Source: Warburgia ugandensis (taxonomy: Eukaryota; Streptophyta; Magnoliopsida; Canellales; Canellaceae). Taken from it: a stretch of 64,000 nt of DNA. Positions 1-64,000 of this stretch are shown here, one piece after another; the first letter of the stretch is position 1; each line of letters starts with the position of its first letter. The translations under genes were made by a program, and so were the position numbers. The notes beneath the pieces are model-generated. The model had not been told where the DNA came from and ran no database searches. It saw nothing but the letters and a program-made list of their open reading frames with translations. The DNA is taken from positions 6,854,001 to 6,918,000 of the forward strand of contig CP141135.1 in NCBI GenBank assembly GCA_035236585.1, read 5' to 3'.

Positions 1-1203
1 TTGTATGTACAAGAACTCATTAATTTTCATCTCATCGCTCAGAAATACATCCATAAGAAAAGTAGGACCTTATTTTATCAAATTTTTAGTGATTTCCACC
101 ATACTACAATTTATACGTCAAATAAATCCAGTTTCAAGTTTAGGTTAATGCAATACTTCTCTAACTCTCTTGAGTTCTCATTAATTGTAATCATTTCTGG
201 TCTATCATTTTCATCATACTATTGTTGTTACCATAATTGTTAGGTCTTTTCAAAAGTTTACACACTATCCAAGTTAAAAATTGAACGTATTCACTAAGTT
301 TCTGTATTTATGATTCAATTCTCCACTCATTTGCTTTTCCTTCTTATCATTTAGTAATGATCCTTATAAAATAGTTGACATATCCTCTATGCGTTATGCA
401 TCTTCAATCCATAACTAGAACTCTCAAGAATCATTTATATAGGTATTTACTTCTCAATGATAATTAGCTGTCGGTATTTCTGTATACATAAAGAATAACT
501 CATTTTCATTCCTTCGATCAATAATTCCTTTACATAAGTAGATCAACTGCCACTGATTTTCTTCATATCAAAATTTATCCATCAAATCTATCCTCAACAT
601 GTATGGACTAATATTGTAATTCTCTTAATTTTTTCCTAAGTTCTCTCTCCTTGTGATTATTCTCTACCCTCTTTTCATTAAAATCAAAATATTATTGTGT
701 AATAGAAATCATAATTCTCATAGGTTTGTGCTCATTGTCAAAATTAAAACTTGGATCTTCTAATGGTCGCCCCATGTGAATAGATCTATCTCTGATAAAG
801 TTTTCATTTAGATATACACGTTTTGTACTCTTATACTATTGTTCCTTACACTAAGAATTATACTAATTTTGTAAGAGTACTCCTCTTACTTATGCTAGGA
901 CTAAACATCTATTGTCTCCTTAGAACTTGCTAACCCTTATGGGTTGTATCTATTGTTGCCATTGCACCAGCTGACTAGGGTTTTGCATCATGTTGGCCAT
1001 GAAGTCCGCAATTTGACTCCCCTGGTCACATGGCTCAACAGAGGGGTTTGTTGTCCTCTGACTCGTCCTCTTAGGTGACATTCTTCCCTTCATCACAAGG
1101 TTCTTTTTATGAGTTACTCTCAAACTCATTAGTCGCAACATCTTGCTTTAGAGACTGCTCAAGACTTACTCAATGTGACTGGCTGTGAGTGGACTGAACC
1201 TGG
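1..1203 (-). mobile_element. internal region (gag side) of a Ty3/gypsy-like LTR element, partial
   Basis: Lies just downstream, in minus-strand sense, of the primer binding site at 1204-1215 and of the long LTR at 1218-4230, so it must be the 5' internal region of that element; the rest is outside the window. A short ATG-started frame (950-1141) sits where gag should begin. The remaining 950 bases are AT-rich and show no long frame on the minus strand, so the region is probably degenerate. The superfamily is inferred from LTR length and the Met-type PBS, not from pol. Confidence 0.55.
950..1141 (-). pseudogene. gag N-terminal fragment of LTR element
   Basis: A 63-residue frame starts with an ATG about 60 bases after the PBS in minus-strand sense. 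It contains a basic stretch (MSPKRTSQRTTNP) followed by a Q- and M-rich helix-like segment (IADFMANMMQNPSQLVQ). Plant Ty3/gypsy gag proteins commonly open with a similar basic PPRR-like stretch and then a Q/M-rich helix. The frame stops at 950 with no obvious continuation, so I regard it as the broken start of gag. Identification rests mainly on position relative to PBS and LTR. Confidence 0.45.
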
Positions 1204-1215
1204 GCTCTGATACCA
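1204..1215 (-). other. primer binding site (initiator Met tRNA type)
   Basis: The plus strand reads GCTCTGATACCA, reverse complement of TGGTATCAGAGC, the standard plant LTR-element PBS for tRNA-iMet. It is separated by two bases from the LTR end (TGTGACGACTCGG at 1218), fixing the minus orientation. Confidence 0.85.
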
Positions 1216-2325
1216 ACTGTGACGACTCGGGTTTTCAAATGAAATTTTAAATACAAACTAATTTCTAATGCATGATCGATCCAACTTGAAATAATTTTTG
1301 TAAAATAGTGCAATGCAGCGAAAAATCTTTTCTTTCAAATTCACTTTGAAAAACCTCAAGTATCATTTTTCTTCTATAAAAAACAAGGATTCTCGGTGAA
1401 ATGAGCGCTCATTTTTACCAAAAATCCAATAGAGTTTCCTCTGTTTTTTAGACATATGATATTTAATGCATGTCATTGTGAAGTACCTGATAAACATTGT
1501 TGATAATTTTAAAATATAAATAGAGACTTTGTCTCCTTTTTATACATTTAACAAAACAAAGACAGTTTACCTCAACACAACACACCCAGAACCTCCATAG
1601 CATAAGCTAGTCACAGAAGTCTTCCAAATTCCCATAATTATATACAATGTAGTCTCTTTCTCATTTCTAATATGACAACTTCAATTCAAAGACCAATTCT
1701 TACATGTCCTCTTCCCAAACTTTTGTTGGAGCGCTCCTATCAATAAGCAGCTCCTGTTCTTTGGGAGTCCTTTGTTCTGCGATACTGTCAACATGCCAAA
1801 CTTGCTACTATTCTCTGTATCTGAGGCATTGCAAACCACAGCAATGCCTTAGCAAGCAATCGCTTGTTTAGGTGGAATAAGACGCAATATTTTATATAAA
1901 CAAAAATCATTATAATTATATATAGATCAATTTAGCCATGCTGAATCATGCAAACAACAATTCAATTATCATTTAACTTGAAATCATTCAACATTTATTA
2001 GAATCATGAATCCATGTCAAAATAAAGGAATACCAATGCGTTAGTACGAAACACGTTATTTGAAAAGCAAAGTATGCAATCACATGTCAAACTTACAAGT
2101 CATTTACATTTCCTGATACTAGTCTTCGCTCTTATAAGTCATTTCATATATTAAATACCAATGCGTTGTTGTGTATATCAAGTACACAATAAACAATATT
2201 ATCTTCTTTGGAGCAGTGAGTCGGTGCAATGGGTTAAACCCAAGGACACACCAAACTCAAAGACGCACCTCAAGGCTTTACTCTTGAGAGATCGGTAGCT
2301 CTTCTAGCCCGAAGGCTCGCCCACA

Positions 2326-2505
2326 TCCTGACGACTCCGTGGCCCGCCCACATCATAACGACCCCTCAAGACGCATCAAACTCTCCAAACAATGGGGTTA
2401 AATCTTAGGGACCGGTAGCTTGTTTAGCTAGGAACCGGTAACTCGTCCAGCCATAAGGCCCGCCCACATCATAACGACTTCGTGGCCCTCTCACATCATA
2501 ATGAC
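2326..2505. repeat. degenerate short tandem subrepeats inside LTR
   Basis: About four spaced copies of a motif close to GGCCCGCCCACATCATAACG followed by ACT/CCGTGG, in a GC-richer patch of an AT-rich LTR. Two copies of a GACCGGTAGCTNGT-like motif lie between them. Confidence 0.6.
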
Positions 2506-3861
2506 CCCTTTCGCTCATACGAGCCATTTCATAATTTTTTGCTATAAGTCTTACATTTCTTTCACATGGTTCACAATAATGCATATCTTATGCATAACAG
2601 TTTAATCATAATTCCAATTCAGCATGCACATTCATCTTATCTTTCATATAAATAGAAAAATTCATTTCAATGCTTGAAATTCATATACACATGCATATAT
2701 AGCGCAAATCATAGCAATCTTAATTCCACCTACCTCAAATGGAGATCTTTAGGTTCTCTAAAGCAAATAGTATATGCGCTTTCGATCAATCACACCTCTA
2801 TAATAATACAAACACTCATTTAGATATACAATTCTAGGTCTTCTCTTAGCTTTTCCAGTATGGAAGCTCCCTCTATGTTAGTCCCTGACACTAGTCGTCA
2901 CAAGGCAAAATAACAGTGCTTATTTCTATTCTAGAAGTGTTTCATTAACTATTGGTTGATAGCTAGTTGAATGACAAGTAGTTACTGAATTTTCTAATCC
3001 ACATCATTGGCCCTGGATTGGCTACCCACCACTCTTCTTAAGTGACTGCAAGTCACTTTTACTGTTCAGTGGTCTTAACCCTTGATTCTTACCCAGATCA
3101 ACTCTTGGTTTGGAGCTGGGTGTTATTTCCCATGCTATAGTTTTTAATACAACCTATAATTGTATTCTTAAATCAGGCTGATATAATGAGCATCATGAGT
3201 AGTTCATATCACTCAATTTCTTTTTATTAGTTCATCCAAATTCCATACTTTATATCACATCTAAGCTAATTCACAGTTCAGGAATTCACATATGACTTTT
3301 AATCATTGATCGATATCACAAGGTGTCTGTTTAAATAGTGGCAGATCAGACGACTTATATCATCCGATCCGTTTCACTTCAATTTCATATAATTCTAGAC
3401 ATCCTATCATTTTTTTATGACGAGGAACTCATTAGTGGGTCTAATCGTCAATCAGACATCACGAAGTTACTATGTGAACAGTACCCGATCAGACGGCTGA
3501 AATTATTTGATCGATTTTTAGCCTAGATCTAATATTTTTTTGTGTGATCCAAGCCACATCATGCCCTAAATTACCTATCCCTAAGCTTTGATTTAAAAAT
3601 GGATGGCTAGATCGTCCCTAAACTTAGATCGCATGTAAAATCGTAAGGATTTATCCAAAAATTAAAATTCACTAATTGGGTTTTGTAGATCTCACCTTCT
3701 AGATGCGTTTTCCACCATTGGATGGGTTGGATTGGCTTAGATCTATCGCAAAACCTCCAATTATAGCCGTGTGACGTTCCCCTCTTCAATCAATGGTCGA
3801 GATCACATCGGATTCCCCAATAAACTTGGGGGTTTTGTTCGTCTCGTCGTGTTAAACAAAA

Positions 3862-3864
<3 letters not shown>

Positions 3865-3929
<65 letters not shown>
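3865..3929. repeat. (CT)n microsatellite
   Basis: An uninterrupted CT dinucleotide run of about 65 bases, followed by a pyrimidine-rich C/T stretch to about 4100. Confidence 0.95.
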
Positions 3930-3931
<2 letters not shown>

Positions 3932-4376
3932 TCCCCGGTAGCTTCTCCCTCGGCTCACTTTCTCTTGCCAGCATGACCTAGGGTTTCCAGGCACGCCGGT
4001 TTTCCCTTTCTTCTGTCCTTCTCCTCTTCTTCTCCTCCTCCTCTCCTTCCTCTTTTTCTTCTTTCTTTTCCTCTCCCTTCGTCGGGTTTCTTCATCTTTT
4101 TTTTTATTTTGGGAAGACAGACCCGACAACTATGTCGGGTTGCCTTAAGTGGGAGGTGCTCGTATCAAATACGGCCCACTCTATTTAAGGTCCTTTTGTG
4201 CTTTTTTTTTTTTTTTTTGGAGATGTTACGGTAACTGCATTCTTTAATCGTATTGCAATACTATATTACACACTTACATTCATTTATCAAAAATAGATGT
4301 TTGAAGTTGAAAGCGGTAGGCAATCCTTTAAATTGCAGATGCCCATGATGGGTGTGGCAAGAGAGGGCCAACATGA

Positions 4377-5125
4377 TCGCTAGTGGGTGAAGATATGGAC
4401 TCCGGTTTAGATTGAGTGCCTAGACAAGCAATTCAGTCCATCTTCAATACATTCAATTCTAACCTCCAACTCTAGCAACCTTTTCTGTGCAGTGTTGTTC
4501 TTCTGTTCAGCTTCACATGCTGCGTCCTCCGTGCATCAGTTTTGACTCTGACAATTTACTATACCTCTTCGGCACTGCCGCATTTATGAAGGCGAAGATT
4601 GATTCAAAGGTGGAGATAGCGGAGCACCTGTACTTACTTTCAATACCCTCATCACAATTGATAGATAGAGAGGAAAGACTTTCTTTTGTTACATATGATT
4701 GCTTCAACGATTGAAGGTGATTGCTGAATTCCTTCTTCACAGAGCAAACACATTTGTTTCCAGTACCTTGTTCTTTACCTTTCCCTCGTTGAAGAGTCGA
4801 TTGAAGGTCTTGAACGTGCTCCTTTATCTGCAAAGAAACATCCCTCAGGGTGCCACAGACGTCCAATGATCTAAGTGATCCATCTTAGATTCTAACAACG
4901 TACTCTCCCCATTTACTTTGTTAATGGTGGGCAAGAGCCTGTTGGGTTGGTGGCAATTGGAGAAACTCCTGTGTGCAATCGTGCAAGTTCTTCAGACCAC
5001 ATAAACAAGAGGATGCATTGCAGACCTGTAGCTTGTTGATTGCTTCTTTGACATTGAATATAATAGGATGGATTGTGGAAGGTAGACTAATGGAGCGAAC
5101 GTAGTGGGGTTTTCCAGTTGTTGTA
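4377..5125 (-). pseudogene. DUF241 pseudogene, copy A
   Basis: Minus-strand relic of a DUF241 gene. One readable frame (4513-4866) keeps CGTLRDVSLQIKEHVQDLQSTL and the KKEFSNHLQSLK stretch, matching residues about 95-150 of the intact copy at 7050-7832. The N-terminal half is recognisable only at DNA level and is interrupted by stops. The start codon is lost: paralogs have CCATTG (ATG on minus) where this copy has CCAGTTG near 5115-5125. The 3' conserved block is present at 4322-4350. The TATA region is degraded (CATATAGC near 5217). Decay is advanced; no protein is expected. Confidence 0.85.
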
Positions 5126-6985
5126 GATGAAGAGGCGATCTTGGGATTTCTCTGGTGAGAGCCTATTCTGGCTAGAACAAATGGTTGATGATGTATTGTT
5201 CCACCTCTTTGGTTCTCATATAGCTACAGCTACAACAACTGAGAAGATGTAGAGACAGGGAGAACCTTTTTCTCCGTCTATGCGATCATGCATGTGACGT
5301 CGATCTGTCGGCCTTTGTATTTGTCGATCTTGTATCCAATTTGCCAAGAGTTTAAGCATCTTACCTCTGTATTTATTCCAAGAAGATCAGAGCCAGGTAC
5401 TACATATGACCTCATATGATTTTAAGATCGACATGAATGTTGTTTCTTTTTTTACGTCAATGAATCATGGTTCCTTCTATCAAGACAGCTTGAATGCCAG
5501 AGTTTCTTTTTGTATGTTGGCACCACATTTTAAAATAAGCATGCCTCGCAGTGGACTTCAATTTCATAAACCAATGGATCACCTTGATTAAATTTTCAAG
5601 TATTTGTGATGACAGTCTTTGCTGGGTAGTAGTAGGCAAGTAGGACATATTCCATTCGTGCATTTTGGCACATTCTAACAGTGCTAGTGGAAACAGTCAT
5701 GTCCATGGTGCACATGTATCGGCGATCCAAATAATTTATCTGACTGAGACGAGCTTTCAGGGCTATCTTTTTGGCTTTTCCAATTGAATACCTCAAAACT
5801 AAATATGAGTTTCTATTCAATCTTAAAATTACAACTATGTATGCCGCTAATTTAGCTATAAATTTCAGGGGGACAAAATTTCTGTTGTGGTAAGGAATTC
5901 GCCAATCATGCAGCATCTTATGTTTCCGCTTACCATTTGATGGAGAGCATCTTACACGATCTTGACCATTCATTGAACGGATTGACTGAAGCCCACTTGG
6001 ACCCACAAGGTAAATTACTAGGTTGAATGTTACAAACAGTTCTCTTGGATGAATTTCATAGGTTCTAATGAGAGTTTTTCTTGCATTTGTATGTGATCTT
6101 ACTTCAATCTGGTTTCATCCTGTGCTCTAGGATAGCTGGAGAACTAATGTTAAAAGCCTTGAATGAGCTTGTAAGGGGCATAAATTTTTATAACTTGAAA
6201 AGCCTATCTAGACCCCAAATAGTTTTGGCAGAATCAACCCAACAGAGCAATAATGACCCACTAAATAGCTATATGCACATTTATGTAAAAGCATGTTTCA
6301 CATCTATGACACACTCCAGTGGGTTGTGAGTTGTTCTCTCTTTTCTAGCTTTTATAGTCGTTTACTTGTAATGTTAGCGGCAGGTCCATTCTATTTTTCT
6401 GAATAGAAGTCCTGGACCGGTGAACCTGACTTTCCATCAAATAGTCAATTAAGTTTGGGTGAATTTAGAGTTGACTCATTGTCCGAGATGCATCATATTG
6501 GCCCTCATGCCACCATTTGAGTCTGGAAGTAAAACGAATATTTTGATATAATATTTTTTGAAAAGGGATGTAGTGACATAAACATTCAAGGTGAATTTGC
6601 TTGTCTGTTTTCTTAAAAAGCTGATAGAGATGTTTAATTAGTTATCAATTAATTATCAACGTATATATGGCGAATATACTCATATGTTCTGGATTTCCAT
6701 ATTTATCAGAAGATGAATCTGGAGGAAGGGAAAAATTCAATGAATGTGAAATAGTAATAAAAGGCAATTCTCCTTCTTTTTTTTTAACCACATCCAGTGT
6801 TTATTTCATCCAAAAGTAAAATATGTGTTAGTATTACGGATAACTAATTTAGTCTGAATATATAATTAGACAACAAAATTGATAACACAAAATGTTGGAT
6901 CTGTAATTTTTCTGTATTTGAAATCTGGCCTTACTATATCATTTACATTCATCTACAGCAATTAATGCCTAGAAAATGAAACCCA
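5126..6985. other. duplicated 5' flank of copy A and spacer; no gene seen
   Basis: Up to about 5420 this is recognisable DUF241 promoter flank (GGTTCTCATATAGC, then AGAAGATCAGAGCC, as in other copies). Bases 6480-6720 are a diverged copy of 13590-13830, so the spacer between array units was duplicated too. Short frames exist on both strands but have no family resemblance or intact paralog. Confidence 0.5.
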
Positions 6986-6988
6986 TAC

Positions 6989-7018
6989 GCAATCCTTCAA
7001 AATGCAGATGTCCATGAT
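6989..7018 (-). promoter_or_regulatory. conserved 3' flanking block of DUF241 copy B
   Basis: A match to CATCATTGGCATCCGCATTT-like sequence (minus sense), 30-60 bases past the stop codon. The same block follows the stop position in copies A, C, D, E, G, H, I, J, K and M, so it is most likely 3' UTR. Function unknown. Confidence 0.55.
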
Positions 7019-7049
7019 GGGCTGTGGTTATGGAGGGCTAACGAGATCT

Positions 7050-7832
7050 CTAGTGGGAGATGATGTTCAGGAGATCGACTCTCGTTTGGATTAAGTACCT
7101 AAACAAGCATTCCAATCCATCTTCAATGCTTTGAATTCTAACATCCAACTCCTGCAATCTATTCTGAGCACTATCCTTATCTTCTGCTTGCCATGCTGTT
7201 TGTCCCTTGTGCATCAGTTTTGACACAAATGACAATTTACTAGACCTTTTTGGTTCTGCTGCATAAATGAAGGTGGAGATTGATTGGAAGATGGAGATGG
7301 TGAGTGCCCGAGCCTCTTTTAACAGCCTTATTACAGTCGATAGATGCTGGTCTTGATCTAAGAGCTGAGATGTTTTCTTATCCATACGCTTCAGTGAGTC
7401 AAGGCTCTTCATGAATTCCCGCTTTGCCTTCTTCATAGAGCAAATACATTTGCTTTCACTGCCTGATTCTGTGCTTTTACCCCGTCGAAGACTCGATTGA
7501 CGGTCATGGACGTGTTCCTTCATCTGAAATGAAACATCTCTCAAGGTACCACACATGTCTAACAATCTAAGTGACCCATCTAACAACTGCTCTACACATT
7601 TCTCTTGTTGCTGTTGGGCAAGAGCTTGTTGGGTCAGTGGCAATTGAAGGAGTTCCTTGAGGCAATCGTACAAGTCCTCAAGGCCACTCAAGCCAATGGA
7701 GACCGTCTCGGTTACTGATGAGGATGCCTCCCAACTCTTTAGCTTTTTGATCTCTTCTTCGACTCTGGCAACAACAGGATGGGATCTAGAGGTCCAACTG
7801 ATGGAGCGAACATGGTAAGCTTTTTCTGCCAT
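7050..7832 (-). CDS. DUF241 family protein, copy B (intact)
   Basis: An uninterrupted single-exon frame of 260 residues from the ATG at 7832, chosen because CTACAATGGCAG is the conserved start context in paralogs; the frame opens further upstream only through a non-ATG codon. Order of conserved segments: MAEKAYHVRSISW; an EEEIKKLKSWE helix; GLSGLEDLYDCLKELLQLPLTQ (about 50-72); LLDGSLRLLDMCGTLRDVS (about 84-103); CSMKKAKREF (about 130); DQDQHLSTVIRLLKEARALT; SKLMHKGQTAW; and the C-terminal IEDGLECLFRYLIQTRVDLL. No signal peptide or obvious membrane helix; predicted mostly helical. Length is typical of the family. DUF241 (PF03087) is plant-specific, usually intronless, and of unknown molecular function. 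A TATAAAAG box lies 106 bp upstream of the ATG. Likely functional. Confidence 0.9.
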   Translation of the reverse strand: MAEKAYHVRSISWTSRSHPVVARVEEEIKKLKSWEASSSVTETVSIGLSGLEDLYDCLKELLQLPLTQQALAQQQQEKCVEQLLDGSLRLLDMCGTLRDVSFQMKEHVHDRQSSLRRGKSTESGSESKCICSMKKAKREFMKSLDSLKRMDKKTSQLLDQDQHLSTVIRLLKEARALTISIFQSISTFIYAAEPKRSSKLSFVSKLMHKGQTAWQAEDKDSAQNRLQELDVRIQSIEDGLECLFRYLIQTRVDLLNIISH

Positions 7833-7937
7833 TGTAGATGAAGAAACTTTGTTATTGTTCACAAAGACCCTCTTCTAGTTGATGAAAGGAAGAAGAAGAT
7901 GATGATGATGGTGTGTTGTTGCAACTCTTTGGTTCCT

Positions 7938-7945
7938 CTTTTATA
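7938..7945 (-). promoter_or_regulatory. TATA box of DUF241 copy B
   Basis: TATAAAAG on the minus strand, about 106 bp before the ATG at 7832. The equivalent position carries a TATA-like box in copies D, G, H, I, J, K and M. A short GAT/ATC triplet run (about 7898-7910) lies between box and ATG, as in several paralogs. Confidence 0.65.
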
Positions 7946-9068
7946 ACTAGAGCTAGAGAGAAGGAAACACAGAGAATCTTGTCTGCCCAATCATTCATGT
8001 GATGTGAACGTGGATCAGAGCTATTTTTGTCTAAGGTGACCTTGTAACCCATCTCCAAACAAGAGTTCAATTTTATCATTTTCTTTATTACCAGAAAATC
8101 AGAGCTAGCATGGCGAATCAGGCTGATAATTTTCAAATCCCATAATTTTCTCTTTTTCTATCTGGGGTCAATGGCTCATGGTTCCCTGGGCAGAGACAAT
8201 CCGGCCTGGCTATGGTTTTAGTTTTGGTTTTAGTTTTTACACTTCTTTTTAAATTAAACATGATTGCTGTTGAGCTTTCTTGAGACATAGGGGACCTAGA
8301 TGAATTTTTTTTTTAAACATCTTAAACACAGCGCTGGTATCTATTAGGGGCAGGGAGACATGGCCACCAGTGTGGTTTTGACATTGGACAAGTCGACATG
8401 ATCTTGACTGTTTATTTGACAGTCTTCCATATGAAGAGTTAAAGCTAGGAAAATCACTCAAATTGAATGTGTTTGCTATCTATATCCCTGGGGACTTTGA
8501 GGAGTACCGCCATATACAGTTACATGCATGCTCCTTTGGGTAAGATCCTGAGATCATTGCCATTACCGCTGATCTAGATCACTTGAATGCCCCTATGTTT
8601 TAGACTTGATGAAACGCCCAATAGCCAGGCGATTATAAGCATGTTTGTACATATACTTTAGCTGACGTTATTAGCTTATGCTTCACCGTCTCTTCTAAAC
8701 GCCAGCACCGCTGCTACCATAATGCAACCGCCAACCCAGAAGTACTGAGTTTCGATCACTCGTGTATGATTTATTTTAGGCCCTTGGTTCATTGCATGTA
8801 ATGAGCTTGCAAGGCCATGGTTTGATGTTAACATTTGTACCGATCATTTAAGCTTCTGAGTATGAACTGAGTTTGATTAAATTCCAATCTCTGGATTGAG
8901 TTATGCAAGACAGTGAACCTTTTGCCCTGGTATTTGCATCCTTATAACAAACAGCTAATTTAAGAACAAAGAAATCAAGGACAACGGCCTTCTGACTCAA
9001 TGGTGCAAGATGGAACGTCTTTATGCCAGACCATAAGTTCAAGGCTGCTGATGGCTGTGCGTGTATGT
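7946..9068. other. upstream flank of copy B; no gene seen
   Basis: Homologous over much of its length to 15000-15870 upstream of copy C (compare 8250-8460 with 15235-15435, and 8850-8950 with 15795-15890). Contains a degraded version of the upstream block that reads GCCACTCGTGCAC in other copies (near 8350). Short minus-strand frames here have no support. Confidence 0.5.
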
Positions 9069-9480
9069 CCAATATGACATGTTATGCTTTTTCTGCCATT
9101 GCAGACGAGAAATTCCTTTGTTGTTTTCTCTTCATCGGTGTTGTTATAGCTTGAAGAGAGGAAGACGATGATGGTACGGTGCTTTTGGCAGATTGGTTCT
9201 CTTTTACAGCACCAACTAGCTGTGGACAAAATGAAGCGACCTGTCTGTGTAACGAAGCATGTGATCCGGCATTGGCGCATCCTTTGTATAAGGTGATGTT
9301 GGAACCTATCTCCCAGAAATCTTCAATTTTCTTTACTTCGAGAAGATTAAAGCCAGCAGGGCCTACCGGGCCGTTATGATTTTCAGATGCTCCCATCGTG
9401 CTTCTTCTCTTCTAGTTTTTGTTTTGTGGGGTTAATGGTTCAGGATTTGTGTGGCCTGGACAATCCTGGCTGGCTTGATC
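9069..9480 (-). pseudogene. DUF241 promoter and start-codon relic (gene body absent)
   Basis: On the minus strand this holds DUF241 upstream sequence (equivalent of the AGAAGATTAAAGCC and AAGCATGTGATGT segments), a mutated TATA position (TTTTACAG near 9202), 5' UTR and CCATTGCAG at the ATG site (9100). It then reads MAEKA-like residues followed by a stop and unrelated sequence from about 9070. The whole coding body is missing. An upstream fragment left by deletion or by an unequal-exchange breakpoint. Confidence 0.75.
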
Positions 9481-9614
9481 AATAGCATTCAACTGAACTT
9501 TCAGTCTCTCCACATAGCATGACGTTTGATCAATTATTTATGGAAATAGAGGGGGCCCTTTTTTTTCCCTTGACCGTCCAAATTTGATAAATGGCAAGAA
9601 GCATTGGCTGTTGA

Positions 9615-9789
9615 AGGGGAGCTTTAGCGCAACGGTAAAAGTTGTGGTCGTGTGACTTTGAGGTCACAGGTTCAAGGCCTGGAAATAGCCTCTTGCATGT
9701 AAGGCTGCAAACTATAGACTCTTGTGATCGACCCCTTCCCCGGAACCTGCCTAAGTGGGGGCTTCGAGCACGGGGCGGCCTTCTTTTTT
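9615..9789 (+). mobile_element. Au-like SINE, copy 1
   Basis: A tRNA-derived head with an A-box-like TAGCGCAACGGTA and a B-box-like GGTCACAGGTTCAAGGCC, then a body containing CTCTTGCATGTAAGGCTGC and ACCCCTTCCCCGGAACC, ending in a T-rich tail. It is flanked by a perfect 19 bp direct repeat, AAGAAGCATTGGCTGTTGA, at 9596-9614 and 9790-9808, which is the target-site duplication. The arrangement resembles the plant Au SINE family as I recall it. Confidence 0.88.
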
Positions 9790-10702
9790 AAGAAGCATTG
9801 GCTGTTGAGAGCAGAGCGCCTTCGAGACAAGGTTTCCTCCTTGTCACTGTAACTCTCTTCCTTTTGAGAAAGTTTGATCTTCTTGTCTTTCTTCTGCAAT
9901 TTTAATAAAATCAATTTAGCAGTTACCCAGAAGATGAGTCGTTTAGAGAAAACCAGGATGAGAATGTTAAGTGGAAAGAACCATCTCAGCCATGATACAA
10001 TAATATATGAAATTCTTCCTCGATTGCCTCCTAAAATCCTTTTAAGATTCAAACACGTTTGCAAGTAGTGGAATCATGGAATCTCCCATGATCCTTCATT
10101 CGCCCTCAATCACTCTCGAAAATTCTCTGCTTTTTCTGCAATGTTATTGCAAACCAGGAGAAGAGACCCGATATTTAGTACCCATGACGAGAAATCCTTT
10201 GGCGTGGCAGACCCATCTTTCAGCTTTATTAGAGATTCACCATCTTGCAGCGTTATTGAAGATTCATAAGAACCAACAGTTTCAGGCCTATCTTTCAACT
10301 TTATTAGAGATTCATTATACGTTAGAGCTTCCTCCACCGGGCTTGTTTGCCTAACAAACGATGATGATTACTTCACAGCCAATCCCGTCACAAAACAATG
10401 GCGGATGCTTCCCAATCCCTCTCAAAATCTTTACCTGTTGGTAGATGTTGGGTTATCTTTTGACCCGTTCGTAGTTCCTTCTACAAAATCATTTCTATCT
10501 TACGCCAGGGAGCACTTTGCCCAAGTTTCCGTAGGTTTAAATTTGAGATCTTTGATTCAGAGAAGGATGCGCGGAGAATTCCCAGAGTGAAAAGCGAGAG
10601 CGGTTTTGATGTCATATATTGGTTTAAGTATATTTCCGTAATCTCCTCATTTGACACTAGAACCGATTATTGTTCTTCGATTGTTTTACCTGCTTTAGTT
10701 GC

Positions 10703-12660
10703 TGTTGATTGTTTAACCGCAAGTGCACGGGCTACTGTAGTATAGCTATGCAAATACGGATCGATCCCACGAGGACTTGATTTAAAATTATGGAGTTTTA
10801 AATAAAATTCAACTAAAAAAATAAAATCCAGATTTATTCAATTGTTCCAATGTTCACAAATATTTATTCCAAGGAAGACAGAAAATAAAAATAAAATGCT
10901 TCTTGGATAAGTTTGTCCTTAGATTGCACTGTCTCTGGATTAGTCTGTCCTTGAATAGTCTGTCCTGGAATAGTCCGTCATTGAATAGTCTGTCCTGCAT
11001 TGCACTGTCCCTGAATAGTCAGAATAAAGATAAGTTAAAACCAGAATAGCATAGGGACATAGTTGGAATTTCTGAAATAGGACAGAATTGTAATTTCTGA
11101 GATCTGCAGGTGTATATTTGTAATTTCTGAGATCTGCAGGTGCAGATTTGTAATTTATGAGATCTGCAGGTGCAGATTTGTAATTTCTTCAGGTTCTGGT
11201 TTTTCACGAAAAAACCAGAAAAACACGTTTTTGGGAGAAATTTGGAAGAGGGAGAAGAATAGAGGAAGGAGGAGAAGAGGGAAGGAGAGAAGGAAGAGGG
11301 GAGAAACGGTGGGGAGAAAACCCAATTCGGGTTTTCTCTCACTGGGCAGTCCGGTGAAGAGAAGAATGATCGCCGGAGAAGTAGGGGGAAGAAGAGAAGA
11401 GAAAAAGAGGAAGGAAGGAGAAGAAGAAAGATGAGTTGGGTTTTCTCTCCTGGGGCGTCCGGTTCAGAGAAAAACGCCGGAGCCGTTGGCTGGGCGCGTG
11501 ATCCGGTCGTTGAAGGGCTCAGATGCTTGCCTGGGCACAGGAGGATGAGCTGGGTTCATGCCTGGCTGGTCTGCTTTGGGGTGTCGTTCTGTGTAGTGGA
11601 CAAAGGGGGAACTGGAAAATGGAGCGTGAGATAGCGATGGGAGAACTAGGTGCTAGTGTGGAGGTGTGATGGAGGGTGGAGAAATCGGACTGCGCGACAA
11701 AGGAAGAGAGACCAAGAGAGGGAGAGTGGAGAAAGTGGGGAAGAAGGAATGACGACCAACAAAAGGAGAAGAGAGGGCTAGGACGTCGAGTACGGTGAAA
11801 CAGGCTTCACCGACTGGTGATGAAACAAAGGACGGTGCAGTGGATCAAAAGAGAGAAACTGAGAGAGGGAGAGATGTGAGATGACTGGGAAAAGAGATGG
11901 ACTTGGGCGTTGGTTATGGGTGGAGGAGAAACTTTGGTGCTTTGTTCGGCTGAGAACAGGGGAGAGAGTGGGCATCCCAATACTTCTAGAGCAGGTCTGA
12001 TGTGATGGAAGATTGGGGAGGTGCCAGTCCATGCGACAGAGATTGGGCTGGCCTGGTGAAGAGCAGAAGATGGAAACAAGGCTGGGGTGTGGGTGATGGT
12101 GCAAGAAGGAAATTGGGAAACAAGAGGACGTGAGGTATGACGGGTGAGAGAGAGAGAGAGCCCAGCCCAGCCTCCAAAGAAGAAAAAAAACCTTCTTTTT
12201 TCAAGAGAGAGGGGAAGAGGACTTAAAAAGAGAGAGAGAGACGTGTGAAAGAGAATGAGAAAAAGAGATAGAAGATAGAGAGAAAAGAAAGGAGAGGGAT
12301 AAGAGAAAAAGAGAGAAGAGAGGAGAAAGAGAAGGAAGAGGAGATAGGTAGGGTCTACTAGCTTTCCTAGTTTTGCTAGAACTCTGCAAGTCTTCAAAGT
12401 CTTCAGTCTCTTTCCATGATTCAATCTGGAGCGTCCATGCCTGAGTTGACTGATCTGCAATGCACAAGACTCAATTAGCGAAATCTAAACCGTCCATTAG
12501 CTTTAATAGTCATTTAACCACTAAATTTTACAATTCAACGGTTGGATGACCAATTAAAGCTAAAATGAAATATTTGATTTAAAATCTTAAAATTAATGGT
12601 CTAGATGCTCCAAGCAAATACTAAATTAGGGATATTTTGACCAAAATTGAACACTTAACA
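10703..12660 (-). mobile_element. solo LTR (1958 bp), family S1, inside the F-box gene
   Basis: Begins TGTTGATTG and ends CACTTAACA, flanked by a perfect 5 bp duplication GTTGC (10698-10702 and 12661-12665). TG..CA ends plus a 5 bp duplication without internal genes define a solo LTR or LTR-like unit. A related copy is at 18945-20658. Orientation is inferred as minus because the low end, read in reverse, (GTGCACTTGCGGTTAAAC) resembles LTR 3' ends of plant gypsy elements. Contains a 30-bp triplet repeat at 11088-11177, TAGTCTGTCCT-like repeats at 10908-11020, and a purine-rich half (11220-12350) that creates spurious long frames. Confidence 0.85.
11088..11177. repeat. 30 bp tandem repeat, three units
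   Basis: Three near-identical units beginning TTGTAATTTCTGAGATCTGC, starting at 11088, 11118 and 11148, inside the solo LTR. A partial fourth unit begins at 11178. Confidence 0.9.
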
Positions 12661-13139
12661 GTTGCCGATGAAAAGGAAGACGAGAGATGGCTTGGTAATT
12701 TGGGAGGGTCTCTGTCTTATACCTGCTATGCGATATCTGACCGGAAAGTAAAAGTATGGGTCTTGAAGAATCCTTCTTCGAGTGAATGGTTACTGAAGTA
12801 CAATGTTGGATTGGAAACTATTCTGGCAGGTAAACCAGCCTTGCATCATTCATGTTATAAAGGACTATTCTGTCACGATGGTTTACCTTGTCAAGATGGC
12901 AACCTGCTATTTCTTCTCCGGTACACACAAGACAAACTGTATGTTTATGAGTTCGAGACCCGGAAACTGGACAAATTTAACATCTCCATCACGAGGTCTC
13001 AACAAGTATATCTTTACATCAATAGCCTGGTTTGTGTGCCGGGCATGTAGCATGGCATGCATACTGCTGATGGTCTCTTTGATTATCATTTTCATGTGCT
13101 GAAGTTGGACATTTACTGCAGGGAGTAATATTAATTCCA

Positions 13140-13590
13140 TTCACGCCATTTGTTAGTAAAGCTACTGTCTATAGAGAGAGACATTTGCCCTGTGCGACTA
13201 ACCACTAGGAAGGATGCACCAGCTTTGTAGCACTTTCTTCGTGTGACTGAACTTCAATACTGCATTTGTAGCACCTTGTCGAGATGGTGACTTGTTATTT
13301 CCTCTAACCACAATGATGGAGCTTATGTTTATCATTTAAAGACTCGGAAACTGGACAGGTTCAGCAACTTTCTCATTATATTCATAAACTATATCCAGGC
13401 AATAGCATGGTTTTGTACCGTGCACATAGATTGGTGTATATTCTGCTCTGGGTTTGATTCTTTTGTTCAAACGTTGATGTTGGACGGTTATCATTCAGTT
13501 TAATGGTTTATTCATGCCATTGACATGGAAGGTACTCCCTATAGGGAGACATTTACTCCAGCTGCTAACTAACCTTTGTAGTCTAAATTT
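13140..13590 (+). pseudogene. second F-box C-terminal relic (tandem partial duplication)
   Basis: Bases 13275-13365 repeat 12883-12980 (CCTTGTCGAGATGGTGACTT against CCTTGTCAAGATGGCAACCT; then GACTCGGAAACTGGACAGG), and 13390-13580 repeats 13010-13205, including the IATAGGGAGACATTT-equivalent segment downstream of the coding end. No open frame survives. It is a diverged partial tandem copy of the end of the F-box gene plus its 3' flank. Confidence 0.65.
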
Positions 13591-14090
13591 TGGATGTTAT
13601 CTTTTGATGTGTGCACTTTTTTCGGCATGCATCCTACCATTTAAGTCTGAAAGTGAAAAGATATGGATGTTTTGGCATAGATTTTTTGGAAAAGAAATGT
13701 TGTGAAGTTGAGTTTGGTCATCTGATTTCTTAAGGAGTTGATAGAGATATTTCATTAGTCATCAATTAATTATTAACGTATCTATGCATAAAATAAGTTC
13801 TTCATTTCCAAGTTTCTTAGAAGATAAAAGCTGTGGAGAAAAGGAAAAAACTCATTGGTTGTGAGATAGCCATAGAAGGCAATTCCCCTGTTAGTTACTA
13901 TATCCATTGTTTATTTTTTCTAAAACTAAATTCATGTTTAGTATTACAGAAGCTATTTAGTTTGAGAATATCATCAGAAAAGAAACTGAAAATAAACAAT
14001 GCTGGATCTGTAACTGTATTCTGTATTTGTATTGCATTTCTATGTAACACATTTACATTCACTTACTGGCAATAGATTTTGGAAGTTGGA
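13591..14090. other. duplicated spacer; no gene seen
   Basis: 13610-13830 matches 6500-6720. The end (13990-14080) matches the 3' far flank of other DUF241 units (CTGGATCTGTAACTGTATTC, then ACATTTACATTCA). AT-rich, with short frames only. Confidence 0.5.
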
Positions 14091-14103
14091 ATACACAGGC
14101 AAA

Positions 14104-14885
14104 CCTTTAAAATGCAGATGCCCATGGAAGTTTGGAAGTTGGAATCCACAGGCAAATCTTGTGTGACAGAACTTCAATAATGCAGTTGCAACCTTTTCTG
14201 TGCACTGTTATCCTTTTCTTCTACGTAACATACTGTTTGTCCCTTGTGCATCAATTTTGACACCGACGACAACTTCGTACATCTCTGCGGCACTGCTGCA
14301 TGGATGATGGTGAAGATTGCCTGAAAGATGGAGATGGTGAGGGCCTGAACATTTTTCAACACCCTCATCTCAGCTCATAGATGCTTATCTTGATCTAAGA
14401 GGGGAGACGGTTTCTTATCCATACGCTTCTACCAGTCAAGGTTCTTGTTGAATTCCCTCTTCACCTTCTTCTTAGAGCAATACATTTTCTTTCACTGCCT
14501 GATTCTATACCTCTTCCTTGTCGAGGAGTTGATTGAAGGTCTTGTACGTGTTCCTTCATGCGCAATGAAACATTCCTCAAGGTACCACACATGCCAACGA
14601 TCTAAATGATCCATCTAGCACCTCCTCAACACATTTCTCTTGTTAATGTTAGGCAAGTGCTTGTTGGGTCAATGGCAATTGAAGGAGATCATTGATGTAA
14701 TCACTGAAACACTTAATGCCACTCAAGCCAGTGGAAATTGTCTCATTGCTGCAGAGGATGCCTCCCAACTCTTTTAGCTTCTCGATCTCTTTTTCGACTC
14801 CGGCCACCATGGTATGGGATCTGGAGGTCCAACTGGTGGAGCGAACATGGTAAGCTTTTAGTGCCGTTGTAGATGAGGAAACCAT
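14104..14885 (-). pseudogene. DUF241 pseudogene, copy C
   Basis: Start at 14885 (MVSSSTTALKAYHVRS), with the first about 80 residues readable to 14649 (GLSGIKCFSDYINDLLQLPL), then frame breaks in the middle. 14174-14368 keeps a C-terminal piece with SIFQAIFTIIHAAVPQR and SKLMHKGQTVCYVEE. The conserved C-terminal segment and normal stop region are lost: the 3' flank from 14104 abuts a duplicated fragment (GGAAGTTGGAATCCACAGGCAAA occurs twice, near 14075 and 14125). The TATA position is mutated (TTATGTAA near 14972). Confidence 0.85.
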
Positions 14886-15880
14886 GCGTTTGTTTCTTTC
14901 ACAAAGGCCTTCTTGTAGTTTGACTGAAGGAAGATAAGGATGGTGTGTTGTTGCAAATCTTTGGTTCATCTTATGTAACGAGAGCTACAGAAGATGGAAA
15001 GACACAGAGAATCCTATTTTCTTCCAGGCTATGTTATCAATCATGTGATGTAGACCTGGATTTTTCATTCTTTAAGGTGATCTTATAATTCATCTTCGAG
15101 CAAAGCTTTAAATCTATCATTTTCTTTACTGCTAGAAGATTACACCCTAGCTAGCACGGCTCAACGGCACATGGTTCCCCTCTAGGCAGAGACAATTCTG
15201 GCTGGCTATGGTTTTCGTTATTGCACTCGCCTTTCTAAATTAAACTTGATTTCTGTTGGACTTCGCAGGACCTTGATGAATTGGTAGCACAAAAAAAGGC
15301 CTTAACAGCATTGGTGCAATGAAAATGGGAGGAGACATGCACTCGTATGGTCTTGAAATTGACATGTGGACATGATCTTGACCTTTCATCTGATGCTCTG
15401 CCAATACGGATAGTTAGTGCTAGGAAAATCACTCACTTGGATCTTAGATTTGTATATTCCACGATCAGAGCCTTTGTGGATATAAATATTTACATGTATT
15501 CCTTTGGATTAGATTTGGTGATGCGATCAATATCCATAAGATCGAAACATGTTTATAGATATAGTTTAGCTAACATCATTGCCCGCGGTACAAAGCAAGA
15601 TGATGCATGCTTCACTACTCTTCTAAACCCACCACTACGGCGTAATGCAACTGCCAACGGAATAGCATTAGTCTTGAGGGTTAGAGCTGGGGTATTATTT
15701 CTCTTACGTATGATTTTCCAGGCCCTTGGGTCCTTGAAAGCAATGAGCTTGCAAGACCATGGTTTGAAGTTAGCAGTTCTAGTGAACATTTAAAATTCTA
15801 AGCATGAGTGAGCTTCACTAAATTCCAACCTGTGGAATGAGTTATCAAGGGCAATGGTTCCTTTTCCCTGCTATTTGCAG
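14886..15880. other. upstream flank of copy C; no gene seen
   Basis: Promoter flank and spacer homologous to 7890-8950 upstream of copy B. The degraded upstream block (ACATGCACTCGTATGGTC) is at 15334. The 148-residue plus-strand frame at 15347-15793 lies in this duplicated spacer, and its counterpart at 8370-8830 is not open, so I do not call it a gene. Confidence 0.5.
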
Positions 15881-16379
15881 CCTTAGAAAACCTAGATCGG
15901 AGTTCCAGTTGGGCTTTCAATTTCTTCTATTTCTGCTGCATTTGGGAAGGATTTGATATCAACCATTGACACTGAGCACCAGCAGAACAGGTTTTAGAAA
16001 CTTCTTTCTGTTTTCATCTTTATTCTTTTCTCATTTACAAGTTTCGGGCAATTATATCTCTGAGGAAATTCTACAATAGCAAGAAATTAACAGCCAAGAA
16101 TTGAAAACCCAAAACAGTATTTGGGCTATATTAAGCGAGATTCTGAAAAAAAATCCTATAAATAGCAAAAGTAGCTGTAGAACTAGAACAAACATAAAAA
16201 ATATCCTTTTGGGCTTTCCTCTTTCTCATCTCGATCGATCCCTAGTACATGAAACGTAGTTTTAAGAATGGATTCTCTGAGAAAATCATTCGGGCTACAA
16301 GCACAATGGTAGAAAGTTGCAAGGCAGAGGCGAGAATACCATCCTCGTGGAACATGAAGATTCCGGGTCAGATTCCAGT

Positions 16380-17101
16380 TGTCGGAGGGATATAGTGGTT
16401 AATTAATGTCGATGGTGAGATCGGAAGCATTGAGGTTTCCAGTGAAGCCAGCAAAAATAACAAGATATGGGGGGAATCCTGCCATGGTTCTTGAATGATG
16501 GTTTGAGGGAGACAAGCAAAGGGAATCCTAGTATGAAGGACAGTGGCAGCGGCAATGGGGAGCTTGATTTCCAGCAAAAGCAATACCCAGACCTGCCAGC
16601 AGAGCTTATTGGGCTGTTTTTGCATAAGCAGCAGGCGTCGGGTGAGATTTGTTTGAACATGGATTTGGAGTGGAAGAACTTCAACATGCTCATAGATTGT
16701 CGCTAGTCAGGGAGAACTCAACTCCGAAGCAGCAAGATATCATATCTGCCGCGAATTGGAATCCGAAGCAGCCAAAGATGGTATTGAGGGAACTAAGAGT
16801 CTCCTTCCAAGACTATTTTACGCACAATGAGAGGATGCCGAAGAACAAGTGAGGCGACGGCGTAAGAGTAGTTCAGATGGTGAGGAAAATATGAGTCAAG
16901 GAATTCAGGCGAAGTATTGAAATGCAGTTTGAATTCTTCGTTCAAAAGAAATTCAGCTCTTTCAAGAACAAAGCCGAGGTCCAGGTGGTTGAACCTTCCT
17001 CCAACTAAAGACCGGGGAAAATCAGGGGTGGTTGGATCCTCATTCACGAAGGAGTAAGAAGCCTCACAGGGAGCCTTGGCAGATACTTTTACACTCGGCA
17101 A
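16380..17101. other. possible unidentified gene remnant
   Basis: A less AT-rich stretch than its surroundings with moderate frames on both strands: a minus frame at 16793-17101 containing GRFNHLDLGFVLERAEFLLN, and a plus frame at 16467-16706 containing DLPAELIGLFLHKQQASGE. I do not recognise either. No paralog of this segment occurs elsewhere in the window, so it is not part of the DUF241 unit. It could be a degraded single-copy gene or exon. Confidence 0.25.
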
Positions 17102-17925
17102 CGTTCACATGTCATCATCCTCGTCAAGACCTTATTCTAATTAGGGGTGGGCCATATGAATCTTATTCTTTATTCCTTTTTATTAAGTATCATGACTTTA
17201 TTTAATCTCAAAGTTTTTAAATATTTTCTCACTATTATCCACATTCTTTTCTCACCACTCTGCTAATGCTTGCCTGCAAATGAATATACATTTGTATAAT
17301 AGTTTGTAAATAAGAAATGAAAATCATCTTCAATTTCTTAGAAGTATAACAACCCTAACATTGACATTTAAGTGGAAGGCATCCATTTGTAAAAGTAAAC
17401 AGGTAATGGACTGATGTTATGATAGCTATGTCCCCAAGCAAGATAACGTGTACATAATGGCTGCAGGGTGAAAATTCTTCTATTTAAAAACTAAGAAAAA
17501 GCAAAGGCCTTTTAGTGTAGTGGGGCAAGAAGGGATCTTGCTATGGTGGGTCATAGGTTTGAGCCTGGGCTTGTGGGTGTGCAGCCGACATTCCAAAATA
17601 AAGAGGAAAAAAATGAAAAATCAGAGAAATGTCAAACTGCCCTATAAGCAATGAAGGAAAAAAATCTCAATTTGTGTCATGGTAGCAGCAGGGACATAAT
17701 TAGTAACTGATATTCCTTGATTATTGTTTCTAAGAATTATATAATGTGTTGTTACATAGCATTACATCTAAATGTTATTATGTACTGTGAGTATACGATT
17801 AGACAATGTAACTGAAAATTCACAAAATTGGATGTATAATTGTATTCTGTTGTTCTGTGTCATTATTATATTATGCTTTACATTCATCTTCAGACAGCAG
17901 ATGTTGCATTTAAAACCTGTAGGTA
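17102..17925. other. AT-rich spacer; possible tRNA-derived SINE-like remnant
   Basis: Mostly AT-rich with no gene. At about 17503-17590, GGCCTTTTAGTGTAGTGGGGC followed by GGTCATAGGTTTGAGCCTGG looks like a degraded tRNA A-box/B-box pair and could be an old SINE of a type different from the Au-like copies. 17750-17925 is DUF241 far 3' flank. Confidence 0.35.
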
Positions 17926-17928
17926 ATC

Positions 17929-18736
17929 CTTTAAAATGCAGATGCCCATGATAGGTTATGGGGTAGAGAGGGCTACCAAGATCTCTAGTGGGAGAAGATG
18001 TTGAGGAGATTGACTCTGGTTTGGATTAAGTGCCTAAGCAGGCACTCCAATCCATCTGCAATACTTCCAACTATAACCTCCACTTCGCGCAACCTTTTTT
18101 GTGCACTGTTATCTTGTTCCTTGAGCATCAAGTGTGACACCAATGACAATTTACTAGACTCACTTTGGTACTGCTACATAAATGAAGCCGAAGATTGATT
18201 TGAAAATGGACCTGCTGAGCGCGTACACTTCTGTCAAAATCCTCATCACAATTGATAGAAGCTGGTCTTGATCTAAGGCAGGAAAGATTTTCTTATCTGA
18301 AGCTTCAACGAATCCAGGCACTAGCTGAATTCCTTCTTTGCCTTCTTCACTGTGCAAATAAAATTGCTTTCACTGCTTCAATGTGTACCTCTTCCTCGTT
18401 GAAGATTCAGTTCTACGCCTTGAACATGTTCTTCGTCTGCAATGAAACATCTCTCCATGTGCCACAAATGTCCACATTAATCAAAGTGAGAAATCTAACA
18501 ACCCCGGTACCCATTTCTCTTGTTGATGATTGGCAAGGTATTGTTGGGTGAGTGGGCAGTTGTAGGAGATCCTTGATGCAATCATACAAGTTCTTGAGGC
18601 CATTTAAGACAACCAAATCATCTAGTATGTCTCAAAAGTCTTCAGGTTGTTGATCTCTTCTTTTACAGGAACCACTCAGGGATGGGATCTGGAGGTCCTG
18701 CTAATGGAGAAAACATGGTAAGTTTTTTCTGCCATG
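17929..18736 (-). pseudogene. DUF241 pseudogene, copy D
   Basis: The conserved 3' block (17929-17955), a C-terminal end like the intact genes (CTCTAGTGGGAGAAGATGTTGAGG) and a start codon (CCATGG near 18735) are present. In between are frameshifts and small deletions: 18160-18357 and 18413-18616 give separate short frames, the second with VVLNGLKNLYDCIKDLLQLP fused out of frame to ICGTWRDVSLQTKN. A TATAAAAG box is retained (18819-18826, minus). No usable frame. Confidence 0.85.
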
Positions 18737-20008
18737 GTAGGTGTTTTCTCTTCAATGATGTTGTCTTAGCTTGATAAAGAAAGAGGACGATGATATGTTT
18801 TTCTAGCAAATTAGTTATCTTTTATAGCAACAGCTACGGAGAAAATGAAGCTACAAGGAGAATTTGTTCTGTTCCTGTCTATGTAACGAAGCATGTAATA
18901 TTGATGTGGAGCCTCCTTTATATAAGGTGTTGTTGTAACCCATTTGTTGATGTTCAGGGTTCAGTAATGCACGTGGGATCGACTTAAAAGAGGAGTTTAA
19001 TTATTTAAAAATTAAAAAATATATATAATTAAACTAATAGTAAAATAAAGATTTAGATTTATTAAAATGCAAATCACAGAATTTTAAATTTAGAAAACAG
19101 AAAATGAGACTAATCAAACAATTTTGAATTATCCTGTCTGTGGATAATCAGAATATGGATAAGGCAAACTTGAATAGAATAGGATGTCATTAACAGGGAC
19201 ACAGAAGGAATTAAATCAGATCTTCCTAGGGTAGAATTGGAATTTCTGAAAAAAAAATCAGAAAAACGAAAACAGCAACTGGACAGAGAAGGAAGAGGAA
19301 GCCGGAGGATAAGGAAAGGAGGAGAAGAAGGGAAGAAGAAGAAGAAGAGGGAGAAAGGGAAGACGGGAAAACCTGATCTGGGTTTTCTCCTCTAGGCTGA
19401 CCGGAGATGGGGAGTGCGATCTAGCCTGGGTGTGGAGCAGTGAACTGGGAATCAGAGCAGATGCCAGTGCTAAGGGACGACTAGCGACAGAGATGGGGGA
19501 GGAGAAGAGGGGAAAACCGGTGCTGGTCAGGCCGGTGAAGAAATCGGAGAAGGAGGGAGGTGCAGTGTAGAGAAGGAGAAACCGGGGTTGCCTCCGTGGC
19601 CGTGCCGGTGTTGGTTCACGCGTGGCAGAGGAAGAAGAGAGGTGAGTGCAGGCCTGTTCTGGGTTCAGGCAGTTCTGATCCTGCGGATGGGGGAAGAGAG
19701 AGCGGTGAGGTAGAGGGGATGAAAGGAAGATCCGGAAAGATAGGGGTAAGGAAGAGAGAGAGAGGCGCCAGTCGGCGATGACATAGAGAGGGAGATGGGA
19801 GGGCAGTCTGGCTCGGACACGATCCACGCAGAGAAAAGCTAGCGACAGGTGGTAGGCGGTGAGAAAGAGACGACAGAAAACAAGAGCAGAGGAGAGGAGA
19901 TGAAGTAGGGAACATAGGTGATGGGAGAGGAACAGAGCAGATTGGATGCCGGTGGAAGAGATAAAACGAGAAGGAAAGGAAGGAGATTGGGTGACTGGAA
20001 ACTCTAGG

Positions 20009-20011
<3 letters not shown>

Positions 20012-20043
<32 letters not shown>
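20012..20043. repeat. (GA)n microsatellite
   Basis: Uninterrupted AG run inside the solo LTR. Confidence 0.95.
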
Positions 20044-20045
<2 letters not shown>

Positions 20046-20143
20046 GGCGATAGAGAGGGGGAAGATGGAGGTGATGGGTTTGCCTCCAACGTCAGCCAAG
20101 GAAAGAGGTGAAGAGCATGAGGAGGAGAAGGGTGGAGAGGAGG

Positions 20144-20147
<4 letters not shown>

Positions 20148-20173
<26 letters not shown>
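20148..20173. repeat. (GA)n microsatellite
   Basis: Second AG run inside the same LTR. Confidence 0.95.
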
Positions 20174-20178
<5 letters not shown>

Positions 20179-20903
20179 CAAGAGAAGAATGGGAGAGGGG
20201 GCTTGAGGGGTAAGAAAAGGTGACAAAGATAGAGAGATGTGGGAGGTGAGAGGTGAGAGAGATGAAGAAGGAGTGGGGTTCACCAACAGCCCAACTTTCT
20301 CAAACCTATGAAAACTCCTTCATTCTTCAAATTCCTTCTGTTTTAGGAGTCTTTAAAGTTCTCTCTTTTTAGGAAACTTTTTTTATTTTGATCTAATCCC
20401 CTTGATTTAATTTGAATCATCCACGTTCGAATTGATTGATTTGCAATGCACAGGACCCAATTAGAATCATCTAAACCATTCATTACTCTTCTGATTAGCT
20501 CTTATGATCATTTGATCGTTAAATTTTGTACTTCAATGGTTTGATGACTAATTAGAGTTAAAATAAAATATTTTATGCAAAATCTAAAAATTGATGGCCT
20601 ATATGATCTAATTGAATATTAAATTAGGAGTATTTTGACCAAAATTGAACACTTAACTCCATCTCGCAACCATTTTTATTTCTATGTATTTCTTTACTCC
20701 AAGAAGATTAGAGCTAACATGGTATGGCGCATATTCTCTTTTACTTCTTATGTTATGGTCTCAACAGCTTATGTTTTCTTTGTTGGCCGAGACAAGCAAT
20801 CTTTAGACTTAGTTTCTGCAATTGCATTTCTAAATTAAACATAATTTATTTTTATTTTTTTAAAGATGCGGAACCTTGTGAATTATTTATGTAACTAGTG
20901 AAT

Positions 20904-21081
20904 GGAGCCTTAGTGCAACGCTTGAGTTTTTGTCTTGAGACCTGGAGGTTATGGGTTTGAGACGTGGAAATAGTCTCTTGCAAAAATGCAAGCTAAGGTT
21001 GCATACTATAGACCCTTTGTGGTCCACCCCTTCCCCAAACTCCGCATATGCGAAAGCTTCGTGTACTAGGCTGCCTTTTTT
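20904..21081 (+). mobile_element. Au-like SINE, copy 2
   Basis: GGAGCCTTAGTGCAACG head and GGAGGTTATGGGTTTGAG B-box region, then CTCTTGCAAAAATGCAAGC and ACCCCTTCCCC, ending GGCTGCCTTTTTT. Diverged; I find no clear target-site duplication. Confidence 0.8.
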
Positions 21082-21639
21082 AGTGTAGAGAGTGTTGGCA
21101 CTGGCAAAGATGCAGCGAGATATGCTACTCATGTAGCCTAGACAAGCTAGATATGTAGACGGGCTTGACCATTCATTCATGAATTGTTAGAATCCTTGCA
21201 AACAATTTGTAGATCATAAATCAGTGTCGTTCAAGATATAATATCTATGTTATGATTGATCTAGGATCATGACATGTACGCCATGTCCATTGGATTAGTT
21301 TTGTGGAGAGACCAGGCATCGTTGATGTTAAAAATATTTTTATACATGTGATTTTTAATGAAATTATTAGCACAAGGCCGTAGGTCATGCTTAACTGGCT
21401 TCTCTAAATAGCACATCACTGCTCCCCATAGGCACTATCTTAATGCAATTACCAATCTCAAAAAAGCGATATCTCATGACTGAAGCTACCATGCCATTAT
21501 CACTTCTATACGTATGATTTTTCCATCCCTTGATTTGTTGGAGGTAACGAGCTTCTAAGGGTATTCTTTTGGAGTTGCAATTAAACCGAATATTAAAAAT
21601 TTTGAGTGTGCACGAGACCGAATTTTATGCTGCTGCTCC

Positions 21640-21861
21640 GCACAGGTATAAATCTGTAGATTAAGTCATCCAAGATTGCACGAGTTGAACATTATACTTA
21701 TTTTTTCTTTTTTCAAGATATACAATGTTTACGAAGAAATAAAAGAAACAAAGTTAAAGAGACAAAAGAGACGTAAGGGAAATATTTCTTTGATTATGAG
21801 ATGCTAATAGATTAACTTCCAGCATTAGCTGAGCTATCCCTCCATGTCCATGGTTGGAGAT
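21640..21861. repeat. left copy of a about 210 bp direct repeat
   Basis: Matches 22394-22612 (for example ATCCAAGATTGCACGAGTTG against ATCCAAGATTGCAAGAGTTG, and GAGACAAAAGAGACG in both). The two copies bracket the TIR element at 21862-22393. Confidence 0.8.
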
Positions 21862-22393
21862 TAGGGATGGTAATGGATCGGGTCAGGCCATATTTTTGGT
21901 GGACCTTAATCCTAACCCTATTTATTTTTTTCTTGACTTTGACCTCACTCTAACCCTACTCCGGTTGAAAAGAATTTCCTTAAAGGTCATTTGGGTCTGG
22001 TTCCAATTGGCCTTTAAAATCATTTTCCCAACCCACATCATAATGTACTTTGATATTGTTCAAAAATAATTTCCTAACATACATCACAATGTACATTTTA
22101 TACAAAAGCTTTGAAGTTTTGATTGATTTGAGTTATAGTATAGCAACAATTATCATAATAGCCTCATATTTACATTTAAAAAAAATATATGATGCATTTT
22201 TATAATCTAACATAAACTATGTAAGTTGCTCGGTTCCCCTAGTTTTTTTCATCACTAACCCTAGGCCTACTCGAGTTACAAATTCGTTTTACCCTATATC
22301 TACTCAATTCCTAAATATTATGCTCTTAACCCTGACCCTTACTGGTCATTTGGGTTAGGTCTCCTTAATTGACCCAACCCATTGCCATTCCTA
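21862..22393. mobile_element. non-autonomous TIR element (532 bp), possibly hAT-like
   Basis: Left end TAGGGATGGTAATGGATCGG; the right end, reverse-complemented, is TAGGAATGGCAATGGGTTGG. Imperfect inverted ends of about 25 bases in this GGTGGCAATGG style are common in plant hAT-related elements. No transposase frame. A normal 8 bp duplication is not seen because both sides are copies of a direct repeat. Confidence 0.65.
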
Positions 22394-22612
22394 GTATAAA
22401 TTCATGGATTGAGTTATCCAAGATTGCAAGAGTTGAACATTATACTTATATTTTCTTTTTGTAGATATGCAATGTTTATGAAGAAACAAGAGAAAAATTT
22501 GAAGAGACAAAAGAGACGAAGGGAAATATTTCTTGATTATGAAATGCTAACAAATCAACTTCCACTGTTAGTAAAGTCATCGCTTCGTATTCATGATTAG
22601 AGTTACTAATAA
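22394..22612. repeat. right copy of the about 210 bp direct repeat
   Basis: Partner of 21640-21861. Contains a 62-residue plus-strand frame (22409-22600) rich in K and R whose left-copy equivalent is broken, so I do not treat it as coding. Confidence 0.8.
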
Positions 22613-22766
22613 CCGTCAAAATCAACTTATAACTAGATAATAATATTGATAAAAAAAAAGTAGCTGAATCTATAATTATATTCTCTACTTAGTGTATATA
22701 TATATATACACACACACACATTCATCTACGAATATAGATGTTTTGCAAGTGCAAGCCACAGGCAAA

Positions 22767-23605
22767 TCCTTCAAAATGCAGATGCCCATGGTGGATTTTT
22801 GGTGTAGAAACTATAAAGGGATAACAAAGAGATAACTTGGAGATGAACATGTTGAGAAGATTGACTCTGGTTTGGATTAAGTGCCTAATGATGCGCTACA
22901 ATGCATCTTCAATAGCTTCAATTCTAGCCTCAAACTCCAGCAAACTCTTTTGAGTCATTGGATCATCACTATCACTTGAGAAATGAGTTGTCCCTTGTGC
23001 ATCAATTTAGACCCAACGACCATTTACCAGTGCTATGCTTTGGCAGTCACACATAGATGAAGGAGAAGATCAATTCGAAGATTAACACTATGATCGTTCT
23101 TACTTCTTTCAACACCCTAATAACCAGTGATAGACGATGGTCTTGATCTAGGGGTGGGGAGATTTTTTTTATCCATACTTTACAATGATTCAAGGTGCTT
23201 TCCGAATTCCTTCATTATCTTCTTCATAGAGCAAACATATTTGCTTTTGTTGCCTAGTTCTCTAGAATTTCCTCGACGAATAGTTGATTGAAGGTCTTGG
23301 AGATGTTCTTTCATTGCAGCGAAACATCCTCAAGGTACCACACATGTCCACCAATCTAACCGAACCATCTAGCAATTTCTTTACCCACTTCTCTTGTTGA
23401 TAGTGAAGAAGGGCTTGTTGGATGAGTGGCAACTGAAGGATGTCCTTGACACAATGATACAGGTCCTCGAGACCGCTTAAGCCAAGGAAAATCATCTGAC
23501 TCCTTGAAAGGTCTCCCAAATCTTAGCTTGTTGATCTGTGACCATGAGGGTGTTGGGATAGGGAAGTCCTGCTGAGGGAACAAAATGGTAAGCTTTTTTT
23601 GCCAC
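22767..23605 (-). pseudogene. DUF241 pseudogene, copy E
   Basis: The conserved 3' block is at 22767-22793. The middle frame 23262-23519 retains GLSGLEDLYHCVKDILQLPL and LLDGSVRLVDMCGTLR, after which a one-base change breaks the frame. The start region reads GCCACCTTGG (about 23599), so the ATG is gone. The C-terminal half is only traceable as DNA. A TATATAAG-like box survives near 23672-23680. Confidence 0.85.
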
Positions 23606-24190
23606 CTTGGTGACTCTACTTTGGCTTGAAAAATTATTGATGAAGATGATATGTTCCTAACTCTGCTTCTTATATAGCAACAACTATAAGAGTAGATTAA
23701 GGATAAAGAGAACCTTTTCCTCTTATTTTTATGCAATAACGCATATTATGTGTATGTGGCCCTCAGTATTTGCTGCTTTTCTCACCCATTTGCCAATGAC
23801 ACTAGCATCTTTTTTTCTTTCTTTACTCCAGTTCATATGAATTTGGGACTCCTGCAGCACGAGTAACATCCTCAACTCTAACCATTTAAGCCGCAAATTA
23901 AGAATGCCTGGTCTAGATCATGCATACATGTCCCAGGATAAGCCACAAGAGTGGCATATGTCTCCTTGTCCCCTCTACTCACCCCCTAATTCCTGCATAA
24001 ATGATTCATCATAGGTCATATATCTTATAAAGTTCAATACAAATTGTAATTACTAAAACAAGATAGTAGCCTGCATCATTTGCCTCCACCCACGAAGTAA
24101 AGAACCATTAACCTTCTAATGAAGAAAGAAAAAATGTAAACAAAAGGAAAGATAGTGGGGCCATGAAAAATCATATGAACCTTGATATGA
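23606..24190. other. spacer between opposed DUF241 copies; no gene seen
   Basis: Begins as the 5' flank of minus-strand copy E (to about 23840) and ends as the 5' flank of plus-strand copy F. The centre (23850-24180) is unique sequence without a frame. Confidence 0.45.
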
Positions 24191-24530
24191 CATGTTAGCT
24201 CTGATCTTCCTGGAGTAAAGAAAAAGATACAAGTGAAGTTTGTTTGGCAGATGTATCACAAGCTCACTGAAAACAACCGAAGATTCACATCCAGATCACT
24301 TGAATGATAGCATAGGCAAGAAGATAAGATTCTTTCTGTCTTTGCATCTCCCTCTATAACTCTTGTTATACAAGAACCAAAGAGTTCCAACAAAAGTCAT
24401 CATCATCTTTTTCCTTCTTCAAGCTGAAAGTTTCTGTGAAGAGAAAACAAAGACCACTTCTCTATAATGGTGGAAAATCTTAATGGACCTCTAGATCCCA
24501 TCCCTAGTGGCTAAAGAAGTTTTTGGAGAG
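24190..24530 (+). pseudogene. inverted, truncated DUF241 copy F (promoter and start only)
   Basis: Plus-strand order is: upstream flank (GCTCTGATCTTCCTGGAGTAAAG, reverse complement of the CTTTACTCCAAGAAGATCAGAGC segment of other copies), a CTCTATAAC TATA-like site near 24352, the ATC-rich 5' UTR (CATCATCATCTTT), then an ATG at about 24467. The next codons correspond to the family N-terminus at DNA level (GACCTCTAGATCCCATCCC equals the SRSHP region of other copies), but sequence loss follows the ATG, and homology ends by 24530. The only array member on the plus strand. Confidence 0.7.
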
Positions 24531-24688
24531 CCAAATTAAACATGGTCGAATGAAATGAATGGAGTCTTGACCACCTATCTCTAATTCATGAAAAGCGTCT
24601 CACTACAACGTGCCGCATACTAGCACACCGTAAAAGAATAGCCCGGGTCCACAATAAGTAAATGAAATCAGAGAATTCTAGGAGGGAG

Positions 24689-25050
24689 ATCTGGTGCTAA
24701 AATGCATATAGTCATGTGGAAGATCAGATTCCAAAGGGAAGTTCAAGGGCAAGTGGAAAGGCCCTATAAGGTTAAGAAGGTGCTCGCTGGTGGAGCCCTC
24801 ATCTTGACAGTGATCTGGTGCTAAAATGCATATACTCATGTGGAAGGCCAGATTTCAAAGGGAAGTTCAAGGGCAAGTGGAAAGGCCCTATAAGGTTAAG
24901 AAGGTTCTCTCTGGTGGAGCCCTCATCTTGACTAAGATGGATGAATATGTCTCTCACATAGTCAAATTCTGACCATATCAAGAGATATTACTATTAACAT
25001 CTGCCAGTCAAATTCTGACCATATCAAGAGATATTACTGTTAACATCTGC
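24689..25050 (+). pseudogene. Ty3/gypsy pol C-terminal fragment with internal tandem duplication
   Basis: Two near-identical copies (24689-24812 and 24813-24937) encode, across frames, FKGKWKGP followed by YKVKKVLAGGALILT, then a KMDEYVSH..HIKRYY-like end. This is the layout of the end of plant gypsy integrase (F..W.GPY.V, GA..L.D.DG, N.D..KRYY). Stops and frame changes are frequent. A second short duplication (GTCAAATTCTGACCATATCA) follows at about 24959 and 25006. Dead fragment; the rest of the element is not recognised. Confidence 0.55.
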
Positions 25051-25059
25051 CCCACTTGC

Positions 25060-25852
25060 CAACCTTTTACATAAGTAGGCTTAGGGTTACTTGATTGCTT
25101 TCTTTGTCATTTCCCACTTACCAATCAATCACAAAAAAGAAAAAGAAAAAGAAAAAACAGAAGTGCAAAAAGAGAAATGAAACCCAAAACCAAAAAACAA
25201 AAAACAAAAAAAACAAAGTCATCTTGCCTTCACCCCATCCCCTGGTTCCCTAACCCTTTTATTCCCGTGGAGTTCCATACCCATTGATAATAATTAGCCC
25301 AAAGTCCTAATAAATAACCCGCCCATTACCGCATTTACATATTCCCCATCGAGCATGTTCAAGGATACCTCATCATCTATCTATGTCAAAATCGAAGAAA
25401 TCACCTGTCAGGAAGTCTGGAAGCATATGTAGTACAATGATCTGACTGTGTTCCTCTCCACATTTATTGAAGCCCAATATGGTAGCCCGAGGCTCAAATT
25501 CATGGGTGCGATTGCCTGTCCCCGGCTGTAAGAACTAGCTAACATGCTCAGATGAAGGTGACAAAATAATTTGCATTGGGCCCCCAGATGTATTCAACTA
25601 TATTTCTTCAAAAAAGAAAACGAAAAAGGGACTTGGGCCAACAAAAACCCAAAAGGCATTGGAATAATAGAGGAGAGAGCGAAATCATGGGTATGGTGAA
25701 AATCCATTTGGAATACCATGAGTAAAAAAGAGAATAGCCCTTGAGGATCAAATATCAGGGATGATGAGCTCTCCAAGTAGGGAGAAGATAAAGGATTGTT
25801 GGTAGGGTGTCTAGGTTGACAGTCCAATTGAATTATTCTTTCAAGAGCCTTG
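25060..25852. other. unassigned sequence, possibly more of the gypsy element
   Basis: A purine-rich AAAAGAAAAAG tract at 25133-25215, then sequence with no persistent frame. Its position after a pol tail makes it a candidate 3' untranslated part of that element, but no LTR is visible. Confidence 0.3.
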
Positions 25853-25857
25853 AAGGG

Positions 25858-28696
25858 TGTAACACCCCGGATTTTTAAGACAATTTATTATTATTATTAT
25901 TATTAATGTCATTTTAAATAAGAGCATTTGGGATCCCATGAGAAAAGCTTTATTTAACATTTTACTAAAATCTATCTTAAAAACTCCGGATGTTAGTTTT
26001 CCTTTCTCAAAATAGCATACATGTAAATTAAACATAATAAAACAATCTGCATATAAATCAACGTCAAATAAATTGGCGCCTTTATTTTAAATTAAATAAA
26101 TGTCCAAAACACTTGTATTATATGGCCCAGGGTCTATCCATCATAACATCCCATATAAATGTCTAACATATGTCCAAACATCTAAATCACATCCAAATAT
26201 AAAGTATGCAGTCCATAATAAAATTCAAATGATAATCCTCTCTAATGACTCACATCACTGTCTAAAACTATAGGGAAAACTAGTCTTCAGCAGCTCTCAA
26301 GGTTCATTAACAGCTTTTCCTTTCCTGGTGTCGTGCTCGAAATCTAAGGCATTGCAAAACAAAGCAATGTCTCAGCAAGCTATCGCTTGTGTAGGTACAT
26401 AGACAATTAATATAATAAATGAAAGAAATAATGAACAGCACTGATGAAAAGTCTAACATTTATGAAAATAGTGATATCATAATGTCATGTTCAAATAAAT
26501 GCCAATTTATTCCATATGCTAAAACATGCAATTCACGAAGTTAAAACATGACATGAATCAATATAATTGAGCATACAACAAGAATAAGGGCACCCTAAGG
26601 TAATGGGTCCCACCATCGTACTAATATCACTGATCAAGAATACTCATAGTCAACTTCTGAATGTCGTCACACCCAGCATACCATCCATAACCATGCTCAT
26701 CATACATGCACACATAATAAGAATATGAGCCATTATGCTGCAGTGGCAACCCTCCATGAGTATAAACCACTGCCGCTCTTCGTTGACACCATAACGGGAG
26801 ACTTAGTGTCTGTCCCCATAGAAAGGCTCAGACCGATAGTGTGAACTATCCATGTTACCAAACCCCTACCGAATGTCATCTATGGGCAGGTGTCTATCAT
26901 ATCACAAAATCATCACATCATAATCTCGGAAGGTGGGTGGCCGGCCCTATCCCTCCTAGCATGACGCCCACGGGGCGAGAACACCCGTCATCAAATATAA
27001 AACACGAAAATCATATGTATATGCTAAAACGCAAGAGCACTTATAGCTTATAATCCCCAAGACATGCCCCTCATCCTAGGGTTAGCTTTTAAAAGGACCA
27101 GCTAATAAGCCTCTATCCTTATTTCCATGTAAATTCATGCATTTTCTATATATATAATAAGAAATAAGTCTCTAATTAAGCATAACTAATTAACATCATG
27201 CTTGTAAAAGCATTTGAAATAAGTTTATTCAGTAAAAGATTTCAATTTGGAATAACCATCCTGTACTCAATGTCACATAAAATCCACGATAAATAATAAT
27301 TGCAATTTAAAACACGATCACACATGATGCTATGTTTAAATATGTTTTAAAAATCAAGTCAAAACATTAGTTATCATCACCTACCTCAGTGTGAGACCAT
27401 TAGCTTGCTAATAACTCCCTTTAACTGGTATATTCAAGTGCACTTGTACATGTTATATCACTATTTAAAATTTTTTCTAAATAAAAAGTGGTCATTTATA
27501 AGTTTTTAAGTTAAAACTAGGTCCGCGTCGTCAATACGGTCATAACTCATCTTTCGGATTGTGATTTGGACTCCTCTAGCTCCCAAAAATCAATTTTAAG
27601 TGAAAATACTTCATAAATTAATATTTATTAATTTATAGGGTGTTTGGCGGGTGCACTAGTTTACACTAGCGGCCCTGCTTTACACCGGGTTACACTGGCG
27701 CCCAGTGTACACTGGGTTACACCGGCGCTCAGTGTACACTGGGTTACATGGGCAGCCCGGTTTACACCGGTGACGCGGAAACTGACGCCTGAGAAGACGA
27801 CCGGCTTCCGGTCATCTCCGGTGACCCTACAGGTATCCAAAATACTTGGTTTTTTAGCCATTTTGTTCAAAATTTTGTCTAGTTTCCATTTCTATCATCC
27901 TTTTGTGTTGAATTATCCAAAACCATGTTTTTTAAACGGTTTTCCCAAGTTCCTAAAAACATCCATAAGTACTAGTTTTTGGGTTTTTTGGAGAAATCCA
28001 CCGTTGGATTACCCCAAATTTAAAGAGTTTGCTCTTGGGTCTCTTGTGCACTAGTTGGATGGTGCGATTTCTAAACGGACGAGGTTTGATCCGTGAAATC
28101 ATGTTCTAACAGTAGCGTGCACAAAGTTTCCCAAAAAATCCAATTTTTTTCCTAATTTTAAATGTTTCCTAATTATTTTTTATTTAATAAATATGGGAAA
28201 ACGGAGTTTTGAGGCTTACCTTGCACCTGGTCGGGGTTACTCGTCTTACCGGGGTTCCACTCGCCGGAAAACTTAGACCTTGTAAGGCTAGGGTTCTGAG
28301 CTAAAAAACCCTAGAGGAACGCTCATAGTGGAGCGTTTTGGCTCTAGAGGATGGTTAGATATAGGGTTTAGAGTCTTGGGGAAGAGAAACTCTTCCCCAC
28401 ACGTCTCTCCAGCGATTTTTCTGGCACTGGTAGAGATGTGTGGAAGACATGGGTGCCGTTATCAATTTGGACCCCCGTGTAATACATCTTTGTCAAAAGA
28501 CCAAAATGCCCTTACAACTTCGACGGCTCATAACTCCCTTGTTTGAGCTCCGTTTTTCGCGTTCTTAGTGGCGTTGGACTTGTATTGACGAGCACTTTCT
28601 AATTCTTATGTTTTCAGGAAAAATTTCCATCCATAAATTTTTATTTTTCTTTATTTAATAATTTTCTATTTTATACTAAAAATTAAGGATATTACA
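25858..28696 (-). mobile_element. solo LTR (2839 bp), gypsy-like
   Basis: Ends TGTAACACCCCGG and GGATATTACA, flanked by a perfect 5 bp duplication AAGGG (25853-25857 and 28697-28701). No PBS or internal coding sequence, so it is a solo LTR left by recombination. It shares with the LTR at 1218-4230 a double hairpin (26348-26389), similar distance of that hairpin from the TG end, and similar length. Orientation minus is inferred from that relationship. Contains the CCCAGTGTACACTGGG repeats near 27700. Confidence 0.85.
27701..27743. repeat. two palindromic repeats inside the solo LTR
   Basis: CCCAGTGTACACTGGG, a perfect 16 bp palindrome, at 27701-27716, and a one-base variant at 27728-27743, in a 27 bp tandem arrangement with additional GTTACACTGG-like partial units on either side (27655-27775). 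Confidence 0.85.
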
Positions 28697-28701
28697 AAGG
28701 G

Positions 28702-30030
28702 AAACTCGAATGGGTACTTGGTTTCTCCTTTTGAGACATTCTTGATTAGGACAAATGCTTACATGTTTTTTGGATGGATGCAAACCCAACCCCTACATTT
28801 GCCACCCCAGCAAAATTTCTTGTATTTCTTGTTTGCTTTTCATTTGCATTTTATGTTAGGTTTTCATGCATGATTTTTTATCACGGTAGGCTTCCCTTAT
28901 AGCTAAGATACTTTGAAATGTTTGTTACGTGCAAAAAGCATACATGGAGATCAGGTAAACCTAGACAACTCCGCGAAGGTACATATTTCAAGGGAAACCT
29001 TCCACTTACAAGGCAAAGTAGAAGCCCATCTAACGAAGAAAAGGGAGAAAATATATGATGTCATCCAGCCTACCTCATACCATCTGGGGTGGGTGATCTG
29101 CTATCCATGTTATGAAAGCAGAGGAAGGGAAGAGGATGTGAAAATTTGTAAAGCTGAGAAGAAAGGAAGAGATGAGAAGTCCGAAAGGGGAATGTACTCT
29201 AACAACTTAAAGGAGGAGCGACGGCCTCCCCCCAAATGACGTGACCGGTCTTTATCACCCATGCACACTGACAATTCTCAGGTACCTCTTGCTTACTCAT
29301 AAACATTCAATGCAAGGGCAATCATTCAAGGGATGAAAAGAGTTTGCCTATTCTTTGGGAGAAAGAACCAGAGCATCTATAATTATGATTCTATTTAAAA
29401 CACCCACATTGACAGGGCCCTTCAATGAGGGAGGAGAAAAGGAAGTTTCATGTCAACATCAGTCATCCAAGACAGCATAGGGACCAAAGCTAAAGCAAAA
29501 GAAATGCAGTATGGGTAGCCATGTGAACTCGTCGGAGTTTGTCATAGCATTTAGTCTTTGATGGAGAAGAAGGCAGGGAAGGTGAGAAGATGTGAAGAGA
29601 TGGATTGATATGACCCGCTAAATGATGCTTTATGAGATGCAATGATTTTTTCTGGCTGGAATCAAAGAGGTATTGATGTGTGGCAAAGCTGACATTAGGC
29701 TGCCCTCTCTGAAATAGGAGTGATTAACTGCACACTTGAAGATGAAGCGATCATGGTTAACTTAACAAGGGTCCCCTAACTTGACTAACTAGACAGTTTT
29801 ACCATTGGAATTTTGAATTTTGAGAAAGAAGCTTACGTCTGCCAGTAGGCATGATGACACCCGAAACTTACGTACACAATGGTAAGGTAGCAAAGTTAAG
29901 GGATAAGGCTTGAACCACCTGTTTGCATATTGAAGTAATATCATTATCCATAGAACACCCTTAGCCAAGAGAAAGAAAAATAACATGCAATAAGCGTCCC
30001 AAGGATTAAGGAAAGGCTCCCATGTGGTTA
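28702..30030. other. no confident feature
   Basis: Mixed composition with short frames. 28913-29239 (plus, 108 residues, starting from a non-ATG codon in part of its length) is K/R/E-rich and has no recognisable motif. It may be the continuation of the element interrupted by the solo LTR at 25858-28696, because the flanks at 25852 and 28702 were contiguous before insertion. Confidence 0.3.
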
Positions 30031-30440
30031 TGGTAACATCTAAAAGATGCCCCAGATGTCTGAGAAACTACTTTGGTACTACAGGAGAGAGAGTTCTTAT
30101 AGAGACCTTTTTGAATGCTTAGAAAACATGAGATGCCTCAAGGGCCATTAGGAAGCTACTTGGGTTGGATAGGGTAACACCCACCTGGAGAAGCTACTTG
30201 GGATGCATGAGGTAACCTTTGTTTGAGAATTGCTTAGGCAGATAATATGTTACCCACCCACAAACTATTTCAAAAATAAGAGAAGTTGTACGATACCCCA
30301 TGAGTAAGGAACAATGTGCACTAGATGTTTGGGAAACTATTTTGCTACGGCAGGAGATGCTCGAGGTATTAGGAAAATTACTTACTAAAGCAGGAGATTC
30401 CCAATAAATACCTGAAAATCTCTCAGTGTATATATATATA

Positions 30441-30917
30441 TAAACGAGGCCTTTTCCCCTGAGGGGAAGAACAAAACCTGGGCAAACCGGGACAATATCG
30501 ATGCTGGGTGGGGTTCTCCGTCTGTTACAATGGTATCAGAGCCAGTTCCCTCATAATGGTGAGTAGCTAACTGCACGTGGGTGCTTGCGTGATAACACGC
30601 AGGGACGTGTGTCCCTAAAGGGAGAAAGGTGAACTCACAGGCGTTGGCTAAGATGCCTTGAGGGTGGGGCCAAGATGGCTTGAGGGGGATGCCCCAAGAT
30701 AGTCTGAGGCTAAGGCCCAAGATAGGTTGAGGTAGCAAGGGTGGGGAGGTACTGAGAGTTAGTCCCACATCGCTTCCGGAGGGAGATCTAGGCTAGTTAT
30801 AAGAGTTCGGAGAACTCTAACAGTAACAATGCGTTTTCCCTGGGTAACTGAAGAAAAAACCGTGTGGGCTACGCCCAAAGCAGACAATATTGTTACTGTT
30901 GGACCCGGGCTGTTACA
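30441..30917 (+). mobile_element. TRIM-like miniature LTR element, 5' LTR truncated
   Basis: An LTR remnant ends TCTGTTACA at 30529, followed by a PBS (TGGTATCAGAGCC, 30531-30543). About 200 bases of non-coding interior end in a purine tract (GGGTGGGGAGG, 30740-30749), then a second LTR starts TGAGAGTTAGTCCCACATCG at 30753 and ends GGGCTGTTACA at 30917. The two LTR ends share the order TTTTCCC, AAAACC, GACAATAT, GTTACA. Length and lack of coding match TRIM elements. No target-site duplication identified. Confidence 0.6.
30531..30543 (+). other. primer binding site of the TRIM-like element
   Basis: TGGTATCAGAGCC one base after the TGTTACA end; complementary to the 3' end of tRNA-iMet. Confidence 0.75.
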
Positions 30918-30922
30918 AATGG

Positions 30923-30928
<6 letters not shown>

Positions 30929-30967
<39 letters not shown>
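30929..30967. repeat. (TG)n microsatellite
   Basis: Uninterrupted TG run beginning 11 bases after the TRIM-like LTR end. Confidence 0.95.
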
Positions 30968-30969
<2 letters not shown>

Positions 30970-31517
30970 CTTGAGAAACTTCTTTATTAAGATAGAAGAT
31001 GCCTAGGGTATTCGAAAAACTACTCTCCTGAGGCAAGAGATGCCTTAGATGTTCATGAAACTACTTCATTACGATGGGGGATGATGTAGATGTCTAAGAA
31101 ACTACTTTACTAAGGTAGTAGATGCCTTGACTTTTCGAGAAACTACTTCATTGATGCAGATGATGCCCTAGATCTTTGAGAAATTACTTCACTAAGGAAG
31201 GCAATGCCCTTGATGTTTGAGAAACTACTTAGCTAAGGCAGGAGATTTTCTCAATTTTTGAGAAACTACTTTAATGACGTAGAAGATGCTCTAGGTGTAT
31301 GATATATTACTTTATTGAGATATGAGATGCCTTGGATATTTGAGAAGCTACTTGTTGAGGAAGGAGATGCCCTCAATGTTCGAGAAACTACTTTACTGAG
31401 GCATCCCTACATTTTTTTCTTTATTTTAGGAGTGTTCCTAGTTAAAGAGTAAAGTCAATAGGCAAAAGACCACTAAGACTTGAGTTTTCCCTTTCTTTAT
31501 TTAAATTCCTATAAACA

Positions 31518-31518
<1 letters not shown>

Positions 31519-31584
<66 letters not shown>
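31519..31584. repeat. (CA)n microsatellite
   Basis: Uninterrupted CA run of about 66 bases directly abutting a MITE. Confidence 0.95.
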
Positions 31585-31585
<1 letters not shown>

Positions 31586-31782
31586 GAGTAATAATTTTAG
31601 CTATTTAATGTAGGTGTAAGGTGTAGCTGACATGTGATTGGCTGTAGCTGACATGTGATTGGCTGAAAAAAAGTCAAAAGTAATCATTTCCTCTAACTTT
31701 TTTTGCTTTTGACTTTTTTTCAATCAATCAAATGTCACTTGTACTTTACACCTGCATTAAATATCTAAAATTAACACTCCTC
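31585..31782. mobile_element. foldback MITE (about 200 bp)
   Basis: The left arm AATTTTAGCTATTTAATGTA followed by GGTGTAAGGTG mirrors the right arm, whose reverse complement reads AATTTTAGATATTTAATGCA followed by GGTGTAAAGT. The inner arms AAAAAAAGTCAAAAG and CTTTTGACTTTTTTT also pair. The left arm carries a 21 bp tandem duplication (31622-31642, 31643-31663). No coding. Confidence 0.8.
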
Positions 31783-31861
31783 GTATAATTGGGATAATGC
31801 TTTGATGATGATGAGACACATACATATTATTTGCATTTGTATTATTGTGTAAAAGAAAAAA

Positions 31862-32034
31862 AAGGGCAGCCTAGTGCACAAAACTCTTGCATATGCAAGG
31901 TTCGGGGAAGGGATGGACCACAAGGGTTTATAGCATACGGCCTTACCTTGTATTTTGAAAGAGGCTATATTCCACGCCTTGAACCCGGCCATGACCTCAA
32001 GGTCACACGATGACAATTCTACCATTGCAGGCCT
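31862..32034 (-). mobile_element. Au-like SINE, copy 3
   Basis: In reverse sense: ACCATTGCAGGCC-side head (31 kb copy has GCAATGGTAGAATTGTC), B box TGACCTTGAGGTCATGGCC, ACCCTTGTGGTCCATCCC, CCGAACCTTGCATATGC and an end TGCACTAGGCTGCCC. No clear target-site duplication. Confidence 0.8.
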
Positions 32035-32039
32035 TGACT

Positions 32040-33440
32040 GGACAGCCATCTAGCCTAAAAGAGACGGGCATCAACTCTTTTACTCCAAAATATCCTCTTG
32101 ATAGACATCCTCCCACTCAATTGTGTTTTGAAGTGCTGTGGTGTGCGCCTGAACCACTCAACTTTGTTCTTTTAAAATTTCAATGGCCAACACAAATTTT
32201 CCAGACTTTCGATGTTTTCCTTGTGGCATGGACTCATTGAACAAGAATTGCACGTGTAGCATACAAAATCAAAATGCTCTATTAGTTGTGGGATTTATTA
32301 AGAGGCATACCTTAGTATAAAAGCTTCAAATGAAGGTCCCACGCACGATCCTTGTATGGTGATTAGATTGTATGGTCCAACTGCAAGTATAGTGAAATAT
32401 GTCCTGCAACCAGAAACTTGCTGAGAGGAATCTCGAGCTCAATATGGTTATATGGATTGATCATGTTTCTTTTTCTGATGGAAAAGCTAGGGCTGATATG
32501 AAGGTCAATTTTTATTGCTATCCAGCTGCAGTTACACGACTGAATTCAAATACTTCCATCTTTCTAGTGACCCTACGAGCTGTAGGTATCATTAAGCAAA
32601 CGACTATGAATGGTACATTATCTGAACGTAAACAACAATGAATTTAACTCATTTCAACTTTGACTAGTAACCTGTTTGGTTAGGAAGGTAATATCATCAG
32701 GTCATTTGTGCTTCCAGGCTAATGTCCAGTCCTATGGTTCCTATGAATCGTTTGAATCAAGTAGGAGCATATCACCAGTCAACAACACTAATTCGCCAAT
32801 GTCACATTCAAATAAAATGTTTAAGTCCATGTGCTTCTTCATTGCCCCTCAGAACGGAACTGGCTCTGTATTGTCTTTTACTTTTGAATGGTAAAGCAGT
32901 CCCGGAATTTGCATGTAAGCCCATGATTATATATGATTGCCAAAGTTGAACATGCCATTCAAACTCAAGTTTGATTTAAGTATGCAAATGTCAACTAAAA
33001 CTTCATGGATCTTCCTGGAATTCTAGAGGCAGTAACTGAAAAGAAGGGGAAGGAAATACGCATGAAAAAAGAAACTGAGATCTGTACTCGATTTAAAGGT
33101 AAGATTGAAGGAAACAGAGTTATTTCAACATTCAGGATAACCATCAAGTTAAAAATCAAAATGCACGATCTCTCAGAACCAACTTTAAGCCATTTTAGCA
33201 ACCCTTCTTGTATGTTCTTTTCTTTTCCCTGTATAGTTAAATTCTATCAACTGAAAAGGGGAAACTAACCAATACTTCTAGTAATTTGGGCTATGAACAT
33301 CTTGAAGTTAGTAATCTATAAAATCCGTGTGCGACATAAGTGGTAATTATGCAGTAAAACTTAGAAAGAAGGTAGTGTTGAATATCTGGTTTGTATTCAT
33401 ATTGTATAAGCATACAGTTATATTCATCTATAGACATACA
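32040..33440. other. duplicated spacer of DUF241 unit; no gene called
   Basis: Paralogous to 37440-38640 and in part to 46130-46960 (shared stretches such as CTCAATATGGTTATATGG and AGTAACCTG.TNGGTTA). Short plus-strand frames (32399-32641, 33005-33268) are not preserved in the paralogous segments, so they are unlikely to be coding. Confidence 0.5.
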
Positions 33441-33461
33441 CTGATATTTGGCCCATGGGCA

Positions 33462-34311
33462 AATCCTTTAAAATGCGGATGCCGGTAATGGGTTTGAGAC
33501 CTAAAATGTCTTATGAGATCTCGCAGGAGAGGATGTTGAGTAGACTGACTCTTGTTTGGATCAAGTGCCTAAACATGCACTCTAATATTTCTTCAATGCT
33601 TTCAATTCTAGCCTCCAATTCCTGCAACCCCTTTCGAGTCATTTTTATCTTCTTCCCTTACACATGGGACTTGTCTCTTGTGCAGCAGTTTCATCACCTG
33701 TGACCATTTATTTGCCTTCTGCTTTGGTGTTGCTGCATCCATAAAAGAGAAGATGAAGTGGAAAATGGAGACGGTGAGCACCTTGACTTCTTTAACCACC
33801 GTGGTAACTTCTGATACATGCTGGTTTTGATCTAGGAGAGGAGCCTGCTTGCATTTGCTATCCATATGAACCAATGATTCAAAGCTCTTTCTCAGTTTCT
33901 TCTTCAGTTTCTTCATGGATGAAATATATTTGCTTTAGCTGCCTGGTTCTCCACCTCTTCCTTTCCGAAGTGCTGATTGAAGGTCTTTTACATGTTCCTT
34001 CATATGCAGTGAAACATCCCTCAACGAGCCACAGATGTCGAACAATCTAAGTGATCCATCTATTGACTCCTGTACCCATTTCTCTTACTGTTGGTATGCA
34101 AAAGCTTGTTGGATGAGTGGCAATTGATGAAGATCTCTGACGCATTCATACAAGTCTTTGAGGTCTCTTAAATGAATGCAGACTGTCTCCTTTGTTAAGG
34201 AAGAATTCTCCAAAGCCTTCAACTTATTGATCTCTTCATCAACTCAGGATATAAGGGGTGGGATTTAGACGGCAAGCTGTTTGAGCGAACATGATAAGCT
34301 TCATGCACCAT
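33462..34311 (-). pseudogene. DUF241 pseudogene, copy G
   Basis: ATG at about 34311 (MVHEAYHVRS) and a good TATAAAAG box (34401-34408). 33608-33916 keeps KKLRKSFESLVHMDSKC, DQNQHVSEVTTVVKEVKVLT and SQVMKLLHKRQVPC. The N-terminal half is disrupted by frame changes and a stop in the QQEKW segment (CTCTTACTGTTGG near 34085), and the C-terminus by a frame change near 33640. The 3' block is present at 33462-33491. Confidence 0.85.
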
Positions 34312-34400
34312 TATTGAAGTCTTAGATTTCTTTTCACAAAGACCCTCTTGTAGCTCGACCAAGGAAGATGGTGATGATATTTTTCTAGCAGATTGGCTCT

Positions 34401-34408
34401 CTTTTATA
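34401..34408 (-). promoter_or_regulatory. TATA box of copy G
   Basis: TATAAAAG on the minus strand, about 90 bp before the former ATG. Confidence 0.6.
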
Positions 34409-35880
34409 GCAACTGCTGCGAAGAAAATGCAGAGACAAGAAGAATCTTGTCCTCTTCATTTACGTAACGAAGCATGTGATGTGGACGAGGACCTTCCTTG
34501 GTTTATGGTGATCCTGTAACCAAGCAGCCAACAAGCTTCTTCATTAACTTGTTCCTTACTCTAAGTGAATCACACTATGGTGTGGTATATCAGGCTTAAT
34601 TGATTTTAATGCTTCATTTGCGTATGGTTCTTAATTCCTGGTCAATGGTTTCAGTTTCCCTTTATCAAACAAGCCAGGATGGCCAGAGTTTCCCGTTCTC
34701 CAACTCCATCTCTAAATTCATTCATGACATTAATTGAATAAACAAGTATCTGGTGGCAGCAGCGTTAGTGTCAAGGGGACAATGACACTCATGCCACTCG
34801 TGCACTATGCCTAGTTTTGAATAGTTTTATTAAACTAATGCAAGCAGAAACGTGGCATCCCCACGCTTGATTCGAATCAACTGTCAGCAGGCCCTCTACT
34901 TGGGCTGGCTTTAAACAATTCGTCAGCTATCAGATTTGGAACACTGTCCAGGTCATTCTGCATTAGCACAAGAATCAGGCTGGCTAAACGATCCTAACAA
35001 TGGAACCCAGGGAGTTTCCTGAGGATTAGTACCTCAGGATTTGATCATAGGTTCACCTTAGCTATTAAAAACTCCTATAGCAAATACTTAAGACCATCAG
35101 GTTGATGGGATTCGGTCTCAAGTCCAAAGTTATTGGCCCGCCGAATGAAGGGTTGGCTTAGATACAGATTTATGATAATTGCACCACATTACTTCGACAT
35201 TAACAAAAAAAAAAGAAAAAGAAAAAGAAAGAAATGTTTAATACCGTATGGGTTGTCCAAAATAATTAGCATGCGGCATCAGACGAGTGGCATATTCTTC
35301 TTGCCACCCCAACGCACGACCATTGTTACTGGATGGAGGGTAGTGCTACAATAGAAACAAAGGCTTCTGAGTGCTGTGAAAAACTAAGGCAAAAAAGGTA
35401 GAAACACAGAGACCTACACCAATACTAACCTGTAACAGACAGGAAGCAGCATGCCCAATCCATCCGCCTCGTCTTCAGGCATTTTGAAACTCTTCTTGTA
35501 TATATTGTCCTCATCTTTATTAATAAATCTGTTAGTGGCATACAAAAATTCGAAAAAAAGAATGAAAGAAAGAAAGTACAAGAAATATGTCCAGCAATTG
35601 GTGATGACGATGATTAAACCATTACATCAGAAAATAAGGCTTGAATCCAAGGAATTTTTTTTTTGAAATTGGCATAAAGTCAGAAAAAGCCCAATGTTTC
35701 TGGTGCGTTGCACTATGAGCATCATTCTAGTTGGCATTGTGGCAAGCAAGTATATAACACAAAGGTAAAATGACGCAATGAATCACAAAGATCATGGAGT
35801 TGAATATCTCAATTTATATTGCAAGTGTCTGACTATACATCTATATTCATCTGTACACATCGATACCGTAAAAACCGTAG
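34409..35880. other. upstream flank of copy G and spacer; no gene seen
   Basis: Holds the upstream block GCCACTCGTGCACTATGCCT (34785-34804) shared by several copies. The rest is spacer with an A/G-rich run at 35203-35230 that produces a K-rich spurious frame. 35820-35880 is far 3' flank of copy H. Confidence 0.5.
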
Positions 35881-35885
35881 CTAAA

Positions 35886-35912
35886 TCCTTTAAAATTTGG
35901 ACGCTATCAATG
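35886..35912 (-). promoter_or_regulatory. conserved 3' flanking block of copy H
   Basis: The most diverged version of the block (AATCCTTTAAAATTTGGACG on plus), about 30-55 bases past the stop. Confidence 0.45.
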
Positions 35913-35942
35913 GTTTCAAGAGGTAGGACGGTAACTCGATCT

Positions 35943-36743
35943 CTAGTGGCTGAATATGTTGAGGAGATCAACTCTGGTTTGTACCAAGTGCCTGAACGTG
36001 GACTCTAGTCCATTTTCAATACCTTCAATTTTAACCTCCAACTCGTGCAACCTCTTTTGTGACATTTTCTCCCCATTTTCCTCTACCACTTCACATGTTA
36101 CTTGTCCCTTGTGCATCAGTTTTGAAACAAGCATCCATTTGCTCGGCTTTTGCTTTGGCACTGACGCGAACATGAAGGAGAATATGAGCTGGAAGATGGA
36201 GATGGTGATAGCCCTTGCATCATTTAAGATCCTGATAACCATTGACAGATGTTGTTCTTGATCTAGGAGAGGAGAGAGAGTGCATTTTTTATCCATATGC
36301 TTCAAGGATTGAAGCCCCTTGCTGAGCTCCTTCTTCACCATCTTCATATAGCAAATATATTTGCTTTTGCTGCCTGATTCTTCAGTTCTCCCTCGACGAA
36401 GAGTCGATTGAAGGTCTTGGACATGTTCCTTCATCTGCAATGAAACATCCCTCAAGGTGCCACACAAGTCCAATAATTTTAGTGACCCATCTAACAACTC
36501 CTCTACACATTTCTCTTGTTGATAGTCTGCAAAAGCTTCTTGGATATGTGGCAACTGAAGGAGATCTTCGACACAGTCGTACAAGTCCTTGAGGCCTCTT
36601 AAGCCAATGCAAATTGTCTCCTTTGTCAGAGATGATTGCTCCCAGGTCTTCATCTTATTGATCTCTTCTTCAACCTTGGACATCAGAGGATGGGATCTAG
36701 AAGGCAAGCTGATGGAACGAACATGATATGCGTTTTCTGCCAT
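35943..36743 (-). CDS. DUF241 family protein, copy H (intact)
   Basis: A 266-residue uninterrupted single-exon frame with an ATG at 36743. Landmarks: MAENAYHVRSISLPSRSHP; EEEINKMKTWEQSS; GLRGLKDLYDCVEDLLQLPH; CVEELLDGSLKLLDLCGTLR then DVSLQMKEHVQDLQSTLRRG; YICYMKMVKKELSKGLQSLK; DQEQHLSMVIRILNDARAIT then ISIFQLIFSFMFA; SKWMLVSKLMHKGQVTCE; C-terminus LHELEVKIEGIENGLESTFR then HLVQTRVDLLNIFSH. Soluble, helix-rich, no targeting signal. A TATAAAAG box lies 97 bp upstream, and a conserved upstream block is at 37243-37265. Function of the family is unknown; of the three intact copies this one has the most standard promoter. Divergence from copies B and M is spread across the whole protein, so it is not a very recent duplicate. 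Confidence 0.9.
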   Translation of the reverse strand: MAENAYHVRSISLPSRSHPLMSKVEEEINKMKTWEQSSLTKETICIGLRGLKDLYDCVEDLLQLPHIQEAFADYQQEKCVEELLDGSLKLLDLCGTLRDVSLQMKEHVQDLQSTLRRGRTEESGSKSKYICYMKMVKKELSKGLQSLKHMDKKCTLSPLLDQEQHLSMVIRILNDARAITISIFQLIFSFMFASVPKQKPSKWMLVSKLMHKGQVTCEVVEENGEKMSQKRLHELEVKIEGIENGLESTFRHLVQTRVDLLNIFSH

Positions 36744-36839
36744 TTTAGAGAGAAAGTCTTTGTTTTCTTTTACAAAGACTCTTCTTGTGGCTTGAAGAGG
36801 GAAGACGCTGATGATATGTTGCTCTTGCAGATTGGCTCT

Positions 36840-36847
36840 CTTTTATA
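36840..36847 (-). promoter_or_regulatory. TATA box of copy H
   Basis: TATAAAAG on the minus strand, 97 bp before the ATG. Downstream in gene sense come AGAGCCAATCTGC and a short ATC run, as in paralogs. Confidence 0.7.
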
Positions 36848-38735
36848 GCAACAGCTATGAAGAAAATGAAGAGACAAGGAGAATCTTGTTCTATTCATGT
36901 CTAAGGAAGCATGTGATGTAGACGTGGATCTTCCCTTCTATATTGTGATCATGTAACCAATCTGCCAACAGGCTTCATTTCTATATCTCGCTTCAGATCA
37001 AAATGCATGGCCAATCAAGCTTAAATGATTCTTAATGCCCCCTTTGCTTGTCTATTTTTAATTTTGGTCAATGTTTTCTGTTTCCTTCGATCACATAAGC
37101 CAGGAAGGCCAATGTTTTGGATCTACTAGTGCATCTTGGAAGTAGAGATGGCTAGCATTGAATTTTAGTTTCTTAAACCATGCACGACCATGGTTCAATA
37201 ATCTAGTAAAAATGGCAGTGGTGGTTGTGTCTTGAGGATACAATGAGGCACAAGCCACTCGTGCTCTATACCGTTTGAGTAATTAAAGTAAAGCCAATCT
37301 GGTTAATGTAGCGCAAGCTTTGGAGATCCAAATAATTACCTGGTAGTCAACTTTTATTATAAGGAGTTATATTGGCATAAAGATCAGCTTCGTGGTGCCA
37401 CCAGCTGAATGGTTTGGATCACATAAACAGATAAGATCAACAGATCGTATTAAGTCACCAGATAGGATGTTTGATTCGACTGCAAGTACAGTGAGATGTG
37501 ATCTCTTGGTGATTTATACATGCTAGCTTAGAGACCGGCAAGAAACTAGCCAATAGTGGTCTAGAACTCAATATGGTTATATGGTAGTCTTGTTCCTTAT
37601 TCTGATAGGAAAGCAAGGCCTGATCTTGAATATGAAATTCCACTTTTCTCTAGCTTATATTATATCACTGGACTGAAAGAATTCTACTTGTCTACTGACT
37701 CTGCAAGCAGTAGGTACTACTTCTTTGAAGGGATTTTGAACATAATTCATGTTTTCCCAAGTAAATCACTACCGAAAGAAAGTCCATTATCTCAGTAAAA
37801 ACAGAGTAAATTTAACTCAGTTCACTTTTGACAAGTAACCTGCTAGGTTAAGACGTTAATATCATCAAGGAATGATGCTTCCAGTATTTTGGGTTCTCAT
37901 CAATTTCGACAATGTAGTATGCATCTCATGTGGACAGCATTAATTTGCCAATGTCAAATTGAAACAAAGTGATTAAAACCATTTGATAGCTATTATTCCC
38001 CTATAATTGAACTGGCTCTGCATTTTGATTTTCTTTTGAATGAGAAACCAGACCTGGAATTTGCCTGTATGCTCAAGGTTATACATGGTTGCGAGATATG
38101 AAATGCATCGAAATCCATGTTGGATTAAAGTAGGCAAATGCCAACTCAAAATGTCAAGGATCTGCATGATTTTCTAAAGGCATTAATCAAAAGAAAGGGA
38201 AGGGAACGGAATCATGAAAATAAAGTACTGAGATCTGCACGGGAGTTAAAGGTTCAACTGAAGAAAAACAGAGAACTATATAAAAATTCAAGCTAAGGCT
38301 GCAGATCACAAATCATCATGCTTACTCCATCGGAACTTAGCAAGTCTTCTTCAATATTCTTCTCCCTTCTGACTAGTTAAATTATTTTCTATCAAGAGAA
38401 AAGAAAAGAAAAAAAGCTTTGTGCAGTGATCATCGGAACACAATCAGACCATTAACTGAGAAATTAAGACCAATCATCTTCTGATCAACAAGAGTGTAGC
38501 CTTTATTTAACAGAGCCATATCGGCCAAAAACTGGCAATACTTCTAGTAACTCAGACTATGAACGTTTTTAAGCTGGTATTCTGGACAACATAAATGTCA
38601 GATCAAACATAATCAAGAAATAAAACTCAGAGCTATTTTATATCGAATATCTGGAACCGTTTTAATATTGGATGAGAATACATTCGTATTTATCTACAGA
38701 CGCATATTGATATTTGCCAATTGAACCCAAGGGGC
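36848..38735. other. upstream flank of copy H and duplicated spacer; no gene seen
   Basis: Upstream block AGCCACTCGTGCTCTATACC at about 37248. 37440-38640 repeats 32290-33330. 38420-38700 repeats 46760-47060 and 48425-48690. No frame is conserved between these copies. Confidence 0.5.
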
Positions 38736-38737
38736 AT

Positions 38738-39568
38738 ATCCTCAAAATGAGGATGTCAATGATGGGTTTGATGTTAAAATGGCTGGTGAGATCTCTAGCA
38801 GGTGAGCATGTTTAGGTGACAGATCTGGCTTGGATTAATTTCCTAAAGATGCACTCCAATCCTTCTTCATTGCCTTCAATGCTTGACTCCAACTCCTGCA
38901 GCCTTTTCTGAGTCATTTTCTCTGCTTCTTCCATTTCACATGCAACCTGTCCCTTGTTCATCAGTTTTGACACCAATGACCATTTACAGTCTTTCTCTTT
39001 GGTGCTGATGCACCCATGAAAGAGAAGATGGACTGGAAGATGGTCGTTGTGAGCACCCTGACTTCTTTCAGCAACTGATCAGTTCTGTTACATCCTGACT
39101 TTGATCCAAGAGACAAGATGAATTTCATTTGTCATCCCCACGCTTCAGGTTCTTGCTGACTTCCTTCACTTTCTTCCTGGTGCAAATATATTTGTTTTGG
39201 TTGAGTTTCTCCAGTTCTTCCTATGCGAAGAGTCGATTGTAGGTCTTGCACATATTCCTTCATCTGCAATGAAACATCCCTCGAGGAGACACAGATGTCC
39301 AACAATCTAAGCGATCCATCTATCGGCTTCTCTACGCATTTCTCTTGTTTTTGGTGTGCTAAAGCTTGTTGGGTAAGCGGCAACTGAAGGAGATCATCGA
39401 CACAATTGTATAAGTCCTTGAGCCTAGTCAGACCAATGCATAGTCTCCTTTGTCAGAGATGATTGCTCCCAAGATTTTAACTTATTAAGCTCGTCTTCGG
39501 CTCTGACTTAAGGGGATGGGATCCAGTGGACTAGCTGTTGGAGCGAAGATGATAAGCTTTTTCCGCCA
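38738..39568 (-). pseudogene. DUF241 pseudogene, copy I
   Basis: Start at about 39568 (CCATTG), 3' block at 38738-38765. 39132-39383 keeps PLTQQALAHQKQEKCVEKPI, DGSLRLLDICVSSRDVSLQM and KEYVQDLQSTL. Single-base losses disrupt both sides: near 39440 (CCAATGCATAGTCTCC lacks bases that copy J has as CCAATGCAAATTGTCTCC), near 39165 and near 39075. Closest in sequence to copies J and K. A TATATAAG box is kept at 39654-39661, and the copia element is inserted 27 bp beyond it. Confidence 0.85.
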
Positions 39569-39653
39569 TTGTAGAAGAGAAGACTGTTTTTTCTTGTAGT
39601 TGGAAGAAGGAAATGATGGTGATGATGATATGCAGTTCTGGCAGATTGGCTCT

Positions 39654-39661
39654 CTTATATA
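39654..39661 (-). promoter_or_regulatory. TATA box of copy I
   Basis: TATATAAG on the minus strand, about 86 bp before the former ATG. The copia insertion at 39689 separates it from its upstream flank. Confidence 0.5.
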
Positions 39662-39683
39662 GAAACAGTAACGGAGAAATGAA

Positions 39684-39688
39684 GAGAC
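39684..39688. repeat. copia target-site duplication, left (GAGAC)
   Basis: GAGAC precedes the left LTR and is repeated at 44827-44831. Removing the element leaves GAAATGAAGAGACAAGGAGA, found intact upstream of copy J at about 48076-48095. Confidence 0.95.
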
Positions 39689-40046
39689 TGTTGGTCCAGA
39701 CCCATTTCAGACAGCCGCCGTATTCAACGGTGGCGGGCGCAGCAGTCGGTGCTGACTGCTGACTTCAACAGCGGCGGGCGCCGCCGTCGGCCACCGCCAC
39801 CGACCTTTGAATTTGTGTAAAACGGGTTGAAAAATCAGACCTGAAAATTCCCTATTTATAGGGATACCAAGAGGGCAAGGGAAGAACCCCATTCCTCTGT
39901 AAAAACCCCGTGTATACCTCTCTGTAAAACCCCAGTTTCATAGTGAAATCATTCTCTCCCGTGGACGTAGGCTTATTGGCCGAACCACGTTAAAACTCTG
40001 CGTTTTTTGTGTGTATGATCTTGGGCGGGGACGAAAATCCCCAACA
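39689..40046 (+). repeat. copia 5' LTR
   Basis: TGTTGGTCCAGACCC to TCCCCAACA, 358 bp. U3 carries a GC-rich part with a perfect 8 bp hairpin (39740-39747 with 39754-39761), then a TATA-like TATTTATA at 39853-39860. Differs from the right LTR at C/T near 39802, T/C near 39842 and one T near 40008. Confidence 0.97.
39853..39860 (+). promoter_or_regulatory. LTR TATA box
   Basis: TATTTATA, about 165 bases into the LTR; the likely core promoter for the genomic RNA. Confidence 0.6.
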
Positions 40047-40048
40047 AG

Positions 40049-40060
40049 TGGTATCAGAGC
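40049..40060 (+). other. copia primer binding site
   Basis: TGGTATCAGAGC two bases after the LTR end; tRNA-iMet type. Confidence 0.95.
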
Positions 40061-40145
40061 TCGGTTCTGCCGTGAAACAGAGGCAGAAAACGGATTTGCA
40101 GTTCCGGCGGTCGAGAGGAGGAAGAAAACTGTTCCTGGTACAGTT

Positions 40146-40245
40146 GCTACAGTAATCATCATTTGCTGCTACAGTGAAAAGCACGTCATCATGTTGCTAC
40201 AGTCAAAGCATCATCATTACTGTCGGCTACAGTGATTGCTACAGT
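40146..40245 (+). repeat. repeated GCTACAGT motif in the copia leader
   Basis: Five exact GCTACAGT copies (40146, 40168, 40196, 40226, 40238) plus degenerate GCAACAGT and TACAACAGT just after, between PBS and gag. Not coding. Possible RNA packaging or regulatory role is speculation. Confidence 0.85.
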
Positions 40246-40408
40246 AGCGTATTGCAACAGTACCGGGTTACAACAGTGATTCGACTGGAGTAGACCTATT
40301 TTTGGCAGGTTTTCAAGGGGGATAGACCAGTTCTTGGCAAACGCAGTGGTGTTCTCAAATTTGTAAGATTTTTCTCCTGAAATTGCTGTAAGTACCCTTT
40401 CTTTACTT

Positions 40409-41887
40409 ATGGAGGCAAACATGAGCAAAATGATTTGCTTAAATGGTACTAACTATCACAAGTGGAAGGGAAAAATGAAAGATCTTCTTTTTGTGAAGAA
40501 ATTACATCTACCTGTTTTTGCTACTCAAAAACCGGAGGATAAGTCCGAAGAAGAGTGGGCTTTTGAACACGAACAGGTATGTGGTTTTATTCGACAATGG
40601 GTAGAAGATAATGTTTTGAATCATATTCAAAATGAAATACATGCTAGAACTCTATGGATCAAATTAGAAACCTTGTACGCGTCGAGAACAGGGAATAATA
40701 AGTTATTCCTACTTAATCAAGCGATGCACTTGAGATACAAGGAAGGGAGTTCTATTTCCGACCACTTGAACGAGTTGACCGGATGCTTTCAGCAACTATC
40801 CGATGTTGGCGTCAGGTTTGACGATGATATCATGGGTTTATGGCTTTTAAATACTTTGCCTGACTCATGGGAAAATTTTCGTGTTTCTCTAGCTAATTCT
40901 ACTCCGTGTGGTGTCATGACATGGGAATTTGCGAGAAGCGCAGTTCTAAATGAAGAAATGAGGCGACGAGCTCAAGTTGTCACCACATCACAATCTGAGA
41001 TTTTGATCTCAGAAAATCGAGGGAGAAGCAAGATCAAAGGACAGGAGAAGAATAATAGAAGCAGGAGTAAGTCTAAGTCCAGATACAAGAATCTGGAATG
41101 CAATTATTGTGGCAAGAAGGGTCACATTAAAAGGCAGTGTTACAAATGGAAAGCCGAGAACAAAACAGAAAATGCCAAGCAGGAGAGAAGAAATGATGAG
41201 GGGAATGATCGTGTAGCTGCCACTACTTCAGGCATTGTTGTGATCTGTGATGAAAATGAAATCAACCTAGCCTCCAATGAAATTGGATGGGTTGTTGACA
41301 GTGGTGCTTCTTTTCATGTTACCTCGAGGAGGGAGTTTTTCACCTCGTACACTCCTGGTGACTTTGGAGTGTTGAAGATGGGTAACGATGGGCTGTCAAA
41401 GGTTGCTGGTATCGGATCCGTTTGTTTGGACACCAACAACGGAACAAGGTTGATTCTCAAGGACGTTCGACATGTACCAGATATCCGGTTGAACTTAATA
41501 TCAGCCGGAAAGCTTGATGATGATGGGTACTGTAGTACCTTTTGCGATGGACAGTGGAAGCTCTCTAAGGGAGCGCTTGTGGCTGCCAGAGGGAAGAAAT
41601 CATCTAGCTTGTATGTGATGCAAGCTTCGATTCCTATTAACTCTGTGAACGCAGTTGATGTTGCTGGTTCTTCAGAGTTGTGGCACAGGCGGCTCAGTCA
41701 CATGAGTGAGAAAGGACTAGGTTGTCTAGTCAAGAAGAATTTGCTTTCAGGGCTCAAAGCTACAAAGGTGAGCAAATGTGCTCATTGTCTTGCCAGGAAG
41801 CGAACGAAGTTTCCTTCAAAAGCCATCATTCTTCCAGAAAGCCAGGCGTACTTGAATTGGTACATTCAGATGTATGCGGTCCTATGA
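40409..41887 (+). CDS. copia gag, protease and start of integrase (first frame)
   Basis: Starts ATGGAGGCAAACATG after the leader. Residues about 1-170 are a gag domain (LNGTNYHKWKGKMKDLL; LETLYASRTGN; LLNTLPDSWENF). A CCHC zinc knuckle (CNYCGKKGHIKRQC) lies at about 230. The protease motif WVVDSGASFHVT is at about 293, with DSG as active site. The GAG-pre-integrase part LWHRRLSHMSEKGL then CAHCLARKR gives the His/Cys zinc-binding set. The true frame is lost near 41840 by an apparent single-base loss in a short A run; the last about 15 residues before the stop at 41887 are out of frame. Gag forms the particle, protease matures the polyprotein. Confidence 0.93.
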   Translation: MEANMSKMICLNGTNYHKWKGKMKDLLFVKKLHLPVFATQKPEDKSEEEWAFEHEQVCGFIRQWVEDNVLNHIQNEIHARTLWIKLETLYASRTGNNKLFLLNQAMHLRYKEGSSISDHLNELTGCFQQLSDVGVRFDDDIMGLWLLNTLPDSWENFRVSLANSTPCGVMTWEFARSAVLNEEMRRRAQVVTTSQSEILISENRGRSKIKGQEKNNRSRSKSKSRYKNLECNYCGKKGHIKRQCYKWKAENKTENAKQERRNDEGNDRVAATTSGIVVICDENEINLASNEIGWVVDSGASFHVTSRREFFTSYTPGDFGVLKMGNDGLSKVAGIGSVCLDTNNGTRLILKDVRHVPDIRLNLISAGKLDDDGYCSTFCDGQWKLSKGALVAARGKKSSSLYVMQASIPINSVNAVDVAGSSELWHRRLSHMSEKGLGCLVKKNLLSGLKATKVSKCAHCLARKRTKFPSKAIILPESQAYLNWYIQMYAVL

Positions 41888-42602
41888 AGGTACGCACATT
41901 TGGTGGTGCATTATATTTTGTCACATTTATTGATGATTATTCCAGGAAACTCTGGGTCTATGTTTTGAAAACTAAGGATCAAGTGTTTGACAAGTTTAAA
42001 GAATTTCAAGCTTCTGTTGAGCGACAAACGGGGAAGAAGCTGAAATGCATTCGCACAGACAACGGTGGCGAGTATTGTGGACCTTTCGATGCTTATTGTA
42101 AGAAGCAAGGGATTAGACATCAAAGAACTCCTCCGAAGACTCCTCAGCTAAATGGTTTAGCAGAAAGGATGAACAGGACATTGATGGAGAGGGTCAGATG
42201 CTTGCTTTCTGAGGCAAAGCTGCCCGGTTCCTTCTGGGGTGAGGCACTATACACTGCAGCCTATGTTATTAACCTATCTCCAATAGTTGCCTTGAATGCA
42301 GATGTTCCTGACAGGCTATGGTATGGAAAAGATGTCTCTTACGATCATTTGCGGGTATTTGGGTGCAAAGCGTTTGTACATATACCTAAGGATGAGAGGT
42401 CCAAGTTAGACGTCAAGACCAAACAATGCATTTTCATCGGCTATGGGCAGGATGAGTTTGGTTACAGGCTATATGATCCTGTTGCAAAGAAGCTGGTTAG
42501 AAGTCGTGATGTGGTCTTTATGGAAGACCAAACCATTGAACACATCGACAAAGCCAAAGTATCAGAAACTCAAAGTTCTGATACTCTGACGCATTTAGAT
42601 CC
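41840..42602 (+). CDS. copia integrase core (second frame)
   Basis: A frame open from 41722 to 42630, but meaningful only from about 41840. Integrase catalytic triad: Asp in LVHSDVCGPM, Asp in RTDNGGEY, Glu in NGLAERMNRTL. Then SFWGEALYTAAYVIN, and the C-terminal FGCKAFVHIPKDERSKLD and FIGYGQDEFGYRLYDP motifs typical of copia integrase ends. The frame is lost a second time between 42582 and 42602; the remaining residues to the stop at 42630 are out of frame. Role: inserts the cDNA into host chromosomes. Confidence 0.92.
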
Positions 42603-44414
42603 GCCTCTGTTTCACATACGCCAAGTGTAGATGGCACCAATGACCATGGTGGTGCTCCAGTTGATGTTCAAGATAATCAGGCTGAGGGAGAACATGAAGC
42701 TGCTGAAGACATGGATGTTTCGTCAGAGGTTGATGATATTCAGCAGGAGGTTCCTACTGAGGAACCAGCAGTTTCATTGAGACGGAGTTCGAGAGATCGT
42801 CAACCCTCCACTCGATACTCATCAGATGAGTACGTACTCCTCACTGACGGGGGAGAACCTGAGAGTTACACAGAGGCAGCTGAAAGTGAAGAGAATGCAG
42901 AGTGGATTGCAGCTATGAAGGATGAGATGAAATCCTTACAAGACAACCACACTTTTGAGCTGGTAAGATTACCTAAAGGCAGACAAGCTTTGAAGAATCG
43001 GTGGATATACAGGGTGAAGTACGAAGGTGACACTTCACAACCACGATACAAAGCTAGACTTGTCGTGAAAGGCTTTGGTCAAAGGAAAGGTGTTGATTTC
43101 GAGGAGATATTTTCTCCTGTTGTTAAAATATCTTCAATCCGAGTTGTATTGGGTTTGGCCTCAAACCTTGATCTGGAGGTTGAGCAGATGGATGTGAAGA
43201 CAGCATTCCTCCACGGTGACTTAGAGGAGGAGATATATATGGAGCAGCCAGAAGGGTTTGTTGCTAAAGGCAAAGAGAAGTATGTCTGCAAGCTGAAGAA
43301 GAGTCTGTATGGCTTAAAGCTGGCACCCAGACAGTGGTACAGGAAGTTCGAGCAGTTCATGACCCAACAGGGTTATCGAAAGACTATTTCAGATCACTGT
43401 GTGTTTGTGCAGAGATTCTCAGAAGATGATTTCATCATCTTACTACTCTATGTCGACGATATGCTTATTGTTGGAAGAAGCTCTTCAAGGATCAGTCAGT
43501 TAAAGAAGGAGCTGAACAAAGTCTTTGCTATGAAAGACTTAGGATCCGCGAGACAGATTCTCGGGATTTCTATCATTCGTGACAGGAAGAATAAGAGGTT
43601 ATGGCTGTCTCAGGAGAAGTACATAGAAAAGGTACTTCAACGATTTCACATGGATAAAGCTAAAGTGGTTAGTACACCTTTTGCTACTCATTTTAAGCTT
43701 AGTAAGAATCAAGTTCCAACAAGTGATGCTGAGAAGGAATACATGCAAGATGTTCCTTATGCTTCAGCTGTTAGCAGTCTTATGTATGCCATGGTATGCA
43801 CTAGACCAGACATTACATATGCAGTTGGTACAGTGAGCCGTTTTCTATCAAATCCAGGAAAAGAACATTGCAATGCAGTGAAGTGGATATTGAGATATCT
43901 ACGTGGTACTTCTAAGTTGTGTTTGGGATTTGGCACTGGCAAGCCCGTGCTTGAGGGCTACACTGATTCAGATATGGCTGGTGATATTGACACGAGGAAG
44001 TCTACTTCAGGCTACTTGATTACTTTTGCAGGGGGAGCTGTGTCATGGCAATCAAAGTTACAGAAGTGTGTTGCCTTATCTACAACAGAGGCTGAGTTTA
44101 TTGCTGTGACGGAAGCATGCAAAGAGTTATTGTGGATGAAGAAGTTCGTGAACGAACTTGGCTTTATGCAGAAGAGGTATGCGTTATTTTGCGACAGTCA
44201 AAGTGCTATACACCTTAGCAAGAATTCTACTTTTCATGGAAGGTCAAAGCACATTGATGTTCGGTATCATTGGATACGTGATATTTTGGACTCGAAGTCG
44301 TTAGAGCTTGAGAAAATTCATACTGATGATAATAGTTCAGATATGATGACAAAAGCATTACCTCGAAGCAAGTTCGAGAGTTGCAGAGAATTGGTCGGGA
44401 TGGGCTTCTGCTAA
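42603..44414 (+). CDS. copia reverse transcriptase and RNase H (third frame)
   Basis: Readable in frame from 42603, with the first internal Met at 42711. An acidic linker (about 75 residues) precedes RT. RT motifs: RWIYRVKYEG, LVVKGFGQRKGVDFEEIFSP, VEQMDVKTAFLHGDL and the catalytic LLLYVDDMLIVG. RNase H: YTDSDMAGD, STTEAEFIA, FCDSQSAIHL and SKHIDVRYHWIRD, giving the D-E-D-D set. Ends MGFC, 50 bases before the right LTR. Oddity: the near-invariant SLYGLKQAPR motif reads SLYGLKLAPR (Gln to Leu). Confidence 0.95.
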   Translation, partial: ASVSHTPSVDGTNDHGGAPVDVQDNQAEGEHEAAEDMDVSSEVDDIQQEVPTEEPAVSLRRSSRDRQPSTRYSSDEYVLLTDGGEPESYTEAAESEENAEWIAAMKDEMKSLQDNHTFELVRLPKGRQALKNRWIYRVKYEGDTSQPRYKARLVVKGFGQRKGVDFEEIFSPVVKISSIRVVLGLASNLDLEVEQMDVKTAFLHGDLEEEIYMEQPEGFVAKGKEKYVCKLKKSLYGLKLAPRQWYRKFEQFMTQQGYRKTISDHCVFVQRFSEDDFIILLLYVDDMLIVGRSSSRISQLKKELNKVFAMKDLGSARQILGISIIRDRKNKRLWLSQEKYIEKVLQRFHMDKAKVVSTPFATHFKLSKNQVPTSDAEKEYMQDVPYASAVSSLMYAMVCTRPDITYAVGTVSRFLSNPGKEHCNAVKWILRYLRGTSKLCLGFGTGKPVLEGYTDSDMAGDIDTRKSTSGYLITFAGGAVSWQSKLQKCVALSTTEAEFIAVTEACKELLWMKKFVNELGFMQKRYALFCDSQSAIHLSKNSTFHGRSKHIDVRYHWIRDILDSKSLELEKIHTDDNSSDMMTKALPRSKFESCRELVGMGFC

Positions 44415-44452
44415 AAGTCCATACGTGAAGAAACCTCCTTCAGTTAATGGGC

Positions 44453-44467
44453 CTGGAGGGGGAGATT
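44453..44467 (+). other. copia polypurine tract
   Basis: GGAGGGGGAGATT directly before the right LTR, primer site for plus-strand synthesis. Confidence 0.85.
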
Positions 44468-44826
44468 TGTTGGTCCAGACCCATTTCAGACAGCCGCCGT
44501 ATTCAACGGTGGCGGGCGCAGCAGTCGGTGCTGACTGCTGACTTCAACAGCGGCGGGCGCCGCCGTCGGCCACCGCCACTGACCTTTGAATTTGTGTAAA
44601 ACGGGTTGAAAAATCAGACCCGAAAATTCCCTATTTATAGGGATACCAAGAGGGCAAGGGAAGAACCCCATTCCTCTGTAAAAACCCCGTGTATACCTCT
44701 CTGTAAAACCCCAGTTTCATAGTGAAATCATTCTCTCCCGTGGACGTAGGCTTATTGGCCGAACCACGTTAAAACTCTGCGTTTTTTTGTGTGTATGATC
44801 TTGGGCGGGGACGAAAATCCCCAACA
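44468..44826 (+). repeat. copia 3' LTR
   Basis: 359 bp, TGTTGGTCC to CCCCAACA; nearly identical to the left LTR. Confidence 0.97.
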
Positions 44827-44831
44827 GAGAC
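44827..44831. repeat. copia target-site duplication, right (GAGAC)
   Basis: Repeats 39684-39688; DUF241 flank continues with AAGGAGAATCTCATCC. Confidence 0.95.
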
Positions 44832-44955
44832 AAGGAGAATCTCATCCTATTCATGATTATGTAATGAAACTTGTGATGTGGACGGGTATATACCTTTGTT
44901 TATGGTGATGCTGCAACCAATTCTTCAACAAAGGTTCTTTTATAACTTCTCTGTA

Positions 44956-45030
44956 AAAGGGCAGACCCGGTGCATGAAGCTATGCAGTCCGTGAAAGGGG
45001 TGAACCACAGGGGTCAATAGGACGAAACCT
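44956..45030 (-). mobile_element. Au-like SINE, copy 4, truncated to about 75 bp
   Basis: Only the 3' part is present (in reverse sense ACCCCTGTGGTTCACCCC, then TGCATAGCTTCATGCACCGG, ending CCCTTTT). Flanked by TATAACTTCTCTGTA (44941-44955) and TATAACTTTTCTGTA (45031-45045), a 15 bp duplication with one mismatch. This shows it inserted already 5'-truncated. Confidence 0.85.
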
Positions 45031-45045
45031 TATAACTTTTCTGTA

Positions 45046-46950
45046 CTCCAGGAAATGAGAAGCAGGCTTGCCATATCAAGCTCAAATGATTTTTGATGCA
45101 CCATTTTGCTTGTCTTTTTCTCACTCCGGGTCAATGGTTTCTGTTTCCTTGTATCAGACAACATTGGCTGGCATGGGTCTGTAAAAACTCATGCACAACC
45201 TTGATTGAATAATCAAGTATATGGTGGCAGTGGTGCTAGGTTCCTCGAGGGGATAGCCAGGCTCTAGCCACTCGTACACTATATCTCGTTTGTAACAGTT
45301 CGATTAACTAATCAAATGATTTTTGATGCACCATTTTCTTGTCACTTTTTCTATTTTGGTCAATGGTTTATGTTTCATTTGATGAGAACACTGGATCTTT
45401 AACTTCATGCTCGACGTTGATTGAATTGTCTAGTAGATGGTGGTTGTGGTTTGAGGAGACAACGAGGCACAAGCTACTATTACACTTCTGAGGGAAGAAC
45501 CTGATGGCCATCTGGTTAACGTGGCGCGAGGATGGGTGATCCAAATCATTACCTGCTGGGTCCCTATGTGCAAGGTCCTTACCCACTGACTACATGATAT
45601 TAAGAATCCGTTCAGAACCCTTTAGTGACTGGAAGCCAAACTTTTACTACTATACGTAATGGTTAATATAAGCAGCAGGACCAGCCTTATGGAGCCACCA
45701 GATGAATGGTTCGGATCACATAAAGAGATATGATCAGTCACCACCTGGGAGAAAGAAAACTGAGTACTTAAATAGCACGTATTGATTTGCACGAGCAAAT
45801 GCAAGAAAAACCCACGTCATCCATGGTTAATTTAAATATTCAGTGCCAAGAAAGACTATCCAGGCACTAAAGACTTCCAAACACAGCAGCGCAAAGATGA
45901 GTGTCTTACCTAGGCCACCATGTTCAAGATTGTGCACGGGTGTGTCTACCCTTAAAAAGGAAAAAGACTAACTGTCCAGGCTTTTCATGTTTTTCCTGTG
46001 ACATTGACCCAAGTGACAGGAAGAATGTGTGAAGGAAATCATATTGCTCGATTCATTTTAAGACCTCCTAAGATTTAACGATATGTAGAAAATCTTCAAA
46101 TCTCGGTTTGGTGCACAATCTTTATCTGGTGATTGTAGTGTTTGATGGGACTGCGACTATGGTGAACTGTGATCTCTTGATGTAATGCATTTGATAGATT
46201 AGAGACCAGTAAGAAGCTTGCTAACAATGATCTAGTGCTCAGTATGGTTATTTGGTTTGATCTTTATTATTTATTATTTATTTTTTTGATTGGTTCTAAG
46301 AGCTGTTGGCCCAGATCTTCCTCCAATCTCGGATCACATGCAAAACAACACACAAGTAGCATTGATTATTATCAAGGAATATTGGCAAATAGATTAAGCA
46401 AAACTATAAATCAACAAAGTTATTTGCTTCCATCTCGACGGAGTTTCTTATGCACCATGCATTTAATCACAATCTCTAGGAATAAGAGAAAACATAAATA
46501 GATGATGAACTTGTATGTAATGCTGCTAGGCAGTTAATCTATCTTTAACTTAACTGGACCAGATCTACATTGATCAAAGCCAACGGAAAAAATACATCGG
46601 AGAGGAAGAAACTTCCATCTTCTTTTGTTTCTGCTTCCTTGAGATTTAACGCAACTGCTTGGAGAGAATTAGATAATCGGCAACTCTTCTTGAATATTCT
46701 TCTCTAGTGTCACCAATTAAACCCCCTTATCGATGAAGATAAAAGGAAAAATGAAAAAGAAATGGTTTGTTCAGCGGTCATCAGAACACGATTAGATTCA
46801 TTAGCTCAGAAATTAAGTCCCAATAATCTTCTGAGAAGGGCGTAGGCCTTTGTTTAGCAGTGCCATATGAGCTGAAAACTGCCAATACTTCTAGTAATTC
46901 TGAACTTGTTTTAGCTCGTATTCTAGACAATATAAATGTAAGATTAAAGG
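45046..46950. other. upstream flank of copy I and duplicated spacer; no gene seen
   Basis: Two tandem copies of upstream flank (about 45080-45300 and 45310-45490, each beginning TCAAATGATTTTTGATGCACCA). The conserved upstream block, AGCCACTCGTACACTATATC, is at about 45257. 46130-46260 and 46700-46950 repeat the spacer seen at 37480-37600 and 38420-38600. Confidence 0.5.
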
Positions 46951-46953
46951 TAA

Positions 46954-47057
46954 CCACACAATAGAACTCAGAGATAATTTATCTGTAATGTATGAATTTT
47001 ATATACCACACAATAGAACTCAGAGATAATTTATCTGTAATGTATGAATTTTATATA
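46954..47057. repeat. 52 bp perfect tandem duplication
   Basis: A unit beginning CCACACAATAGAACTCAGAG occurs at 46954 and again at 47006 with no visible mismatches, 3' of copy J. A very recent local duplication. Confidence 0.93.
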
Positions 47058-47127
47058 CATATTCCACGAGTGTACATTTATATTCATCTGCAGACATATA
47101 TCCATACATGACAGGTGAAACCCAGGG

Positions 47128-47156
47128 GCTATCCTTTAAAATGCGGATGCCAATGT
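47128..47156 (-). promoter_or_regulatory. conserved 3' flanking block of copy J
   Basis: ATCCTTTAAAATGCGGATGC on plus, 30-60 bases past the stop. Confidence 0.5.
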
Positions 47157-47187
47157 TGGGTTTGATCTAAAATGGCTAGGGAGATCT

Positions 47188-47969
47188 CTAGCAGGTGAGA
47201 ATGTTTAGGAGACTGACTCTGGTTTGGATTAGGTGCCTAAAGATGCACTCCAATCCTTCTTCAATGCCTTCAATTCTTGATTCCAACTCCTGCAGCCTTT
47301 TTTGAGTCATTCTCTTCTCTTCCATTTCATATGTAACTTGTCCCCTGTTCATCAGTTTCGACACCAAAGACCATTTGCTGGTCTTTCTCTTTAGTGTTGA
47401 TGCATCCATGAAACAGAAGATGGACTGGAAGATGGTCATTGTGACCACCCTAACTGCCTTCAGCAACCTGATGAGCTCTGTTACATCCTGACTTTGATCC
47501 AAGAGACGAGATGACTGGCATCTGTCATCCATACGCTTAGGTTCTTGCCCACTTCCTTCTTCACTTTCTTCATAGAGCAAATATATTTGTTTTGGCTGTC
47601 GGTTTCTCCAATTCTTCCTCTGCGAAGAGTCCATTGAAGGTCTTGCACATGTTCCTTCATCTGCAATGAAACATTCCTCAAGGACCCACAGATGTCCAAC
47701 AATCTAAGTGATCCGTCTACCAGCTCCTCTACCCATTTCTCTTGTTTTTGGTGTGCCAACGCTTGTTGCGTAAGCGGCAACTGAAGGAGATCATTGACAC
47801 AATTGTACAAGTCCTTGAGCCTAGTCAGACCAATGCAAATTGTCTCCTTTGTCAGAGATGACTGCTCCCAAGATTTCAACTTACTAGGCTCTTCTTCGGC
47901 TCTGGACTTAAGGGGATGGGATCCGGTAGACAAGCTCTTCGAGCGAAGATGATAAGCTTTTTCTGCCAT
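47188..47969 (-). pseudogene. DUF241 copy J, one frameshift from intact
   Basis: ATG at 47969 (MAEKAYHLRSKSLSTGSHP). The first frame runs through GLTRLKDLYNCVNDLLQLPL, LVDGSLRLLDICGSLRNVSL and CSMKKVKKEVGKNL, then shifts. The second frame continues from MDDRCQSSRLLDQSQDV through LNRGQVTYEMEE-like residues to the normal C-terminus LECIFRHLIQTRVSLL and stop at 47188. At the shift (about 47546-47550) copy J reads GCTTAGGTTCTTG where copy K has GCTTCAGGTTCTTG: one base is missing. All other features, including a TATATAAAG box and 3' block, are intact. Either a recent pseudogene or a base-calling error in the source sequence. Confidence 0.88.
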
Positions 47970-48052
47970 TGTAGAAAAGAAGCTCTCTGTTTTCTTCTTG
48001 TAGCTTGAAGAAGGAAACGATGATGATGATATGCAGTTCTAACAGATTGGCT

Positions 48053-48061
48053 CTTTATATA
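48053..48061 (-). promoter_or_regulatory. TATA box of copy J
   Basis: TATATAAAG on the minus strand, 84 bp before the ATG. Confidence 0.6.
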
Positions 48062-48720
48062 GCAACTGCAACGGAGAAATGAAGAGACAAGGAGAATCTC
48101 ATCCTGTCCATGTCTATGTAATGAAACTAGAGATGTGGATGTGAATCTACGTTTGTTTATGGTGATCCTGTAACCAATTAGCCAACAAAGGCTCTTTTAT
48201 CTCTTTTCTTTGCTCCAAGAAAATCACAACCAGGCTTGCCATATCGAGCTCAAATGATTTTTGATGCACTATTTGCATGTTTTTTTTTTTCCCTCCTGCT
48301 CAATGGTTTCTGTTTCCTTGGATCAGACAACATTGGCTGGCACGAGCCTGTACAAATTCATGCACAACCTGGATTGAATAATCAAGTATATGGTGGCAGA
48401 GATGCTGGTGCCTTAAGGGGATAATCAGAACAGAATCAGACGATTAACTCAGAAATTAAGACCAATCATCTTATGATCAACAAGAGTGTAGCCTTTATTT
48501 AACAGAGCCATATCAGCCAAAAACTGGCAATGCTTAACTCAGACTTTGAACGTTTTTAAGCTGGCATTCTGGACAACAGAAATGTCAGATCAAGCATAAT
48601 CAAGAAATAAAACTTAGAAATATTTTATATTGAATATCTGGAACTGTTTTCATATTGTATAAGTATACATTCGTATTCATCTACAGACACATTGATATTT
48701 GCCAATTGAACCCAAGGGAC
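48062..48720. other. short upstream flank of J joined to 3' flank of K
   Basis: 48062-48420 is copy J upstream flank; from about 48421 the sequence is the far 3' flank of a unit (compare 38440-38700). The usual about 2 kb spacer is missing, so this is a recombination or deletion junction. Includes the empty-site sequence for the copia insertion. Confidence 0.65.
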
Positions 48721-48874
48721 ATATCCTTCAAAATGCGGATGCCAATGATGCGTTTGATGTTAAAATAACTAATGAGATCTCTAGCAGGTGAGAATGTTTA
48801 GGAGACAGACTCTGGTTTGGATTAAGTGCCTAATGATGCACTCCAATCCTTCTTCAATGCCTTCAAATTTTGAC

Positions 48875-49564
48875 TCACAACTCCTGCAGCCTCTTTTGAG
48901 TCATTTTCTCTTCTTCCATTTCACATACAACTTGTCCCTTGTTCATCAGTTTCGACACCAATGACCATTTACTGGTCTTTCTCTTTGGTGCTGATGCACC
49001 CATGAAAGAGAAGATGGACTGGAAGATGGTCGTCGTGAGCACCCTGACTTCTTTCAGCAACCTGATCAGTTCTGATACATCCTGACTTTGATCTAAGAGG
49101 CGAGACGACTTGCATTTGTCATCCATACGCTTCAGGTTCTTGCTGACTTCCTTCTTCACTTTCTTCATGGAGCAAATATATTTGTTTCGGCTGTCGGTTT
49201 CTCCAATTCTTCCTCTCCGAAGAGTCGATTGAAGGTCTTGTAAATGTTCCTTCATCTGCAACGAAATATCCCTCAAGGACCCACAAATGTCCAACAATCT
49301 AAGTGATCCATCCATCAGCTCCTCTACCCACTTCTGTTGTTGATAGTATGCTAAAGCTTGTTGGATATGCGGCAACTGAAGAAGATCTTCGACGCAATTG
49401 TACAAGTCCCTGAGCCCAGTCAAAACAATGCAAATTGTCTCCTTTGTCAGTGATAATCGCTCCCAAGACTTCAACTTGTTGAGCTCTTCTTCAAGTCTGG
49501 ACAAAAGGGGATGGGATCTGGAGAGCAAGCTGTTGGAGCGAACATGACAAGTCTTTTCTGCCAT
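48875..49564 (-). CDS. DUF241 family protein, copy K, C-terminally truncated
   Basis: ATG at 49564 (MAEKTCHVRSNSLLSRSHP), 229 residues. Intact segments: EEELNKLKSWERLS; GLRDLYNCVEDLLQLPHIQQ; ELMDGSLRLLDICGSLRDIS; YICSMKKVKKEVSKNLKRMD; VSELIRLLKEVRVLTTTIFQ then SIFSFMGA; SKWSLVSKLMNKGQVVCEME. It ends TQKRLQEL at a TGA (48875). At that point copy K has GACTCACAACTCC where copies I and J have GACTCCAACTCC, an extra base, so the last about 37 residues (the IEGIEEGLECIFRHLIQTRV equivalent) are lost though still present at DNA level to about 48770. Could be expressed as a truncated protein or be a young pseudogene. TATAAAAG box at 49662-49669. Confidence 0.8.
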   Translation of the reverse strand: MAEKTCHVRSNSLLSRSHPLLSRLEEELNKLKSWERLSLTKETICIVLTGLRDLYNCVEDLLQLPHIQQALAYYQQQKWVEELMDGSLRLLDICGSLRDISLQMKEHLQDLQSTLRRGRIGETDSRNKYICSMKKVKKEVSKNLKRMDDKCKSSRLLDQSQDVSELIRLLKEVRVLTTTIFQSIFSFMGASAPKRKTSKWSLVSKLMNKGQVVCEMEEEKMTQKRLQEL

Positions 49565-49661
49565 TGTAGAAGAGAAAAACGTCTGTCTTTCTTTCCGCAA
49601 AGACTGACTTGTTGCTTGAAGGAAGATGATGATGATTAGATAGTTCTAACAGATTAGCTCT

Positions 49662-49669
49662 CTTTTATA
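49662..49669 (-). promoter_or_regulatory. TATA box of copy K
   Basis: TATAAAAG on the minus strand, 98 bp before the ATG at 49564; ATC triplet run between. Confidence 0.65.
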
Positions 49670-50390
49670 GCAACAGCTCCGCAGACATGAAGAGACGAGA
49701 GAATCTTGTCCTGCCAATGTCTAATAATGAAACAAGTGACGAGGACGAGGATCTTCCTTTGTGCATGGTGACCTTGTAACCAATCTTCCTACGGGCTTCT
49801 TTTGTATCTTTTTCTTTACCCCAAGAAAATCAGAAGTAGGGGCGTGGCATATCGACCTAAAGCGATTTTTTACCCATTGCTTATCATTTTATATTTTTGG
49901 GCAATGGTTTCTGTTTCCTTTGATCAGACAACACTCGCTGGCACTGCATCAATAAATTCATGCACGAAGTTGATTGAATAATTAAGTATAAGGTGGCAGC
50001 GCTGTTGGGGCCTCCGAGGATATAATGGGGCTGAATGCCACTCGTGCACTATACCTCGTTTTAAACAGTAATGATGGGAGCGAATGGAGCTTCCGCGCAC
50101 ATTATTTAAATTATTACTTAGCAAGCTGTCATATGGGCAGGCCTTAAGCAAGCATTTTTTGTTACGGATCTGGAATACAGTCCTGGTAATTCAGAGTTTG
50201 CATGAAATTCAGATTGGTAAAGTGATGCTAACAATCAAGCAAGTGGAGTTTCTTAAGGGCTGCAAATCTACTAATACTAGAAATGTTGTTCATTGGTTCA
50301 CTTCCAGCTGCTAGAAATCCTTTACAAATATTAATATCATCACTTATAAGATCATCCTTAGCCAATGGTGATTACGGATGCCATCTTGTT
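49670..50390. other. upstream flank of copy K; no gene seen
   Basis: Contains the clearest example of the upstream block, TGCCACTCGTGCACTATACC at 50037-50056 followed by TCGTTTT. Homologous to 34440-34960 and to 45060-45290. No coding frame. Confidence 0.5.
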
Positions 50391-50403
50391 TATATTGAGA
50401 CAT

Positions 50404-50585
50404 AAAAAAGGGAAGCCGGTGCACGAAGTTTCCGCATATGCAGGGCCCGGGAAAGGGGTGGACCACAAAGGGTCTACAATAGGCAAGCTCTACCTGGCAT
50501 TTTGCAAGAGGCTATTTCCACACCTCAAACCTATGACGTCCAGGTTACATGGCGTCAACTCAACCATTGTGCCAAGGCTCTTTCT
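50404..50585 (-). mobile_element. Au-like SINE, copy 5
   Basis: Near full length, in reverse sense from GAGCCTTGGCACAATGG to GTGCACCGGCTTCCC. Flanked by TATATTGAGACAT (50391-50403) and TATACTGAGACAT (50586-50598), a 13 bp duplication with one mismatch. Confidence 0.88.
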
Positions 50586-50769
50586 TATACTGAGACATCA
50601 TTATTTCAATTTTATTAGATTTCAAGTCATACATGCATATGAACACTTGCAGACCTAGGGAAGAGGAGACGACTTGTATTGAATTTGATTACTTTAAACC
50701 CTCCAGGACGATGAGGCACAAGCCATTCGTGTGCCGTACCTCGTTTGAGTAATTTAAGTGAATATTATC

Positions 50770-51462
50770 TGGTCAACGTTTTTGTGCCGTTTCTTCTTCT
50801 TCAACTTCCGATGCTACTGGTCCCTTGTGCACCAGTTGTGACACCTAGGACCATTTTACTAGGCTTCTGCTTTGGCATCGACAAAAACATGAAGGAGATG
50901 ATGGATTGGAAGATGGGGATGGTGATCTCTCTTACTTCTCTTAACACCTTGATCACCACTGCTAGATGTTGGTCTTGTTTTAAGCGAAGTGACAATGCAC
51001 ATTTCTTGTCCAAGCGCGTCAATGCCTCAAGGCGCTTGCTAAGCTCCTTTGTCTTCTTCATAGAGCAAATGTAATCGTTGGTTTTGCTTTCCTTGCCAGA
51101 TTCTTCACCTCTTCTTCTTTGAAGAGTCCATTGAAGGTCCTGAACATGTTCATCTGCATCATAACATCCCTCAAGATGCCGCACATGTCCAACAATCTCA
51201 GTGACCCATGCAACAACTCAACCCATTTCTCTTGTTGATGGTAGGTAAGAGAATGTTGGGTGAGTGGCAACTGAAGAAGATCTTCAATGCCATCATACAA
51301 GCTCTTGAGACTGCTTAGAACATTGCAGATTGTTTCTCTCGTCAAGGTAGAGGCTCGTTAATTCTCCCAAGTTTATAGCTTATTAATCTCTTCTTCGATT
51401 TGGGAAGGAAGGGAATGAGATGTGGAGGGCAGGGTAATGGATCGAACATGTTAAGAAGCCAT
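50770..51462 (-). pseudogene. DUF241 pseudogene, copy L
   Basis: Start at 51462 (ATGGCTTCT) but the fourth codon is TAA. 51058-51345 then reads LSSLKSLYDGIEDLLQLPLT and LHGSLRLLDMCGILRDV, and after a frame change 50801-51184 keeps CSMKKTKELSKRLEALTRLD, DQHLAVVIKVLREVREITIP and FLSMPKQKPS. The C-terminal 50 or so residues and the conserved 3' block are missing: homology stops near 50770. No TATA-like box at the expected place (TTTTTAGATACC near 51530). Confidence 0.85.
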
Positions 51463-51959
51463 CTTGGCATTTTGATATCTAAGCTTGAAGAAATGTCAGG
51501 ATGGTGTGTTATTCTAGCTCCTTGGTTGTTTTTAGATACCAAGATACCTAGAGAGAAATTGAAAAACAAAGAATCTTGTCCTCTTCATGTCTGTGTAATC
51601 AAGCATGGGGATCGTTTTTACAAGGTGATACTGTAACCCAGCTCCCAACAGGATTCATCTCTACCTCTTTCTTTAACTTGGACAAGATACACAGCTAGGC
51701 TTGGTAGAGCCCCGTCAAATTGTGTTTGTTTATAGGGGGGGTCAACTCTTCATAGCTCAGCAAGCGTTGAAAGCCACAGATTTGCGATGGGATTTGCACG
51801 TTAAAAGAAAATACAGCTGTAATCACGTCTTTCAAAACATAATTAGCCTTGATAGAATTGTTTATGAAGAGCATGAAGACTGTGCCGTGGAGAGGAGACA
51901 GGACGCAGATGCCACTCGTGTGCTGGACATCATTTTATAAGTAGATGTATCTGCTCGGT
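51463..51959. other. upstream flank of copy L; no gene seen
   Basis: Recognisable DUF241 flank (AAGCATGGGGATCG; TGATACTGTAACCCAGCTCCC; GATGCCACTCGTGTGCTGGA at 51909-51928). No coding frame. Confidence 0.5.
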
Positions 51960-51979
51960 TTTTTTGTGACCGTGTACAT

Positions 51980-52160
51980 AAAAGGCAGCCCAGGTGCATG
52001 AAGCTCCCGCCTATGCGGGGTTCGGGGAAGGGGCAGACCATAAGGGCTTATAGTAGGCAGTCATACCTTGCATTTTGCAAGAGGCTGATTTCACGCCCTG
52101 AACCCATGACTTCAAGGTCACATGACGACAACTTTTACCGTTGCGCCAAGACTCCCCTTC
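51980..52160 (-). mobile_element. Au-like SINE, copy 6, full length with perfect TSD
   Basis: In reverse sense: GGCGCAACGGTAAAAGTTGT-type head (TTGGCGCAACGG), B box TGACCTTGAAGTCATGGG, CTCTTGCAAAATGCAAGG, GGTCTGCCCCTTCCCCGAAC and CACCTGGGCTGCC end. Flanked by a perfect 20 bp duplication TTTTTTGTGACCGTGTACAT (51960-51979 and 52161-52180). Sequence conservation and a perfect duplication make it the youngest-looking SINE here. Confidence 0.92.
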
Positions 52161-52431
52161 TTTTTTGTGACCGTGTACATGATCCAGATAATTCATAGAT
52201 CAGACTCCACACTGGAAACGGACTCTAAGCCCAGAAGTCGTCTAAAAGAGCCGACTTCTGGCAATTAAACAAATGCATAGTTACAACTAACATTGGTTAC
52301 GATGGGAAAATCAGTATCAGTTTGGATGTTGAATGTCCATGTTAGTGCCTGATCCAGATCGTTACGCCTAATGCCTCTTGCTTTAGGTTATATTCACCAT
52401 TATCTAGCGGATAAAATAATGTTAAAGTCTA

Positions 52432-52946
52432 GAGAAATGTTATCCGGAGTGAGTTCCGAGATTAAGTCCTAAACCCACCTGGCTAAACCCCACCTTTGAA
52501 TAATATGACCTAATCATCTTGTTCAGCATCTCCTATTTAGGCTACTGCAAAAAAATTCCATGGGATGCTTTTAACTACCAGCTTTGTTCCTTAAAAAATC
52601 TAATGGTTATGGTTTAAATTCCAAAATTTAGGCAGACCCAATGCACAAAGTTACTGCATATGCAGGGTCCAGGGAAGGGGCAGACCACAATGATCTATAG
52701 TATGCAGCCTTTTTTTGCATTTTTACAAGAAGCTATTTCCATGGCTTGAACCCATGACCTCAAGGTTACACTTTACCATTGCGCCAAGGCCTCCCCTCAT
52801 TTAAATGCCAAAAATACATAGCTAAAATCATCTAATGGATATGAATTTTGGTAGTTAGCCTAAGAGAGGCTGAACAAGCTGGATTGCGGCTTAGCTAGGC
52901 AGGGTTTCAAAGGGAGTCCCAGAACTCACTCCGGATAGCATCTCTC
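52432..52946. mobile_element. foldback MITE (about 330 bp) with nested SINE
   Basis: Left arm GAGAAATGTTATCCGGAGTG AGTTC; right end reverse complement GAGAGATGCTATCCGGAGTG AGTTC. The inner arms also pair imperfectly (CTTGTTCAGCATCTCCTATTTAGGCTA against CTTGTTCAGCCTCTCTTAGGCTA; TCTAATGGTTATG against TCTAATGGATATG), so most of the element is one long hairpin. A SINE at 52630-52799 interrupts it. No transposase. Superfamily not assigned because I see no convincing target-site duplication. Confidence 0.82.
52630..52799 (-). mobile_element. Au-like SINE, copy 7, nested in a MITE
   Basis: In reverse sense GGCCTTGGCGCAATGGTAAA head to TGCATTGGGTCTGCC end. Flanked by TTTAAATTCCAAAATTT (52613-52629) and TTTAAATGCCAAAAATA (52800-52816), a diverged 17 bp duplication. 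Being inside the foldback element, it is younger than that MITE. Confidence 0.85.
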
Positions 52947-53920
52947 TCAAGGGTGCAGTTTCAGCAATACGGTAGTATAACGTGCAGGGAAGGTGGTAGG
53001 CCCCATTATTTTGTCTCCTCTACATAAGACGGTGATGGCTGCCATACTCTCTATTATAATGCATCTGTTAACCCAAAAACGCTGTTCTCCATGCTTCTAT
53101 TAATGCATTAAACAATTACAAATTGACGCACAATGAGCTAAGGCCTTCTACCGCAATGGGGTTAGAAGGGCCTTTCTGTGCTCTGGTCACGGTTTGAGGA
53201 CCTCATGGTTACGGGTTATCTATAAAAATCCAGCTTCCTTCCAAAAGAAAAAAAAAAATCACGTAAACAGACAAAGAAAAGAGGAAAAGAAACCATATGG
53301 AACAGGTTATGGCATGAAAATATAGTGTTCCTCGATTGGCACGCTTTTTGTTATGTTTTGGTTTTCCATCATTTCTTAAAATCAAATGTCTCAAATGTAG
53401 TGCGAATGCCATATATCAGGGCGATGCGACTGCTGATCATCTAGTTGACTCATTCTAGGCATAAATTCCCAAACCATTGAAGTGTAGGAATTTTAGACAG
53501 AAATGGACAGTTAAAAGGACCTATTTGACAGAAAATGGGCACCAAAAGGATCCAGTAGGCAGTATTTCGCAGTCAATGCTTCCACGAAAAGAGAAGATAT
53601 CTCTGCCTCAATAGCTATTTGCTAGGAATACCGAATTTTGGAGGTCATTCTTCCGGTATATACCCTGGTTACCCTGATCTTCCTTCACCCCTCCAAGCAC
53701 CTCTATTAGGAAAGGTTCATCGATTCAATGGCCTAATCAATCATTAAGTTAGTGGAGGCAAGTTTCATTGGTTAAAGTCATTTCTTAATATCGCAGACAG
53801 TTCTCGTATCTCAATGCAAAGTAAGCATGTAATATGATCGATAAGGCCCATAGAGTTGAATGTCTCAAATTTGTATTGCATTTGTATAGTATACATTTAC
53901 AGTGGTGTACAAAATCCATC
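52947..53920. other. spacer; no gene seen
   Basis: A possible old tRNA-related SINE-like fragment at about 53138-53260 (CCTTCTACCGCAATGGGGTTA, then an A-rich tail). Otherwise unique sequence, with far 3' flank of copy M from about 53820. Confidence 0.4.
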
Positions 53921-53925
53921 AAAAT

Positions 53926-53953
53926 CCTTGAAAATACGGATGCCAATGATGGG
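53926..53953 (-). promoter_or_regulatory. conserved 3' flanking block of copy M
   Basis: CCTTGAAAATACGGATGCCA on plus, 30-60 bases past the stop. Confidence 0.5.
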
Positions 53954-53986
53954 ATCAAGGGTCGTGTACAGCCAGTAACAAGATGT

Positions 53987-54805
53987 CTACTGAGTGAGGA
54001 TGTTGAGGAGATTGACTCTAGTCTGGATTAAGCGCCTAAAAGTGCACTCCAAACCATCTTCAATGCCCTCAATTCTGATCTCCACCTCTTGCAACATTCC
54101 TGATGATATTGTTTTCCCATCATTGTTACCTTTTTCTTCTACTTCACATGCTACTTGTCCCTTGTGCATCAGTTTCGACACCAATGACCATTTGCTAGCC
54201 TTTTGCTTTGGCATTGATTCATAGATGGAGGAGAAGATCGATTGGAAGATGGAGACAGTGACTGCTCTCAATTCTTTTAGCACCTTAATCAGTGCCGATA
54301 CATGTTGATCTTGATCCACAAGAGGAGAGAACATGCATTTGTTATCCATACGCTTCAAGGAGTCAAGGCGCCTGCTTAGTTCCTTCTTGAGCCTCTTCAT
54401 AGAGCAAAGAAATTTGCTTTGGTTGGCTGATTCTCCACCTCTTGCTCGACGAAGAGTCGATTGAAGGTCTTGTACATGTTCCTTGATCTGCATCAAAACA
54501 TCCCTCAAAGTGCCACACATGTCCAACATTCTAAGTGACCCATCCAACAACTCCTCGATCCATTTCGCTTGTTGATGCTGCACAAGGGATTGTTGGATGA
54601 GTGGCAACTCAAGAAGATCCTCGACACAATGGTACACCTCATTAAGACTGCCTAGGACGGTGTTGATTGCTTCTCCCTTGGTTGTAGATGCCTTTAGCTT
54701 GTTGATCTGTTCTTCAACTTTGGTTGTCAGAGGATGGGGTCTGGAGGGCATGCTAATGGAGCGAACATGGTATGGTTTTTGGGCCGGTGAAGACGAGGAA
54801 ACCAT
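53987..54805 (-). CDS. DUF241 family protein, copy M (intact)
   Basis: A 272-residue single-exon frame with an ATG at 54805 (MVSSSSPAQKPYHVRSISMP). The start differs from the MAEK type and matches copy C (MVSSSTTALK). Landmarks: EEQINKLKAS; VLGSLNEVYHCVEDLLELPL; WIEELLDGSLRMLDMCGTLR then DVLMQIKEHVQDLQSTLRRA; CSMKRLKKELSRRLDSLKRM; DQDQHVSALIKVLKELRAVT; SKWSLVSKLMHKGQVACEVE; a slightly longer EEKGNNDGKTISSG insert before LQEVEIRIEGIEDGLECTFR and the TRVNLLNILTQ end. Soluble and helical, no targeting signal seen. TATATAAG at 54888-54895. Family function unknown. Likely functional. Confidence 0.9.
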   Translation of the reverse strand: MVSSSSPAQKPYHVRSISMPSRPHPLTTKVEEQINKLKASTTKGEAINTVLGSLNEVYHCVEDLLELPLIQQSLVQHQQAKWIEELLDGSLRMLDMCGTLRDVLMQIKEHVQDLQSTLRRARGGESANQSKFLCSMKRLKKELSRRLDSLKRMDNKCMFSPLVDQDQHVSALIKVLKELRAVTVSIFQSIFSSIYESMPKQKASKWSLVSKLMHKGQVACEVEEKGNNDGKTISSGMLQEVEIRIEGIEDGLECTFRRLIQTRVNLLNILTQ

Positions 54806-54887
54806 CTTTGTTTTCTTTGGTGCGGAGAACCTCTTCTAGTTTGACGAAAGGGTGAGTAGGATGTGTTGTTCTAGCTCTTTGGTTCTT

Positions 54888-54895
54888 CTTATATA
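54888..54895 (-). promoter_or_regulatory. TATA box of copy M
   Basis: TATATAAG on the minus strand, 83 bp before the ATG. Confidence 0.65.
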
Positions 54896-55760
54896 CCAAT
54901 TACGAGATGAGGAGAGACAAGAAGAATCTTAGCCTCATCATGTCTGTGTAATTAAGCATGTTATATGGATCTTGCAACCCTATCTGCCAACGAACTTCAC
55001 TGCTACATCTTTCTTTACTCTTAAAAGATTAGAGCTAGGCTTGGTCGGGCCCATAATCTTGTGTTTGTTTATGGAGAGTCAATGGATCATGATTTCTTTC
55101 ATCGAGACATGCATCGGAAGCCATGGTTTTGTTGTTTCAAATTGCATTATTAAATAAAACATGGCTCGAATGAACTGTAAAGGTTGCTTCAGAACAGACA
55201 CGACCGTGATTGAATAGCTTATGCAGAGTTCGGAAACAGGGAGGAAATAGAGAGGGGGACAGGGAGGCATATGCCACTCGTTTAATGTTCCTAATTCAAG
55301 TTTAGAAGAGAAAACAACGAGTGTGGAAGTGTTACATGCATGTCTACATGATCTGGACCATTCATGCATGTAATGAACGATTAGTAGTACACCTCAAACC
55401 TAAAACAATCTAAGCTGACCAAGTTTTACGCACAATAGTAGTACGGCAACTACGGATGATGGATGAGACAATAGATGGTTGAAAACAATGGTAGAGAATC
55501 TTCGGAATGAGCACGTAAGATCATCAGGTCAGCATCACTATAGGATTTATATTGTAGGGACAGATCTAGATCGTTTCTGCGTGTCCCAACGGTATTCGAT
55601 TAGGTTCCAGGACCGGAAGATTAAATTATGTTTAACGCGTTTATTTTTTACTAAAATTACTAGAATACAGTGCACGAGTGGTGTCTGCCTGCTTGTCTCC
55701 TCTACAGAAAATTATCACTGCAACAATACTGTTGAACTATATTACAATTTCTAACCCATA
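54896..55760. other. upstream flank of copy M; duplicated at 58.1 kb
   Basis: Shares GCTAGGCTTGGTCGGGCCCATAATCTTG, split around 55033-55060, and AATGGATCATGAT with 58170-58230, and AGATCATCAGGTCAGC / CAGATCTAGAT with 58470-58520. Holds the ATGCCACTCGTTTAATG version of the upstream block at about 55268. No gene. Confidence 0.6.
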
Positions 55761-58070
55761 GAACGTGGTTCCCCGTGCTTCTATAGCATGAAAAAATAAG
55801 AAATTGGCTCACCATAGACACCCATAAAAATGAAACAGCCAAGAGAAGTGTGGCAATAAATCATGGCCTTCCTCGAAGCTCTATGTTGTATCCTCAGAAG
55901 GCATTTAGCCTGCTCATTTAGTGTGCTCATTTTTTCATGGATTAACGTCTAATAACCTCATAAATAGGGGTGATTATAACCATTCCATTGGCTGACTTTT
56001 TGACGAAAGATTGACAGCTAGAGAAGCTAGAGAGATGGACACTTAAAGAAGAAGAGGAATTCATTGAGTGCAACCAACATGCCAAGTTGCTACTTTTGCA
56101 TGACATCCTGTCATTGGATGGTTCGACCTGTTCGTCTAATTGTTCCAGCTTTGGACATTGAAAACAAGATGGTTGGAAAATTCTAGCATCCTAAACACTG
56201 GCTTTTGATCATTGAATTTAGACCATTGCTTATATAGAGTTCCTCACAGACGTTGCTGTCATCTCCACTCATCAAAAGTACAAAGTTTTAGATGCTAGAT
56301 TCATCCAATCGACACTTATTGTGGACTACCGAGCATCCAAAATTGGAACAATCATATGTGCATCTCGGATCATCCTAAGGTGGGCCAGTTGAAGCAAATG
56401 TCTTGCTACCCCAAATTTGCCACGTTCTCAAGCTCTATGATAGCATCCCTAAATTAGTAAATGAATCAAAAGCAAATACAATCTGCCTAAGTCAGTCTTG
56501 TCAATATATAATGTCTCCACAGGAGTAAAATATCTCATTCCATGGAAAACTAGAATTGTACCATTAAGATTTTAGATTTCTTGGTACTGTATCATTTTGG
56601 AGTTTAATTTCTAGTTTAAAAGTCATACCAATACATTTAGTTCCGATCCAGTTCTGAGGTCTTTAATGGTTCAAATGCATAAAGGACAAAAATGCAAAAG
56701 ATAGACAATTAAGATACTAAAAGTTAAGTATTATTCTTGTTAATTCAGTTGTTATATACCAGGTAATAATGTATTTATTATTTAACTATAACATAGAAAA
56801 TTAAGAATATAACATAAGAAATAACGTAAAAGTTAAAAACACATATCATGCTAGCACCTATAGCATATAGAAGGTAAATATGACATGACATGCATTCATA
56901 ATATGCAAGAGAGAGATAGAGAGTTAATTAGGAATAGCAAGGAAAAGATGGAAGCAGCTTTTTCTATTTTTGTTTTTGATTTTCTAACCAAGAAAGAAAA
57001 GGGTTTCAAACATTACATGGTTTTCGGCTCTTTTGGAGGAATAGTATAGTTTTGGACCTTGGTTCGCCCTTCTATAGTATTCACTATTGCTTATTTAAAT
57101 GTTCATATTTATGAATGAACCATAATAGGCCATCTACAAATATCTTTATATTAAGTTCTAATTTAAACTTAAAATATACTAACTATTATTTTTCGGTTTG
57201 AGTGCTTGGGCATAAAATTGATACATTGCCAATAAGATTTGATTGTTTAAAATAGAAACCAATATTGACTGTTGAAATGGTATTAAAATGCACTACCTTA
57301 AAGCAAAAAGCGGCCAAGTCAAAGCATTTTAGGCTAGTGGCATTTTGCATGCATGACTGGCCTCCTTTTTGCTAAGTTTTAAATTTTTCTTATTTTATAA
57401 TAAAATAAATCAAAAATATTTTTATTTTAAAATTTATAATTGAATTAAAAAACCTAGCCACATTATCCACGTAAACTGCATTATCACATGCATTAAGTTG
57501 CATCAATTCCTTTTGGGGAAATCCGTATTGTGTCCATATTTTGAGTTTTAACACCTTGGCCATCTGTTCTAACTGAATAAATCATACTCTAATTTTCCAA
57601 CTACTATTGGCTTTGCAATTGTGGATATATCATTTGTACCCCAATACGTCTTACATTGATCCTATATTTTAAAGAGGTGACAAGCTTATTTATATTATTT
57701 TTAAAATTTTCTTTTTTTTTTATTGCTAAAATTAACATCAAAGATCCTATCTGGGGATAATAAAAACCCAACTTGAAATTCTATGATAGAAAATGGTAAG
57801 TTGCAAAGTTCTGGTATGATAAAAGCCACTAATTAATCCATAAATACATTGAGAATATCCATTTTATCATTAAGTATAAATTGGATTAGTTGAGAGAAGC
57901 AATGCCAAGAGAGAAATTCCATCATAAGATAGAACATAAGGTTTAAGCATCACAACTATTTCTTAATACGTAAATTCTTTTTCCACAATGCAAAGTAGAA
58001 CATAAGAGTACCAAAGAAAAAAAGGTAGACAATTATAATGAGAAAGCCCATTATGTGGAAGAGAGACAAT
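55761..58070. other. AT-rich intergenic; nothing recognised
   Basis: No frame above about 60 residues with any resemblance, no SINE, LTR or DUF241 homology. An AT-rich stretch at 56600-57480 and a purine run GAGAGAGATAGAGAG at about 56908 are the only notable composition features. Confidence 0.5.
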
Positions 58071-58077
58071 TGGCATA

Positions 58078-58560
58078 TGGATAGAGAGACAAAGGGTATC
58101 TTGGCCTCTTCATGTCTGTGTCATTAAGCATGTGATATGGATCTTGTAACCCATCTCCCAACAAACTTCTTGGCTAGGCTTGGTCAGGCCCATAATCTTG
58201 CATTTTTTTTTAATTGCGAGATCAATGGATCATGATCCGCTCATCGAGATATGTCCAAGGTTTTGTTGTTGTAAATTGCATTTTTAAGCAAAACATGATA
58301 TGTCACCCGTGTGACTTACCTTAATTCTGATAAGTTTAAGATAAAACACGAACAGTGAATCAGGTACTCTACCTGATCTGCATCGTTCACCCGATGGTAC
58401 GGCAGTCCCGGCTAGCAATGGGGATTTAAATATAGTCCAGAATCTTCATATCAACGGTTAAGATTATTAGATCAGCGTTACATTAGGATATATATTAAGG
58501 CCAGATCTAAATTATTTATGGGAGTGCGGAGTGGATCAGATTAGATTTCAGGAACGGAGT
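58078..58560 (-). pseudogene. DUF241 upstream-flank relic (no coding sequence)
   Basis: Homologous to 54905-55600: GGCCTCTTCATGTCTGTGTC, AAGCATGTGATATGGATCTT, TTGGTCAGGCCCATAATCTT, then ATGGATCATGAT and later ATTATTAGATCAGCGTTAC. The promoter core and coding region that should lie to the left are absent; unique sequence abuts at 58078. Marks the far edge of the array. Confidence 0.75.
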
Positions 58561-61500
58561 AGATTAAAAATATGTTTATCTTGTGTAATTTCACAATAAT
58601 TATTAGAATACTATGCCTGCTCGTCTCCGATACTGAACATGCACTATTACTGCTATCATACTCTTTATGCAAATTACCAACACAAAAATGTGGCATTTGT
58701 CGATACAGGCAGGGCCCGGCGATTATAATTTTGGAGATCAAGCATGCATCATCGAGACCATTGAATTAATTTTGCGGATATTAAACAGTCACTGGACTTC
58801 TAGTCCCATTTGAACGGAAATTCCTTAACAAGATGAACGGCTGAAATTTCGCTGAAGGAACCCTTAGCAGTGACAGTCACTGACATTTTAACACCAAATT
58901 ACAAGAAGAGAACGAAAAACATCGGAGTCAAAAGATGTGCTGCTTAATTCCTCGATCCGTAATCTCCATTATGCCTCGCTCATCATCATCTGCACCACCT
59001 TCGGCCTGTATTCAGAGTTTCCCTAAGGTTGGTAAGGTGAAATGGGGCCACTCTAGCTCATTGAGCACTCCACCTCAGGCCACCGGCATCATACGCTCTA
59101 TTAAAATAGATTTACAAGAAAACCAGCTACATCTGATCTTGGTTGGCATTTCACCCGTAGCCACTAGTTATCCCCGTATCTTTCCACATTCGTGGGCTCG
59201 GTCCTCCAAGGTCTGTAAGAGGTCTAAAAGGAAAATTTGGCAAATGGAGAAACAATCAAGGTTTGCCCATGTTTGAGAATAAACTCTCAATAAATTAAGT
59301 GATAAGTTATAATAATGCCTAATATTAGCCCAAGTATATCAGCAAACCACCATGGACATGGATTGACCAAAAGAAAAACCAAATAAGACAATGCAAAAGG
59401 AGACAATGGGCCCACCTAACTTGGACATGGAGCTTCGGTCTGCTTCAGAAGTCAGAAAAAAGGGTGTGCCAATTAACGTAGACGAACCCTAGATGTAGTC
59501 ATTAGGTGTGAGTCGTGGTAGATAGGCCTCATGTTTGAAGCTGATAACATGAACATCACGGATCATGAAAAAAAGTACAAAAAAAAGTAGGCAGGTGTGC
59601 CATTCAGTGTCTCCCTCTCTCTCAATAATTTTTAGACAGAAAAAGAGAGAAGTTTGTAGTTATTAGAGTAAAAACACAGAGGTAGAATAATGAGGGGAAT
59701 CGAAAGAAATAAGGAGACAATGGGTGGACAGAAAAGGAAAGATGAAGACCATGGAGAAAATACAAGAATGTCATCTCTCCTGTCTTTTCCTGCTTGCTAG
59801 GAACAGGAAAAGATGTCGTTGGAGAGGAAGAAATGCTGCCATATCTTGAAAAGTTAGGTTTATTATTTGGAAAATCTCCAAACGAGTACCAGTAAACTCT
59901 TTTGTATGAACGAGAAAGTGGAAATATTTCATAAACCCAACTGAGTTCAAGACGGCGTAGCACAGTTGGTCGCACACAACTTGACGTTTCTCCTGGAATA
60001 TGCTCGGTCGAGTTGCTGCTTTCTCCTTGAATGAGCGTCTGTAAGTGATTTGCTTTGTAATTCCTTTTCTACCTCTACAAAAAGTCCATCGTGACAATTT
60101 CGCATACTTACCGAACGACATATCAGATTGTCATAAATTGACTTCTCCAAGAATACATCATTTATTCTTGGTAACAAATTTATTACAAAAGTTAGGAGAA
60201 AGTAGTCTAAAATCATGAAATGAGATCATCTGAAAATAAGATGCTGCCAGAACTCCCATGACAATATTAGGCTATAAACTAACCTTTCCAGTGGGCCAGA
60301 GTGGGATCAATTATGCCGTGACATACAGAGGCACTGCGTGACAGTTATGCCATATGACAGAAAATGAAACCATGCATGGAAGGAATTTTCATTAGGAAAT
60401 GAGGGTTAGGCAGAAGTGGGGAAGGATTATTACTTTGAGTGGGAAGAAAATAGGTTTGACAAGCACTTGAGTTGCTATTTAGGTTTTTGTCATTATCAGG
60501 AAAATTAAGTAAAACATCGGTTGTCACCGTATGCTTGGGCCATAAAAAATGAGACCTACCATCCATCAACCAATAAAACCTCCAACAAACAGGTGGTCAT
60601 GTCATGGCTTTGGCATCGAATGAACGGTGGCCCTCGTAGAAAAACTAAACCCAGAAAAAGGTTTCTCTTTTCATTCAATGGACTTTTCGTTGAGTGGAAG
60701 TTCAATGGAACGATGGAGAAGTTCAAAACTAGTTCTAGTTTGAACAAATTTCTTCTTTTCAGACCAGTTCAACGAGACAGACCCGCTGCATGTGACCTCA
60801 AAGGGTAGGGTAGGGAGCTACGACGTGATAGTTTCCCTAAAACATCTAGTTTTGATCACCAGAAACATGCAGAAAATTTCGATAGAAATTCCACATTGAA
60901 TGACCAACAACACTGTTTTTCGGATGAGAGAATGGTCCCACCTTCAAGATTTCTAGCCACAAGATGGACAAGATCTGACCCTCAATTTAGTAGATGATAG
61001 GATCAGAAATTTGTAAATAAGGGAGCTGACAGATGCCGCCAAATCAGGATTAAGAGCAAATGGTTGATTAAGGAAAAGGCTGTGGAAGGTGTTTGACCGA
61101 ACAAATCGCTCGTCAGCTGGGAAGTTGGTGGGGCCAATGGAATGGAAGAGATCCGAAAAGGAGGAATGATTGAGGTGGCAAAAATTCAAGCTTTTTTGTG
61201 CCTGACAAGTCCACACAAAAAGCGAACTGCCCCAAATTCTTCACTTAGTACAAAGACAAGCGTGCCAAAGCTCTATTTCAACGTCACCCAGAGAAAGAAC
61301 CACCTCCGTAACACTTGGAATTGAGGGTGAGAGAGTTTATTGACCATTGGACAACAGAAGAGCCACCAACCCAATTCGTCAAATCACATCACCAGAACAA
61401 GCCAATTGGTACGTCGGATTCATCCAATTGGCAGCAGATTTCCAGATACATACGATTAGTCCTCCGATTCCCGTCTCTTTCCAGTGAATTGCGAGCATCA

Positions 61501-63400
61501 TTGTCGCTGGTTGGAGGAAAGCTCGAGTTGAACTGTCCGATTTGCATAGGCCATTGGGGATCCAATAAGAGAGTTCTCGGATGAACGCTTCACACATTCC
61601 GTCGTTGGGTTCCACTGCTTTAATAAATCTATATTTAAAACCCATGGAACTGTCTTCTGCGTTTCATTTGCACCGTGCCTGTAGGAGTTCATATACGATG
61701 AATGCGCATGCTTTCACTTTGGAAATCTGTTGGGCTAAATACAAGTGAGACCCACTATTTCAATGATCTCAACATGCATCTGGTTGGGTGTGTAATGGAT
61801 GACAAATGCACAAAAAGTCATCAGAAAAATGTACCTTGAACCGTTGCTTTTGCCTCTAACTGCTTTCCAAGGCCTTAAATAAGCGGCTTAGACTTACCAG
61901 CCGAAACTTAATTTTGGTGCACAGCTCATCCTTATCATGAACTAGAATCTAGACGGTTTGGATCATTGAGCAAAGTAGGTCCTACTTGTACTTGTTCTGG
62001 TTAATTTACATCTCCATCCATGTACCTTGTGGGAACTCTCAAGATCCTCGTAGTAACCAATCAATTCAGTACCTGCAGATGCAAGACTCCTCCCTGTAAC
62101 AATCGGAGGTGATACAGACAGAGAGATGGAAAATGACAAGCCAGTAAACCCTGCCCCCCCCACCCGGAATCATGAGAGTGGAAAAAACAATAGAACTGAC
62201 AAAGGGTGAAGTGTTTCCTCCATTTGGAGGATGAAAAACAGGTGCTCATCTTATCGCTTTTGGTACTTGCGATTCGTATAGACATAATAACAGCAAACAG
62301 CACCAACTTGCCCATCATGTTAGTAAAAGCCAAAGAGTAGCAGAAGCTTACGCCCTCTTTTGTTTGCCAAAGAGAAAGGGAAGCCCTCCAACACAAGGAA
62401 AATACGGTGTACAAAAACTGGGCAGAATGAACCCCATCCTCACATTCACTGCCCCTAGTCCACTCAAAACCCATTACCCAGATACCTACACCTGTTAGTA
62501 CGAAGCTGTTATCAGGTGGACGCGCATATTTTCCAAAAAAGTAGTAGGATGGGAAAGTACAAGTGAGGTCCACTCTTTCTAATGATCCCAAAAGGTCTGC
62601 ATACGACAACATGCCAAGGATTAGCCATTCATTTTATGACTCAGCAGATTAGTGGTTCCGATCACTGCAACCGTGGGTTCCGCTTCCACTTTAACCCGAT
62701 CATAATCTTCATTTTCCTTGTGAAATATGCTCATCCACCATGTAAAGGAATCGGCTTCTGCCCGATGCGCTGTTCCAACGGAGATGGCAATCGCTGGTTG
62801 ATACTATGCAGGGACTGTATTTAAGCAATAATAAAAGCAGACGTTTTCTATGTTTCGGTAGGCTTTATCCATTTCAAGGTTTTCAATAAGCAGAGGTAAG
62901 TCAATTTCATAGATAACTTCGACTCGAAGTTTCTAATCCCTGGGAGCCACCCGAGATAAGATTAGTAGACGAGGGGACAGGCACCGACGGGGGAAATTAT
63001 CCATGGATAGAAGTATCCTGTGATTACTGTGGCTAAAATCACAATCCATGACAGGAATCGAACAAATTTCCCATACTAATATTATGAGCTTTCAATTAGT
63101 TGATAAATTACACCTAACGACCCACCCACTAACTCATCCCAAACTATCAGCACAACTTATTCTGCACTTGGCTCCATCAAAATTCCAGGATTGGGCAACG
63201 AATTTGAAGATGAAATTTCTCGGAAATTGCTGCCCTTAATTTCTTAAGCAAAATAGCCCTCTTCATTCACTCAAATTTGTGAAAAAAAGAATACCATGAA
63301 TAGGCTGATAAATATTGAAAAATACAGCGACGAAACGGCAATTTTTTAGTGGTTTCTAGAGGACCGAAAAAGGCCAACCATAAAGAGACGTATCACTGTA
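58561..63400. other. intergenic; no gene supported
   Basis: Frames of 80-180 residues occur (58935-59276 plus, 62061-62612 minus, 61379-61645 minus), but none shows a recognisable motif, conserved start context or paralog in the window. The region is less AT-rich after 58.9 kb and unlike the array, so single-copy gene parts (promoter, introns) cannot be excluded. Confidence 0.4.
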
Positions 63401-63406
63401 GACTTT

Positions 63407-63410
<4 letters not shown>

Positions 63411-63450
<40 letters not shown>
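63411..63450. repeat. (GA)n microsatellite
   Basis: Uninterrupted GA run of 40 bases, about 515 bases upstream of a possible gene start. Confidence 0.95.
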
Positions 63451-63454
<4 letters not shown>

Positions 63455-63966
63455 AAGTGCCGGTTTCAGAGTTCGTTAAGTCGCCACGATTGCTCAGTTT
63501 TTTTACAGGCCGTCATGGAACATTAGAAATCAAAACATCTTTTTTCACTCCATCGCCAAAGCAAACCAATTTTACAACCAACATCAAATTCCAAAATTTC
63601 CAATTCGCGTGCTCGGAAAGGGAGAAATATAGAAATAAAGCTGCTACTGTTCCTGCTACATATTCTGTCGTATGATGCTGGTTAGGCCTTTTTACACATT
63701 TATAATTATCGTCAAAAAAGCAAATTATGACGTGTAGAGAGAAGAAAATTAGACGGACAACTTGTTTTTCTTCTCGACAAAAAATTTGCAGAAAACCAAA
63801 AAGCCTTTCTTCTGCAACTTGTGCTGCTGTGCTGCTACCGAGCAACTTCTGCTTGCAAGGAAGAATTATAACCGACCTGCTCCATTTCCCACCTCAGCTT
63901 TGATACGACTTCATCACGTACGGGCACGTATTCCTGTTCAAAAGAGCAAAAAAACATTGTAGAAAC

Positions 63967-64000
63967 ATGGCAGAGAAGATTCAGAAGGGGTTTTGGATTG
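63967..64000 (+). CDS. possible gene start at the window edge (partial)
   Basis: GTAGAAACATGGCAGAG is a good plant start context (A at -3, G at +4), opening MAEKIQKGFWI to the window end. Upstream has a (GA)n tract (63411-63450) and a TTTATAATT TATA-like site near 63698, a layout common in plant promoters. The first four residues coincide with the DUF241 start MAEK but the next do not, and strand is opposite. Eleven codons are too few for identification. Confidence 0.25.
   Translation, partial: MAEKIQKGFWI

Follow-up and report, generated by a model that had tools for sequence, protein, structure and literature searches.

How did one locus come to hold copies of the same gene in every state from intact reading frame to fossil, and when did these copies arise? 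In a 64,000-nucleotide stretch of Warburgia ugandensis DNA (hereafter the window; C10:6854001-6918000 in a 14-contig assembly totalling 1.12 Gb), an earlier note had described fifteen copies or relics of one intronless DUF241 gene, whose strong local turnover it likened to rapidly evolving lineage-specific families. Our analysis points to an older history, in which the window very probably represents most of the C10 half of an old duplicated tandem array and its decay reflects later fractionation.

The inventory itself stands with one amendment. Searching by tblastn with 13 intact family proteins, combined with frameshift-aware alignment, we find that the window contains 12 DUF241 (PF03087) coding copies, every one of them minus-strand: three are intact, two carry one frameshift each, and seven are multiply broken, with 5 to 10 frameshifts and stops apiece, exactly the division into intact, one-base-off and pseudogene copies proposed before (Table 1; copies are named here by their position in kb or by letter). 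Three 5′-flank relics, one of them inverted and each with at most ~23 coding bases, complete the previously reported total of fifteen. What had been called an inverted truncated copy, beside two upstream-only relics, is indeed inverted but is not a truncated gene; it is the third 5′-flank relic. Spacers were duplicated along with genes, as the earlier note had stated (for example, 46780-48413 and 48424-50013 share 78.6% identity), and the description "intronless" is borne out for the coding part, which forms one uninterrupted exon: the three intact ORFs cover the 238-position profile from position 1 or 2 to its end.

Table 1. DUF241 copies, 5′-flank relics, promoter boxes and the Copia element in the window (window coordinates)
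Feature	Position	Strand	Remarks
DUF241 pseudogene	4392..5112	-	3 frameshifts, 3 stops
Copy A, intact DUF241 ORF, 260 aa	7050..7832	-	PF03087 match; omega 0.34; without RSxSxP; promoter box mutated
5′-flank relic	9077..9330 (approx.)	-	~23 coding bases
DUF241 pseudogene	14186..14864	-	4 frameshifts, 4 stops
DUF241 pseudogene	17988..18735	-	6 frameshifts, 4 stops; terminal omega 1.10
DUF241 pseudogene	22845..23605	-	6 frameshifts, 3 stops
Inverted 5′-flank relic	24162..24477	+	~11 coding bases
DUF241 pseudogene	33526..34311	-	2 frameshifts, 3 stops
Promoter box GATTCTnnTTGTCTCT	34431..34446	-	5′ of 33.5 kb copy
Copy B, intact DUF241 ORF, 266 aa	35943..36743	-	PF03087 match; closest C4 homeolog Copia-split
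Promoter box of copy B	36870..36885	-	box match
DUF241 pseudogene	38798..39569	-	6 frameshifts, 2 stops; partner in exchange with 47.2 and 48.8 kb copies
Copia-type LTR retrotransposon	39689..44826	+	LTRs 39689-40046 and 44468-44826, 99.2% identical; 5-base target duplication
Displaced promoter box of 38.8 kb copy, beyond Copia	44826..44841	-	box match
DUF241 copy	47191..47969	-	one 1-base deletion-type frameshift near 47534; terminal omega 0.39
Promoter box of 47.2 kb copy	48083..48098	-	box match
DUF241 copy	48784..49564	-	one 1-base insertion-type frameshift near 48880 (near 3′ end); terminal omega 0.70
DUF241 pseudogene	50776..51450	-	2 frameshifts, 3 stops
Copy C, intact DUF241 ORF, 272 aa	53987..54805	-	PF03087 match; terminal omega 0.50
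Promoter box of copy C	54913..54928	-	box match
5′-flank relic, closest in sequence to copy C flank	58084..58297	-	no coding bases

To our knowledge, the DUF241 family has no known molecular function; its genes occur clustered in Arabidopsis as well. Copies A, B and C match PF03087 at 226.6, 241.6 and 242.9 bits, and together with the 229-aa ORF at 48875-49564 they span 190.7-242.9 bits (cut-off 23.5). A full-text search of the available literature returned no paper with the term "PF03087". The family shares a name with BYPASS1 (BPS1; DUF793/PF05633), Pfam now calling PF03087 "BPS1", but BPS1 homologues in the available text of PMC5793164 bear PF05633, whereas the three intact window proteins match PF03087 and give no match to PF05633 (DUF793) at E up to 0.01. 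The same text reports Arabidopsis BPS3 with a DUF241 domain. Arabidopsis AT4G35660, AT4G35690 and At2g17070 carry the domain name found here and, in the available accounts, likewise have no known molecular function, a likeness of domain name rather than of compared sequences. The AlphaFold prediction for the 35.9 kb protein is an all-helical bundle of moderate confidence, with a low-confidence N terminus and a mean pLDDT of 74.6, the highest of five models that ranged from 41.5 (input of 4 sequences, one shortened by its frameshift). We claim no fold-based function because a Foldseek search with this model gave 0 matches at E up to 0.001; a sequence search of solved structures gave one match, at E 0.28.

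The window is part of a larger system. A six-frame PF03087 search of the genome yields at least 48 matches, and 46 of the 48 fall into two clusters, at C10:6.86-7.08 Mb and C4:50.15-50.44 Mb. The C10 array thus extends past the window to 7.08 Mb, with 5 more copies at 6976.9-7083.2 kb. Across C10:6834001-7098000 and the parts of the C4 cluster examined, we aligned 33 pieces: 16 come from C4 and 17 from C10, of which 12 lie in the window. Because two of the C4 pieces are halves of one transposon-split gene, C4 has 15 copies and the total is 32. Thirteen of these are intact (5 on C10 and 8 on C4). The clusters are arranged as mirror images between homologous neighbor genes, with C10:7054697(-) matching C4:50167010(+) at 84% identity on one side and C10:6840498(-) matching C4:50431828, 50470118 and 50477880(+) at 85-89% identity on the other. 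Five groups paired by the trees described below also follow one order on both contigs: 7083, 6982, D (6902-6892), B (6890) and E (6887) on C10, and 50147, 50219, D (50399, 50403), B (50405/411) and E (50414, 50439) on C4 (kb), although within D the pairing of C10:6902 (the 48.8 kb copy) with C4:50399 is by position alone. More distant relatives of the flanking gene also lie on both contigs, at C10:58.38 and C4:72.39 Mb and at C10:8.45 and C4:48.99 Mb (locations only).

If the window copies were one locally generated set, as the earlier note implied, they would group apart from the C4 copies. In a coding tree of 31 sequences (C4_50387.0k and C4_50414.0k left out as too short; stop codons were masked and 264 of the 358 columns retained), window copies are instead interspersed with C4 copies, also after merging the split C4 copy, which argues that the array is older than the block duplication and indicates that several of its lineages predate the event that made the C10 and C4 arrays. 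Cross-chromosome groups are strongly supported (6982/50219, 93.9/99; D, 97.7/99; B, 99.3/99; 6887/50439, 100/100), and a tree of 350-bp 5′ flanks, whose other nodes are weak, recovers three cross-chromosome pairs (35.9 kb with 50405, 97.3/96; 33.5 kb with 50439/50414, 100/94; 47.2/38.8 kb with 50403, 99.5/96). The two trees disagree on the placement of the 48.8 kb copy. With 28 sequences (the pair 7083/50147 also removed, as for the codon model), the AU test rejects monophyly of the 12 window copies (p-AU 1.2e-6), the constraint costing 382 log-likelihood units; a lack of monophyly was the outcome that the earlier note had itself named as counting against its reading. The dS values of the five cross-chromosome pairings are 0.346, 0.400, 0.210, 0.263 and 0.29-0.37. 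Two deeper pairs do not fit, copy C (6908) with C4:50388 (dS 0.77) and 6976.9 with 50231.9 (dS 0.97); the two members of each such pair probably go back to distinct ancestral copies whose counterparts were lost from the opposite array.

That the locus arose on C10 alone, through a recent burst of tandem duplications whose products later decayed, is therefore highly improbable, and the constrained-tree test rules out such an origin for the whole array. The duplicated spacers are of the kind such a burst would leave, and two groups could record one: the 4.4/7.1/14.2/18.0 kb group (97.6/99) has no C4 member in the parts of C4 examined, and the coding tree groups the 38.8/47.2/48.8 kb copies without any C4 member among them (95.7/99). 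The flank tree, however, places C4:50403 inside the latter, pairs join copies across chromosomes in both the coding and flank trees, and homologous genes flank the C4 array. Strong local turnover may thus apply on C10 to these two groups only, and fails for the array as a whole. The block duplication that we prefer as the source of the twin arrays was likely a whole-genome duplication, because members of the flanking gene's family occur on both C10 and C4. A segmental duplication or a translocation confined to this region seems to us unlikely; it would accord with a synteny that rests on two genes around the block, but the other flanking-gene relatives on the two contigs, which are not compared with one another, hint at a wider pairing.

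After the block duplication, copies on both sides broke through frameshifts, stops and Copia insertions, and the surviving genes indicate that loss was partly complementary between the C10 and C4 arrays. Lineage B keeps an intact gene on C10 alone (copy B); on C4, its 50394.9 kb relative is broken and its closest homeolog is split by a Copia element at 50406107-50411370. Lineage D, conversely, keeps its intact genes on C4 alone (50399 and 50403 kb) and is broken three times on C10 (38.8, 47.2 and 48.8 kb). The lineage of the 33.5 kb copy is broken in every copy found, with C4 relatives at 50439 kb (both trees) and 50414 kb (flank tree), and the 33.5 and 50439 kb copies have no lesion of the same type in common. 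Duplication of already dead copies left no sign: the 20 broken pieces carry 95 lesions, of which 5 are common to several copies against 3.8 expected, a number reached in 33% of random placements.

In the codon model, internal branches have an omega of 0.38, broken terminal branches 0.61 and intact terminal branches 0.48. For the three intact window copies, dN/dS, the check named in the earlier note, lies below 1 throughout (approximate profiles; 28 branches, p uncorrected): 0.34 in copy A (p 0.0008), 0.41 in B (p 0.022) and 0.50 in C (p 0.005), indicating that all three bear the mark of purifying selection. Omega falls below 1 at p < 0.05 on 8/11 intact terminal branches but also on 7/17 broken ones, including the 22.8, 47.2 and 50.8 kb copies among the nine broken copies of the window, so that a low value is not proof that a copy works today; in a broken copy it is possible if death came late on a long branch. 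The "graded decay series" likewise stands as a classification but not as a clock. Lesion density shows a weak trend with estimated time since loss across the nine window copies (rho 0.60, p 0.086) and no relation (rho 0.01, p 0.96) when all 17 broken copies of the codon model but one, the split C4 copy, are taken, giving 16.

The two single-frameshift copies deserve separate consideration, given that assembly errors or recent segregating mutations could make truly intact genes look broken. Each has a single lesion, and terminal omega of the 47.2 kb copy is below 1 (p 0.005). Neither lesion, however, lies near a single-base run longer than 4 in the 61 bases around it, and omega of the 48.8 kb copy does not differ from 1 (p 0.33), so we consider it improbable that the pair belongs to the intact class.

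Tandem copies also appear to have exchanged sequence. The 38.8 kb copy has 19 sites in common with the 47.2 kb copy and 4 with the 48.8 kb copy across the 5′ flank and the first 400 coding columns; over the remaining coding and downstream sequence these numbers are 10 and 38, respectively (19:4 vs. 10:38, Fisher P = 1e-6). The contrast is weaker in the coding part alone (15:3 vs. 3:6, P = 0.026). This pattern fits exchange among the three copies, any of which could be the recombinant, since the 38.8 kb copy is still alignable with C4:50403 along its downstream flank.

The Copia element of the window landed in the promoter of the same 38.8 kb copy, its target duplication GTCTC lying inside the promoter box. 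The gene was probably already broken at that time, because LTR divergence is low relative to the 0.07 neutral changes per site on the terminal branch. The C4 element at 50406107-50411370 belongs to the same family and has its own target duplication. Preferential targeting of the arrays by Copia was considered and rejected: the family is abundant, with 971 first-look candidates for its LTR in the genome (40 scored, on 13 contigs, C4 not among these), and two insertions are unremarkable. Two ARAGORN calls of tRNA-Phe were discarded as a G+C-rich stretch of the Copia LTR; Rfam has no match in the window at gathering thresholds.

Several copies share a conserved 16-base box, GATTCTnnTTGTCTCT, just 5′ of the TATA box. 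It contains TGTCTC, the classical auxin response element, and is the top-conserved 16-mer in three of four flank sets of our own choosing and the second in the set that includes C4:50388. Among nine copies having TGTCTC and TATA[AT]A within 400 bases, seven place TGTCTC 24-29 bases 5′ of TATA, and TGTCTC occurs at -250 to -80 in 13/29 flanks against 1.6 expected by shuffling, the copies being related. The window holds 10 box matches with up to 2 mismatches (1.1 expected), nine of them in 5′ flanks or relics and the tenth inside a coding relic. Genome-wide there are 34 exact matches, 8 in the two arrays and 26 outside, the latter number barely above the 22 of a reversed-pattern control. The box is changed in copy A and was not found in C4:50388. 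At the protein level, an RSxSxP motif, a possible phospho-dependent docking site of the 14-3-3 type, lies near the N terminus in 11 of the 13 intact C10 and C4 proteins and is missing from two, including copy A.

In gravistimulated cucumber roots, the available text of PMC5764274 counts two DUF241 genes, alongside Aux/IAA and GH3, among the 18 that are more strongly expressed on the lower side; for these two it describes a difference between root sides and not induction by auxin. That of PMC4623083 places expression of Arabidopsis At2g17070 in lateral root cap cells. We tentatively suggest that functional copies combine a TATA promoter and an auxin-response-element-like TGTCTC box with an all-helical protein in which RSxSxP may serve as phospho-dependent (14-3-3 type) docking. 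The family might, with similar reserve, consist of small auxin-output adaptor proteins. It is decidedly doubtful that the number of working genes per lineage was held constant across homeologs, one side dying while the other is kept, and that the family is at the same time a direct output of auxin, with a TGTCTC box fixed at 24-29 bases 5′ of TATA as its defining feature; if this joint reading were true, the box change and RSxSxP loss would show copy A to be shifting towards a different role.

The closest parallel to the array pair is in Brassica rapa, where, in the available text of PMC3509317, tandem arrays that predate polyploidy were strongly fractionated later relative to non-tandem genes, the same course as here. 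This study differs in following one array pair copy by copy, through lesion types, exchange and complementary survivors, and in that we infer the polyploid origin of the duplication. The locus fits birth and death, fractionation and exchange between tandem copies, all known processes, and we add none. The paired arrays permit gene death, exchange and transposon insertion to be timed against one duplication, and a family of unknown molecular function gains two testable handles: a conserved box in the core promoter and a motif near the N terminus that most of the intact members examined retain.

The Copia-type LTR element lies inside a promoter box of the DUF241 array, the conserved 16 bases just 5′ of the TATA box in several copies, and its coding region is split over three ORFs. 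Within each of its LTRs ARAGORN called a tRNA-Phe, in G+C-rich stretches at which Rfam matched nothing, and these calls are most likely false.

Other sequences recur within the window. A repeat of 168–185 bp is present in at least six copies and resembles the plant AU SINE, a putative assignment. Two tandem duplications and a degenerate tandem repeat were also found. Separately, two plus-strand fragments show weak likeness to F-box-associated domains, at E-values of 6e-5 and 0.013 that do not reach the Pfam cut-offs, and window 12414–12659 has a second copy at 20400–20657.

Features of the window outside the DUF241 copies
Feature	Position	Detail
Copia-type LTR element	39689-44826	inside a DUF241 promoter box
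Copia ORF 1	40409-41887	
Copia ORF 2	41776-42630	
Copia ORF 3	42711-44414	
tRNA-Phe calls, LTRs	39708-39799, 44487-44578	
Fragments weakly F-box-associated-like	10270-10587, 12625-13047	plus strand
168–185 bp repeat	9613-9786, 20904-21082, 31859-32029, 50400-50580, 51976-52160, 52630-52797	
Tandem duplications	24688-24932, 24960-25051	units of 124 and 46 bases; matches 95 and 97%
Degenerate tandem repeat	30971-31401	41-base unit, ~10 copies

The gene that borders the array is matched once on C10 and three times on C4 (C4:50431828, 50470118 and 50477880); one of these three C4 matches falls inside the span of the mirror-image DUF241 array there.
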